From the NCBI GenBank assembly GCA_030144725.1, contig JASKMD010000006.1, forward strand, positions 3,882,302-3,946,301: 64,000 nt of DNA. The letters run 5' to 3'. Shown here piece by piece: positions 1 to 64,000 of the stretch (its first letter is position 1; the number at the start of each line of letters is the position of its first letter). The translations under genes were made by a program, and so were the position numbers. The notes below the pieces were generated by a model. It was not told the DNA's origin and searched no databases. It worked only from the letters and a program-made list of their open reading frames with translations. Source of the stretch: Haematococcus lacustris (taxonomy: Eukaryota > Chlorophyta > Chlorophyceae > Chlamydomonadales > Haematococcaceae).

Positions 1-1
1 A

Positions 2-2377
2 CTAGACCTGCTGCAAGAACACAAGCTCTACGCAAAGCTGTCAAAGTGCGAATTTGGCCTGGACAAGACAGAGTTCTTAGGCCACATCATTTCATCTGCC
101 GGCATTGCATGCGACCCTGCCAAGGTAGCTGCTGTCGAGACATGGCCTGTTCCTACCACTGTGCATGATGTGCGCAGCTTTCTGGGACTTGCTAACTTTT
201 ACCGCCGCTTCATCAAGAACTTCTCTGATATAGCAGCACCTCTCACTGCATTGACTCAGGCTGATGGGCATGACAAGCAGGGCAAGGTGACATGGACCTC
301 TACCCAGCAGTCAGCTTTTGATGCTTTGAAGCATGCACTCACCACTGCACCGGTGCTCATTGCACCAGACCCCACACAACCATACACACTCCGCTGTGAC
401 GCCTCTGGCATTGGCATTGGCGCCGTCCTCACACAAGGCACAGGTCCTGCTGAACGTGTAGTAGCTTACCACTCTAGGAAGCTGCTTTCAGCAGAGAGAA
501 ACTATCCCACCCATGAGCAAGAGCTACTCTCTTTGGTGGAGGCACTCAAGGTTTGGCGCCACTACCTCCTAGGCGTCAACTTCACCCTGCTCACTGACAA
601 CTGGGCAAACAAACATCTGCAAACACAGCCACGACTTGATAGCAAGCGCCAAGCTCGCTGGATGGAAGTGCTACAGCAATACAACTGTCAAATCGACCAT
701 ATTCCAGGCAAACACAACGTGGTGGCGGACGCGCTATCCCGTAGGCCTGACTATCACGTGTATGCTCACATCATGCAGCTGCACACACTCAAATCGGGCA
801 CCACCGCCCAGGGCACAGAACACTCGCACGTCTCTGTCACCCAACAAATCCTGAGCACTGTCGGCACCACCGCCGCAGCTGACGCACAGTACCAGCATCA
901 CTTCGCTGCTGTACTTGCTGGCAAAGCACGCCAGTTCGAAATCGAGGGCAGTCTGTTGTACCACACAGGCCGGGGGCTCCGCAGGCTTTACATCCCTGCC
1001 GGCCCACTGCGCACCGACCTGCTACGTGAGGCACATGACATACCCATCTCTGGTCATCTCGGTAGGGACAAGACATACCATCGTCTATCCCGCCATTTCT
1101 TTTGGCCGCGCATGTCAGCATCGGTGCATGACTATGTCCGCACCTGCAACAGCTGTCAGCGTAGCAAGACCAACACATCTAAACCCATCGGCTTATTGCA
1201 GCCTCTACCTATCCCCCAGCACCGTTGGGAGCAGGTCAGCCTCGACTTAATCACCCAGCTGCCTGTTTCATCTGCTGGTAATGATGCTATCGTCGTTTTT
1301 GTGGACAAGCTAACTAAAATGATCCATGCCGTGCCTACCACCACTTCTATCACTGCACCCGCATTGGCACGTCTCTTCTTTGACAACGTTTTCCGGCTGC
1401 ATGGCCTGCCAAAGGTCATTGTGTCAGACCGAGACCCACGCTTCACATCAGCCTTCTGGCAAGAGCTCTTTCGACTGACCGGAACCCATCTCAACATGTC
1501 TACTGCCAACCACCCTCAAACCGACGGGCAGACCGAGCGGGCCAACCGCACGCTCGAGGACATGCTTCGCAATTTCGTATCACCACACCACGATGACTGG
1601 GATGAGCACCTTACCGCTGCGGAGTTCGCTTACAACGCGTCGGTGCAGGCCAGCACAGGCTTCAGCCCTTTCCGCCTAAACTCCGGGCAGGAGCCACACA
1701 CGCCATTGTCCTTAGCGGCACCCACTGCAGGCGCAGCTACAGCCGACAGTGAGACTGCACCTGCATTCCTGGAGCGCATGGCCAGAGACATCACAGCTGC
1801 AAAGCAGCACCTGCTGAAAGCTCAAGAGAGGCAGGCCAAGCACGCAAATGCCAAGCGCACAGAGCACACATTCCATGTTGGTGACCAGGTTTACCTGGCT
1901 GACAGCTTCTTTGCACACACATCACCTTCCAATGCGCGAGCAGAGCATGCCACACACAAATTCACACCCAGGCAACACGGTCCATTCAAAGTCCTGGAGG
2001 TCGTCACACCAGTGGCACTAAGGCTGCAGTTCCCAGAGGTTTGGAAGAACATCCACCCTGTCGTGCATGTGTCCCATGTCAAGCTTCACAATGACGGCTC
2101 CGCTTTATTCCCCACACGCAACCCTGCTCCACCGCCAGACCCTGACATCATCGATGGCGAGGCACATTATGAGGTGCAAGAAATCAGAAACCACCGCTTC
2201 CTACGAGGGGCATTGCAATTGCAGGTGAAGTGGAAGGGACACCCGGACCACGAGAACAGCTGGCTACCTTACACTCAGCTACAAGAAGATCTCTCCAAGG
2301 GCTTCCTCAACAAGATTGTGAAGGCATACGAGAGGCGCACTAAGCAGCCTAGAACATGGATGAAATTGAAGTCTTAG
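2..2377 (+). CDS. Ty3/gypsy pol: RT end, RNase H, integrase, chromodomain (5' partial)
   Basis: The frame is open from base 2, before the first ATG at 161. It starts in the RT thumb (KLSKCEFG, FLGHIIS, then FLGLANFYRRFI). Next come RNase H (LRCDASGIGIGAVL near 390-430; ADALSRR near 727), the integrase HHCC zinc finger (GHLGRDKTYH with CNSCQRSK, about 1050-1170), and the DDE core: Asp in SLDLITQLP (about 1240), Asp in SDRDPRF (about 1427) and Glu in TERANRTLEDM (about 1535). The end (about 2164-2290) is a chromodomain (YEVQEI, LQVKWKGH, NSWLP), a module that in chromoviruses steers integration to marked chromatin. The stop is TAG. No frameshift or internal stop is visible, so this copy may be young. 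Confidence 0.93.
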   Translation, partial: LDLLQEHKLYAKLSKCEFGLDKTEFLGHIISSAGIACDPAKVAAVETWPVPTTVHDVRSFLGLANFYRRFIKNFSDIAAPLTALTQADGHDKQGKVTWTSTQQSAFDALKHALTTAPVLIAPDPTQPYTLRCDASGIGIGAVLTQGTGPAERVVAYHSRKLLSAERNYPTHEQELLSLVEALKVWRHYLLGVNFTLLTDNWANKHLQTQPRLDSKRQARWMEVLQQYNCQIDHIPGKHNVVADALSRRPDYHVYAHIMQLHTLKSGTTAQGTEHSHVSVTQQILSTVGTTAAADAQYQHHFAAVLAGKARQFEIEGSLLYHTGRGLRRLYIPAGPLRTDLLREAHDIPISGHLGRDKTYHRLSRHFFWPRMSASVHDYVRTCNSCQRSKTNTSKPIGLLQPLPIPQHRWEQVSLDLITQLPVSSAGNDAIVVFVDKLTKMIHAVPTTTSITAPALARLFFDNVFRLHGLPKVIVSDRDPRFTSAFWQELFRLTGTHLNMSTANHPQTDGQTERANRTLEDMLRNFVSPHHDDWDEHLTAAEFAYNASVQASTGFSPFRLNSGQEPHTPLSLAAPTAGAATADSETAPAFLERMARDITAAKQHLLKAQERQAKHANAKRTEHTFHVGDQVYLADSFFAHTSPSNARAEHATHKFTPRQHGPFKVLEVVTPVALRLQFPEVWKNIHPVVHVSHVKLHNDGSALFPTRNPAPPPDPDIIDGEAHYEVQEIRNHRFLRGALQLQVKWKGHPDHENSWLPYTQLQEDLSKGFLNKIVKAYERRTKQPRTWMKLKS

Positions 2378-2523
2378 CCTGCATGCATGCTTGCTTGTCT
2401 TGCTGCTGTCTTGCCTGTCATACCTGTCTTGCATGTCATGCATACTTGCTTGCTGATTACTTATGACATGATGTTTTTCAACAGATACGCTCCGGGACGT
2501 AGCTCTTTCGGAGTGGGGGAGAG

Positions 2524-2929
2524 TGTAACAGTTCACAGGCCTAGCCAGGATGCATGGAACAGGCTGCATATTTTCATTGTAGGATCTCCATGCAGGATCT
2601 TGTGAGATTTGATTTTGCATCGTCTTGAGAGGAAGTCCAGATGGTTCTTCAACACTTGTTTACAGAGTTAACGACAGACCCACATTGTAAGCACAGTAAT
2701 CTAACGCTGTCTCTACAGAACATCGAGTTGCAGCCTCCCGGCCGCCATCGCATCTGATCTTCCCTGGACGAGTGTCGTTCACCGCGTCGCGTCCTTAAAG
2801 AGTACGCTACCAATAGTAGTAGCCTAGCAACGCGTCAAATCAGCTACTGTTGTGTTGTCGCTGTAGTGCCGCCAGCCGTGCAAGCCGCTAATTAGCCATG
2901 CACCCCAGCGACCCAGCAGCACTGTTACA
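2524..2929 (+). repeat. 3' LTR of the Ty3 element
   Basis: The segment begins TGTAACAG immediately after the purine tract and ends CTGTTACA, a perfect 8-base terminal inverted repeat with the TG...CA ends usual for LTRs. Length is 406 bases. The 5' LTR is outside the window, so identity and age cannot be judged. A shorter end near 2720 (CTCTACA) was considered, but it is a poorer match. Confidence 0.8.
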
Positions 2930-3401
2930 GCAGCCATGAACGAGGCGAGACAGAAGGCATCGACCTACCCAGCACCACGCTACGCAAGGCTCTAGAAGAC
3001 CTGAGCCTCTCAGCCAGGGACACCAACACGACCACCCGCCCGGACATCATCATGATCAACAACACGAAGAAAAGGAAGCAGGGATCGAACGAGTCAACCA
3101 AACACGTCACCCTGCTGGAAATCAAGTACTGTGCTGACTCGAGATGGGCCGAACAGCTAGACAACGCTACCACACAACACGCTGCCATGGCAGAAGCCAT
3201 CATAGCAGCAGGACACACAGTCACAATTAGACCCATTCTTCTGGGAATAGGCGGCATCGCACACAGGCAAATTAGTGCGGATATTCGTCATCCTAGGGGG
3301 GTAGTTTTTTGATGCGGTTCGCCTCGGATTGTCCTTGCGACTCCAACGCCACTTGACGCTTGTTGAAATTCTGAGTATGTGAGCAGTTGGAGTGTAGGTA
3401 C

Positions 3402-3450
3402 CTACAGTACTGTAGATGTCTACAGTACTGTAGAGTCTACAGTACTGTAG
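3402..3450. repeat. Three copies of the CTACAGTACTGTAG palindrome
   Basis: This is a short leading group of the 14-base perfect palindrome, spaced by 1-4 bases, about 140 bases inside the left end of element A. It is the outermost instance of the subterminal repeat. Confidence 0.85.
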
Positions 3451-4198
3451 GTCAGATTTGACAAGGTCTCTTGTAAATAGGGTACCATGCTGTTCTCCAC
3501 ATTCAAACCACCATTAGCTACCGCGATTGCACCGTCAGCTTCTGCGTGCTATAAATAGTGAGAGGCGTCGAAGCGTAGGCCCGCAAGCTCGATATGGATA
3601 TTTGTGCCGAAAGTTGTGTCCACGCAATAAGGTCGCCATAGGGAGCTACATACATACGTGTAAGGTCTAAGGCCGGGGCCCGTCTCTATCGCAAGCGGGT
3701 CCGTTCTGTCGGTTGTACTGGGTAGCTCGGCTTGCAAGCTCCCGCAAAGCTGTGGATGTTGATGATGCCCCGCAATCACAACAACCTCCTGCACCGCACC
3801 CTCCCGTGTAATATCGAGTGCGGCAGAGATTGCCCCAAAAGTTGTTTGCGGTTGGCCCTCAACCATCCATCATTACATCTAACCTCACATCATTACATCA
3901 TGACTCTTAGCCTACATCATTACATCAAGCTGCCACTTGTGTTCCTGCCAATCACCGAATGCATGGTATGGGCAAGGGCTCTGGCTCTTGCAAGGGCTGG
4001 TCTCAGGGTCGATACCGAATCCTAGAGGCTGAGTAAGGCTGGGCAGGGCTGGGCTGGGATTGGCAACATAGGCACGTTGTGTTGTCAGCGCATTTGCACA
4101 ACACTGTCGGGATAGCAAACGAGCTTGGGCTACATTGAGTTGTTCCTGCATGGGGGTGAAGGGGGCATGGGGGTTAAGGATGCATGGGGGGAAGGAAG
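3451..4198. other. Left interior of element A, no gene seen
   Basis: Mixed-composition sequence without a convincing ORF. It contains short CATTACATC repeats near 3870-3920. I see no transposase motif. Confidence 0.5.
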
Positions 4199-4931
4199 CT
4201 ACAGTACTGTAGACATTTACAGTACTGTAGATATCTACAGTACTGTAGACATAAACAGTACTGTAGACATTTACAGTACTGTAGACATTAAAAGTACTGT
4301 AAACATTTACAGTACTGTAGATATTTACAGTACTGTAGATATCTACAGTACTGTAGACATTTACAGTACTGTAGACATCTACAGTACTGTAGACATTTAC
4401 AGTACTGTAGACATTTACAGTACTGTAGATATCTACAGTACTGTAGACATTTACAGTACTGTAGACATTTACAGTACTGTAGACATTTACAGTACTGTAG
4501 ATATTTACAGTACTGTAGACATCTACAGTACTGTAGATATTTACAGTACTGTAGATATTTACAGTACTGTAGATATTTACAGTACTGTAGACATTTACAG
4601 TACTGTAGACATTTACAGTACTGTAGATACTTACAGTACTGTAGACATTTACAGTACTGTAGATATTTACAGTACTGTAAATGTCTACAGTACTGTAGAC
4701 ATTTACAGTATTGTAGATATTTACAGTACTGTAGATATCTACAGTACTGTAGACATTTACAGTAATGTAGACATTTACAGTACTGTAGACATTTACAGTA
4801 CTGTAGATATTTACAGTACTGTAGACATTTACAAGAAGACATTTACAGTACTGTAGACATTTACAGTGCTGTAGACATCTACAGTACTGTAGATATTTAC
4901 AGTACTGTAGATATTTAAGTCTGTAGATATT
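4199..4931. repeat. 18-bp palindromic satellite, left array of element A
   Basis: About 40 tandem units of 18 bases: the perfect palindrome CTACAGTACTGTAG plus a 4-base spacer (ACAT or ATAT). The unit is its own reverse complement except for the spacer, so both strands carry the same signal and could form hairpins or cruciforms. Because 18 is a multiple of three, long spurious ORFs appear on both strands (YSTVDI and QYCKCL repeats). They are not genes. Confidence 0.95.
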
Positions 4932-5050
4932 TACAGTAGGGGGGCAGCATCAGCAGTAGGGGGGCAACAGAAGCAGCAGTAGGGGGGCAGCAGCAGCAGC
5001 AGCAGCAGGGGCGCAGCAGCAACAGCAGGGGCGCAGCAGCAGATATAGTA
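4932..5050 (+). repeat. GGGGGGCAGCAG-type repeats
   Basis: Irregular units of a G run followed by CAGCAG, immediately after the palindrome array. This is low-complexity DNA. Confidence 0.75.
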
Positions 5051-6160
5051 GGGGCACTGTAGCACCTACCTACCTTTTGGCTGCTTGATGGCTGCTGCTG
5101 GGAAGGGGGTGGGAGTGGAAGAGCGAAGGCGGGGAGGGGGGGTAGATGTGGAAGGCGGGAGGATCAGAGGGGGGCAGCATCAGCAGGCTGGAGCAGGGCG
5201 GGGGCGGGGGCGGGGGCGGGGGCGGGGGCGGGGGAGGATGAATTGGGAGGGGGTGGTTGTGTAGGGGAAAGGGAAGTGGATGGGAGGTGCTTATTAGACC
5301 TGCAACCAAGGGGCGTGCACATGATGTAGGGTGACCAGGCTGGGGACTGTGTTAGCTATCACCGCGGCCTTACCTTTGTGGTCCTCCTGGCCTCCTACCT
5401 GCTCACACCAGGCAACATATCCCATGCGCCAGTGGGGTGGGACTGCGGTGGGGAGTGTAGGGTGTAGGGAAGGGAAGGTGGGGTGAGGTGGGGGTTGCGA
5501 TGCCACGTCAATCGAAGGGTGGGAGAGGGGAAGAGGAGGCTTGACAAGTATGGGAGGGGAGAGGGAGGGAGAGGGGGAAGGGAGGGGGTGGTGGTGGTGG
5601 GAAGAGGGTGGGTGGGGTGGGCTTTCTCCTGGCTGCTGTCAGGGGAGAGGTGACGGGGAGGGGGGAAGTGGGGGGTGGGTAGAGGTGGAAGTGGAGGGAC
5701 GACAAGCTGGGCGTTGGTGGTGGGCGTGGGAAAGGGGAGGAAGAGGGGATGGGGAAGGGTGTGACGATCAATCCTGCAGCGGGACAAGGGGCATGCTAGC
5801 GCTTAAGGTGGGTACAGGGTGCCACATACCTGCACTCACCTTTTGCTGGGGTGTGGTGTATATGTGTGTGGGAGGAAGGGGAGGAAGGGGAGGGAAGGGA
5901 AGGGGAGGTCCATGGGGAGGGCGAGAGAAGTGGGGAGGGCATTGATAGTCTTAGGTGTAGGCGCACAAGACCTGCGGCAACGGTGTGACGATTTGTCAAC
6001 GGAAGCAAACATTGGACATGGGTACTGGATGCACTCACCAATAGAGTAGGGAGATGTAGAGCTGGCAGATGGAGGGGCAGGTGTAGCAGCCCTCCATTAC
6101 AACTCACCTTCCTTTGTCCTCACCTCAGTAGGAAGTGCAGGGTGGGAGAGTAGGGTTGGG
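5051..6160 (+). repeat. G-rich low-complexity interior of element A
   Basis: A strongly G-skewed stretch that includes a (GGGGGC)n run at about 5188-5233 (guanine-quadruplex-prone) and GGGGA/GGGAAG runs at 5530-5920. The proline-rich reading frames on the minus strand follow from base composition. Several minus-strand splice-like signals occur (CTTACC at 5368, CTCACC at 5831 and 6105, and CTGCA after GAC at 5299), so captured exon pieces cannot be excluded. No product can be named. Confidence 0.6.
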
Positions 6161-6657
6161 TTAGGCTGGGCTGGGCTGGGCTGGGCTGGGCTGGGCTGGG
6201 CTGGGCTGGGCTGGGCTGGGTGGGCTGGGCTGGGCTGGGCTGGGCTGGGCTGGGCTGGGCTGGGCTGGGCTGGGCTGGGCTGGGCTGGGCTGGGCTGGGC
6301 TGGGCTGGGCTGGGCTGGGCTGGGCTGGGCTGGGCTGGGCTGGGCTGGGCTGGGCTGGGCTGGGCTGGGCTGGGCTGGGCTGGGCTGGGCTGGGCTGGGC
6401 TGGGCTGGGCTGGGCTGGGCTGGGCTGGGCTGGGCTGGGCTGGGCTGGGCTGGGCTGGGCTGGGCTGGGCTGGGCTGGGCTGGGCTGGGCTGGGCTGGGC
6501 TGGGCTGGGCTGGGCTGGGCTGGGCTGGGCTGGGCTGGGCTGGGCTGGGCTGGGCTGGGCTGGGCTGGGCTGGGCTGGGCTGGGCTGGGCTGGGCTGGGC
6601 TGGGCTGGGCTGGGCTGGGCTGGGCTGGGCTGGGCTGGGCTGGGCTGGGCTGGGTGG
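6161..6657 (+). repeat. (GGGCT)n pentanucleotide satellite, first array
   Basis: Nearly perfect GGGCT repeats over about 495 bases (roughly 98 units), with one 4-base irregularity near 6220. The GWAGL-repeat ORF here is an artefact of the repeat. The same satellite occurs inside element C at 27824-28119. Confidence 0.97.
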
Positions 6658-6884
6658 TAATCAGGGGGGTACTAGTCGTGATTGTAAGACCTGCAGCAAC
6701 CAGGTGTGGTAGCGGTTAGGCTGGATACTAAGGGCTATGTTGCGTAATGCTAGCTCCTTCTAAGCTCTTACCTTGGTCCTAAGCTCTTACCATGGTCCTT
6801 CTGGCCTCTTGGCTGCTCACAACACGTTGCACCTGCCTTGCGTTGGTGCATCAATGCTTGCGATTCATTGCGGAGAATCGTTGC

Positions 6885-6970
6885 GAGGAAACTGGCCGCG
6901 AGGCTAGCTGCGATGCTGGCTGCGAGGCTGGCTGCGAGGAGAATGGCTGCGAGGCTGGCTGCGAGGTGAG
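6885..6970 (+). repeat. GGCTGCGAGGCT minisatellite
   Basis: Short direct repeats of GCTGCGAGG within the right half of element A, about six partial copies. No gene is supported here. Confidence 0.7.
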
Positions 6971-7204
6971 ATCCTCGCACCGAGCTGCCTCACAGGTATG
7001 CTTCTGCGCTGCTGGACCAGCTGTGTGGCCGCGAGGTTGATTGCCGAGTATGTGGCTGCGAGTATGGGCTAGATGTGGCTGCGAGTATGGGTAACCTCGT
7101 GCGATGCCATCGCTGCAATACCGGCTACACGATGCTGCGACTAAGTGTTGGACGGATGCCTTGAATGCAAGTGAGATGTTCAGAATTTTTCTAAGTGCTT
7201 AAAG

Positions 7205-7765
7205 GCTACAGTACTGTAAGTGGTCTCTCGAGGTACCTCGAGGTACCTCGAGGTACTGTAGATGTCTACAGTACTGTAGATGTCTACAGTACTGTAGATG
7301 TCTACAGTACTGTAGATGTCCACAGTACTGTAGGTACCTACAGTACTGTAAATGATCTCTCGAGGTACCTCGAGGTACCTCGAGGTACTGTAGATGTCTA
7401 CAGTACTGTAGATGTCTACAGTACTGTAGGTGTCTACAGTAATGTAGATGTCTACAGTACTGTAGATGTCCACAGTACTTTAGGTACCTACAGTACTGTA
7501 AATGGTCTCTCGAGGTACCTCGAGGTACCTCGAGGTACTGTAGATGTCTACAGTACTGTAGATGTCTACAGTACTGTAGGTGTCTACAGTACTGTAGATG
7601 TCTACAGTACTGTAGATGTCCACAGTACTTTAGGTACCTACAGTACTGTAAATGGTCTCTCGAGGTACCTCGAGGTACCTCGAGGTACTGTAGACATCTA
7701 CAGTACTGTGGACATCTACAGATGTCGAGGTACCCCGACAGTACTGTAGACACCTACAGTACTGT
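7205..7765. repeat. Higher-order palindromic satellite, right array of element A
   Basis: The same CTACAGTACTGTAG palindrome as the left array, here mixed with a second palindromic motif, CTCGAGGTACCTCGAG, in a higher-order unit. CTCGAG blocks start at 7227, 7359, 7509 and 7659: spacings of 132, 150 and 150 bases. The short unit lacks exactly one 18-base repeat. This is the subterminal repeat of the right end of element A. Confidence 0.92.
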
Positions 7766-8065
7766 AGCATGGCCGTATCTCACCAACCGCGCAAAATCAC
7801 GAATTTTAGTTTCAACCCCCAATCTTACAATGCCTTCATTTGACTATGTACCAAGTCCGAGGCTCTGAATCTCAAAAATGCTGTTACTAATTTGCCTGAG
7901 TGCGCTTACAACACACATACCAAGCTACACATGGAAGCCATAGGCATCACGCAAACCAACACCACTAAACTGCTAAATAAACTGACTAGACATGCGGTCA
8001 TAAGCTCACATAGCATAGCCAGAACCAGCTACAGACTCAGGGCAGGCGTCAAGGATGGGGGTTGA

Positions 8066-8577
8066 AGGGGTTCTTCACATCCAGGTTAGGTGGTGGGAGC
8101 AGGCCGCGCCCCAGGCGGAAGCTCCTCCCTTAATGCACGCCGGCTCCGCCGGAGTAGTCTTCTTCTTCTTCTTCTTCTTGGGCACTGGACTAGACTGTGG
8201 TGCAATGCAATGTCCGTCATGGAGGTGTATGAAACGCATCATGCTATCCAGCAATTGCAACACTCCTACTTCACACGTCCTCACACTTGCCCCAGGCCTG
8301 TGGGTTGGGGGGGAAGGTGCTCCGCTGTAACAGAAGCCTGGCTGGGTATGACCCTTGCTAATCCCGAATTGCTGACTGCCCTGAAAGGGGGCAACTGCCG
8401 TGCAGGGTCCCGGCTGTGAGGCTGGTGTACCTGCTGGCTGCCCTGCCCCACCTGGCTGTGTGGTGGAGCAGACAAGGCAAGTGAAGGCACACGGCCGGTG
8501 AAGGGATGGGAGGGGGCGACTACATCACCAACTTATTAGTCATGCGGTGATGCCATGCATAATTTAGAATGCGGCGC
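8066..8577. other. No gene identified; (TCT)n at 8159-8179
   Basis: The sequence between the endonuclease stop and the next gene's stop codon holds a short TCT microsatellite. No reading frame here could be tied to a family. It probably includes the 3' region of the minus-strand gene. Confidence 0.5.
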
Positions 8578-11500
8578 TCAGTAGCCTGGACTGGCAGGCT
8601 TGGCTGCGTCACGCTGCACCGAGGTGGGTCTGCCACTTCGCTCCGCACTCCCGTGTCGCGAACTCACAGCGGCCGGGAGCGGCAGCGGCATGTCCGCAAG
8701 CACGCCACGACCGGAAGCGGAGCGTGAGTTGCCAAACCCTCCCGCGCCATTGCGCGCTTCAAACGACGTTGTCCGTTGCATGGCAGGCCGGGAACCGGTC
8801 CCAGGCCTGCTGCTGCCAAGCGCCAAACTGCCAGCTCGCATTTCGAAATCCAGCGAATCTTCGCCAGCGGGCATGCCACTGCTCGCGAGCACCGGGCCGG
8901 CCCGGCCGTGGGAGCTGGCCAGCGGAGGCCGACCGCTTTCTGGAACGGCCCGGCCGGCACTGGCGGCTCGCCGCCCGTGGCTTGGGAGTGTCAAGCCCGG
9001 CCCCGGCAGCATATCGCGCTGTTGCAGCGCAGTCGGGTCGAGCACTTCACCAAGAGTGACCGGTGCGGACGGAGTTGGCTGCGAGCCAGAGGACGCGGGG
9101 CGACCTCTCGACGGGCCGGGACCCGGGTCGGCCGGCCGGTGATTATCAGTGAACTGAATGCGCGACGCGTCGTCAAAGCTCGCTTGCACCGGCTGGGAAT
9201 CGCTGTTGAATGGAGGCTGCGGCTGGTATGGCGTGTGGGTGGCAAGCAGTGAAGGCTGGGGAAAGCTGGGGTGGTAGTGAGGAGCTGCTGCAGCGCTGGC
9301 TGCTGGTAGACTGTCACCCCCTCCAGCCGGCTGGTGACCATGGTAGCTGATGGCACCAGACTTCTGCACACAACCATGCATGCATGCATGCAGCACCATC
9401 ACCTGGGTGGGTGGGTGGGTAGGTGGCGCTTGCCGTCGCTCTTCCTCACTTCTAACCCTAGTCAAAACAACCCTGCCCTTTTCACCTTCTCATCCTCCCC
9501 TGCCCCCTGCCTCCCCCTCACCTCACCTCAGCAGGGGGAGTGTCCACACGCACAGCTTGTGGGGAGCGGGTGCGCACCACTGCTGCCGGCTGCCCCTGGC
9601 TGAACTTGGAGAGGAATGCATCCAGGGCCTGGAGGTCCTCCGCACCACTCAGCTGACGCAGCTCCTGTAGCAAGGGGTCACACCAAGGCGTCACACCAAG
9701 GAGGGTCCCGCACAAGCAGATCACACAAAGGCGGGTCACACATCGCTGTCCAATCACACAAACGCCACACCGTTGTGGAGGGTGTCGACAAGGAGGGGTG
9801 AAGGGCAGGCAGCCGGCCAGGAGCAGCAACAGGAGGAGGAGGAGGAGGAGGAGGAGGAGGAGGAGGAGGAGCCAACAGCCTCGCCTCCTTGCCCTCTCAG
9901 TGCTCCCCCTCCCGCTCCCCCTCCCTCACCTCAACCCCACCTCACCCTCACCTCCCCCTCCCCCTGGACCCTCACCTTCAGCATTGTCAGCTTTTCATGG
10001 TTGCTTTGCATCAACTCCGCCACATCCATAGCTGAGCCAGCCACTCCTGCTGCCTGTGCGGCAGCTGCTGCCTCAGCCTGCAGCCGTGACTCAGCCTTGG
10101 CGATAGCGTCCGCTGTGCCGGGGGGGAGGGGCCGCACGCCCCCCCCCCTGCCTCCCCCCCTCCCCCCCTCTGGGTGACGCCATGGGTCGCCCCCCCACCC
10201 CCTCCTCCTGCCGCCCCCCATCCCTCTGCAGGTGTAGTGCCCCCAGCCCCCCACCCAGGTCCCCCCCCCCTTCACTGCTGCTGCTGCTCGTCATACCGTT
10301 GGGCTGGGCCGAGGCTGTTGCTGCTGCAGCAGCGGCCATGCCGGCCAGCCTCCCCGGATCCATCATGAGGGACTGAAAGGGCAGGTCGGTGGCAGGCAAG
10401 TGGGAGGGGGCCAGGATGGGGGGAGGGGGGGCAGCGCCGGCACCCAGCCTGACCTCCCGCCCCCCCGGGTAGATGAAGACTGACTCCGCTGCCATGGATG
10501 CCTCCAGGGGGTTCAGCAGTCTCAAGCCCTGGGGGGGCAGGGGGGGTTCCGGGGGGGGAGGAGGGCAGAGCCAGGTTAGGGTGGGTAGTGAAGATTGGGG
10601 GGCAAGGGGGATGGGAAAGGGGGCAGGGGGTGGGTGGGGGGGTAGGGGGGGGAGGGGAGGGGGGGCAATGGCAGGGGGAGGGGGCAGACCCTAGAGACCC
10701 AATGCCCCCTCCCCCGGTCTCACCCCCCATCTCCCCCCTCCAGGACTGTGCCCCTTTCACCCCCTAGCCACATTACCCCCCCTCTCCTTCCTCTTATGCC
10801 CCCCCCCCCATCTCCTCCAATCCTCCCCCCTCCCATCCCTCCTCCCATCCCCCTCCCATCCCCATCCCTTCCCCTTCCCCCCCTCTCCCCCCTCCTGTCC
10901 CCCTTCCCTCCCCCACCTGGGTAGGGGGCCGCTCAGGCGCCCCGGGGCTGCGCATGAACGCGCGCTGGGCCGCCTCGCTAGCCGCTGCTGGGTTCATGAC
11001 CCCGGGGATGAGGGGGCCCATGTCGTACCCAAACTGCTGCTGCTGGAGGGCGCGGCGCAGCACAGCAGCGGGGGGGGGCAGCTCCAGCCCGATGTCCAGC
11101 CTGGGGAGGGGGGGCAGGAGAAGGGGATCAGGGGTAGGGGCAGCAGGGGCCAGGGGGAAGGGGGGGAGGGCAGGCAGGAGGGAGGGCAGGGACGGGCAGG
11201 CGGGCAGGCAGGGGAAGGCAGGGGTGAGGCGGGTGAGGTGAGGGGTGAGGCTGTTGTGCCATAGGGTGGGGCAGTGATAGGGGGCGAGTAGGCAGTGTCG
11301 GGCAGGGGTGAGGCAGGGGCAGCCTGGTGGGGTGAGGGCAGCGAAGCTTGACACGGTGCGGTGCAAATCGCAGGGGCAGCGGGCAGAGGGGCAGGGGAGG
11401 GCAGGCAGGGGGGCAGAGGGGGGCAGGCAGGGGGGGCAGCTAGGGGGCGGGGCAGGGAGGGGGCCAGGGTGGTGCAGGCAGGGATGCATGCCCTCACATG

Positions 11501-11613
11501 CATGGCCCTGGCGTGTCCCCCTGCTGCTGCCCCGGGTAGTCCGCCATGACCTTGGTCAGGGCCTCAGGCAGGGCCAGGGAGGAGCGCAGGGCGTCCAGGC
11601 GCTGGCGGCTGGC
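8578..11613 (-). CDS. Unknown six-exon gene, 5' end lost toward an assembly gap
   Basis: Exons read on the minus strand are 11613-11498, 11100-10917, 10528-10297, 10112-9976, 9664-9533 and 9363-8578 (TGA). Donors are GTGAG, GTGGG and GTATG; acceptors are CAG. Every junction is in phase (116, 184, 232, 137, 132 and 786 bases), which is strong evidence for a real gene. The visible protein is about 528 residues: helical Ala/Gln/Leu-rich segments (LRRALQQQQFGYDMGPLIPG; AKAESRLQAEAAAAAQ; LQALDAFLSKFSQG), then a long disordered Ser/Pro/Gly/Arg-rich tail. The introns are poly-C/poly-G rich. I do not recognise the family. The start codon lies upstream, in or beyond the N gap at 11754. Confidence 0.75.
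9829..9870 (+). repeat. (GGA)n microsatellite in an intron
   Basis: A run of GGAGGA triplets within the intron between 9665 and 9975 of the minus-strand gene. Confidence 0.9.
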
Positions 11614-11753
11614 CTGGGGGCAGAGGGGTGCTGGTGAAGCTGGGGGGAAGCTGGGGCATGCTGGATGCAAGGGTGTGGGGGGCGACGCCAGGGTGTGGGG
11701 GGAGGGTGCAGATCTTCACCAGCTCGCACCATTTGCCTTTGCCAGGCATTTGC

Positions 11754-12253
11754 NNNNNNNNNNNNNNNNNNNNNNNNNNNNNNNNNNNNNNNNNNNNNNN
11801 NNNNNNNNNNNNNNNNNNNNNNNNNNNNNNNNNNNNNNNNNNNNNNNNNNNNNNNNNNNNNNNNNNNNNNNNNNNNNNNNNNNNNNNNNNNNNNNNNNNN
11901 NNNNNNNNNNNNNNNNNNNNNNNNNNNNNNNNNNNNNNNNNNNNNNNNNNNNNNNNNNNNNNNNNNNNNNNNNNNNNNNNNNNNNNNNNNNNNNNNNNNN
12001 NNNNNNNNNNNNNNNNNNNNNNNNNNNNNNNNNNNNNNNNNNNNNNNNNNNNNNNNNNNNNNNNNNNNNNNNNNNNNNNNNNNNNNNNNNNNNNNNNNNN
12101 NNNNNNNNNNNNNNNNNNNNNNNNNNNNNNNNNNNNNNNNNNNNNNNNNNNNNNNNNNNNNNNNNNNNNNNNNNNNNNNNNNNNNNNNNNNNNNNNNNNN
12201 NNNNNNNNNNNNNNNNNNNNNNNNNNNNNNNNNNNNNNNNNNNNNNNNNNNNN
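11754..12253. other. Assembly gap, 500 N
   Basis: Exactly 500 undetermined bases, a conventional placeholder length. The true size is unknown. It hides the upstream exons of the minus-strand gene ending at 8578. Confidence 0.99.
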
Positions 12254-12726
12254 TATGGTTAAGAATCACTGATGGCATGCATCAGGCTCTGTCATGCGCA
12301 TTGCGCACAGAGCATGACAATCGGGTGGCGCTTCCTCCCGCAGTGGTGCTCTGTTGCCGCCACAAATGACCGGCATGGTCCTTGTCTGCGTCCCCGCGTC
12401 TCGAACCGCTTGCGTGGCCACAGCCGCCAGTACTGACCCTTTCTCTGCCGGGCTTCCTGAAGCTGCACTACACCGGCTCCAGCACCGTATGTTTTAGCGT
12501 AGCATGCGGCGAGATGGTTTCCCTCAGGGTTCCCTGTATCCCTATCCTCCCGTAGAGCCCCTTCACTTCTCCACAGCAGTCAGAGACCGGTGTGTGTCCC
12601 TAACTTAGATGTGACCCTAGGAGTCCTACCCCTAGGAGTCCTAGGAGCCCTACCCCGTGCACACCCATTCCCTTTGTAAGGGGCAGGATGTTGGTTTGTT
12701 TGATTCATGGCATGATACACTTGTCA
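12254..12726. other. No gene seen; CCTAGGAGTC repeats
   Basis: Short sequence after the gap with a CCCTAGGAGTCCTA direct repeat at about 12613-12648 and an imperfect inverted repeat (CTCTGTCATGCGC with GCGCACAGAGCATGAC) near 12287-12318. No coding signal was found. Confidence 0.5.
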
Positions 12727-13036
12727 CTATCGTTGCCGCTGGTACCGCCGCTGCCACTTCCGCAGCATGCCTTTGTCGCGCACGAGCACCCACTTCTGGC
12801 CCACACCGCCTTGGTTGGGCATGCCAGGCCCGGCTGCAACGGGTTGGGCGGCCCGGCCAGCTGCTGAGCTCGCGTGGGCGGCCCGGCCCGGCTGCAATGC
12901 GGCGGATGTTCAACGCGTATGACACGTCCCGGTCGTAGAACTTGATGCTGTTGATGCTTGTTGAGCACATCAGGGCCCGGATCCGGGACCTCGTCGCCAT
13001 GCTGCGCACCGGGTGCAGCCACCTGCGAGGCGACAT
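12727..13036 (-). pseudogene. Fanzor/TnpB-like RuvC C-terminal fragment, frameshifted
   Basis: The minus strand encodes LMCSTSINSIKFYDRDVSYA followed by LNIRRIAAGPGRPREL. A Cys-containing knuckle followed by DRDVxxALNI is the signature of the last RuvC segment of TnpB and its eukaryotic relatives, the Fanzor RNA-guided nucleases. The first Asp of DRD is a catalytic residue in that family. After WPGRP the frame shifts. The expected tail continues in another frame (GMPNQGGVGQKWVLVRDKGM, then LRKWQRRYQRQR and TAG at 12727). Only the last 100 or so residues remain, one Cys of the zinc knuckle appears to be lost, and no guide RNA or element end is visible. It is a decayed remnant. Confidence 0.65.
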
Positions 13037-13454
13037 ACATCATTGCGAATTTGTAAGATCTTTCCATACCAAACCAAGCGTGCAGTCAAGCCATGTATAG
13101 TCTTAACGGTGAAGGGCTTCACTGTGCGCTGCATTTGCTTTGTGAATCGTTATTTGTTTATTTGATTTCCTGGTTCCAATTTCTTTTGTCCACCGCCAAA
13201 CTCCCCGCTGCGCCTAGTGACAGACCTGGTGCCTATGGTCGTATGGTATGCTGCTTGATAGTCATGGGGGGTGGGGTGGGGGTGTACGGGGAACAGCCTT
13301 GCCCATGCCGGCCTTGCCAACAAGTTTTGCTCCCTAAGCTCCCACGGCTCCCATCCCTGCTGTGCGCTAGTACGACAGGCTAATGGTGCAGTCCGCCTCC
13401 CGGCGTACACACGGAGTTCAACTTGTTAGAGTTTAGGGCGGACGTTGTCGTAGA

Positions 13455-16400
13455 ATGGTTGGATGGTACGTGGGCGCCGGTATCAACCTGGTGAGTGCCG
13501 AGGGAACACATCGTGTGCATGTTTGACTTGCATTCCTGAGCTCTGAGAAAGCCAGCTCGAGGTGTTGCGCGCTATGTCTGCAGGTTGGAAGCGTGGCGAT
13601 CAACTTGGGCACAGTGAGCAGCCAGCAAGTTAGGTACTGGCACGTAGTCATAGACACACCAGCCCACGCTGCTATCTGGTAAATGCAGAATGTGATGAAG
13701 CTGGGTCACAACCGTCGAGCCAACCTGGATATGCCTGAGGCAGAGAAGCCTCCTGTAACGTGGGTAGTGCTTGTGCCCATGTACAGCATCACCCCACTGC
13801 CAGGTTGGAACTTACCCTACTCGCAACAACCCTATGCAGGAGGTTCCGGGAGTGGCAGATAGGTACCGGGGTGTTCATTGTGGGTAACATCGCAAACTTC
13901 GTTTCTTTTGGTACGCATCCTTTCTCCTGCATCAGCTGCATCTTCCCAGCTGCATCTTCCCAGCTGTTGGGCCACCATGTTTGTGCATGACCAGTCCAGC
14001 TGACATTTGCCACAGTGGTGTGTTGACCATAGTGTGCTTCATTCGTTGCAGGTTATGCAGCGCAGTCATTGCTGGCTGCATTAGGCAGTGTGCAATTTGT
14101 AAGTAATGTGGTGTTTGCGTCATTTGTGCTGAAAGAAAAGGTGAGGCCACCGGCCTGCCACAGTGTCAGCCTGCTGCTGTGCTGTAGCCATACATCAGTG
14201 GGGCAGTGAGCCCAGTCACTGAGACCATGTGCTGTTGAGCGCAGATCACCTTTCTGGTGTTAATCGCGACAGCATGCATCATCGGTGGATGCATGCTGCT
14301 GGTCATCTTTGGAAACCACTCGTCAGATGACTACAATGTCCAACAGCTCTTGGACTTGTACAAAAAGCAAGTACAGTGCTCTCCATGCTCATTCCGCTTA
14401 TCCTCCATGATGCTGCTACTAGCTCTGAGCCAGAGCTATGGCAACCTTGACGAGCTGGGCGCCGACCTGCCTGCCTGCCTGACTGCCTTTTGTTATCATG
14501 TCTCAACAAGCTGGGTTCGGACCTGGCTGCAGGCCGGCTTACATTGTGTACCTGGTGATGATGTTTGTCTTTGTGTTTGGGTCCTACATCCTCTACCTAC
14601 ATGGCAAGAATGTGGCAGGGTGAGTCTCTCTCGCCCCTCATAAGCTCATGGCTGGGTGCTTTGGCTGCACCTCCCTGCTGCTACACACTGCTGTGTCCTC
14701 TTTTCGCTGCTGCTCATGCTGTCTTTGGGTGCTATGTCTATGTCTATGGGTGCACAGGCAGAAGGGGAGAGAAAAGTCCATCTGGGTGGCCCTGCTGCCC
14801 GTATCCTACTCCATCTTTGCTGCCCTGCTGGGCACACAGAGTGTGCTGTTCAGCAAGTCAGTGTCAGTGCTGCTGAGGGCCACGTTCAGTGGGGACAGCC
14901 AGGTGAGACGCTGCCTGACTACCAATGCGTGTGGATGCCAATCTGACTACATGCTGCGTCACCTGGACCATGCCATCACTTCAACTGCAGGATCATCACA
15001 CAGGGCATTCCATTCCCGCTAGTACAACAGCTGCACGATCATCCATTGCTTCTGGCCAGGGCCACTCACTGCCAGGGACTCTCCGAGTGATGTGCCAGTC
15101 ATGAGGAACCACCTCTGTGCTGCTGCTACTGCCTAGCTGCTGCTGCCTAGCTGCTGCTGCCTGGCTGCTGCTGCCTAGCTGCTGCTGCTGCTGCTACTGG
15201 CTGACCGCAGCTGGACAACTGGTACACCTGGGTCACCCTGCTCTGCTTCATCCTGGCGGCTGGCTTCTGGGTCACCAGGCTGAACAAGGTGGCTCCAGCA
15301 ACTGCCAGCCGCAGCACAGCCGCCAGCCAGCCGCCAGCACAGCCGCCAGCCAGCCGCCAGCCAGCCGCCAGCCAGCCGCAGCCAGCCGCAGCAACTGCCA
15401 GGCGCAGCACAGCCTTACGGGCCAGCGCTCTCATTGCAGTGCCCTTATGCCCAACATCTCCATCACATGACAAGGCAGCAGCGGGCCACAGGCTTCGCAG
15501 GAGCACAGCTATGACTAACTCTGAAGCGCAGCCTAGCTTCTGCTCTTGCTGCTGCTCCTGCTGGTGCTGGTGCTGCTCCTGCTGCTGCTGTGTCTTACAC
15601 ATAGGCTCTGCGCCTCTTCCCCGCCATGATTATCGTGCCGCTGATGCAAATCTGCTGGACGCTGTTCTCAATCATCTCAGGCATGATCTACTTCCAGGTC
15701 TGCCACGCAGCACTGGGGTCACACAACCACACTATCCTCATGACCCTGACGCCTCATCGTCACCACCATCATCACCATCGCCCTGACTGGACAGCAACAA
15801 ACAGGCCAGCAGTGCCATTGTAGGGCCTGGCTGCATGGGGTGCAGCACATAACGCACGGTACGATGCAACGAAGATATGCCCTGACCCTGGCCCTGGCCC
15901 TGGCCCTCCCCCTGACCCTGGCCCTGGCCCTCCCCCTGACCCTTCTCCTTTCCCTGACCCTGGTGCCCCTCTCTCCCTTCCAGATGTGGCCTGGCCTGCC
16001 CACAGGAGTACATGTCCTTCAACCCAGCCACTGCCCGCAACGGACCTCTTAATGCCATCATGTTCTCTGTGGGCGTCTTGGTGGGTGGTTGGGTCCCAGG
16101 GTTGGCTGATCCACACACGTTCTCATCATTGCAACATGCCAGCATGCCAGCAGTAGCATTTGACATGCCTACAGACACTGTGGCTGCGCACACCTGGAGC
16201 AAAGCGACTAAGCATTGCCTTTGCCCCATGTTGGCAGATGCCATGCCATGATGCTGCAGAAGCTGAGCGATGCCGATGGCATGATGATGCAGAAGCTGAG
16301 CGATGCTGCTGCTGCTGGTGATGATTGTGCATAATGATGGATGGTGCTGGAGCAGGTGGTGTTCATTGGAGTGTTCCTTTTGACGAAGAGTGGCCACAGC

Positions 16401-18021
16401 AACCCAGCAGAGGAGCACAAAGAGGAGGACACAGTCAAAGTCAGTGCCAGTGCCCAGGACCACAACACCATGCACCACCTACCCTCACCTTTCCTCCCTC
16501 TTCTGCTCTCTTGCATCATGTTGGAATTTCGCACCACAAGCATTGTGCACCACGTTTGGGCTGTGGGGCACTGAGCGCCTATCCATGCTGCCATGCCTGG
16601 CACGTGGTCTACCATGCTGTGGACGCAGGCTGGGGAGGGGGCCGGCATAGAGCTGGCTGCCAACCCTGCCTATGAGGAGGATGGCCATGGGGCGTCAGGG
16701 GCTATGGAGCTCGGGGGCAGCCTCGACCTGCCCCCTAAGAACAAAGTGGGCCTGGACACGCTGCGCTTCACAAGTGAGCTTGCCCAGGGTCCAGGCTCTG
16801 GCCCAGGACCACTGGCTAAGGCCCTGGACCTGGTCCTGGACCACTGGCCCGGGTCCAGGACTAGTGGCCCTGGACCAGTGGCCCTGGACCAGGGCACTGC
16901 GATGCTAGAGCAGGGCCTGTGTGTTTCAGCTGGTGTCGAGGGTCATCCACACCACATTCTCGCCATTGCAACATGCCCACTCTGTGGCTGCGCATTGCTG
17001 GAGCAGGGCTGCAGGTCATAGAATGACATAAGTCAAGGAAAGACACAAGTCAAGGAATAATCATCAGGGTCTGGACATGGCGTTTGCTTATATCTCCAGT
17101 AGAAGCAAGCTTGTGTGACAGCAGCATTGCGAATCAACTGCCCTAAAGCTGCCTGCCTGCCACTGGCTGCATGTGGTGTGGTAGCCAAGCTGCAGTTGTC
17201 TCGCATTGTGAAGGACAGGCAGCAGGGCTATCGCACTCGCCTGGGCGTAGCCCTTGACCTGGTGTACATGCTGCCTGCTGCAGGCTTGGCTACCAATACA
17301 GTAAGTTTCAACAAGACCATGACAAAGCACACTGCCAAGCGCAGCATGGGCGCCACATCACCGGGGCCACGCACCAGCACGGACAGCCCGGGCTTCAGCC
17401 CCGTACACCAAGGTGAGTTGGACCGCCATGTAAAGGTGGTTGCTGCTGTTGCTGCTGCTGATGAAATTATGCCAGTGTCCAAGCAGCCTTGACATTTGCA
17501 TCAACAGCCTAGCAGCTGTGCTAAACTGCAGCCGTATACACACCTCAGGTATGCCTGGTAGCCTGCATTGCTGAAGCCGAAGCTGCATTGCCTGCCTGCC
17601 TGCCTGCCCTGCTGCCTGCCCAGCTGCCTGCCCTGCTGCCTGCCCTGCTGCCTGCCCTGCTGCCTGCCCTGCTGCCTGCCCTGCTGCCTGCCCTGCTGCC
17701 TGCCCTGCTGCCTGCCCAGCTGCCTGCTCAGCTGCCTGCCCAGCTGCCTGCTCAGCTGCCTGCCCAGCTGCCTGCCCTGCTGCCTGCCCAGCTACCTGCC
17801 CTGCAGTTCCTGTGGCTCACGTTATGACCAGCAAGACTGACTTGCTTGCTTTGATTGATCTGGCTGATGCAGGGCCAGACAGCATGAACGGCTCCATGCG
17901 GCCAGATGGTGGGCACCGTACCAGGGGCAGCCTGATGACCATCGACTCTGAGGGGGAGGAGCAAGAGACACAGCAGATGGGATCCCCTCAGGCAGAAGGC
18001 TCCATGTCAGTGCCTGAGTGA
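13455..18021 (+). CDS. NIPA/DUF803-family magnesium-transporter-like protein, 15 exons
   Basis: Multi-pass membrane protein of the NIPA family, which in plants and animals is linked to Mg2+ transport. Exons: 13455-13490 (ATG), 13584-13613, 13689-13759, 13840-13910, 14052-14140, 14245-about 14375, 14533-14619, 14758-14902, 15211-15288, 15605-15697, 16006-16080, 16356-16439, 16629-16773, 17185-17412 and 17807-18021 (TGA). Phases agree at every join. Family landmarks: WYVGAGINLVGSVAINLGT, NVMKLGHNRRA, IVGNIANFVSFGYAAQSLL, ALGSVQFVSNVVFASFVLKEK, ALLGTQSVLFSKSVSVLL, WYTWVTLLCFILAAGFWVTR and LFPAMIIVPLMQICWTLFSI. About nine hydrophobic segments are followed by an acidic cytosolic tail (SEGEEQETQQ). 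The start is supported by an upstream in-frame TAG at 13434. The donor of exon 6 (GTGCTC) is weak and less certain. Confidence 0.85.
17588..17806 (+). repeat. CTGCCTGCCCTG 12-bp minisatellite in the last NIPA intron
   Basis: Tandem CTGCTGCCTGCC-type 12-base units fill the intron from about 17588 to the CAG acceptor at 17804-17806. The array itself supplies a long run of pyrimidine-rich, CAG-containing acceptors. Confidence 0.92.
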
Positions 18022-18023
18022 CC

Positions 18024-18110
18024 CATCTTCACCATCATTACCACCATCATCATCATCACTATCACTTTTGTGACTATTATCATCACCATCATCACCATCA
18101 TCATCACCAC
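18024..18110 (+). repeat. (CAT)n microsatellite
   Basis: Irregular CATCAT/CACCAT triplets just downstream of the NIPA stop codon, in the presumed 3' untranslated region. Confidence 0.85.
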
Positions 18111-18489
18111 TACCATGAACATTACACCGCAGTTGTTTTTTTGTGCCTATTTTGCATGTGGCGCTGCTGACCTTGTCTGGCGGGCATCCTGTGCAACACA
18201 TGCGCCACCCCTGACACACCCAACAGCCCAGCCTGCCCAACACATGTCAAGCGATGTGTCAGGGCCAGCACCAGCAGCCCTGGCTGGCCTGCCATACACC
18301 ATGATCACCATGTTGGCCTTCACATCACAATAACTACTGCCACCCCTGCCGCCAGCATCCCTGTGAGACAAAGGCCCACAGCCTACCAACTACCTGCCGC
18401 CAAACTGACAAACTGATGCAGTCACAGGCTCTCCAGGTCCCAGGCTCGCCATGGTGCCCCAGGTGTGCATAAGTTGCGCTGCACACAGG

Positions 18490-21400
18490 ATGGGAACCCT
18501 CAAGAAAGGTGCCAAAAAGATCCACAGGCGTTTGAAAGCTGACTTCAACGTGGACCCAGAGGACTTCAAACAAATCTTTGGGCTGGGCAAGGGCAACGCC
18601 TACATGCCCGCCATGTCCATGTTCACCATGCCAGGCGTGGACCTGGTCAGCAGCTCCCGGTCACAGCAAGCTCAGAAGGTCAGGGGCAGTGACCAGGTCA
18701 GCTCAGAAGGTCAGGGGCAGTGACCAGGTCAGCTCAAAAAGCCAGGGGCAGTGACCAGGTCAGCTTAGAAGGTCAGGGGCAGTGACCAGGTCAGCTCAAA
18801 AAGCCAGGGGCAGTGACCAGGTCAGCTCAGAAGGTCAGGGGCAGTGACCAGGTCAGGCTGTAGTGATGCCTTGTCTCAGCGCCACCATACCACACTAGCC
18901 CTAGCACCGCCCCACCATCACACCACCACCACACCACTGCTGCTGGTGTTTGAGCCAGGCCTGATGCCATTATGCGTCAGATGACTAGGCTCTGTCAGCC
19001 ATGGGCACCGTTGGACTGCCCAGCACCACCATGCTCTGCTGCTGCTGTCACTGCTGCTGCTGTTGCTGTTGATGATGCCCGTGCTGCTGCTGTCGCTAAG
19101 TATGCTGCTAAGTATGCTGCTGCTGCCCCTGAGGCTATGCCAGGCCAGGCTGATGTGATGGCATGCTTGGCCCCTTGCTACACCCTCCTGCTGATGCTGG
19201 TGCTGCTTGATGCTTTGTGCAGAGAGGGGAAAGAGGAGAGAGCACAGAGAGAGTCAAGGAGTCTCTGTTCTCAGCGCTGCCTCAGTCACGCTTCTTTGAC
19301 AGCCAGGTGAGGCCCGCAGGCCCTGCTGCAGGTGTGATGTAGCTCAGCTGCTGTACATATCTCTCTTTTCATATTTTTGTACATATCATTTGTGCAGACC
19401 TGCTGCCCTGCTGTGGGGCTGTGCTACTTGCTGCCCTGCTGCAGCGGGGCTGTGCTACTTGCTGCCCTGCTGCAGTGCGGCCGTGCCACCTGCTGCCTTG
19501 CTGCTGTGAACCTCTCATCTATGCCTTGCTGCAATGGTGCTGTGCTGCCTGATGCCTTGCTGCAATGGGTGTGCAAGGCATGTGTTAAAGCCCAGGCAAG
19601 GCACATAATGTGATGGGAGCACAAGTGTAGTGAGGAACACACCGAGCTGATGAGGCTGCACGTGCATGTGCTGCGCGCTTGATGCACCGCAGGTCGATGC
19701 TGAAGCTGGACCCCGCAAGGCCAGCTGTGTGGTGAGTGTCACTACCCCTTAGCCCTATGCAGCCCCTTCCCCTCACACTGTCTCACACTCTCACCCTTCT
19801 CACACACATATACTTTAACAAACACACAAACACACACACACACACACACTCCAACACCACCTCCACATCGCTGGAGGCTTACACCCTCTGTGGCGGAGTG
19901 GTCGTTGGCTCCTCGTGCGCTCCTCCTCGTTTGCTCCTCCTCGTTTGCTCCTCCTCGTTCGCTCCTCTACGGGCTGGCTGTGTGTGCTTCAGCGGGCTCT
20001 CTGACGTGTGGCTCGTCTGCCTCGCTCACTTTTTGTTACAATCGGACGTTAAAGCAAAGAGGGGTGACTTTTGACACCACCTCCCCAGCCCTCTGCAGCT
20101 GTCCCATGCCCTCCCCCTCCTCCTCCCCCTCCTCCTGCTCACCTGCAGCCCTACACATCAGCACTGCCCCAGACACGCAGCACCAGCCACCCCCTTTGTG
20201 TGCTGCGCTGTGGCAGCAGGAGCCCGGAGCCGCAGCCTCAAAGGGGGTGGTGGCGGCAGCGGCAGCCGCGGCAGCACCCCATGACAGTGCCTCCCCACCC
20301 CGCAGCCATCTTCACCCCACATCGAGTCTTGGTGCAGTGCTGGAGGATGCCCAGGTCAGAGACCAAGCCTCCCGCCTCCCACCTTCCCTGCTGCGCCCGC
20401 CCTCCCCAGCCCCAGCCCCAGGCCTGCGCCCTTCACCTTCTACTCACACCCCAGACCGCCCGTCCCCTGCCGCCCCACCTCCACGCGTTGGCAGCACTGG
20501 CAGCAGCGGCCTAGGGGAGTCCCCCACTCCGCGCCCTCCCTCCTCCACCTCCTCAAAGGGACAGCTGTATTTTTCAACCTACCCAATCGACCTGCCACAG
20601 CCTGCCACAGCAATCCTGCAGCCCCTGCCCAGCTTCGCTGCACGGGCCAGTCCAGACCCTCGCATGCCCAGCACCCTCGTTTCCCAGACCAGCCCAGCCA
20701 GCCAGGCAGGCACTGTGGTGGTGTACCCTGACCCGGGCGTCAGTCCTGTGCAGGACGTCGTGAGGCAGGTTGCAGCCAAGCATGCCATCAGGAGCGGTGT
20801 AGTTTCGCCCCTGTTCAGCATGCTCGACCACACAGATTCCAGCAGGCCCCTTGCTGGCCAGCCTCCCGCAGCCCAGCAGACCCCCCTGCCCCTGTTGCCC
20901 CGCACCCTGCCCCCACCACAGCCTGATGCACCCCCTCCATGGGACTTGCCAGCAGGCAGCCAAGGAAGGTTAGAAGGGCAGCAGGTGTACAGCACAGCCG
21001 CAGCCAGGGCAGGGCCACAGCTCCTGCCTACTGCCAGCTACCCAGACCCAAGAGCCTGGCGTCCAGCCTCCAGAAATCTAAGGCAGTCCACGTCAGAGGT
21101 GCCCAGGGATGCTCAGGCAGACGACCTTGACCACCTGTCAGGCAAGGCCAGGAGAAGTACCTCAACTGCAGCAACGGCGACAGCAGCGGTCATGTCTGGC
21201 GCGTTGACGGATGGCTTCCTGCCCGTCCGCATGCCCGCACCCCATTTGTTGTCAGGCCTGGTGCCCCCACCCACCTCCTCAGTGGTCAGCTACTTTGCCA
21301 CACAGAGCCCCTCAGCTGACTCTGGCCATGCCATGTTCAGCGACTGGCCCCATGGCCCCGCCCCACATGCACCGGGGCAGCAGTCCCTGGCAGCCCTCCC

Positions 21401-21941
21401 TTTACACCAGCCTTCCCTGGCATGGTCCTCACCACTGCGACCCAGGCAGGAGCAGCCAGGGTTAGGAGCGCTGGGGCAGTACCCGGCAGGCCAACTTCAC
21501 AACCAGCAGCAGTCTGAGGCCAGCAGGCGCTATGCAGCCCCATCCCAGCCTGCAGCCAGGCTGTCCACCCGGTGGGACTCCACCAGCAGCCACCCATCCA
21601 CAGCACCGCGTCAGTTCGACGACAGACCAGGCACAGCTCCTGCTGGCTTTGTAGGGGCAGCGGGGGGTAAATGGCTGGGCCAGCCCACGTCTCCTTTGAG
21701 AGCAGCGGCCGCCTCTTCAAACACATGGAGCAGCGGCCAGGGCATGCAAGTAGAGCAGGGCGGCAGGGCCGTTAACCTGGGGTCTGCATACTCCTACGCT
21801 GCAGCTGCAGGCTTCTCCTCGCAGTCGGCCAGGGCGGTGCGGAACCAGTCTGAACGGCCAGGGCCAGGCACAGCCTTGAGGGGCGGGGTGGCAGCTTCAC
21901 TGGCCCGCCCGGCACAGCGCCAGGGGCCCAACCGTTTCTGA
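18490..21941 (+). CDS. Unknown protein, large disordered C-terminus
   Basis: Candidate exons: 18490-18678 (MGTLKKGAKKIHRRLK, DPEDFKQIFGLGKGNAYMP), 19223-19306 (VKESLFSALPQSRFFDSQ), 19693-19731 (VDAEAGPRKASCV) and a long last exon beginning between about 20060 and 20150 and ending TGA at 21941. The first three join in phase 0 with GTCAGG, GTGAGG and GTGAGT donors. The acceptor of the last exon could not be fixed by phase. The N-terminus is basic and helical. The last exon is about 600 residues of Pro/Ser/Gln/Ala-rich, probably unstructured sequence. An alternative start at 18451 exists. It could instead be a downstream extension of the NIPA transcript unit. I recognise no family. Confidence 0.55.
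18656..18862 (+). repeat. 30-bp repeat containing splice-like signals
   Basis: About five to six copies of a unit like CAGAAGGTCAGGGGCAGTGA CC, each carrying an AAG-GTCAGG donor-like and a GACCAG acceptor-like motif. It begins exactly at the end of the first exon of the unknown gene, so the donor appears duplicated along the intron. Confidence 0.85.
19385..19570 (+). repeat. 33-bp CTGCTGCCCTGCTGCAG minisatellite
   Basis: Diverged tandem units of roughly 30-33 bases (GGGCTGTGCTACTTGCTGCC), four to five copies, in an intron of the unknown plus-strand gene. Confidence 0.8.
19820..19850 (+). repeat. (CA)n microsatellite
   Basis: CA dinucleotide run with a few interruptions, intronic. Confidence 0.9.
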
Positions 21942-22919
21942 TCAACCACTTAGCAGCAGGGGGGTGGCGCCTGGGTATGGGGAGTGGGATGGCAGCCATG
22001 GGGGGTCACCCTAAGGGGGTGTTCTTGCTTCGAGACATCCACCTTGATAGTTGTGCAGGAGTGCTTCGTCAACACAGGTCTTTGGGTCAGGTCCTCAGAT
22101 CAGGTGCTCAGATCAGGTGTACCTTAGATCAGGTTCTCAGATCAGGTCTCCATGTCCGCAGGTGACTGTAGTCAATAGACACTCCCATATGCTTGGTCAC
22201 ACACAGGCCACTCCCAGGTTCCTAGGTCTAGACACGCAGGCAATGCAATCATGGCAGGCGACCAGACCACCAGAGGTCGGACCATCAAGCTTTAGGTGGC
22301 AGTAATAGAGAGACGGCTGATCTGAATGACAAGGCTGCATGCGTCTGTTACATGCTGAACTTGAAGGGCTTACTTGTGGTTGTTGTGCTTTGCTGCTGAT
22401 GATGGAGGACGTCTTGAGGGCCATACACCCTTTCCGGGTGTACAGGGCTATCAGCAATGCACCTTAAACAACTCTCTTGTGCTTTGCAAGCCGTGACTGA
22501 ATACTTCACATGTCATACTTTGCAAGCCCTCATCATGGTCTGTGCGTTCCTGTGCATCAGATGGTCCTGTGCATCAGATGGACTATGCTGCAGGGGCATG
22601 CCTAGGCCACAGCAAAGCACGGACTAGACGCCACCAGACACCACAGCCATCCACCTCTCTCTCCTCCCTCCTGCTTACTTCATGCCACCCCTTCAGACGT
22701 TCAGCCGTCGTGCTGGCATACCTGCGGTTTCTCCTGCTGCTACCCCTGCTGCTGCCACCGATGTACCTCCCCCAAGTGGCTGACTCACACCGCTATGGCT
22801 GCACTCACATCTGCTGATAGCACTGCCGCTGCTGTACCTGCTTCTGCCACAGCTATGCCTCCTGCAAGGTGCCTCCTCTGCTGTGCTTTCCACACCTGCT
22901 GCCCCCGCTGTGCCTGCAG
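21942..22919 (+). other. No gene resolved; AGATCAGGT repeats at 22079-22152
   Basis: Between the TGA at 21941 and the exon at 22920 there is a cluster of CTCAGATCAGGT repeats (five copies, about 15-20 bases apart) and pyrimidine-rich DNA. It may contain upstream exons of the next gene, but none could be phased. Confidence 0.5.
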
Positions 22920-24156
22920 GACTTGGACCGGCAGTCGGCCCCCCTGCTGTCAGGGCCCTGCAGTACAGACCCAGCAGCCTCTGGCCACAGCAGCAGCAGC
23001 ATGCGGGATGACCTGCAGGGCAATCGCTCCAACTCCTGTGGATCAGGCAGCCGGCCATGGGAGCAGCAGGGCACCTTGCAAGACATTGTGAGCAAGACAG
23101 TCAAGCAGGTGCGCCGACACCCACCCACCCACCCACTTCATCCTAGAGCATGCCAAGGCAAACCCAGTGCTGACTCATTGAGCTGCAAGGGCACACACGG
23201 GCCAACATCCACCCACCCACCCACCCACCAACCCAGGGCGGGCCACGTCAGACCAGCCAGGTCAGGAGGGGGTTGCCTGAATGAGCCTCCTCCTTGAGCC
23301 TCCTTGCTTTCCTTCCTTTCCTGTCCTCCCTTGCTTTCCTTGCTTCCTTTGCTCCTGGGCCTCCTTCCTTTTGGGGGTTGCCTGGATGAGCCTCTGGGGC
23401 ACATTGGGTGGCTGTGGGGGGCAGGTGCAGTCTAAGGGTACGGGAGGCTGCTGCTGTGGCAGTGGCTGCATACGGGCGGAAGGCTAGGCTGCAAGGAGCC
23501 TGAATAGGAGCGGATCCCTGATTGCTGGGCAGGCTGGCCTGGTAAAAGAGAGCCCAGCAAGGGCTCCAGGCCTGCCCTGCGCTTTGAACCTGCCTTTGGG
23601 ACATGCCCCTGCTGAGCTGACCCAGCTGCCTGCTGCGCCCCACCCTGCTTGCTGCTGGGCTCCTCCGCTGCTGGGCGTGAGGCAGTAGTAGTATCAGCAG
23701 CTGAGGTTGCCTCGCTGCTTTTGACAGCCTTGACACGCCCGGATTATGTGCTTACGCGGCTTCCTAGTGGCCAGTGCTTCTTACCTACAGTGTAAGCCTT
23801 GCCTTTCTTTGCCTTCCCAGTCATTCCTTACTTTCCTTGTTTTCCTTGCTTCCTTTGCTCTTGGGCCTCCTTGTTTTTGTACGTTGGCTTGTTTCCATGC
23901 AAGCCCTGCCCCCCCTACTCGATACCTACTCCTACCCTGGACAAACACTATGCAGGTCGAGGAGGTTGCAGCCCGCGCACGGGACTCTGTGGAAGCCAAG
24001 CTTGCCCGGATAAAGCAGGAGCAGGCCCTGGCATACCGCAGCTTGCAGGATAAGGACGTGGAGGCGCAGACCCCTCTGCCCCTAGCGCCTGGCGCTGCAC
24101 ACTCCCCTCTGACCCAACCGTTGCGCAGCCAAGAAAGCACCTCAGCCAACAGCTGA
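22920..24156 (+). CDS. 3' exons of an unknown coiled-coil protein
   Basis: Two exons join in phase 0: 22920-23108 (DLDRQSAPLLSG ... LQDIVSKTVKQ, donor GTGCGC) and 23956-24156 (VEEVAARARDSVEAKLARIK, QEQALAYRSLQDKD, TGA). The joined segment shows heptad-like charged and hydrophobic alternation typical of a coiled coil. The intron holds CTTGCTTTCC pyrimidine repeats in two places (about 23285-23380 and 23795-23880). It could be the 3' end of the gene starting at 18490 if that gene splices before its TGA, or a separate gene. The function is unknown. Confidence 0.55.
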
Positions 24157-24850
24157 CGAGGCTGGTGGGAGATGACGGCCAGTGCTGTGTGCTGGCCGCT
24201 GGGAACCTGCCTGATAGCTGAGCCACCTCAGGTCACACTTTGTGAGGCTGGTGAGGCACTGCGGCTGGTGGTGATGTGTGTGTTAGCCCAGCCGCCAGAC
24301 TTGTCTGACCAGCTGCCAGGCACCAGCTGGGCAGCTGGGGCTGCTGCTGGAGACTGCATGGCTAACCCCTCAGTCCACGCCAAGAACACCCCTCAGAGTA
24401 GCGGAGGCACAGCAGAGGCACAGCAGAGGCACAGCAGAGGCGCAGCAGAGGCTACGCAGCTGCCCCCTCCCTCCCCTCCCCCGAAAGAAAGCACTTGGGC
24501 TGGGAGCACATCCCTTCCAGCTGCCTGACCTAACTGATGGGTACTTCAAAGCGGGATTGCGACCGTTGGTGTGCGTTGGCCGCCAGGCCTTGGGCTCATC
24601 TGCCCTACACAATATGGTGCAACTGTATGGCAGTTGCCTGAGGCTTCGCTGGCTGTTCATTGTGGAGGAGCTGATGGCTGCCACCCTGAGCAACACCATC
24701 CACGGCCTTCAACCCCCTCTGGGAGGGTGTGACTGTGGGCAGATGTTAGTAATGCCATGCGCATCCATGCAGATCATGGCTGTGCTAACAAACAAAGACC
24801 TTTGGTAGCACAACTACATGTCATTTTGCACGCTCATTGATCGCTTGTGA
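24157..24850. other. No gene resolved
   Basis: The segment includes a GGCACAGCAGA repeat at about 24405-24450 and an open plus-strand stretch near 24557-24808 that resembles no family known to me. It could be the 3' region of the preceding gene. Confidence 0.4.
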
Positions 24851-24891
24851 CGGCTCACACATCTGCACATGCAGCTGTCATGTGTGAGCCG
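24851..24891. other. Strong hairpin with nested inner stem
   Basis: CGGCTCACACAT (24851-24862) pairs perfectly with ATGTGTGAGCCG (24880-24891). The 17-base loop contains a further CTGCA/TGCAG stem. Role unknown: it may be a terminator-like or transposon-end structure. Confidence 0.8.
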
Positions 24892-25247
24892 ACAGAAACC
24901 TGCTAGCCGCATGTTTACAGCTGGATATAAATCCATCACACCAGCAATTATCTGATGCTAGTAAGATCATGCCGTGCAGTAAGGGTACGTCGCCAACATG
25001 ATATCGGAGGATGCTTCGCGCTTGTCAGGAAAGCAAACGCCCTCCTGTAGTAGATAATTGGCGGTCCGAGAGTATTATGTAGTAGATAATGGTGTCGCGG
25101 GTCGTTTTAGGCGGTTTAAAAAGGCGAGGCCCTGGCGCGGGGCAGCTCGGGACCGAAGCCAGCGGACACGGAGCGTAGCGACACTCCCCTCAGGGTCAGG
25201 TGGGGTGGGTCAGGTTGGGGTGGGTTAGGTTGGGTTGGGTCAGGCGG
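24892..25247. other. Region 5' of the LINE, duplicated GTAGTAGATAAT and GGGT-rich tract
   Basis: A direct repeat TGTAGTAGATAAT(T)GG occurs at about 25045 and 25078. A T/A-rich box (TTTAAAAAGG) lies near 25115. The tract 25195-25247 is built of GGGTCAGGTTGGGGT-like units and may be part of the LINE 5' leader. No gene is seen. Confidence 0.45.
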
Positions 25248-26530
25248 GGTGGTCCTTTACACCCTCATGCACACCTTGGGAGCCTCGGACGGGATGGTTG
25301 ATTGGGCTCGGATCCTCCTTCACAACACCTAGGCTGTTACCCACGTCAACGGCACAGACTCACCCCTTTTCACCTGGTCCGCGGGCGTCCGACAAGGCTG
25401 CCCCCTCTCACCCCTCCTTTACCTCTTTGTGGCTCAAGGGTTCGCCTCCTGGCTCATCTCCCACCCACAGCTAGGCGTGCGGATCGGAGGCTCTCGGCTC
25501 GTCTGCACTTTCTTCGCTGACGATACCCAGATTCACCAAGGCGACCTCACAGACCCTGCCCTCTCCACCCTCTCCCTTGCTCTCACTACCTTTGGAGACG
25601 CTTCGGGGCAACGGGTAAACACAGACAAATCCTTTGCTGTCCTCATTGGCGTCCCCCTCCCCTCTCCCCCCACCCATCTGGCTGGCATCCCTGTCCATCA
25701 CTCCGCCACTTCCCTTGGCATCCAACAGGCCAACCCTACCCTCTCTTCCCCCACCCCTCGCCACACCAGAGCCACCCGAGCCTCTCTTAGACCTCCAAAC
25801 ACCCTCTCCCCTCACCCCGACCCAGCTACCTCCTCAGCCTGGGAGGAGCGCCTGAGGCAAGCCACCAAACACCTCCACCGTCTCAACGGCCTCCCCCTCT
25901 CTACCATGGGCAAGGGCATCGCCTCCTCCACCTATGCCCTTAGCACCTTCCTCTACCACGCCGAATTCTCGGGCCTACCACCTACTCTCCCTACCTTCAC
26001 CCATACCCTCTACCACCTTGTGGTCAAGAACCTCCCTTACCCCCTTGCCATAGGCCGTCCTGCTGACGGAGGTTTTGGCCTCCTACCTCTAAGAGAACAT
26101 ATCCAGGCTCGGCACGCCGCCATGGCTACACGGCTTCTACACCACCTCATCAATGACCACGCCTACTCCACCCTTCCCTCCCCGTCCCCCCCACCAGCCA
26201 ATCCCACCCTTCACCCCCCACCCTTTACCCGCCCTACACCTACCCGCCCCTTCCTCACTTTTATCCGTTCCTTCCTCTCCAATCTCTACCACACCCTTCA
26301 CTCCCTCTTCTCCCGTTTTTTCACCCCCCTTCTCTCCTCCAGCCTACCACCTAGCCCCTCCCGAGACAGCCCCTCCCACCCTACCCAGCCTTCTCATACC
26401 AACCCCAACACCCTCCCCCCTTCACCAACCCCCCCAACCCCCTCTCAATCATCCCCTTCATGGATCCCCCTAGCAGCCACCCTCCTCACCCACGCCTGTC
26501 CCTCTCTCCACCCTGCTCATACCCTCCTTC
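25248..26530 (+). pseudogene. LINE reverse transcriptase, first half
   Basis: The frame reads through VVLYTLMHTLGAS, an in-frame TAG at 25330-25332, then VNGTDSPLFTWSAGVRQGC and PLSPLLY (RT block with GxxQGxPLSP) and FADD at 25513-25524, the catalytic di-Asp box seen as YADD/FADD in L1-type RTs. It continues with GLPLSTMGKGIAS and GGFGLLPLREHI. The fingers part upstream is missing (5' truncation). The frame ends only because element C starts at 26531. Confidence 0.85.
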
Positions 26531-26689
26531 CACTCACGATAAACAAGGACCGGTCGCGATTGGACCGACCATAGCTCATTGGAAAGAGGAGTAGAAGGCC
26601 GTTCGAACGGTACAAGTCTTATGTAACTCCGTGCATCCGTTGCGACGTAATTTGGCCGCGATTTTCTTAACCAAGCAATCTGCACAGAT

Positions 26690-27030
26690 GTCGTATGTCC
26701 TTAGTCTGCACAGCTTTTGCTTGTCGACATCTGCACAGCTGCAGGCGATGTCGACATCTGTGCAGCTGCGGGAAGTCGACATCTGCACAGATGTTGTATA
26801 CCGCGACCAACATCTGTGCAGCTGCTGACGACGACATCTGCACAGATGTTGACTTTTACATCTGAGCCTTGGCTGTGCAGATGTTGACACCGACATCTGC
26901 ACAGATGTCGACTATTACATTCGAGCCTTGGCTGTGCAGATGTTGTCTATAGCATCTGCACAGATGTCGACTTTTACATTCGCGGCTTGGCTGTGCAGAT
27001 GTCGTGGCTTCATCTGCACAGATGTCGACT
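26690..27030. repeat. CATCTGCACAGATG subterminal repeats, left
   Basis: About 14 copies, in both orientations, of the near-palindrome CATCTGCACAGATG, often extended to GACATCTGCACAGATGTCGA, separated by 10-20 bases of variable sequence. Confidence 0.92.
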
Positions 27031-27044
27031 ATTTCATCGACTCT

Positions 27045-27375
27045 TACATCCGCAAAACACATGTATTGACACCCAAACATCCCGCAACATCCCCGCAAAA
27101 CACATGTATTGACCACCAAACACCCCGCAACACCTTGCTACACCCCCGCAAAACACATGTATTGACGACCAAACACCCCGCAACACCTCGCTACACCCCC
27201 GCAAAACACATGCATTGACACCCAAACATCCCGCAACATCCCCGCAAAACACATGCATTGACACCCAAACATCCCGCAACATCCCCGCAAAACACATGCA
27301 TTGACACCCAAACATCCCGCAACATCCCCGCAAAACACATGCATTGACACCCAAACATCCCGCAACACCTCACTA
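27045..27375 (+). repeat. 43/53-bp tandem repeat CCGCAAAACACATG
   Basis: Tandem units of 43 bases (core CATTGACACCCAAACATCCC) and longer 53-base variants with GACCACCAAACACC. Related but diverged units occur in element D at about 46000-46160 and 46965-47110. Confidence 0.9.
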
Positions 27376-27600
27376 CGGGACTTGCAAGCACATGTCTCGA
27401 TGCACCATCACTCCACAACACCTCAATATGGATATGCTAAGCACATGCATTGATGCACCCAATGACCGCAACACCCCCCTACGATGTGACAAGGTAGCAA
27501 CGACACAACACAACAACAAGGTGACACCACACACCACCATCACCATCACCATCACCATCACCACACTCAGGTTGAACATGCATCACCATCACCATCACCA

Positions 27601-27823
27601 TCATCCACACCACCACACCACACCACACCACACCACACCACACCACACCACACCACACCACACCACACCACACCACACCACACCACACCACACCACACCA
27701 CACCACACCACACCACACCACACCACACCACACCACACCACACCACACCACACCACACCACACCACACCACACCACACCACACCACACCACACCGCACCG
27801 CACCGCACCGCACCGCACCGCAC
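27601..27823 (+). repeat. (CCACA)n then (CCGCA)n pentanucleotide array
   Basis: CCACA units to about 27790 switch to CCGCA for about six units and then meet the GGGCT array. All three share a 5-base period. Confidence 0.95.
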
Positions 27824-28119
27824 CTGGGCTGGGCTGGGCTGGGCTGGGCTGGGCTGGGCTGGGCTGGGCTGGGCTGGGCTGGGCTGGGCTGGGCTGGGCT
27901 GGGCTGGGCTGGGCTGGGCTGGGCTGGGCTGGGCTGGGCTGGGCTGGGCTGGGCTGGGCTGGGCTGGGCTGGGCTGGGCTGGGCTGGGCTGGGCTGGGCT
28001 GGGCTGGGCTGGGCTGGGCTGGGCTGGGCTGGGCTGGGCTGGGCTGGGCTGGGCTGGGCTGGGCTGGGCTGGGCTGGGCTGGGCTGGGCTGGGCTGGGCT
28101 GGGCTGGGCTGGGCTGGGT
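27824..28119 (+). repeat. (GGGCT)n pentanucleotide satellite, second array
   Basis: About 59 nearly perfect GGGCT units, the same satellite as at 6161-6657. Confidence 0.97.
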
Positions 28120-28749
28120 GTAGGGGAAGGGGAGGTTGGGACCATTGAACCTGCAACAATTCAGATGTTGGCAAATAGTCTGGCAAGGTACTTGGAGCCA
28201 CATGACTGCAAGATAAAATACTCACCATTCGCTAGGGTGGGGTTTGTGTGGGTGCACCCAACTTTGTTTCACGTGCACCCAGCTTCGTCGCATGCATGGC
28301 TCCTGACCGCCTCCGGGCTCCTCCACTCCTCTTCCGCTCCGTCTCACAGGCTTCGGGCTACGTGTCCTAGTTGCACCTCATGCATTTGCCGCATCTTTGC
28401 ATCGCTGTGTCGCTGCATCGCTGCACCTCCTTCCGTTTTCTGTCGCTATATCTTGATCCTATCGCTTAACCTGATGGCATCTGGTCGCCTAAGCGGCTGG
28501 CTGGCTCGTAGCTAGCCTTTTGGCGACGATTTTTGTTGGCTGCTCCTGGCTGCTCATTGCTGCTATGTGGGGAAATCTAGGCTCCTTCGCGGTTCCTTGG
28601 CTTCCTTCGCGCCACCTTTGCGAAAACTTCATGCAGATATCACACAGATTGTTGAAGAATGGAAGAGTCTTGATTCCTTCGCGGTGACTTTGCTTTCTTC
28701 GCGGTGCCTTTGCGTAACCTTTATGCAAGCCTTTTCTTCATGTGCACAG
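28120..28749 (+). other. Interior of element C, no gene seen
   Basis: Mixed sequence with CCTTCGCGG repeats near 28585-28710. No ORF with recognisable content. Confidence 0.5.
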
Positions 28750-29270
28750 CTGCACTACTTGGCATCTGTGCAGATGTCCAGGTATTCATCTGTGCAGATG
28801 TCGACATTGTCGGCATCTGCACAGATGTCGTCCTTAAATTATAACCGGCATCTGCACAGATGTCGCCCTTATATGCATCTGCACAGATTTAATTACCGAC
28901 ATCTGCACAGATGTCGCCTTTATTAGCATCTGCACAGATGTCGTCCTTAAATTATAACCGACATCTGCACAGATGTCGCCTTTTTATGCATCTGCACAGA
29001 TTTAATAACCGGCATCTGCACAGATGTTGCCTTTATTAGCATCTGCACAGATGTCGTCCTTAAATTATAACCGGCATCTGCACAGATGTCGCCTTTTTAT
29101 GCATCTGCACAGATTTAATTACCGACACCTGCACAGATGTCGCCTTTATTAGCATCTGCACAGATTTAATAACCGGCATCTGCACAGATGTCGCTTTTCC
29201 TAAAGGCATCGACATGCAGCTGCACAGATGACATGCTCATTTAACCGACATCTGCACAGATTCCCAAAAA
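28750..29270. repeat. CATCTGCACAGATG subterminal repeats, right
   Basis: About 18 copies of the same near-palindrome as the left side, here in 35-60-base higher-order units with TCCTTAAATTATAACCG and TTTAATTACCGAC spacers. Confidence 0.92.
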
Positions 29271-29438
29271 GGGGGGGGTACCTCGCGCGCGGATCGATGT
29301 ATCTTCGCAACCGCTGCGAGTTAGGACTTCATTCAAGAGCGAGGTCCCCCTTAAACTCAACGCTCTATCGCTCTATCGGAGCAGAAAGTCCATCCGATGC
29401 AAAAAAGGCCCCCGCGTCGGCCTTATTTATCGTGAGTG

Positions 29439-30411
29439 TCTCTCTACCCAAGCCACCGTTCCTGACATTTCTCGAGGCATCATAGGCCTCCCTGCACTCC
29501 ACCAACCCCACCTACTCCCCCAAGGCATCATTACCCTCATGTGCCAAGCCCTCCAAGCCCTCGGCCCTTTATCCCTTCCCGCTACCTCTCCCAGCCAACC
29601 CCTCCCAATTACACCAGTCCCCCTCCAACACCTTACCTCCCTCTCTTGGTCCTCACCCACCACCTTTGCCCCTCGGGTCTTCCCCACCCTCATTGGGACC
29701 CCTGTGAGGGTCTTCACCTCCATGCTCACTCCCCACATCACCTCTGCCCGCAAGCAGGCCCACATCTCTTACATCAACCAAGCTCTATCCACACCTCACC
29801 CACATACCTCTCGAGCGCTAGCCCTTCAAGCTTTCACTGCCAACCTTAACAAAGCCTGGAAGATTCCTTGCTCCAACCTCCTTAAAGAGACCCTATGGCG
29901 CTTGAGCATCAATGCCATCCCTGGGAGCCGCATCACCCCCTGGTCTTGCCCTTGCGACCCCTCTCACCATCCCCGTCACAGCCGCCAACACAGCTTCTGG
30001 AGTTGCCCCATCGCCGTTACCATTAGACAACAGCTCTCCCTCAACCTCGGCACCCAAGTTCACCAATCCTCCCTTTGGTGCCTCATCCCCCCCACCCCTA
30101 CCTTCCCTCCTTCCCTCTGGAGCCTGGTTTGCATGGCTGCCCTTGATGCGATGGACTTTGGCCGTCGCCGTCTCTGGGCTCTCACCCATCACCCCACCAC
30201 CCAAGCGACCGCTCCTTCCACCCTTTCCCCCATTTCTGCAGCCAGCCAACTTGCTATCTCTACCTTTTGGCTTCACCTACAAGACTTCACCCTAGCCCAT
30301 CCCAACCCTCCTGGCTGGAACCTCCCCCATCCCCATCCCTTCATCTCTACTCAAGACGGATCCCTTAGTGTCACTTTCCCGGTTACTCCTCCTAGTCCCT
30401 CTGACTCTTAA
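29439..30411 (+). pseudogene. LINE C-terminal half
   Basis: Continues the LINE frame after element C: STQATVPDISRGIIGLPAL, then WKIPCSNLLKETLWRLSINA and a CPC-x8-H-x3-RQHSFWSC cluster, the zinc-knuckle-like segment near the end of L1-type pol proteins. Ends TAA at 30409-30411. No frameshift is seen in this half. Confidence 0.78.
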
Positions 30412-31178
30412 CGTGTTTCACTCCCCTCTCCTTCCTAGCCCTCCTAGCTTTTGCGTCCTTACTAGCCCTCCAACCTTTTGCGCCCCTTGCTCCTCCGCTT
30501 CTCTGACTTCTCCGCTTCTCGAGGTCTCTCACACGCTCCCTTTAGCTCCCTTCCCCTTCCTTCTCTGAGTTCTTTCTCTCCTAGGTAGTTCCCCTTCTCT
30601 TTCCCTTTCTCTCTGTTCTCTCCTAAGTCTTTTACCTTTGGAGGTTGGCTTGTATCCACCCGAGCCCTACCTCCTTAGTGTAACAACTACTACTACTACC
30701 CCTGTGTATAGTCTCCTCAGCTCCTGCAAACTCACATCCTTGCCAAGTGTGACATTACCAAAAAACTGGACTCTGGGGTCAGCTGCCACTCCACTGAACT
30801 GGGTGGTGACGTTCTGTGCAGGCACATGTCAGGGACAGGCATCCAGGTGTGAGGTGGCTATGCTAGGGACTGCTCTGTAGCCATGTGGGCGTCATGACTG
30901 CGGCAAATCTGAGAGCCTCCCCAGCCCTACAGCCCAGATAGCTGTGCCGCGACCTTTGACCACTGATGTGGCTGCTGCACCCCTGAGCATAACTACACTC
31001 CGCAGCAGAGTGGTTCCTGAGGGTGATGCCATGCTGGTAAAGCCGCGGATGACCGGCTGCCAGGCAGGTGGAGCACACCCTGCCATCAGCTGGTGATAGA
31101 ACTTCCACCTCCTCACTAGCTGGTGTGGCAAGATAGCCCAGGTTCAGCTCTCTCTTGCCTTGGTGGGCTGGTGGTCCG

Positions 31179-32790
31179 CAATCAAGTCTCCCGGTAAAAG
31201 TTCCCCCTATATGGGGGAAATTTGTTGGCTGTGGATGGGGGAAGTTTTGAATTGCCCAACTGCGCTACTCGACAAGCACGAGCGACTAGCAAGCCACACT
31301 ACAGCTTGCTGGGCTCCTCCGCATGCTTTGACGCGCAACCTTGACTGCCCAGAGGTGGTTCCTGGGGGCGGTTACTGCAATCGTTGATGTACGGCCGCAG
31401 CGATGCCGACCACAAGCCGTCCCTTAACACCAGCCGACCCACTCCCGTACACGCAGGAGTTATGACCCCGCGAGGCAAGTGAGGACAACGCACAGCTGAA
31501 GGACAGCAAGAAAACACGAGAGGAGCTGAGCTAGGCGCGGGCCAGGCGAGCTACAGGTGAGATGGTTAGGGTAATATCTAGCCACCAGCACATTAGGGGC
31601 AGCACTAACAATTCGCCCCTTGCATTACCCTTGCCATAACTCTGTTGTTGTGTGCCTATACATGCAGGCCATCCACAATAACAGCTCAAGGGGACTCCAA
31701 CGACTGAGAACGGCAAGACTGGCTACCCGCCGCCCAGCCCCACCCCTCGCTGCCGCAGCCCAGCCCTGCCCCACCCCCTCCCAGCCCTGCCCCACCCCCT
31801 CCCAGCCCTGCTCCACCCCCTCCCAGCCCTGCCCCATCCCTCCCAGCCTTGCGTTGCCCCTCCCCACCCCCTCCCAGCCCTGCCCCACCCCCTCCCAGCC
31901 CTGCTCCACCCCCTCCCAGCCCTGCCCCACCCCCTCCCAGCCCTGCCCCACCCCCTCCCAGCCCTGCCCCTTCCCTCCCTGCCCAGCCCTGCCCCACCCC
32001 CTTTCATCCCTGCCCCACCCCAGCCCAGCCCTGCCCACCCCAGCCCAGCCTTACATTGCCCCTTGCCGCCGCAGCCCAGCCCTGCCCAACCCCCTCCCAG
32101 CCTTGCGTCGCCCCTTCCCTCCCTGCTTAACCCTGCCACACCCCCTCCCAGCACTGCCCCACCCCATCCCAGCCCTGCCCCACCCCCTCCCAGCCTTGCG
32201 TCGCCCCTCCCTGCCCTGCCCTGCCCTGCCTTGCCCTGCCTTGCCCTGCCTTGCCCTGCCTTGCCCTGCCCTGCCCTGCCCTGCCCTGCCCTGCCCTGCC
32301 CTGCCCTGCCCTGCCCTGCCCTGCCCTGCCCTGCCCTGCCCTGCCTGTGAGTGTGTGGCAGTGCAGGCTGCAGGTAGCAGCAGGCTGCAGGTTTGCTGCA
32401 GTGCATGAGCAGCAGCAGCAGGCTGCAGTGCATGTGCTACAGTGCATGAGCAACAGCAGCAGCAGGCTGTAGTGTATGAGCAGCAGTGCAAGGACAGCAG
32501 CAGCAGTGGATGGGCAGCAGCAGCAGGCTGTAGGTGTGTAGCAGTGCAGGTAGCAGCAGGCTGCAGGTGTGCTGCAGTGCATGAGCAGCATCAGTAGCAG
32601 GCAGTAGTGCATGTGCTACAGGTCATGAGCAGCAGCAGCAGCAGGCTGTAGTGCATGAGCAGCTGTGCAAGGACAGCAGCAGCAGTGTATGGGAAGCAGC
32701 AGCAGGCTGTAGGTGTGTAGCAGTGCAGGTTGCAGGTGTGTTGCAGTGCATGAGGAGCAGCAGCAGCAGGCTGTAGTGCATGAGCAGCAG
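31179..32790 (+). repeat. Left inverted arm of F
   Basis: Unique arm sequence 31179-31745, a 21-base CCCCACCCCCTCCCAGCCCTG satellite to about 32210, (CCCTG)n to 32345, then CAG-rich units with CTGCAGTGCATGAGCAGC to about 32790. Its inverse is 34738-36276. The inner end is approximate. Confidence 0.85.
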
Positions 32791-33317
32791 TGCAAGAACA
32801 GCAACATGTGCGGTGTGTGTCTGGTTGCATGCAAGCTCATTTCAAGGCAAAGATCTGGCATGGTATGCAGTGGTCTTGATAGCTCTATGCAAATAAAGGC
32901 ATGCAATGTGCGGTTGTTCAACCATGCCATTGCTTGTGTAGCCGCATATGGACATCACATTGGTTGTGTAAGACGAATCCCCCGGTGATGGGCGATTGCA
33001 ACTCGAATATCAAGGTCTACAATAGACCTAGCGTACTTGACCGTGCCAGTTGCAGCGTCGATGTAATACCGTGTCGCGCTGTAAGCATGCGCTGGGCCCT
33101 GGCACTTACTTCCCCCCAGTGCGCAAGGTGGTGGTACAGCATTGAGGCGCACTATGTGAAAGGTCACAGCACATGGCAACACAGGTCAAGGCACTTAGGA
33201 ACTCGCTACGGGCAGGACAAGGTGGGCCTAATCCCATCCAAGCCTGGGCTCCCCGCGATACTGAGGATAGGAATCCAAGGGTGGCGCTAGTCGCCAATGG
33301 CTCACCCCTTGGTACCC

Positions 33318-34043
33318 TCAGGCCCATAGTGCCATGCCATGCGAGTCAGGGCATGCACATGCCAGGGCCAGGCCCACATTCTCGCCACGACCTAACCGCG
33401 CTGAGCGCCGCTGGCCGGGTGCTGGGGGAGCAAGGGTTAGGCTGGGCAGGACGGTGCCCTCAGGCTGCAGCCACCGACTATTGCGCAACACGGTCGGGCT
33501 GACCTTATCGGTGATGGTGCCATCTGCCCAGTCTACAGCAAAGTAATGAGGGTGGCACTGCTGGCCCTTGAAGCGCACCACCCCCCAGCGGCTTGTGCCC
33601 GGCTGGCGGGCCACACGTCCATGCAACAACTGGGCCGCCTGGGCTCGGTCCCGCCCTTGTTTGGTGGTGAATGCCTCCCGCAGTGGCGATGTCTGCGGCT
33701 GATGGGCGACATCTTGAGTGCGGCGTTGCACCTCTTGAGTTGTAAGGCCATTGCCAATGCAGCCTGCACAAAGCCAAGAACCCTCAGGCACGGCAGTGAG
33801 CTTGGGGGTGAGACAGAAGGTATGGAAGCCCTTGTGTAAGACAATTCCCCTGGTGATGGGCAATTGCAACTCAATTGCAACTACAATAGACCTAGCGTAC
33901 TTGACCGAGCCGGTTGCAGCGTCGATGTAATACCACGTGGTAGCATATGGTTGGATTTGGTGCGGATCACTGCCAGGCCTGCACTTGCTAAGCATGACCG
34001 TGATGCATACATACAAAGGGGGTATGTAGCAGGTGGCTAACAC
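33318..34043 (-). pseudogene. PHD-finger-like protein fragment in the centre of F
   Basis: The minus frame reads YYIDAATGSVKYARSIV, then GFHTFCLTPKLTAVPEGSW and LCAGCIG. The second part is the C-terminal half of a PHD zinc finger (His, Cys, then Cys-x2-Cys with the conserved Trp), the N-terminal Cys pairs being absent. Further on it reads WGVVRFKGQQCHPHYFAV, VDWADGTITDKV. A second partial copy of the YIDAATG block lies at 32955-33182. It probably derives from a chromatin or transposon protein captured by F. The original gene is unknown. Confidence 0.5.
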
Positions 34044-34545
34044 GTTTGCAGCATTAGCGCATCACCGCGTGGTGGTGTTGTCCATACAAGGGGCATGTGG
34101 CGCACCACACCCTAGCATGTGGCTGGATCTGGTGAGCCTCCACTATAGGTACCATCCGTGGTCCAGCTAGCTGTGACACATTGGGTGTGGATCACTGCCA
34201 GGCCAGCACTTGCTTAGCATGACCGTGATGCATACATGCAAAGGGGGTATGTAGCAGGTGGCTACCATGTTTGCAGCCTCAGCGCATCACCGCGTGGTGG
34301 TGTTGTCCATACAAGGGGCATGTGGCGCACCACACCCTAGCATGTGGCTGGATCTGGTGAGCCTTCACTATAGGTACCATCCGTGGTCCAGCTAGCTGTG
34401 ACACATTGGGTGTGGATCACTGCCAGGCCTGCACTTGCTTAGTATGACCGTGATGCATACATGGAAAGGGGGTATGTAGCAGGTGGCTACCACGTTTGCG
34501 GCCTTAGCGCATCACTGCGGGGTGGTGTTGTCGATACAATGGGCG
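33968..34545 (+). repeat. 225-bp tandem repeat
   Basis: CACTGCCAGGCC blocks start at 33968, 34193 and 34418, exactly 225 bases apart; the third copy is partial. Each unit includes GATGCATACAT and GCGCATCACCGCG. It is located in the loop of foldback element F. Confidence 0.92.
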
Positions 34546-34737
34546 TAGGATACACGGCTAATGACCACCACCGTTTTCTTCATTACATCTTGACCATTCA
34601 CAGCTTACAAATCACGTTGTGTGGCATGGAACTGAAAGGAAGCTCAAGACAACCTTTTGAAAGCTTTTGTACCATGCAACAATCTTCTCATATGGGCTCA
34701 AAGATGCTGCTGATTGCTAATACAAGACTGCAATGCC

Positions 34738-36276
34738 ACACACATACAGCCTGCTGCTGCTGTCCATGCACTGCTCATGCACTACAGCCTGCTGCTCTTG
34801 CTGCTGTTCATGCACCGCAACACACCTACAACCTGCTGCTTCTCATGCACTGAAGCACACCTGCAGCCTGCTGCTACCTGCACTGCTACACACCTACAGC
34901 CTGCTGCTGCTGCCCATCCACTGCTGCTGCTGCCCATCCACTGCTGCTGCTGTCCTTGCACTGCTGCTCATACACTACAGCCTGCTGCTGCTGTTGCTGC
35001 TCATGCTCAGTAATACATGCACTGCAGCCTGCTGCTGCTGCTCATGCACTGCAGCAAACCTGCAGCCTGCTTCTACCTGCAGCCTGCACTGCCACACACT
35101 CACAGGCAGGGCAGGGCAGGGCAGGGCAGGGCAGGGCAAGGCAGGGCAAGGCAGGGCAAGGCAGGGCAAGGCAGGGCAGGGAGGGGCAACGCAAGGCTGG
35201 GAGGGGGTGGGGCAGGGCTGGGCAGGGAGGGGAGGGGCAACGCAAGGCTGGGAGGGGGTGGGGCAGGGCTGGGCAGGGAGGGGAGGGGCAACGCAAGGCT
35301 GGGAGGGGGTGGGGCAGGGCTGGGCAGGGAGGGGAGGGGCAACGCAAGGCTGGGATGGGGTGGGGCAGGGCTGGGATGGGGTGGGGCAGTGCTGGGAGGG
35401 GGTGGGGCAGGGTTAAGCAGGGAGGGAAGGGGCGACGCAAGGCTGGGAGGGGGTCGGGCAGGGCTGAGCTGCGGCGGCGAGGGGCAACGTAAGGCTGGGC
35501 TGGGGTGGGGCAGGGCTGGGCTGGGGTGGGGCAGGGCTGAAAAGGGGTGGGGCAGGGCTGGGCAGGGAGGGGAGGGGCAACGCAAGGCTGGGAGGGGTGG
35601 GGCAGGGCTGGGAGGGGGTGGAGCAGGGCTGGGAGGGGGTGGGGCAGGGCTGGGAGGGGGTGGGGCAGGGCTGGGAGGGGGTGGGGCAGGGCTGGGCTGC
35701 GGCAGCGAGGGGTGGGGCTGGGCGGCGGGTGGCCAGTCTTGCCGTTCTCAGTCGTTGAGGTCCCCTTGAGCTGTTATTGTGGATGGCCTGCATGTATAGG
35801 CACACAACAACAGAGTTATGGCAAGGGTAATGCAAGGGGCGAATTGTTAGTGCTGCCCCTAATGTGCTGGTGGCTAGATATTACCCTAACCATCTCACCT
35901 GTAGCTCGCCTGGCCCGCGCCTAGCTCAGCTCCTCTCGTGTTTTCTTGCTGTCCTTCAGCTGTGCGTTGTCCTCACTTGCCTCGCGGGGTCATAACTCCT
36001 GCGTGTACGGGAGTGGGTCGGCTGGTGTTAAGGGACGGCTTGTGGTCGGCATCGCTGCGGCCGTACATCAACGATTGCAGTAACCGCCCCCAGGAACCAC
36101 CTCTGGGCAGTCAAGGTTGCACGTCAAAGCATGCGGAGGAGCCCAGCAAGCTGTAGTGTGGCTTGCTAGTCGCTCGTGCTTGTCGAGTAGCGCAGTTGGG
36201 CAATTCAAAACTTCCCCCATCCACAGCCAACAAATTTCCCCCATATAGGGGGAACTTTTACCGGGAGACTTGATTG
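34738..36276 (-). repeat. Right inverted arm of F
   Basis: Reverse complement of the left arm in the same order: CAG-rich units, (GGGCA)n at 35104-35180, GGGAGGGGGTGGGGCAGGGCT satellite, then the unique terminal block. It differs from the left arm mainly in satellite copy number. Confidence 0.85.
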
Positions 36277-36660
36277 TGGTCCGGGGCCACGCCTGATCGC
36301 ACGAGCCCAAAGGGTGTGGGCAGCCTGTCCTGCGCTCAACAGCCAGCGTCAGCCCTGGGACATGTTGGGCGATATGAAGCTGGTCGTGCCTCACCAACAG
36401 GTCCACGCGAACTGCAGCTCCTAGCCGCTTCAACAGCTGCAGGGACAAAGAAGAACAGCTTCGCCTTGCGAGCCAGTGCTAGCGGCGGGCTCGCCGCTGC
36501 CGCGCACCCTGTCGACGGTGTAGAAACCAGCAGGACCACTGCCCACGACACAGAAGTGCAAGGGCGGAGGCAGGGAGGTCGAGTACGCCCTCCGCGATCC
36601 ATTCGCGATCACCAGGGCTTGCAAGCAAATCCATTGCAGGCCCCTCATTGCATACAACGA

Positions 36661-36825
36661 AGGCATCGGGGTAAGAAGCATCGCCATCGCCATCGCGCGG
36701 GGGGGCCATCGCCATCGCGCGGGGGTAAGAAGCATCGCCATCGCGCGATGGTCCCCGCGCGATGGTCCCCGCGCGATGGCCCTCGCGATGGCCCCCGCGC
36801 GATGGCCCCCGCGCGATGGAGGTAA
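36661..36825 (+). repeat. GCGCGATGG minisatellite upstream of the reductase start
   Basis: Repeats of CCCGCGCGATGG and CATCGCCATCGCG just 5' of the reductase ATG (minus strand), in what would be its leader or promoter. Confidence 0.88.
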
Positions 36826-36867
36826 TTGACCTAACGGTCAATGCTGTCAGGCCCAAGGTCAGGCGAC

Positions 36868-38080
36868 CCCAACTAACTGAAAATGACAGGAAACTGACCC
36901 CTGGTAGTAGGACGGCTGTATCTCTGCACTCACTGCGCCAAATATTATGCTAGATGGTTCACAATGTAGCCAACACTGCCAGCTACCGTTCACCCATCCA
37001 GAATATACATGCAGTCAGTGGGCCGTGCACAGCAAAGCACCAAAGTTGGTGATTCAAATTTGAGCCGTTGCGGGGCATGCAGTCATCACTACGACCGCCC
37101 GCGTCGCTTAGGCTGCTCTACACGAGCATTCGCGTCGACAGCAGCAGTCGGATCGGAGAGCGGTTGCGGGAATGTGGCACTGACCCCCCCCCCGCCAATA
37201 CCTTGAGGGCAATGCCACAGCTCCACCATTTGGACCTACAACATGCTACTTACTGGGTTAAGCTCATCTACGACAGTGTTACAAAGGCAAAAGCTCACTT
37301 TGGTCTGTGACCCCCAACTCCTTAGCCGATCTCAGGGCCAGAGCCATGCAGTCAGTCGCACAACTCCACACCATGACCGAGTTTGGACTCGGCTCCTCTG
37401 AGAGTTACACTCCCCTACATGCCATCCACCTGCGTGCAAAGTTCCATAGCTCAACTGCCACCCCACAGCCCCAGGGCCCTGATTCTGCTTGGAGAACATG
37501 ATGTCACTTTGAAGACGTCAAACTGAACGAGGCCAGGGCTATTTAATGTGCGGTTTGTTTCAATAGATGCGCCAATGGGTAAAGAACAAACATTGTATCG
37601 CCGTTTTCCTTTGGGTGCAGCGGGTGCAACACAGTGGAGGACACAGTCGAGGAGGGGTCGTGTAACGCGGTGATACCTTAGTGTGCGCCGACCCAAATGG
37701 TGTATCTGGCGGAAGCGAGTATATTTATATGTTCCAAACACACGGTCAAGGTGCCCTGCACGCCCGGCAGACATCGCGTTGGGTGTTAGCCGGACATTCC
37801 ATTTGTGCACAATCAGCTCACTATGCTAGGTAGATGGGGCCACAGCGATGCGGCTCACCGTGCCAAGGAGACCCGTCTCGCCGATGTGATTTGTTCGCGG
37901 GCACATGTGGCAGTACGCGAGCAAAGACTCCAATGGCTAGCGCTGATGGTCAGATTACGCGGACTAAATCGCCAATGCCAACGTGATAAACGCTATCACA
38001 GACAGTGCTGTATTGCGAGAGTACTTGCATGGAGATTACCAACCCCATGTTGGAAACACCTGACTGTACAGAGCAAGCAA
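36868..38080 (+). mobile_element. Element E, copy 1 (internally deleted)
   Basis: Two blocks match, in inverse orientation, the flanks of E copy 2: 36868-37190 with 60670-60990 (CCAACTAACTGAAAATGACAG end), and 37495-38075 with 58150-58765. Copy 2 has a coding core between these blocks. Copy 1 instead has about 300 unrelated bases. Boundaries are approximate because no target duplication was identified. Confidence 0.65.
37200..37495 (+). other. Decayed copy of a D-type right end
   Basis: The sequence resembles the last 270 bases of element D (57020-57291), e.g. CACTTTGGTCTGTGACCCCC against CACTTTGGTCACTCGGTGCC, followed in both by CAACTCC(C)TTAGCC. The terminal GGAGTG is degraded. It lies between the two E blocks, so a D relative probably inserted there. 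Confidence 0.5.
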
Positions 38081-38204
38081 TGCAACTCTTGGGACGAGTG
38101 ATGCATACTAGCCAGGTCATGGAGTGCCGTCATAAGGAAGGTGCTGCATAGTAGCCCAAACCGCATATGTAATCTATAACTAAACACATTGCTAACAGCC
38201 TTCA

Positions 38205-39787
38205 TGTAGGGGATCAGTAGGGCTGATCCCCGTGTTTGGATAAGAGTGAGGATAAGGTTGAGTCAGCTACTTAGGTTGTATCCTGGGCTTTCCTCGGGAC
38301 TCGAGTAGTGAACCAGGAGATATCAACAATGTAAGAACCAATGCACCTCCGAGTCCCGTTACAATGATGCCTATTCAATCTGGAGGCAGCCGCATGTCGG
38401 CCACCTCCGCCAGAACCCGCTAGAACCAGGGTGCTTCTTGGCACGCTTCTCAACGTAACCGTGTTGCTCAACACGCCTGGAGTTAACTACTCGTCGTCGA
38501 GACCTTTTTGTACTGCAAGCTCGCCGACTTGCACATCTCCTCCGCCTTCCGCGGCGTCTATCCCAGCAAGCAGCTCAGCTGCAGCCAGCCACCTACGCCG
38601 CAATCCGTCCATTCAGCCGCAAGTCTTCGCATTTCACTGCCTCCGGAGCTGGAGCTCCTCTTCCTCGCTCTTGACCGCTCGCCCCATGTCCTTCCAAGCT
38701 CGAGAGCCTTTGAAGACTTCCCAAGTACAGCTTGCATAGTGTTCAGCCATGAGATTAGCATCGACATGCAACCAACACCCTAGAGACTGATGCATGGCAC
38801 ATGGCATACGCATGGAAGTGACAAGGAGATCAGCCATGAGGTAAGCACCTACATGCAACTGGAACTGAGCCCAAGAAGAAGTGTGGGGATGGCTAGGTCG
38901 GTGACTAGGAGACACGTGTACAAGGAGCAGGCCAGCCATGAGGTAAACACCTACATGCAACTGGAAACGGATCACAAGGAGGTGAGGGGATGGCTAGGTC
39001 GGTGGCTAGGAGACACGTGTACAAGGAGCAGGACAGCCATGAGGTAAGCACCTACATGCAGCTGGCACAAGAGTATAGGCTCATGTTGCACATGTGTGGA
39101 ATCATAGCAAGGCATGGCAGGGAAGTTGCTGAAGAAACATGTGCACAACGAACTAATCAGCCATGAGGGCAACACCTACATGCAGTTGATGCTGAGCTGT
39201 TGCAAAGCTGAAGGAAGAGGCAAGAAAATGACTAAGGCTTGCCTCAGCACTGAGCACTATGCAAGCTGTACTTGGGAAGTTTTCAAAGGCTCTCGAGCTT
39301 GGAAGGACATGGGGCGAGCGGTCAAGAGCGAGGAAGAGGAGCTCCAGCTCCGGAGGCAGTAAAATGCGAAAACTTGCGGCAGAATGGAGGGATTGCGGCG
39401 TAGGCTGGCTACAGCTGGCTGCTTGCTGAGGCGGACGCCGCGGAACGCAGAGGAGATGTGCAAGTCGACGAGCTTGCAATACAAAAAGGTCGCGACGACG
39501 AGTAGTTAACTCCAGGCGTGTTGAGCAACACGGTTACGTTGAGAAGCGTGCCAAGAAGCACGCTGGTTCTAGCTGGTTCTAGCGGAGGCGGCCGACATGC
39601 GCCTGCCTCCCGATTGAATAGGCATCATTGTAACGGGCGTCGGAGGTGCATTGGTTCTTACATTGTTAATATGTGCTGGTGCACTACCCCAGTCCCGAGG
39701 AAAGCTCAGAATACAACCTAAGTAGCTGACTCAACCTTATCCTCACTCTTATCCAAACACGGGGATCAGCCCTACTGATCCCCTACA
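38205..39787. mobile_element. Foldback element G, TG...CA ends, 5-bp TSD CTTCA
   Basis: The arms 38205-38760 and 39228-39787 are long inverted repeats starting TGTAGGGGATCAG and ending CTGATCCCCTACA. CTTCA occurs directly on both outer sides (38200-38204 and 39788-39792). The arms include a coding-like stretch (minus copy and plus copy of AFRGVYPSKQL and PELELLFLALDRSPH). TG...CA ends with a 5-base duplication are LTR-like, suggesting an LTR in inverted pairing. A DNA foldback element is the alternative. Confidence 0.8.
38832..39190 (+). repeat. About 101-bp tandem repeat in the loop of G
   Basis: AGCCATGAGG(T/G)(A/G)A.CACCTACATGCA blocks at about 38832, 38934, 39035 and 39159. The unit reads as HEVxTYMQLE on the plus strand, so it may be a repeated piece of a gag-like protein. 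Confidence 0.8.
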
Positions 39788-39792
39788 CTTCA

Positions 39793-40176
39793 AGGGCCTG
39801 GCCTTCACCACACTAGCCATCCCCGGTCAGCCCTAGAGCTGTTGCTAGTTGCTACAGTGCCATGTCTACATGCCTGGTGCTGGCAACACCTGTCAAACAG
39901 CCACCAAATACCTCAGTATTTCATGGATGAATGGCTGGATCCAGTAGTTCCGGATGAATGGTCGGTTGATGCCCATTTGTGCAACAGCCCCGCCACCCCT
40001 CTCAAGTATTCTCTCAAGTGTGATGATTCTGTTTTAAGAGCGTGGGCCTGTGGGTGTGGACAAATGCTGAGCAGCTGGCCCTGTGGTCCCAGCCCTCCCT
40101 TAGTGGAAGAACCCCTCCAGCCCCAGGCATGCAGCAATGGGTATGTGCTTGGTGGACTAAAAAGTGAGGCCCGCAC
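39793..40176. other. No gene seen
   Basis: Mixed sequence between foldback element G and the minus-strand candidate exons; no repeat or reading frame worth naming. Confidence 0.4.
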
Positions 40177-40487
40177 TCGTCACACTCTCTGTCCCCGCTC
40201 ATGGGCCCGCCCCCCACCAAGCCCGCAGCCAGCAAGGGGTGCTAGCCTGCATGCTTCACGCGGGAGAGGTGAGGTGTCATCTGCCAGGCGGGGACGTGGC
40301 ACTCACCTTCCTTGCTGCCCTCAAACTGCTCAACAGGCTGCCAGGCGTAGGCAGCGTGTTCCATGAAGCCTGTGGTCTCAGCCACTGGCTTGGCTGGGGT
40401 GTGCTGGACGGGTTTGAGACATTTAGTAGCTGTACGGGGCTGTGGAGGCGGCGTGTTGACGGCAACAAGCGTGACAGGCCTGCCCAA
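40177..40487 (-). CDS. Candidate 3' exons of an unknown gene
   Basis: The minus-strand frame reads TPAKPVAETTGFMEHAAYAW, QPVEQFEGSKE, then a GTGAGT donor near 40303. After a CAG acceptor near 40280 it reads DDTSPLPREACRLAPLAGCG and ends TGA near 40177, in phase. This may be the 3' end of a separate gene or an alternative tail of the EF-hand gene upstream on the same strand. No family was recognised. Confidence 0.4.
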
Positions 40488-40912
40488 CGATGTGGAGGGA
40501 TGCAGTGGAGCTGGAGCGCAATGGAGCTGAGTTGGAGGGCGATAGGTCCCAGGGCCCAGGGTGGATCCTTCACCACCAGGAGGGGAACCCTGACCCAGGC
40601 TTGCTGAAGCCTGCAGCTGCTGCTGGGTTTAGGGCTCAAGGTCAGCAAAGTTTGCTGCTGCTGGTGCAGCTGCTGCTGCTGGTGCAGCTGCTGTCCAACG
40701 CTGCTGCGGCTGGAGGTGTCACCGCGGCTGCAGCATGTCTAGCATGCCTCCACAACATTAGTGTCCCGTCAGCGGCCAGGGCAGAGCTTAACACCAGCAT
40801 TCTACTCTGGTAGGGGGAAATGGTACAGGGTCCGTGCGAGAGTGAAGAAGTGGAGTTGGGAAGGATCGACCATCTTGCCGATAATGGACCCCGTTCTGAC
40901 GGCGACGAAGGC

Positions 40913-41350
40913 TCAGGCCAGCAGCTGCTTGAAAAGCTCGTACCCAATCTGACCAGAATTGTCCGCGTCCAGCTCGGCCAAGAGCTTGTCCACGTTCAAG
41001 GTCAGCTCAAACTCCTAAGCCAAACACGCTCAGTGGGTGGGGTTGATTCTGGTGGCTGCCTGGCCTTGGGCAGCTGGTCCTTTACTGGTCTGACAGGCAA
41101 CCATGAAGTGCATGACTCTATGAAATGTGTGAACACCTCTTGAGCCTTTGCGGAATGATGCAGGGCCTGATGAAGAGGCATATATATATACTTGCGTCAG
41201 GTGCAGGGCCTGATATGGTGCACTGCCCACGCATCCTGCCACAGCCCCCACAGCCAGTTGAGTGCAAGCAAGACAGTGGCAAGGCAGCCACACAGCCAGT
41301 AGCATCAGTAGGACCCAGCACGGCAAGGGCAGGGGCAAGGGCAGGGGCAA

Positions 41351-41387
<37 letters not shown>

Positions 41388-43723
41388 AGTGCATCAATGT
41401 CTTGACATGGGTTAGGCATGGGGCTGCCAACTTCGCAATGCTGCCAGTGTCCCATCATCAGCACCCGCTACCCGTACAGCGGCCTGGTCCTGGCAGCCCA
41501 GGGCCTCCTGTCAACAAGCCCACAGCCCAAACCCACGTCTATTGTGCACGAGACCCCCCACCCAGGCACCAGGCATGTCATGCACCATCACAAGACACCC
41601 CTGCAGGTATGAGGCCGCCAGGCAGCCCCATGGCCGCACCTGCACCTCACCTGCACCACTGACAGCAGGCGGCTGGTTGAGATGTGGCCTGACGAGTCGG
41701 CCTGGAAGCATTGAGGCGGTGCGACAATAGTTGAGTGTGACCAGTCGCAGCCCAACACTCCTCCTCACGCAAGAGGCGCACTGCCAGGTTGTTGGCCTGT
41801 GGGTGGGTTTCCCTTCACTAAGACTTACGGTTGCACAGTTGCAGGGCAGGGCACGCTGCTGGCTGCTGCCCATCTAGCTCAGCTGTCACGGGGCTTGTCA
41901 CAAAGCAGTGGGGTGGGAGGCTGGGAGGTGGTGGAGGGGAGGCAGGGCTTGGGCCAAGCAGTGAGTGAGAGTGTGACCCTCCTGGCTGCCGCGCCCAGCT
42001 TGTCTTGTGCTGCCCTGCAGGAGTCCTCACCCCAACAAAATGATGCTCCCCCTCATCCCACCCCCAGAGCCAGCTGCATTGTTGTAGCCTGTGCCCACAG
42101 CACCCGCGCGGTTACTGCGCAGCTGCCTGTGTCCTTGCATGACTCACATTGCCACCTAGAGCAACAAAGGCGTCGATTGTTTCCTGCACGCATGCAAAGA
42201 CAAACTTAGGCACGCCTCCCCTTGGGCCTGGGGTTGTGGAGGGTGGCAGTGAGGGTCAGGGGCACTTGAGATACGTTCATTCACGCCACAACTGAGAGGC
42301 ATGGCATGCTTACATCAGTGAGTCACCGCCGCCCGCCGCTGAGATGCAATGTGTGGGAAACATTTAAATGAGGCTATGAAGTACTCCATAAGCACTCCAT
42401 AAGCGGGCCCCCATTCAAGCTGTCATCAGCTTACAATTAGTGCATGTTTTGTCATGCCAACTCTACGTCATAGCCCTAACGGGTCAGGCAGTAATGTAGG
42501 TGGTAGGTGACCATGACCATGTGTATGCCATATATATGCCATGTGCATGCCATGTGATGGGAACACCACACAGACGAAACACCGTTTTGTAGTGGTCCAC
42601 AGTTAGTGTTCGACTGCAATGAAGGCTCAAGGTTGAAATCCAAGGATTGCTGATATGCAATGTGTTGATACCAATCAATGTGATGTCCATTGGCCAGGGC
42701 GGCTAGCTAGGAAACAAAGACTCAGTGTCCCAAGCCCAACACGCTCAGTGGGTGGGCTGAAACCAGCTGGGTGAATCAAAAACCAGCTGGCTGCCTGGCC
42801 TTGGGAACCTGGTTGTGTACTGGGCTGGCAGACAACCTTATAATGCAAGGCTTTACAGGCTAGGTCTGCGACCCTGGAGTGGAATAGCTGTGTCGCACCT
42901 GGTCGCTGCCAGGCCTTGCCGACATGGCCTTCTTAATCTGCGTTGTGCAGGGAGTGTCCAAGAGGTGGTTGGTTGGTTGGCTGATTGGTTGGTAAGTAAT
43001 GTCTGCTTCCACTCATTGTCTTGCCTGTATGGCGTGGATGAACTCTTTAAAGTCAATCTCCCTGCTGCCGTCCTGATCCACCTACATCAGTGTTGTCAGC
43101 AACATGCTTGTTGTCGGGGCGTCATGGCATCTGACAAAATGATATTCTGGCATTTGCCAACAAGCCCAGCGAAGCAGCTTCTAACCAAGGGAGACACTGC
43201 ACCCTGCGGCGATTGAGCAGAACTGCATGGACAGCGTAGGGCACTAGCTGCAGAACAGCTGCTTGAGACATGAGTTAAATTCAGCACCCAGCTGCGAATG
43301 CCCCACCTGTGCAATCATGACAAACAACTCTTCTTCTGTTGGCTGCTGCCCCAGAATCGCCAGCGCCAGCTTCAGCTGATCAGCGCATATGTATCCTGAT
43401 GCTGCGTTCATACACGATACGGTAGAGGTGAGGTGAAGTGAGTGGTTCGGACGACAGTTGCTGCAGTCAGTGTGGCCAGAGTCCACCACTAAGCAGGACA
43501 GTTGACACACCATTCTTGGCGATCATCATGAAGGTGCGGTGGCACAGTTCTACCTCCTGCGCGCTCAGTTTGGGCAATTCGTGCCATCCCTGAAACATGT
43601 GCATCGTCGAGCATCATAGAGGCGTTCCCATCTTGAGGAGCACAATGCAGTCTAGAGAAGCTCGCGCAGGTTGTGATGTGGTGTCATGAAAAAAGATGTG
43701 GCCGGAGTCGTACTTACCCTCAT
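40913..43723 (-). CDS. Calmodulin/centrin-like protein with four EF-hands, eight exons, complete
   Basis: Exons: 43723-43718 (ATG AGG), 43589-43511, 43401-43307, 43081-43025, 42937-42899, 42183-42148, 41701-41651 and 41014-40913 (TGA). All phases agree; the product is 154 residues. EF1 KNASGYICADQL is degenerate at position 1. EF2 DQDGSREIDFKE is a canonical Ca2+ loop (Asp1, Asp3, Ser5, Asp9, Glu12). Linker helix IKKAMSARPGSDQ. EF3 NADSSGHISTSRL is degenerate. EF4 DADNSGQIGYEL has Leu in place of Glu12. Key helices: LPKLSAQEVELCHRTFMMI, LALAILGQQPTEEELFVMIA and ETIDAFVALGG. Layout and size fit calmodulin-family axonemal or centrosomal light chains of flagellate algae; outer-arm dynein LC4 type is a suggestion only. 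Exon 4 uses a GC donor (CAG-GCAAGA). Otherwise it would read through to a TGA at 43013, giving an 82-residue form. Confidence 0.85.
41326..41386 (+). repeat. GGGCA(A/T)G 6-bp repeat in an intron
   Basis: Units GGGCAA, GGGCAG and then GGGCAT repeated about ten times within the last intron of the EF-hand gene. Confidence 0.9.
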
Positions 43724-43857
43724 TGTAGACGCGGCTGCTATGATGGACACCAGAACGCAATGGTTTCTATTTGACAACATTCACGTCTGCTAAACAATTT
43801 GTACCTTTCTAAATTTCCACCTCTGATTTGATAAATTGACTCCAGACAAGCTTGCTG

Positions 43858-43938
43858 GTGAGCGTGCTATATAAAGCTGAGCGGGTCTGTACGTGTGAAT
43901 TTGTAGCTGAGCGGGTCTGACCATGTGGGTTTGTCCCA
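43858..43938 (+). repeat. 81-bp direct repeat with TATATAAAG, copy 1
   Basis: Identical to 44719-44799. Contains TATATAAAG and two copies of AGCTGAGCGGGTCTG. The TATA-like box could act as a core promoter in either position. Confidence 0.85.
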
Positions 43939-44067
43939 TCATTAGTCAGGTTAGACAAGCAAGCCAAAAAATGCCCATTTTTCGGACGGACCTCACTAAC
44001 GCTATACACCGCCTCACGATGTAAGATTGGCACGCCTTGACGCAGCGCCGCGAACGTTAGCATCGGC

Positions 44068-44223
44068 TCAGAGGAACAGGCCGATGGTGATCGTCTGGTC
44101 CGCGACCCCGTCCAATGTTCGGGGGCCCCTACCAGCACACAACGCCAGGAGCGCTCCATCGCTGTTATTTGCGCCCTTAAGTATGTGTGCTGTTGCGGCG
44201 ATGTCCTCGGCGAAGTCCAGGTG
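44068..44223 (-). pseudogene. Unknown reading frame between the 81-bp repeats
   Basis: The minus frame reads HLDFAEDIAATAHILKGANN, SDGALLALCAGRG, TLDGVADQTITIGLFL, then TGA. Composition and regularity look protein-like, and an AG acceptor precedes it (CAGTAG at about 44224). No start codon is visible, so it may be a captured exon. The family is not recognised. Confidence 0.35.
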
Positions 44224-44718
44224 CCTACTGGGTGTCTACAGTGTGTGCTGCATGCTGCCTGCTAGAGGCTTGTCTCATGGCCGGGTTGAGGGGGTACGCC
44301 GTGAGGCTTTGGGCCTGAAACTTCTTCAGCAGCTAGCTGTACCACACACTCACACCCTGGCGCTGACTCGACCTCATCGTGCATCAGCTCGGTTAATGCC
44401 GAGTGGTGGTGAGGGACTGGTGGTGCCACCCCGGCCGTTGGTCCCGCCAATCCGTGCCAGGCCTGCCGCTCACACCACGCGCTAGTGAAGGGTAGCTGAG
44501 GCTATCGCGATAAGTCACGCGCGCTGAAACTCGCGTTTTGGACTGAAGCCTTCCAGATCACTCCGCCCGCCATTCCCGCGGACTGTGAACATGGTCGCTC
44601 GCTGCAGCCTGGGGCTCAACGGGGTGCCACCGTACGTGGGTCGCAGGTCGGAGCGCAAGATTCCCTGGGTTGGGTCGGGACCCCTCATGGCCCGTGTACT
44701 TCCTAAAACCTAAGACCA

Positions 44719-44799
44719 GTGAGCGTGCTATATAAAGCTGAGCGGGTCTGTACGTGTGAATTTGTAGCTGAGCGGGTCTGACCATGTGGGTTTGTCCCA
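44719..44799 (+). repeat. 81-bp direct repeat with TATATAAAG, copy 2
   Basis: Second copy, 861 bases after the first, without differences that I can see over 81 bases. It ends immediately before element E copy 3. Confidence 0.85.
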
Positions 44800-44809
44800 C
44801 CCGTTACTC

Positions 44810-45010
44810 AGCCGGTTCCAACTAACAGAAAATGACAGGAAACCGACTCCTGGTAATCAAAACGACGCCGCGTCTCAGCCACGTGGTTTCTATTTATGTT
44901 TCGCACGTTTCTGGGTAGAGGACTCCGTTAGCTACGCAGTGCAACATGTATCATTAAATACTGTGCACTGTGCTGAGTGCTATGGCGGCTCAAATATTCA
45001 CATTCAAACC
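44810..45010 (+). mobile_element. Element E terminal fragment, copy 3
   Basis: The sequence beginning CCAACTAACAGAAAATGACAG with AACCGACTCCTGGTA matches the outer end of E copies 1 and 2, then diverges. A short, older fragment. Confidence 0.55.
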
Positions 45011-45425
45011 CAGGCATTGTCAGCTCATGCGGGCCTCGTCGCGAGAGACCGCCGCGGCCGACGTGGCCCAGTAGACCCTGCAAACAGCCAGGGACAGTCG
45101 CCGCAGTCAAATCGATTCACATGGCACGCCAAACCGATGTAACCGCGCCACTCCACACATGCGTGATTAGTACCTACTACCTGGCCACTCTGTAAGGCCA
45201 CACAAGGTGTGTAGGCCATTGCTACGTTACCTTGCTCGACATGTTGGGTCTGATCCCTCCCGCCCGCCCTCCGCTTGCTTGTCGAGCTTGTGTCTAGCTC
45301 CGCCCTGACCTCCTGCTGCGCAGCTGGAAGGGTGGGCAGCCCAGGGGCGGCACCACCACCAGCTGCAACATCAATTCCCTCCTCAAAGCCCTGGCCAAAC
45401 ACAAGAGCCTCTTGCAACTACTTAG
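45011..45425. other. No gene resolved upstream of the Cys-rich exon
   Basis: Contains plus-strand splice-like acceptors, the last at CTACTTAG (45418-45425), directly before the exon that element D interrupts. No family signal. Confidence 0.4.
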
Positions 45426-45654
45426 CCTTGTGGACCCCCCAGAGCCCCACCCCCAGCCTTGCCCCAGTTCCAGCACCAGCCACTGAATGATGACGGTGAT
45501 GCACTCCGGGTAATTAAGGCCGAGACGGCAGTTTCCGTTGAGGTATACCGCGGATAGCCCATCGCAAGGGCGACCCATCGCCGTCAATAACTCCGTCTAA
45601 CTCGAAGTGGTTGAGCTGTAATCGCGGTTTCAATAAGTTGCGTAAATATTCTCC

Positions 45655-45998
45655 GCAGGGTCAGTGTGACCCTCCGCAGGGTCAGGCCTGACCCTGCGGA
45701 GGGTCACCGCTAGGCTCGCTTCCTAGGCATTTCTGACCCTGCGGAGGGTCACCGCCAGCTCATTTTCTAGGCAATTCTGACCCTGCGGAGGGTCACCGCT
45801 GGCTCATTTCCTAGGCATTTCTGACCCTGCGGAGGGTCACAACCGGCTAATTTCCCTGGCATTTCTGACCCTGCGGAGGGTCACCGCCAGCTCATTTTCT
45901 AGGCATTTCTGACCCTGCGGAGGGTCACCGCTGGCTCACTTCCTAGGCATTTCTGACCCTGCGGAGGGTCACCGTCGGCTCACTTCCTTGGCATTACT
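45655..45998. repeat. 44-bp repeat with GACCCTGCGGAGGGTC, left subterminal array of D
   Basis: Near-palindromes start at 45690, 45735, 45779, 45823, 45867, 45911 and 45955, a 44-base period. Two reverse-oriented copies lie just before. Spacer: ACCGCTGGCTCATTTCCTAG. It looks CRISPR-like at a glance but is not (see rejected list). Confidence 0.95.
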
Positions 45999-46164
45999 TG
46001 CACATGTCTCAACGTTAACACAACTCGCAACACCTCGCTTAGGCACTACCAAACATACGTCTCCACGCTCAAACACTTCACAACAACTTGCAAAGATACA
46101 GCGAAGTACATGTCACCACGTTGAAACACCTTGTACAACCTCGACACACCTCCGCAAAACACAT

Positions 46165-46957
46165 CACACACGCAATTTAGTGCACAACTATCGATTTTGA
46201 GGGGGTGTTTTTTGTACACGGTTCGCCTCGGAATGAGACTATTGGCCCATGCCCACCAACATCGTGAAAAATCTCGTAGTAATCAGCGAAATTCGTGAAT
46301 TAAATATTTAATATTTAGTTACCCTTTTTCAACTACTCCTTATAGTTACTCCTTATAGTGTAGTACTGCACCGTATCTAATGCCGCAACAATGCACCAAA
46401 CCTCATCGTGAAAAACAGCACCATATACGGTCTAGTAGTTTTGTGATGTAATAAAGTAGTTATGTTGGTGATTCTTTGGTATTTTACTGGTTTGGAGATT
46501 GTTGTTCCTATAAATCACATTGGTTCTCATGGTGTAGTACTGCACCTGTCACTAGTGCACTACTACAATGCACCCAATTGTGCTACACTGCACCACACCG
46601 AGTGGTACAACACATCACCTTAGCGATATCTCACCAACCCATGCATACTGTAGTGATACGCCTTGTTGGTGATACGCTGATTTGGTGAAAACCCAAATAT
46701 CATGCTCAAAGAGAAGGTGATACAATTTGGTGACGAAAAACATCTCATGCTCAACGAATTTTCACTCAAAATCCATGCTCAAACAATAGGTGATACAATT
46801 TGGTGACAAATTGATTTGGTGAAATCACCAACAGGGCGTATCACTACGGTATTTATGAATTTTCGTTCAAACTTCAATCTTACAACCACGTCATATGGCT
46901 ATGTGCAAAATCTCAAGCCGCGATTCTGAAAAAAGCTGTTACTAATTTGCCTGAGTG
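46165..46957. mobile_element. TIR transposon B inside D (2-bp TSD AT), short relative of A
   Basis: The left end CACACACGCAATTTAGTGC and right end ACTAATTTGCCTGAGTG (ends 46957) match the ends of A. AT flanks both sides. B shares with A the inner left block (GTTTTTTG then CGGTTCGCCTCGGA at 46206-46233; compare 3303-3328) and about 105 bases before the right end. At 793 bases it lacks A's satellites. The interior is AT-rich with GGTGATAC and TTTGGTGA repeats. Confidence 0.85.
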
Positions 46958-47250
46958 ATGTCTCGACATCCAAACACCCCGCAACACCTCACTACGCTAC
47001 TCCTTAGCACATGGCTCGATGCACCATCACCCCGCGGCACCTCCCTACAGAATTAATTAGTGCCAAGCAAATGCATTCATGCACTAACGCCTTGCAACAC
47101 CTTCACATAAGGTGACAACACCACACCAACAATAACACCACCACCACCACACCACTACACCACCATGGGCATGGCATGACTAGAGTAGGCTGGCTGCTAC
47201 TACTTGCGTGCGCTCCATGCTGCCCGCAAAGGCTGGCCTTTAGGGAGGGG

Positions 47251-47512
47251 TGTTAGTTGCATACCCTCCCGGTGCAGTTGAGATCAAGCACCGGGATTGT
47301 AGGGTGTGCCTGCCAGCGGCCCGGCCGCGATGAGTGCGAGTGTGACTGCCGTATTTAGGGCAGACACCTGGCAGTCGTAGGCACCCTGAATTGGTGTCCG
47401 CGTCTGCCCGTGCTCTTCCAACAGGTAGGCGCAAGGTTGCGCGCTAGCAGTTGTGGCAGATCAATGTAACTACCCTGAACTGGTGTCCGCGTCTGCCCGT
47501 GCTCTTCCAACA
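47251..47512 (+). repeat. 5' LTR of the copia element, with a duplicated 3' edge
   Basis: Starts TGTTAGTTGCATACC. A first copy of the LTR end CTCTTCCAACA falls at 47423, as in the 173-base 3' LTR. Then 47 new bases and a second copy of the last 42 LTR bases end at 47512, next to the primer-binding site. Confidence 0.85.
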
Positions 47513-47525
47513 GGTTATGGGCCCA
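47513..47525 (+). other. Primer-binding site, GGTTATGGGCCCA
   Basis: The bases directly after the LTR match the half-tRNA (initiator Met, internal) primer site known from Drosophila copia. This is from memory and should be checked against the host tRNA-iMet. Confidence 0.7.
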
Positions 47526-47599
47526 CGCGCTGACGCGTGATAGGACTCCAGTAAGTTGCTGGCTAGGGTTCGTGTGGTTGACAGCCGAGTCGACCAGCG

Positions 47600-48684
47600 A
47601 TGGCAACTAATCCTCCTCTCTCTGGCAATCAAGCCACCATTCTCGATGATGACAACTGGCCGATCTGGAGCATTCGTACCGAAGGCCTGCTAATCGAAGC
47701 AGGCCTCTGGTCCGTCGTCGCCGACGGCGTCACCCCCTTACCCACTGCGCCACCAGCCAACGCCACTCAGCAGGAGCAGGCTGCCTATGCTGCCGAGCTA
47801 ACCCGCTCTCGCGCAGAAGAAGCCCTGGATCGGAAAGCCAAAGCCTTCATTCAGCGGCACGTCTCCAATCTCCACATCTTTACTGTCAAGAACGCGGACT
47901 CAGCAGAGGACGCCTGGCAAACCCTTCAGTCTCAGTTCACCCAATCGTCAGTAGCGCGACAGTCGCAGCTGCAGCAGCAACTCAGCCTCCTGCGCATGGA
48001 ACCCAGCGAGTCAGTAGCGCGCTTCTATGCGCGTTTGCAGCAGCTGCTAACAGAGCTTGAAGCATGCAGCTGCGAAACCTCTGAGTCCACAGTGGTGCTG
48101 GCCATTCTGGCAGCCCTGCCGCCTGAGTATGAGGGCACTATCGAGAGACTGCGCTATGATCAGACCAGCGCAGACCTGGCTGTTGAGCGCATCAAGCGTG
48201 TGCTGCTGCAGAAAGAGGCAGACCTACTCAGCAAGCAGATGCAGCAGCAGCTCAGCACCTCCTCATCCACACTCTGGTCGTACTCCTCCCCCTCTGAGCA
48301 CAGGGCGGCTGGGAGCTCTAGCGGCCAGGGGGGCAGGGGCAGAAGCGGGGCCCCTCAGCAGCCTCGTGAGCAGCAGACCAGGGCACAGTCTCCTGACAGG
48401 TCCACCAGGGATGCTAGCTCACATGCTCACCTGACCTGCAACTACTGTGCCAAGCCAGGTCACATTATGTCTGAGTGCTTCACCTTTGACAGGGATCAGC
48501 ACAACCGCATGAAGACCCTGTTCAGCAACCCTGCCAGACCCAGCAGCCCTGGCAGAAGGCCCAGCCCAAGCAGAAGCTCCAGCCCAGCCAGGCCATCCAG
48601 CCCCAGCAGAGGCAGGACCCAAACTCCTGGCAGGGCAGCAGCTCAGAGCCCAAGCAGGGGTGCCTCCCTGTTCACTGCCACTGC

Positions 48685-48726
<42 letters not shown>

Positions 48727-51370
48727 CTTTGATGATGTCCTCATGCAGATGGTGCAGCCCAGACTGAACTTCAACAGCGACTTGTACAGCCCCTTTCTCA
48801 TTGACTTAGGTGCATCCCAGCATATCCTGAAGGACCTGCAGTTCTTCTATGACTACACAGCCTTTGCGCCTGACAAGCACAGGCCAGTGAAGCTGGCAGC
48901 TGCAGGCCACAGGGTCTGGGCAGTCGGAGCTGGCAGTGTGTTTCTCAGCACCAAGCGAGGCTCCTGGTTCCTCAGCCATGCCCTGTATGTGCCTGACAGC
49001 AAGGAGAACTTCATCTCAGTGGCAGCAGCAACAGCAGAGGGCGGCAGCTTTCTATTCCGTGGAGATCTGTGCCAGATCAGCAGCAACCAGTTTGGCAGCA
49101 TGCTCAGAGTCAATGCTCACAAGATCAGGAACTCCTACATCCTGGCAGCTGTTCCCATGCCTGATGGCCCAGACACTGACTCTGAGCAGGAGCAGGGTGC
49201 TAAGCTGTACCACGTCCGTCAATCTGAGCTGCAGCCAGACAACAGGGTGCAGCTGGAGCCTCTGACCAACGTGCCTGCACCTACTGCCAACAGCGCCACC
49301 TCCGCCTCTCCTCAGGTGTGGCACCAGCGCCTGTGTCATGCCTCCTATGCTGCTCTCTCCCGCATGCAGTCAGAAGGCATGGTGTCAGGTGTCCCTGTAT
49401 CAGCATCACAGTTTCGAGCAGCTGCTGCTGATCCAGCTGTGTGTGAATGCTGTGTCAAAGGCAAGCAGCACAAGAATGTCGCCTTTGCAGACCCACCTCC
49501 CAACGCAGCTCCAGTGACAGCCCCCTTAGGACTGATCCACATGGATGTCTGTGGGCCCATGCAAACCAGGGCCAGAGATGGCAGCCTGTATGTAGCCACC
49601 TTCCTTGACGAGTTCACCAAGCTGTCTGTGTGTGTGCCCATCAGCAGCAAGTCGCAGGTGCCAGACACAGTCAAGGCTGTGATAGAACAGCTAGAGACAC
49701 AGTCTGGCTTCCGCTGCAAAGCAATCCGCACAGATAACGGCACTGAGTATGTTAACAGCCGTATGACAGACTACTGCAGCAGCAAGGGTATCCTACACCA
49801 ACACTCAGCACCATACAGCCCCCAGCAGAATGGTGCAGCAGAGCGCCTAAACAGAACTGTCTTTGAGAAGGCGCGCAGCATCATTCATGCTGCTGGCATC
49901 CCCCTCATCTTCTGGGCTCATGCAGTCAAGTTTGCCAATCATGTCAGATGCCTGCTGCCTGTCTCAGGTCAGCCCCTCACACCCTGGGAAGCCTTCTATG
50001 GTGTCAAGCCTGACTTGTCAGGCCTCAGAGTGTTTGGATGCAAAGTATGGCTCCATGTGCCTGATCAGAAACGCAGCAAGCTAGATCCCAAGTCTGTTGA
50101 AGGCTTGTTTCTAGGGTACCAGCCTGGCTCAAAAGCCTACCTGGCCCTGGTAGACGGCAGAGAGACCTGTAGCAAGGACATTGTGTTTGATGAGCTGTCA
50201 GTCCTGCCGCCTACCCGCCAGCAGAACCAGAAACCTGCCCTGACCAGCCAGCAGCCTGCTCTGACCAGCCAGTTCCTGCGTGACATTTTGTTACCCCTCC
50301 CACCCAACACAGTTACCCTCTTTGAGTCAGCAGCCCCTGCTGAGGGGGGCAATAGTCTGCAACAGACCAACAGCAGTGGCTCTGACGACAGTGGGAGCAG
50401 CAGCAGCAGCAGCAGCAGACCAGACAGCAGTGCACAGCAACCACAATCCAGACCCTTGGACAGAATTGAGGCACAACAAGACAGCAGCAGACCTGACTCT
50501 CCACTCAGCGAGCCAGAGCAGGGAGCAGAAGAGCCAGAGCAAATCAGCCTCACCGCCAGAGATGAGCCAGGTTCCCACATGTGGCAGCAACAGCAACTAG
50601 AGCTCATCAGCAGACTACCTAGACCTGGAATAGGCAGGTTCAGCCTTCGACCCATGCCTCTAGCCAGGGAAGCAGTGGGAGCACAACCAGTCGCATCAGC
50701 TGCCGCACCAGCAGCAGCAAGACCAGCAGCATCAGCTGCAGCACCAACAGCAGCAAGACCAGCAGCATCAGCTGCAGCACCAGCAGCAGCAAGACCAGCA
50801 GCACCAGCTGCAGCACCAACAGCAGCAAGACCAGCAGCACCAGCTGCAGCACCAGCAGCAGTCAGACCGTCAGCATCAGCTGCAGCACCAACGGCAGCAA
50901 GACCGGCAGCACCAGTAACAGCAACTGCTAGACCAGCAGCAGCAGCCAGACCAGGCTTGGCACAGCCTGCGCTCCGTGTTCCCCTGATCCCAACATCAGC
51001 AGCAAGACAGGCAGCACCAGCAGTGCACCCCTCTATGCCAATGCCTCCTGCACCTGACCCACGGCCTGCCTCACCTGAAGCACCTGCTGCACCCGTGCCA
51101 CGGCGCAACCCATCCAGAGAGAGGCACCTGCCTGAGAGGTTCAGGGACTCTGACTTGTTTGCCATGAATGTGTCAGACTCTCCTGTCAATGACACACCCA
51201 CTGTGGCAGAGGCCCTGGCCGGTCTCGCGCAGAAGAAGCCCTGGATCGGAAAGCCAAAGCCTTCATTCAGCGGCACGTCTCCAATCTCCACATCTTTACT
51301 GTCAAGAACGCGGACTCAGCTGAGGACGCCTGGCAAACCCTTCAGTCTCAGTTCACCCAATCGTCAGTAG
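47600..51370 (+). CDS. Copia gag-protease-integrase, first copy (lesioned)
   Basis: 1256 residues. Gag: NWPIWSIRTEGLLIEAGLW and a long helical domain; zinc knuckle CNYCAKPGHIMSEC (about 48440-48480); poly-Asp run; protease LIDLGASQHI, where the catalytic Asp-Ser-Gly reads Asp-Leu-Gly; HHCC with CECC in place of CEGC; integrase D-D-E with HMDVCGPM, RTDNGTEYV and NGAAERLNRT, intact. A Pro/Ala-rich linker follows. At 51223 the duplication junction shifts the frame, so RT is replaced by an unrelated tail. The start ATG at 47600 lies 75 bases after the primer site and is the natural gag start. Confidence 0.9.
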
Positions 51371-52100
51371 CGCGACAGTCGCAGCTGCAGCAGCAACTCA
51401 GCCTCCTGCGCATGGAACCCAGCGAGTCAGTAGCGCGCTTCTATGCGCGTTTGCAGCAGCTGCTAACAGAGCTTGAAGCATGCAGCTGCGAAACCTCTGA
51501 GTCCACAGTGGTGCTGGCCATTCTGGCAGCCCTGCCGCCTGAGTATGAGGGCACTGTCGAGAGACTGCGCTATGATCAGACCAGCGCAGACCTGGCTGTT
51601 GAGCGCATCAAGCGTGTGCTGCTGCAGAAAGAGGCAGACCTACTCAGCAAGCAGATGCAGCAGCAGCTCAGCACCTCCTCATCCACACTCTGGTCGTACT
51701 CCTCCCCCTCTGAGCACAGGGCGGCTGGGAGCTCTAGCGGCCAGGGGGGCAGGGGCAGAAGCGGGGCCCCTCAGCAGCCTCGTGAGCAGCAGACCAGGGC
51801 ACAGTCTCCTGACAGGTCCACCAGGGATGCTAGCTCACATGCTCACCTGACCTGCAACTACTGTGCCAAGCCAGGTCACATTATGTCTGAGTGCTTCACC
51901 TTTGACAGGGATCAGCGCAACCGCATGAAGACCCTGTTCAGCAACCCTGCCAGACCCAGCAGCCCTGGCAGAAGGCCCAGCCCAAGCAGAAGCTCCAGCC
52001 CAGCCAGGCCATCCAGCCCCAGCAGAGGCAGGACCCAAACTCCTGGCAGGGCAGCAGCTCAGAGCCCAAGCAGGGGTGCCTCCCTGTTCACTGCCACTGC

Positions 52101-52136
<36 letters not shown>

Positions 52137-53803
52137 CTTTGATGATGTCCTCATGCAGATGGTGCAGCCCAGACTGAACTTCAACAGCGACTTGTACAGC
52201 CCCTTTCTCATTGACTCAGGTGCATCCCAGCATATCCTGAAGGACCTGCAGTTCTTCTATGACTACACAGCCTTTGCGCCTGACAAGCACAGGCCAGTGA
52301 AGCTGGCAGCTGCAGGCCACAGGGTCTGGGCAGTCGGAGCTGGCAGTGTGTTTCTCAGCACCAAGCGAGGCTCCTGGTTCCTCAGCCATGCCCTGTATGT
52401 GCCTGACAGCAAGGAGAACTTCATCTCAGTGGCAGCAGCAACAGCAGAGGGCAGCAGCTTTCTATTCCGTGGAGATCTGTGCCAGATCAGCAGCAACCAG
52501 TTTGGCAGCATGCTCAGAGTCAATGCTCACAAGATCAGGAACTCCTACATCCTGGCAGCTGTTCCCATGCCTGATGGCCCAGACACTGACTCTGAGCAGG
52601 AGCAGGGTGCTAAGCTGTACCACGTCCGTCAATCTGAGCTGCAGCCAGACAACAGGGTGCAGCTGGAGCCTCTGACCAACGTGCCTGCACCTACTGCCAA
52701 CAGCGCCACCTCCGCCTCTCCTCAGGTGTGGCACCAGCGCCTGTGTCATGCCTCCTATGCTGCTCTCTCCCGCATGCAGTCAGAAGGCATGGTGTCAGGT
52801 GTCCCTGTATCAGCATCACAATTTCGAGCAGCTGCTGCTGATCCAGCTGTGTGTGAAGGCTGTGTCAAAGGCAAGCAGCACAAGAATGTCGCCTTTGCAG
52901 ACCCACCTCCCAACGCAGCTCCAGTGACAGCCCCCTTAGGACTGATCCACATGGATGTCTGTGGGCCCATGCAAACCAGGGCCAGAGATGGCAGCCTCTA
53001 TGTAGCCACCTTCCTTGACGAGTTCACCAAGCTGTCTGTGTGTGTGCCCATCAGCAGCAAGTCGCAGGTGCCAGACACAGTCAAGGCTGTGATAGAACAG
53101 CTAGAGACACAGTCTGGCTTCCGCTGCAAAGCAATCCGCATAGATAACGGCACTGAGTATGTTAACAGCCGTATGACAGACTACTGCAGCAGCAAGGGTA
53201 TCCTACACCAACACTCAGCACCATACAGCCCCCAGCAGAATGGTGCAGCAGAGCGCCTAAACAGAACTGTCTTTGAGAAGGCGCGCAGCATCATTCATGC
53301 TGCTGGCATCCCCCTCATCTTCTGGGCTCATGCAGTCAAGTTTGCCAATCATGTCAGATGCCTGCTGCCTGTCTCAGGTCAGCCCCTCACACCCTGGGAA
53401 GCCTTCTATGGTGTCAAGCCTGACTTGTCAGGCCTCAGAGTGTTTGGATGCAAAGTATGGCTCCATGTGCCTGATCAGAAACGCAGCAAGCTAGATCCCA
53501 AGTCTGTTGAAGGCTTGTTTCTAGGGTACCAGCCTGGCTCAAAAGCCTACCTGGCCCTGGTAGACGGCAGAGAGACCTGCAGCAAGGACATTGTGTTTGA
53601 TGAGCTGTCAGTCCTGCAGCCTACCCGCCAGCAGAACCAGAAACCTGCCCTGACCAGCCAGCAGCCTGCTCTGACCAGCCAGTTCCTGCGTGACATTCTG
53701 TTACCCCTCCCACCCAACACAGTTACCCTCTTTGAGTCAGCAGCCCCTGCTGAGGGGGGCAATAGTCTGCAACAGACCAACAGCAGTGGCTCTGACGACA
53801 GTG

Positions 53804-53834
<31 letters not shown>

Positions 53835-54638
53835 ACCAGACAGCAGTGCACAGCAACCACAATCCAGACCCTTGGACAGAATTGAGGCACAACAAGACAG
53901 CAGCAGACCTGACTCTCCACTCAGCGAGCCAGAGCAGGGAGCAGAAGAGCCAGAGCAAATCAGCCTCACCGCCAGAGATGAGCCAGGTTCCCACATGTGG
54001 CAGCAACAGCAACTAGAGCTCATCAGCAGACTACCTAGACCTGGAATAGGCAGGTTCAGCCTTCGACCCATGCCTCTAGCCAGGGAAGCAGTGGGAGCAC
54101 AACCAGTCGCATCAGCTGCCGCACCAGCAGCAGCAAGACCAGCAGCATCAGCTGCAGCACCAACAGCAGCAAGACCAGCAGCATCAGCTGCAGCACCAGC
54201 AGCAGCAAGACCAGCAGCACCAGCTGCAGCACCAACAGCAGCAAGACCAGCAGCACCAGCTGCAGCACCAGCAGCAGTCAGACCGTCAGCATCAGCTGCA
54301 GCACCAACGGCAGCAAGACCGGCAGCACCAGTAACAGCAACTGCTAGACCAGCAGCAGCAGCCAGACCAGGCTTGGCACAGCCTGCGCTCCGTGTTCCCC
54401 TGATCCCAACATCAGCAGCAAGACAGGCAGCACCAGCAGTGCACCCCTCTATGCCCATGCCTCCTGCACCTGACCCACGGCCTGCCTCACCTGAAGCACC
54501 TGCTGCACCCGTGCCACGGCGCAACCCATCCAGAGAGAGGCACCTGCCTGAGAGGTTCAGGGACTCTGACTTGTTTGCCATGAATGTGTCAGACTCTCCT
54601 GTCAATGACACACCCACTGTGGCAGAGGCCCTGGCCGG
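47807..54638 (+). repeat. 3,416-bp tandem duplication inside the copia element
   Basis: 47807-51222 is repeated at 51223-54638 with only scattered single-base differences and copy-number changes in the GAT and AGC runs that cancel out (minus 6, plus 6). The junction at 51221-51223 joins GCCCTGGCCGG to TCTCGCGC with about two to three bases of possible microhomology. Confidence 0.93.
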
Positions 54639-56169
54639 TCCCATGGCAGACTTGTGGATCGAAGCTATGAATGCTGAGTTGGCCTCCCTGCATGCCAACC
54701 AAACATGGTGCCTTGAAGAGCGTCCTGCCAATGCACGTGTGTTGCCTACCAAATGGGTACTCAAAGTGAAGCGTGATGCTGCAGGGAACATTGAGAAGCT
54801 AAAGGCCAGGCTAGTGGCAAAGGGGTTCTATCAACAATCAGGTGTGGATGTAGGAGACGTCTATGCACCTGTCAGCAAGCATACCACATTGCGCACCCTT
54901 CTGGCCAAGGCAGCAGCTGAGGACATGGAGATTCATCAGTTAGACTTTGAGACAGCCTTCCTGAATGGCAAGCTAGAGCCAGGGGAGGTCATCTATGTGC
55001 AGCAGCCAGAGGGTTTTGAGGAAGGCAGCACTAACACTGTGTGCCGTCTGCAGAAGGCCCTGTATGGTTTGAGGCAGGCCCCTAGGGCGTGGCATGCCAG
55101 GCTGTGTGAGGAGCTGCTGAGCATGGGCTTCAAGGCCTCTGAGGCAGACCCTGCCCTGTTTACCCTGCAGCTGAGCACTGGCATGGTGTACCTGCTAGTG
55201 TATGTGGACGACTGCCTTCTGTGCACCCAGCAGGGGGACACCGCAGGCTTGGCCTACGTGAAGTAGCAGCTGTCCTCAGCCTTCAAACTGAAGGACTTGG
55301 GTGAGGCCCGGTGGTTCCTAGGGACGCAGCTGACCAGAGACAGGGCTGAGGGCACCATCAAGCTTGACCAGCACAAATTCATTCAGGAGCTGGTCACAGC
55401 CAACAGCAAGTCAGCAGCTCACAGCAAGCCTCTGCCCATGGCTCCTGCTGTTAAGCTAGTCAGGGAAGGGGATGCCTTGGACACGACTCTGCATCATTAC
55501 AGTGCCCTGGTGGGCAGCCTGCTTTACCTGACCTACTGCACAAGGCCAGACATTGCTTTTGCTGTGGGCGCCTTGGCCAGGCATATGTCGGCTCCCACCA
55601 AGCAGCACTGGGCGGCCGCATGCAGTGTGTTATGTTATCTAAAGGGCACTGCAGATCAAGGACTCCTGTTTGGTGGTGTGTCAGGGCTGCAGGGCTTCTC
55701 TGATGCAGACTACGCAGGGGACAAGGACACAGCCAGAAGCACCACAGGGTATATCTTCACTCTGAATGGGGGTGCCATTAGCTGGTCCAGCCGCCTCCAG
55801 CCGACTGTGGCTATGTCAACAGCAGAAGCAGAGTATATGGCAGCTTCCAGCGCAGCCAAGGAGGCTCTGTGGCTGCGCAAGCTCATGAGGGATTTGCAGC
55901 TGGATGCCAGCTGTGTGCACCTGGGCTGTGACAATTAGGCAGCCATTCAGCTTCTGCACAACCCTATGGCCACCTCACGAGCAAAGCATATTGACGTACA
56001 CCATCACTTTGTCAGAGAGCGCATCAGCAGGGGTGAGGTAGCATTTCACTACTGCCACACCTCCAGCATGCTGGCAGATATCCTCACCAAGCCCTTGGCA
56101 GCAGTCCAGTTTAACATGGGCAAGCAAGGATGTGGAGTGTTCAGCTGTACAGGCACAGGTCGTATCTGA
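51223..56169 (+). pseudogene. Copia gag-pol, second copy, with two TAG stops
   Basis: The frame re-enters gag at the junction without a start (first ATG 51412) and runs through zinc knuckle, protease with intact LIDSGASQHI, CEGC finger and integrase (RIDNGTEYV, Thr to Ile next to the catalytic Asp). RT follows: LPTKWVLKVKRDAAG, QLDFETAFLNG and the YVDD box at about 55201. TAG occurs at 55264. Then come the RT thumb and RNase H (DADYAGDKDTARSTTGY, STAEAEYMAASSAAKEALWL). TAG occurs again at 55936. The tail AAIQLLHNP, RAKHIDVHHHFVRE, ADILTKPL ends TGA at 56169. The complete enzyme set is thus present but not in one uninterrupted frame. Confidence 0.9.
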
Positions 56170-56408
56170 TCTGAAACAGCCTGTGGTATCCAGCCTGTAA
56201 TGTTCATCAGGACTGGAACATGGAAGAGTTCTAGGCACAGGCCTGCATGCCTGTTAACAGCCTGTTAGTCTCAGCATGGTGTGTTTTTGCCATGAACTGA
56301 GAGGTTGCCCGCAGTTGTTGCTTGGCTCAGGCTTGCATGCCTGCTGACCGCCAGTTGCTTGCTTAAACAGTTGTTGGAAGCGCTAAGTTGTTGCTCTCAC
56401 CTAGCCAG

Positions 56409-56423
56409 ACCTCTGAGTGGGAG
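56409..56423 (+). other. Polypurine tract of the copia element
   Basis: The purine-rich stretch CCTCTGAGTGGGAG ends directly before TGTTAG of the 3' LTR, the usual position of the plus-strand primer. Confidence 0.75.
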
Positions 56424-56596
56424 TGTTAGTTGCATACCCTCCCGGTGCAGTTGAGATCAAGCACCGGGATTGTAGGGTGTGCCTGCCAGCGGCCCGGCCG
56501 AGATGAGTGCGAGTGTGACTGCCGTATTTAGGGCAGACACCTGGCAGTCGTAGGCACCCTGAACTGGTGTCCGCGTCTGCCCGTGCTCTTCCAACA
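56424..56596 (+). repeat. 3' LTR of the copia element
   Basis: 173 bases, TGTTAG...CCAACA, nearly identical to 47251-47423 (few substitutions, e.g. GCCGAGATG against GCCGCGATG), which points to recent insertion. Confidence 0.92.
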
Positions 56597-56699
56597 AGGG
56601 GGGAAGTAGACGGGGTGGCGGACTGGGAGGTGGTGGTGGTGGTGGTGGTGGGACAGGAGAGGGAGGGAGGGTCAGGATTGCCTAGGTCGTGAGCCACAG

Positions 56700-56985
56700 T
56701 TGACCTTCCGCAGGGTCAGTGAGCCAACGGTGACCCTGCGGAGGGTCAGGAATGCCTAGGAAAGTGAGGCAACGGTGACCCTGCGGAGGGTCACAAAAAA
56801 CTGCGGAGGGTCACGTCTGACCCTCCGCAGGGTCAGGTCACCCGCCCTTGGGGCAAGAGGAGCACTTGACCCTGCGGAGGGTCACAAAACCCTGCGGAGG
56901 GTCACGCCTGACCCTGCGGAGGGTCAAGTCACCCCCACTTCGGCCAAGAGGGGTACTTGACCCTCCGCAGGGTCACCTACAAGGG
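56700..56985. repeat. GACCCTGCGGAGGGTC repeats, right subterminal array of D
   Basis: About ten copies in both orientations, with GTGAGCCAACGG and GGAATGCCTAGG spacers that resemble the reverse of the left spacers. They mirror the left array around the inserted elements. Confidence 0.92.
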
Positions 56986-57293
56986 GCCATAGCTCATCAC
57001 TGGCTGGGACTTTTTGCATGCCACCTACTAAGTTGGGCAGCTGTAACCATCCTTTACAATCGCTCATACTCACATTTCATGAAAGTTCACTTTGGTCACT
57101 CGGTGCCAACTCCCTTAGCCAAAATCAGGGTCACAGCCCCACACCTGGTCCAGCAACTCCCCAACGACTGAGAATTACACTTTGGCCCGAGAGAGTCTTG
57201 TACTCCCCTAGGTCACAGCAGCCTACATACCAAGTTTCAAACCTCAACTCTCAGGTTTTCCAAGCCAGCCAGGCCCTAATTTCCCGGAGTGTG

Positions 57294-57791
57294 AAGACAT
57301 TCACTCACCATTCTCCGATCCTAATCACGAGTTTGAGCACGGGGCAGATCCCCACTCTCAGTGCCAATGTTGTACGTGCCATGTGCATGTGCCCATGTGA
57401 CGCTGGTGTGCATCACATAGAGTGCATGCGTCGGTCTTGCTCAATGTGCAAAAGCAAGCAGCTGCATCGAAAGCCGGGTGTGGATGGGTCCACCATGTTG
57501 CTAGTGAAACAATATGCCCCCAAACAGCAAGAGAAGGGTCCACAAAAGGTGGAGTTAGTGTACCTTAAGCACAATGTGCATCAGGCATTAGCTTTGTTGC
57601 CAGAGTACATTTGGCACCATCATATAGCACACCACCAGCTTGCCACATTTAGGGCGCACCAGACAACTGTACACAACAGTCACCCTGGCAGGGTTGTCAT
57701 GTCAGCTGGTCAGAACGCTTTACTGTGCAGCGGCCACAGGAGGTTCAACCAGAGCACTGGTGGTCACCCCCGCCATTGGCTGCACCCCTGA
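57294..57791 (+). pseudogene. Cys/His-rich protein fragment downstream of D
   Basis: In the frame that joins the exon left of D (45426-45501), the product reads DIHSPFSDPNHEFEHGADPH, then CQCCTC and TGA near 57400. A +1 shift gives a longer frame to 57791 with CMCPCDAGVHHIECMRRSC, SMCKSKQLHRKPGVDG, VELVYLKHNVHQALALLPEY and GGHPRHWLHP. The many Cys and His suggest a zinc-binding module, perhaps of a transposase. The family is not identified and the frame appears broken once. Confidence 0.45.
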
Positions 57792-58149
57792 TAACTATCT
57801 GACTAATCTTTAAGAGTTTTTCAGCGATTCGTGCGCAGGGCGGTGCAGCTCACCAGCGCGAGGCTAGCGAGCTGCTCGGGCTGATGTGCACCTTTGCCGG
57901 GGCGGGCGAGGGTGTTGTGAATTCTGGTCGCGTTGTGCCGGGACTGGCCTGCTTAGTGGTGCTGTGATCAGCGAATAGCTATCGCGCTCAGCGGCCCAGG
58001 TTTTCAAAACTTTGAATTTCTTGTCGGGCGCAGTACCCCCCTGCCATGTGCTAGTGCTAGTGCTAGTGCTGATAATTTGCTTGATAGTGCTGGTATGGCT
58101 TGTGGGCTGTCCCTGCAACACAACAGCGTGCGACTCGTGTCACGTAAGA
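57792..58149. other. No gene seen; GTGCTA microsatellite near 58050
   Basis: Sequence between the Cys-rich fragment and element E copy 2. GTGCTAGTGCTAGTGCTA at 58048-58068 is the only repeat. Confidence 0.4.
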
Positions 58150-58842
58150 CCATGTCAAATTTCCATGAAATGGGTACATTTTCAAGCGCCCCCAACATGG
58201 GGTTGGTAATATGCATGCGACTGCTCCCTCAATATGCACCGTTTTCAATAGCGCTTATCACATTGGCATTGGCGGTTTAGCCCGCGTTATCTGACCATCA
58301 GCGCAAGCCATTGGAGTCTCTGCTCGCGTACTGCCACATGTGCCCGCGAACAAATCACATCGGCGAGACGGGTCTCCTTGGCACGGTGAGCCACATCGCT
58401 GAGACCCCATCTACCTAGCGTAGTGAGCTGATTGTGCACAAACGGAATGTCCGGCCAACACCCAACGCGATGTCTGCTTGGCGTGCAGGGCGCCTAGACG
58501 GGGTGAATGAAACATATAATCGTACTCGCTTCCGCCGAATAACACATTTGGGTCGGCGCACACTCAGGTATCAACGGCTTACACCCCCCCTCCTCCACTG
58601 TGTCCTCCACTGTGTTGCATCCACTGCACCCACAAAAAAATGGCTACGAAATGTGTGTTCTTTACCTATTGGCGCATCTAGTGAAACAAACCGCACAACA
58701 AACAGCCCAGGCCTCGTTCAGTTTGACAGCTTCAAAGTTACATCATGTTCACTAGGCAGGTTCTAGTCCACGGCATGCAACATCCCACCATGCCCGCCCC
58801 CCCTCCACCCATCATTGCAGGAGCCCACCTCATTGCAGGAGC

Positions 58843-59125
58843 CCACCCCTCCCAACCCACTCCCTCCCAGCCCACCCCCTCCCAGCCCACCCCCTCCCAG
58901 CCCACCCACTCCCAGCCCAGCCCACCCCTCCCAACCCACCCCCTCCCAGCCTACCCCCTCCCAGCCCAACCCCTCCCAGCCCAACCCCTCCCAGCCCACC
59001 CACTCCCAGCCCAGCCCACCCCTCCCAACCCACCCCCTCCCAGCCTACCCCCTCCCAGCCCTACCCCTCCCAGCCCAACCCCTCCCAGCCCACCCCTCCC
59101 AACCCACCCCCTCCCAGCCCACCCA
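58843..59125 (+). repeat. CCCCTCCCAGCCCA minisatellite
   Basis: 14-15-base units repeated about 18 times, just upstream of the ATG of the coding core of E. Confidence 0.92.
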
Positions 59126-59190
59126 TCCCTTGCTCGCTGCCTGCTCCCCCTCCCCCCCCCCCCCGCCACCCAGTAGCCCTAGCCACCACC

Positions 59191-60614
59191 ATGGGGGGTA
59201 AAAGGCCCAGCAAGAAGAAGCGTCAACAGCTGCAAAAGCTGAACGCCTCACCCAAGGCAGGGTTTAAGTGCTGCCCTAGTGGCTTGAAAGCTCAAAGGAA
59301 CAAGGCACAGGTGGAGGCCATAAAATTGCGGGCCCAGGTTGAGCAGCTCCACCAGCAGCTCGGTGATGCGGTGGCAGATTATCAACTGCTGCAGGCAGAC
59401 ATGGAGCATGTGCAGGCAGCACGGCAGGAACTGCAGGGTGAGTATGAGGCTTTGGACCAGCTGGCTGAGGATCACCGTTGTGGCAGTGGTGGGCCAGACA
59501 TACCTCATGCCTGAGCTGCTTTGGGCCAGCAAGGACGACGGCTTGCATGCCTTTGAGTTGTACCGCCACATCCAGCAGGTTTGCAAGGGTCTGCAACAGC
59601 CATGGGGCAACAACGCGCAGCTGCTGTCACAGCTGCACAACAAGCTACAGCAGTTAGTGCCGATTGATCAACAGGAGCAGCAGAAGCAGTAGCTGGCCAC
59701 CTACTTACAGCAGCATTGTGCAGCCATGGAGGACTACTACAGACAGCACTGCAAACGGCAGCTGGACATGCCTCACCTCATGGCTGCGCTGGGGGGGTCA
59801 GACCCGCAGTCGTGCAAAGAAGTAGCCGCCATGGTGGTGCAGTGTGCAGCCCTGCGCATGGACGAGGGGGCAGAGTGACCTGGGTGTGTGGGACCCCCAC
59901 AGCACGTGGCGCCAGTTCCAACAGGACATTCGGGCCATGGCTGAGGGCAGCCCATGCAGCACCGGGTTGCGCCTCCACCTCGAGGTGTACTTCCTGGCAT
60001 GTCCCACCTCCAATGCCCCGGTGGAGTCCTTGCTGCAGCTGCTGAAGCATGGAGCTGGCCGCTTCATGGAGCTGCCTGCGCTCCTGGAGCATATGTCCCT
60101 GCACACACATAGGTCCACCCTCAACAACATAAATGTGCAAGACTTCACGTTGCAGCTGCCTAAGCTTCGCGCTGCGGTGCGGGAGCATGAGGTGGCTGGA
60201 GCCGTAGCCAGGGCACCAGCCACAGCTGCACGCAAAGCCACAGCAGCTGCTTGCAGTGTTGGGGTGGTTGTGGTGAATGTGGGGGACCATGCAAGCCAGC
60301 AGCGGGTGGCAGCAGCAGCAACAATAGCAGGATGCAACAGAGTTGTGCCAGCTGGTGTGCCCCCCCCACAGCCCCACCCACCCTCACAGCCACCCCCACA
60401 GCAACCACCCCAGCAGCAGGGCTGGAGCTCGTGGGGCAAAGGGCCGCCTGCATCACCTGATTTCGGCCACATGTATCAGTTGGCACTAGCTGCAATCGCC
60501 ACCGAGGGGCAGGCTGCTATGGCTCAAGCGCCAGCTCCTGGCCGCACGCTCCGCAAGCGTACCACACCTGCTGGGTTGGGGCAGCCCCAGACAGCTGCCA
60601 AGCGCAAGCGGTGA
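59191..60614 (+). pseudogene. Coding core of element E, coiled-coil protein with basic ends
   Basis: Starts MGGKRPSKKKRQQLQ at 59191, followed by a coiled coil (VEAIKLRAQVEQLHQQLGD, MEHVQAARQELQGEYEAL). A shift near 59470 leads to TYLMPELLWASKDDGLHAFE and HIQQVCKGLQQPWGNNAQLL. In-frame TAG at 59690 within QQKQ-stop-LATYLQQ. A second shift near 59870 leads to DLGVWDPHSTWRQFQQDIRA, SNAPVESLLQLLKHG and MELPALLEHMSLHTHRSTLN. The end is basic (GRTLRKRTTPAGL, AAKRKR) with TGA at 60614. Lys/Arg clusters at both ends look like nuclear signals. Possibly the transposition protein of E, but no catalytic motif was recognised. Confidence 0.55.
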
Positions 60615-60990
60615 TACACGAGACATAGTTAGACATAGGTTGAAGTGGCCACCTCTCCCAACCGCACCTGCCAACTGCCTCCGTGCCACATTCCCGCAAC
60701 CGTTTTCCAATCCGACTATTGCTGCCGACGCGCATGCTCGCGTAGAGCAGCCTAAGCGACGCGGGCGGTCGTAACGATGACTGCATGCTCCGCAACGGTT
60801 CAAATTTGAATCACTAACTTTGACGCTTTGCTGTGCACGGCCTACCCAGTGTATGATTATTCTGGATGGGTGAGAGGTAGCTGGCTGGGTTAGCTACATT
60901 GTGAATCATTCAGCATAATATTTGGCGCAGTGAGTGCAAAGATACAGCCGTCCTACTACCAGGGGTAGGTTTTCTGTTAGTTGGGGGCGC

Positions 60991-61365
60991 CTGATACATT
61001 TTCCGGCCGGTTATCTGTTCAACCAGGACGGCAAGAGATGGACTGCCAGCTCTGTGCGGCTCCTTGTGTGGGCTTCTAACGTGTAATCAGGACATACACG
61101 CGTTGCCTTCATGTGTGGGCCGTTTCATGTGTGGGCGGTAATCACACTTAACGGCTCAGTTTCTGCATCTTTTCGGCTGATTCTAGCTGCTCTTAACTGT
61201 GAAGGAACCACTGGCACCAGTGATCAGAAGACCTTGAAGTTCCTGTCACATGTGGACTGAACCCGTGTTGAAGAAGCGTTAAAAACCTCTGTTGCATGCT
61301 GATTTGAAAAATATTTTGGATGCGCCTTTCACGCCGCGCTGGGTCCCGGCTGCCTATAGTTGTCG
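60991..61365. other. No gene seen
   Basis: Unique sequence, including GTGTGGGC(G/C)G repeats near 61105-61140; no coding signal. Confidence 0.4.
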
Positions 61366-61740
61366 TTAATTGTGTCTGTGACGCTCCAGAACACGTCGCG
61401 TGTTGGGGGCCAGCCACCCGGCAAACCGCTGCAGCTGTCTGCACTCGATTCGGGCCATCACAAGCTCATCGCACAAATCGGCGGCCTCATCCGTGCAGAA
61501 ATGAGTTAGAAAGTTATCTCTTGAGCCATGGGGGTGCAGCCAATGGCGGGGGTGACCTGGTGCCCACACACTGTGGGCATCCTTGTAGCATGTGTGTATT
61601 TTAAAACTGCCAATGGTGCCTACAGGGAGGAGACGGTCTATGTCTTGACACTTCAAGGGCAGGCATGACTCAGAGGGTGGAGTCTTAAAGCACAAGCTCA
61701 GGGATATGGGCCTGGCAGGCCAACAAAACTCATTCAACAA
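61366..61740 (-). pseudogene. Fragment sharing the GHPRHWLHP block with the 57.7-kb frame
   Basis: The minus frame reads CLPLKCQDIDRLLPVGTIG, SFKIHTCYKDAHSVWAP, GHPRHWLHPHGSRDNFLTHF and DEAADLCDELVMARIECRQL. Its GHPRHWLHP segment and 27 bases of DNA (61531-61558) are the inverse of 57757-57783. Two related reading frames in opposite orientation thus flank element E copy 2. Function unknown. Confidence 0.4.
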
Positions 61741-61782
61741 GGAACAACATGTTGGCCTGTGGGTAATCTCACTCCGCTACAA

Positions 61783-62191
61783 TCATATTGAAGCATCCTC
61801 GGTCGCACCCTTGATGACTGCCAACCCCACGTAGATGGCACTTTCCCGGGACAGACCACTCTTGCCCCTTGCTCTTCCTGACTGGACAGCGGCTGCCAGT
61901 GCATTACCGCTTTGCAGGTGGTCACCAGCAAGCCAGGCCCCTCATACGCTCGGCGGCGTAGCGGAGCGAGACAAATGGCGTTCAGTGGCGTAGTCTGGAA
62001 TGAATCGGATGCGCGGGTGGGTGATGCTGCTGCAGCACACGTGCTCTTCCCCCTCCGGCAGGCCACTCAGCGGCATCCAGCCAGCCACTCACAATCTAAC
62101 GTCGCAGTGCATTACCGCTCTGCAGGTGGTCACCAGCAAGCCAGGCCCCTCATACACACGGCGGAGCATCTCAGCCAGCTCAGCGAGGGAC
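61783..62191 (-). CDS. Candidate two-exon 3' end of an unknown gene
   Basis: Exon 62191-62116 (SLAELAEMLRRVYEGPGLLV, TTCRA, donor GTAATG) can join exon 61881-61783 (SGRARGKSGLSRESAIYVGL, AVIKGATEDASI, TGA) in phase. The first exon is partly repeated nearer (RRRAYEGPGLLVTTCKA, about 61965-61906). Protein-like composition, but no family recognised and no upstream exon fixed. Confidence 0.4.
61897..62153 (+). repeat. About 48-bp direct repeat (61897-61944 and 62107-62153)
   Basis: GCATTACCGCT(T/C)TGCAGGTG with CCAGCAAGCCAGGCCCCTCA repeated 210 bases apart; it covers the duplicated EGPGLLVTTC exon piece. Confidence 0.85.
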
Positions 62192-62410
62192 CTGGTAGTT
62201 GACGTCCCAGGCTGCGCACCGTGCCCACACGCCCCCTACGTGCCAGCCAGGCGGTGGTGGTTGACCCCCGGCCGTGACCCAGACCATTCCATTCCCATAT
62301 GAGTTGGCATGGACATGTGCATGGTGGCATGCATGGAAATGCAGTGGGACATGGCGCTCCCTAGCTAGTTTTCTAGCAATTGCCCTAGTGCACAAGCTGC
62401 ACTCCATTGC

Positions 62411-62755
62411 AGGCAGGGGCAGGCAGTCAAGGCAGGGGCAGGCAGTCAAGGCAGGGGTAGGCAGTCAAGGCAGGGGCACGCAGTCAAGGCAGGGGCAGGC
62501 AGTCAAGGCAGTGGCAGGCAGTCAGTCAAGGCAGGGGCAGGCAGTCAAGGCAGTGGCAGGCAGTCAAGGCAGTGGCAGTCACTCAAGGCAGTGGCAGGCA
62601 GTCAGTCAAGGCAGGGGCAGGCAGTCAAGGCAGGGGCAGGCAGTCAAGGCAGTGGCAGGCAGTCAAGGCAGGGGCAGGCAGTCAAGGCAGGGGCAGGCAG
62701 TCAAGGCAGGGGCAGGCAGTCAAGGCCGTGGCAGGCAGTCAAGGCAGGGAGCGTC
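62411..62755 (+). repeat. 19-bp minisatellite GGCAGTCAAGGCAGGGGCA
   Basis: About 18 units with GGGG/GTGG variants and occasional extra CAGT. Since 19 is not a multiple of three, all three frames read similar GRQSRQGQAVKAG repeats, which are not evidence of coding. Confidence 0.95.
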
Positions 62756-63289
62756 CCAGCAGGGAGAGGGCCCTTTCAGGCACATGTGGGCCTGGCAGAT
62801 CATGATGGCTTGGCCACGTGCAAGGCTCAACAGCTAACAGCTGCTTACAAAAGTAAGCACACAGAGCCTGTATCCCAAGTTGGTGCCTGCAAGGCCCACT
62901 GTGACAGGACAAAAGTGATGTGGAGGGAGTGCTTGGTGTTGGATGAGGGGTTGGTGAGCTACAAGCAAGATGAGGATGCTGACAGCTTCAAGAGTACAGT
63001 ACAAGGGTCTTGTGCACAACACAGCATGTACTTTCCTGCTGATACAGAGGGTGAGCTCATGTGGTCAATGACGGCATGTGCTTGTGGTGCACGCATGAGC
63101 AACCCCCCTCAGCCGTGTGGTGCACAATGCCGTGGCATGCCTCAATTTGATACACTCAACAAGGACTTGCTGAAAGCGTGGTGCAAGCACCATAACATCA
63201 GAGGGGTTTCAAGTAAATCAAAGAATGAGTTGCGAGACATGTGCCTGCTGAAGTTGAGGGAGAAGGTTGAGGCACCACGGCACATGTAA
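62756..63289 (+). CDS. Cys-rich protein C-terminus with SAP-like motif
   Basis: The frame is open from within the minisatellite (62591), but only the part after about 62784 looks protein-like: VSQVGACKAHCDRTKVMWRE, LVSYKQDEDADSFKSTV, GSCAQHSMYFPADTEGELMW, ACACGARMSNPPQPCGAQC, then FDTLNKDLLKAWCKHHNIRG and SKSKNELRDMCLLKLREKVE. The last 35 residues fit a SAP-type helix-extended-helix DNA-binding motif; the Cys pairs before it may bind zinc. Ends TGA at 63287-63289. The start is unknown. Confidence 0.5.
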   Translation, partial: PAGRGPFQAHVGLADHDGLATCKAQQLTAAYKSKHTEPVSQVGACKAHCDRTKVMWRECLVLDEGLVSYKQDEDADSFKSTVQGSCAQHSMYFPADTEGELMWSMTACACGARMSNPPQPCGAQCRGMPQFDTLNKDLLKAWCKHHNIRGVSSKSKNELRDMCLLKLREKVEAPRHM

Positions 63290-63841
63290 CACTGAAAGCC
63301 AGAGCCATCCCGAGTCATCCCGAGAATATAGTGCCAAGAGATGATGTAGTGCTGTCATGATGCAGCTTGTATTTTCATAGAGTCATGCCGCGACGTAAAC
63401 AAGGTAAGGGGTGCCAGCTGGCTGACTTGTGCGCATAGTCACAAATTATATGCTCCATGCACCGACATGCAAGCAGGCGTACTGCACTTGTGCCGTTGGC
63501 TTACGACGTACGCAGAAGGGTTACCAGCCTCGCCTCATGATGTGCGTGAGTCTTTTAGAAGCGGAAGGCACAGGTTAGGTTTGGGCGGGCGCCGATCTGA
63601 GCTAGTGTTTTGCGGCTGGTGGGTGTCGCATACGCCTGTTACACCCGGCTGCGTCAAAACTTTGTCACGAGCTACACGGAGATTCGCGCCCCAGACCGTC
63701 TCACATTTGCGGGGCCAATGGCGGGGCCGACCTTCGGTCCACTAAACTGTCATTACATTTACGTCTACGCTGTCTGTTTTGCTGCAATTCTTTTGCCATG
63801 CTTCACTTTGTGCTACATTTGCTTCGTGAATCTCTAGCTGC
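63290..63841. other. No gene resolved
   Basis: Unique sequence. The short open frames at 63467-63837 do not resemble any family. Confidence 0.4.
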
Positions 63842-63920
63842 TTTTTTATTTCCTGGTTTTCCTTTTATTTCCCTGGTTTTCCTGTTTGTTTCCTGGTTTT
63901 CTTGTTGATTTCCTGACTTT
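63842..63920 (+). repeat. TTTCCTGGTTTTCC tandem repeat
   Basis: Four to five units of 17-19 bases (TTTATTTCCTGGTTTTCC and variants), pyrimidine-rich. Confidence 0.88.
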
Positions 63921-64000
63921 TGATGACTTTGGTAGGGGCTCGACAGGTGAAACATGGGTACAAATGCCACTGTTCCCAACATATATGCAAGATGTCAAAC

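Follow-up and report, generated by a model that had tools for sequence, protein, structure and literature searches.

Transposons of Haematococcus lacustris with CAC(A/T)C ends, 2-base target duplications and subterminal palindromes, probably of the CACTA/EnSpm type

The window, i.e. the whole stretch of 64,000 nucleotides analysed here from contig JASKMD010000006.1 of the green alga Haematococcus lacustris, contains four TIR elements, A to D, which have inverted termini in CAC(A/T)C and are each flanked by an exact 2-base duplication (Table 1). The ends are CACACAGGCAAATTAGTG and CACTCAGGCAAATTAGTA with flanks CG/CG in A, CACACACGCAATTTAGTG and CACTCAGGCAAATTAGTA with flanks AT/AT in B, CACTCACGATAAACAAGG and CACTCACGATAAATAAGG with flanks TC/TC in C, and CACTCCGGGTAATTAAGG and CACTCCGGGAAATTAGGG with flanks TG/TG in D; in none of the four (0/4) does the duplication extend to three bases. 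A preliminary description had placed the four elements at these positions with the same ends and duplications, which is borne out by reading all eight ends, and its grouping of A with B and of C with D by terminus type is right; yet a loose end consensus is common to all eight ends, and A/B and C/D as unrelated groups were rejected on that ground. The boundaries given for D also stand, but its span of 11.8 kb does not stand as one genuine element: it is mostly nested B and a copia retrotransposon, and taking out both leaves, by arithmetic, ~1.64 kb of D proper. No transposase was recognised in any copy in the window, in agreement with the earlier claim that the copies are non-autonomous. Simple repeats, e.g. 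(GGGCT)n, are also expanded inside A and C.

Table 1. Elements, palindrome arrays and interrupted or nested features, in positions of the window.
Feature	Positions	Strand	Remarks
Element A, non-autonomous, 4,643 bp	3260..7902	+	TIRs CACWCAGGCAAATTAGT; duplication CG; within conserved protein frame
A left subterminal palindromes TACAGTACTGTA	3402..4938		37 copies, of which the first is at +143 from end; bulk of array at about 4199-4938
A right subterminal palindromes TACAGTACTGTA	7206..7767		15 copies; 136 bp between end of last copy and terminus
LINE reverse-transcriptase frame, portion 5' of C	25333..26530	+	
Element C, non-autonomous, 2,908 bp	26531..29438	+	TIRs CACTCACGATAAAYAAGG; duplication TC; within LINE reverse-transcriptase frame
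C left palindromes CATCTGCACAGATG	26677..27024		6 exact core copies; spacing mostly 55-59 bp
C right palindromes CATCTGCACAGATG	28763..29262		16 exact core copies; spacing mostly 24-35 bp
LINE frame, portion 3' of C	29441..30411	+	
Element D	45502..57291	+	TIRs CACTCCGGGWAATTARGG; duplication TG; holds nested B and copia element
D left palindromes TGACCCTGCGGAGGGTCA	45667..45971		8 copies; spacing mostly 44 bp; first core at +166
Element B, 793 bp, MITE-like	46165..46957	+	Duplication AT; lies within D; lacks all three palindromes
Copia LTR retrotransposon, nested in D	47251..56596	+	Own 5-base duplication AGGGG
D right palindromes TGACCCT(GCGG/CCGC)AGGGTCA	56731..56975		6 copies; distance of last copy to terminus about 317 bp

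The frequency of such end pairs by chance was estimated from 60 order-2 Markov simulations of the window. Pairs of the CACWC type in which 15 or more of the 18 end bases are identical number five in the window, versus a simulated mean of 1.2 and a maximum of 4; the five are A, C, D and two pairs located at 31-36 kb within a long inverted repeat. At a threshold of 13/18 there are 55 real pairs versus 36 expected, and the ends of B (14/18) do not by themselves exceed chance. B is accepted as an element because its right end is 77% identical to that of A (102-column alignment, E 2.7e-14), because of the AT duplication, and because it has an empty site: its flanks joined minus one AT make one unit of a satellite, the intact units of which show the empty site. 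The exact left 19-mer of B occurs once in the genome; L048 and L049 carry CACACACGCAAATTAGTGC, from which the left end of B is one base off. Removal of A plus two bases restores a frame of 174 aa (133-142 aa in the best other frames), the relatives of which align without a gap over the junction in 5/5 matches. Removal of C plus exactly two duplicated bases restores a single LINE frame of 722 aa, versus 406-414 aa upon removal of 0, 1, 3 or 4 bases, and relatives have no gap over the C junction in 6/6 that were aligned out of 97 matches. A D-type MITE of 325 bp inserted in a B-type end is a further empty-site case.

The genome contains 1,213 exact A-type ends, 822 exact C-type ends and 168 exact D-type ends, and the reversed control pattern has 0 matches for each of the three types. 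End pairs were chosen by facing orientation and distance from 100 listed exact ends per pattern, before the flanks had been seen (for C, 10 of about 27 facing pairs among those listed, counted by eye), and the site sample represents copies with exact ends, not mutated or missing ones. L055 and L056 hold one identical end, and one end sample of 15 rows therefore comprises 14 ends. The tally of 46 insertion sites in the window and the host genome leaves out L041/L042, which have the flanks of L011, and L049, which has the insertion of L048. A 2-base duplication is present at 45/46 sites and a 3-base duplication at 1/46 (L023); a 3-bp match is found at 2/46 sites, L023 and L052, the latter of which matches at 2 bp as well. 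Three-base duplications as the rule were rejected on the basis of these sites and the four window elements, and the 2-base rule proposed earlier is upheld by the genome search for ends with their flanks and by the empty sites of A, B and C. The like flanks of L011 and L041/L042 and the single insertion seen at L048 and L049 indicate that some copies spread by duplication. As a general account, however, segmental duplication or chance inverted repeats instead of transposition is refuted at the sites tested, where flanks differ at the sites other than these, empty sites exist and the duplications are of 2 bp, and its remaining probability is negligible.

A, C and D each have, inside both ends, arrays of a palindrome specific to the family, placed at a nearly fixed register relative to the terminus. 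The preliminary description had cited subterminal repeats of known CACTA elements; such repeats are present here in A, C and D as arrays that it did not report, and are absent from B. In the window, each palindrome is confined to its own element (52/52 for A, 22/22 for C and 14/14 for D), and the first palindrome lies 143 from the left terminus and 136 from the right in A, 147 and about 177 in C, and 166 from the left terminus in D, the right end of window D being the exception to the register at about 317. In the genome, the palindrome occurs at offsets 129-157 in 932/1,213 A ends and is missing from the searched interval in 281/1,213; among the A ends listed, 99/100 have it at exactly 143 or 136. 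The register was determined in 319 C left ends, and among 100 of them listed, 96 have it at 146 or 147. The repeat units around the palindrome differ between the two ends of C and of D, while the palindrome is the same at both; in D, the left and right units have the invariant TGACCCTGCGGAGGGTCA in common. The end loci read have one palindrome per end type, with 14 to 226 palindrome copies per element in 20 A elements. All copies (8/8) of the 325-bp D-type MITE have 0 palindromes; since this MITE and B have ends and duplications without palindromes, the array is not required in every mobile copy. Searches of viral contigs for the A end, the A palindrome and the D palindrome gave 0 matches each.

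CACTA/EnSpm-like is the best filing for these elements. They have short TIRs and CAC..GTG termini, which are the termini of EnSpm (PMC12730594), with CACTC or CACAC in place of the strict CACTA pentamer; subterminal repeats are present at both ends of A, C and D, not in B or the 325-bp D-type MITE; and the duplications, of 2 bp at 45/46 sites and 3 bp at 1/46, lie within the 2-3 bp given for CACTA (PMC4093653, PMC7764229). Duplications of 3 bp are given for plant CACTA (PMC8978399), of 2 bp for animal relatives (PMC1636069) and of 2-5 bp for the wider CMCT group (PMC12730594). Because published definitions already take in 2-3 bp, the 2-base duplication stressed in the earlier view is no departure from CACTA. 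The earlier description of the elements as CACTA-like agrees with their ends and duplication length, but no transposase is linked to them: Pfam Transposase_21 (PF02992) has 0 matches in the genome and likewise 0 in 14 control genomes, which makes the control uninformative, and 10 of 78 listed ORFs, all from two long A copies (L041-L044, 18-19 kb), contain no Pfam family; an autonomous copy was likewise not found. Like plant CACTA/EnSpm elements (Spm/En, soybean Tgmt*), those of Haematococcus have CAC ends, short TIRs, subterminal repeats at both ends and non-autonomous derivatives, and their subterminal motifs vary within one genome, as do those of CACTA subfamilies, in which the variation is thought to match TNPA-like proteins (PMC2613891). 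Unlike them, the Haematococcus elements have CACTC/CACAC ends, 2-bp instead of 3-bp duplications, and as their repeat a symmetric or near-symmetric palindrome in near-fixed register with up to 226 copies per element, with the transposase not linked. SmTRC1 also makes 2-bp duplications (7/14 copies), whereas the TIRs of SmTRC1 and other animal CACTA relatives begin with CCC and the Transposase_21 that these elements encode had no match here (PMC1636069). A literature search, with most subscription journals outside it, found no paper on these Haematococcus families and nothing direct on 2-bp duplications in algal CACTA.

It is rather unlikely that the elements belong to the Plavaka branch instead of EnSpm proper, i.e. 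to another lineage of the same CMC group, a reading that overlaps with the CACTA/EnSpm assignment. Nine genome matches to Plavaka exceed the Pfam cut-off (1/14 control genomes matched too, below the cut-off), the transposase genes form a small family in the genome, and Plavaka duplications are of 2 or 3 bp, but Plavaka ends are reported as TGT..ACA or CATCA..TGATG (both PMC12730594), as opposed to CACTC/CACAC, and the two Plavaka loci that were read, over 9.0 and 6.0 kb, have neither A, C or D ends nor the palindromes. Against a set of 77 sequences, the Plavaka exons of L077 found only weak similarity in tblastn (E 0.07 or worse), and one of the exons, searched against a protein database, returned nothing at E 0.001. 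Two Plavaka-type copies have 98% identity through the whole stretch fetched, so their comparison does not set the limits of the element. Movement of A-D by yet another superfamily, such as KDZ, is highly implausible: KDZ is multicopy in the genome (77 matches) and its member Kyakuja has CA..TG ends, but KDZ duplications are of 7-8 bp (both PMC12730594) versus 2 here. Contigs C1, C2, C11 and C22 have 13 KDZ matches, of which the 11 that fall within both end lists include none (0/11, by eye) between facing A or C ends.

The explanation that we consider likely is that A-D are CACTA/EnSpm-type transposons (CMC group), non-autonomous and moving by cut-and-paste, in which the palindromes mark the ends for a dimeric protein. 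An autonomous element would provide the transposase in trans; the enzyme would cut the elements at their CAC(A/T)C termini and join these to target strands staggered by two bases, which would generate the 2-base duplications. Each palindrome is predicted to bind a dimer of an element-encoded TNPA-like DNA-binding protein, or of the transposase itself, and this binding may mark the two ends as partners and restrict each family to its own machinery. The palindrome arrays are probably an address read by the moving machinery. That the palindromes are instead passive, either tandem repeats expanded within the elements or sites for host factors with no part in the choice of ends, seems improbable; B and the 325-bp D-type MITE do without them, array length varies widely among A elements, and (GGGCT)n expands in A and C as well, but against this reading stand the fixed distance from the end in nearly all A ends listed, the sharing of one palindrome by the two ends of C and of D amid differing repeat units, and the finding that each end type has a single palindrome at the end loci read.

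Subfamilies of CACTA elements are known to differ in their subterminal repeats, and it has been proposed that the binding protein is diverse in parallel (PMC2613891). As an extension of the address interpretation, we tentatively suggest that the palindrome may be a replaceable address, which would keep families with related CAC ends apart and might be exchanged across a whole array with no change of terminus. If so, homogenisation of arrays would let a family adopt another binding site and free it from the machinery of the others. With hundreds of ends per family in one genome, palindromes at a near-fixed distance and two palindrome versions behind one terminus, change of a recognition site would become directly testable; sequence alone also suffices to count and annotate these element families in the Haematococcus assembly. 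The suggestion of a switch comes from C, in which two palindrome versions are found behind one terminus: the first palindrome is TA-centred in 158/319 left ends and has other centres in the rest, an about even split; one C array as read is almost pure, with 20 TA versus 1 CA centres; and the terminal 135 bp of C, in a small sample, do not sort the TA-centred from the other forms.

The four elements with CAC(A/T)C termini in the window, A to D, are real and CACTA-like by structure, and their rule of duplicating two target bases is solid and not new. All eight ends placed by the preliminary description are confirmed on readout, and each element is flanked by a two-base duplication (see table), none of the four reaching three bases. 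As a chance control, 60 second-order Markov simulations were scored for pairs of CACWC-type ends identical at no fewer than 15 of 18 end bases, which gave a mean of 1.2 pairs and a maximum of 4, versus five in the window, namely A, C, D and two pairs inside a long inverted repeat. The ends of B alone are not distinctive by this comparison, and B is accepted as an element because its right end is similar to that of A and because of the site into which it is inserted. The boundaries proposed for D stand, and D itself is short, by arithmetic about 1.64 kb, the rest of its 11.8 kb being two nested insertions, B and a copia retrotransposon with a duplication of its own.

Coordinates of elements and other repeats (window positions unless a locus or contig is named)
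Feature	Position	Duplication	Remark
A	3260-7902	CG	
(GGGCT)n run in A	6153-6654		
N run	11754-12253		500 N, either an assembly gap or withheld sequence
C	26531-29438	TC	
(CACCA)n and (CTGGG)n runs in C	27584-28118		
Inverted arms	31173-36282		arms about 1.5 kb (85%), enclosing an ORF
ORF	33318-34061 (minus)		sub-threshold PHD-finger match
Two inverted-repeat pairs	36859-38053 and 58192-60994		86-87%, 20-24 kb apart
Element with two inverted arms	38205-39787	CTTCA (5 bp)	arms about 540 bp (93%), ends TGTAGGGGATC
D	45502-57291	TG	
B, nested in D	46165-46957	AT	
copia retrotransposon, nested in D	47251-56596	AGGGG	
Internal tandem duplication of copia element	47803-51224 and 51219-54640		3.4 kb, 99.2% identical
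Palindrome array GGACCCTGTGCAGGGTCC	locus L053, 1531-1910		directly adjoins a C-type end
Five D-type ends	contig C26, 67-18096		same orientation, exactly 4,503 bp apart

Reconstructed empty sites give the same length of duplication. C is inserted in a LINE reverse-transcriptase frame (Pfam RVT_1) that has 98% identity to an H. lacustris protein over 34% of the query, and removal of C together with exactly two duplicated bases restores a single frame of 722 amino acids, versus 406-414 when 0, 1, 3 or 4 bases are removed. Six relatives, selected among 97 matches, align without gaps across this junction (HTLL/LSTQAT, with the slash at the junction, compared with QTLLLATLAS in one relative). A is inserted in a conserved protein frame of unassigned kind, which is 174 amino acids long with two bases removed and 133-142 with other numbers; all five protein matches are gapless at the junction, two of them from H. 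lacustris and three filed under the bacterium Bosea, the latter being taken here for algal DNA within a bacterial record. The insertion site of B is a satellite inside D: joining the flanks and dropping one AT yields ..CCGCAAAACACATGTCTCGACATCCAAACACCCCGCAAC.., which resembles intact satellite units in C such as ..CCGCAAAACACATGTATTGACCACCAAACACCCCGCAAC... A B-type left end is interrupted by a 325-bp D-type MITE flanked by a TT duplication; the unfilled sequence is present in the B of the window. A search for an empty site of D itself found none.

The genome-wide check suggested by the preliminary description bears out the same rule across the H. lacustris assembly that contains the window (308 Mb, 597 contigs; the window, part of this green alga's nuclear genome, is C373:3882302-3946301). 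Exact end matches in this assembly number 597 + 616 for A, 419 + 403 for C, and 81 + 87 for D, with no match to the reversed control patterns of these ends. Duplications of 2 bp flank 19 of 20 A pairs (the exception, locus L023, has 3 bp), all six long A pairs of 11-19 kb (two with retrotransposon-like ORFs, as judged by eye), 8/8 D-type MITEs and 10/10 C pairs. With two duplicated sites left out and the four elements of the window added, the tally is 45 of 46 sites with 2 bp. The duplicated bases tend to be A/T-rich and to be bordered as C[NN]G, with C preceding them at 22/45 and G following at 21/45. The preliminary description had named duplications of another length, or shared ends extending into the flanks by segmental duplication, as grounds for abandoning its reading; the genome-wide sites bear out neither, apart from the single 3-bp site and two cases of local duplication. 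The evenly spaced D-type ends on contig C26 probably reflect copies of the element arranged in tandem. Published CACTA duplications are of 2-3 bp (PMC4093653, PMC7764229), SmTRC1 has a 2-bp duplication in 7 of 14 copies (PMC1636069), and CMCT elements have CA..TG ends and duplications of 2-5 bp (PMC12730594); 2-bp duplications are ordinary for the group.

The part of these elements worth following is the palindrome arrays. Each of the elements A, C and D has one palindrome, arrayed within both ends and absent elsewhere in the window: TACAGTACTGTA in A (52/52 window copies), ATCTG(CA/TG)CAGAT in C (22/22) and GACCCT(GCGG/CCGC)AGGGTC in D (14/14). Of 20 A copies taken from the genome, 19 have their first palindrome 143 from the left end and 19 have their last palindrome 136 from the right end; of 1,157 successive intervals, 904 measure exactly 18 bp. 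Genome-wide, the palindrome is present at offsets 129-157 in 932 of 1,213 A ends, the register being exactly 143 or 136 in 99 of 100 among the ends listed; the C palindrome is present at offsets 133-161 in 319 left ends, at 146 or 147 in 96 of 100 among those listed. The D of the window is less regular, with the palindrome at 166 on the left and about 317 on the right.

Within 1.4 kb inward of the end loci examined, A ends are accompanied only by the A palindrome, C ends by that of C and D ends by that of D, the palindrome being present at 7/8 A, 4/4 C and 3/4 D loci and absent from L005 and L031. C palindromes also occur in four long A copies (L013, L034, L037, L038); since L013, L034 and L038 also span listed C ends, these palindromes are taken for nested C elements. 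The left and right repeat units of D have different spacers and share TGACCCTGCGGAGGGTCA, which exceeds the searched D core by one base on each side; the arrays of A share most of the repeat unit, so that A is weaker evidence for a shared palindrome amid differing units. Against the pairing of end type with palindrome type count B and 8/8 copies of the 325-bp D-type MITE, which have none of the three palindromes.

A study of soybean proposes that subterminal motifs vary among the CACTA subfamilies within a single genome, and that TNPA-like proteins probably vary alongside them (PMC2613891). Compared with those subfamilies as described there, the H. lacustris motif is a symmetric or nearly symmetric palindrome in large arrays at a nearly fixed register, and two palindrome versions stand behind the same terminus. 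The latter are found in family C, whose left ends have a TA-centred palindrome in 158 of 319 cases and other centres in 161; one C-type right end whose first base is mutated (L001) has 20 TA and 1 CA. An ungapped comparison of 15 left-end rows, a small sample representing 14 distinct ends of which 3 are TA (one row has an indel), shows no separation of the two forms by the terminal 135 bp, identity being 0.91 within TA, 0.85 within the others and 0.89 between them. The array of another palindrome class in L053 suggests a further family.

Candidate transposases were sought in the same genome. The Transposase_21 profile has no match in H. lacustris and likewise none in 14 control genomes. Plavaka-type genes exceed the Pfam cut-off and form a small family with four genomic places and three further short matches; the 9.0 and 6.0 kb read at two Plavaka loci contain none of the A, C or D ends or palindromes. 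KDZ genes are numerous (77 genome matches); none of 11 KDZ matches within the listed stretches is between facing A or C ends, and KDZ elements are described as making duplications of 7-8 bp (PMC12730594). L077 and L078 are multi-exon Plavaka-type transposase genes, the family of L078 occupying four places with matches 66-100% identical. Among the other repeats of the window, the two widely spaced inverted-repeat pairs are possibly parts of another repeat family.
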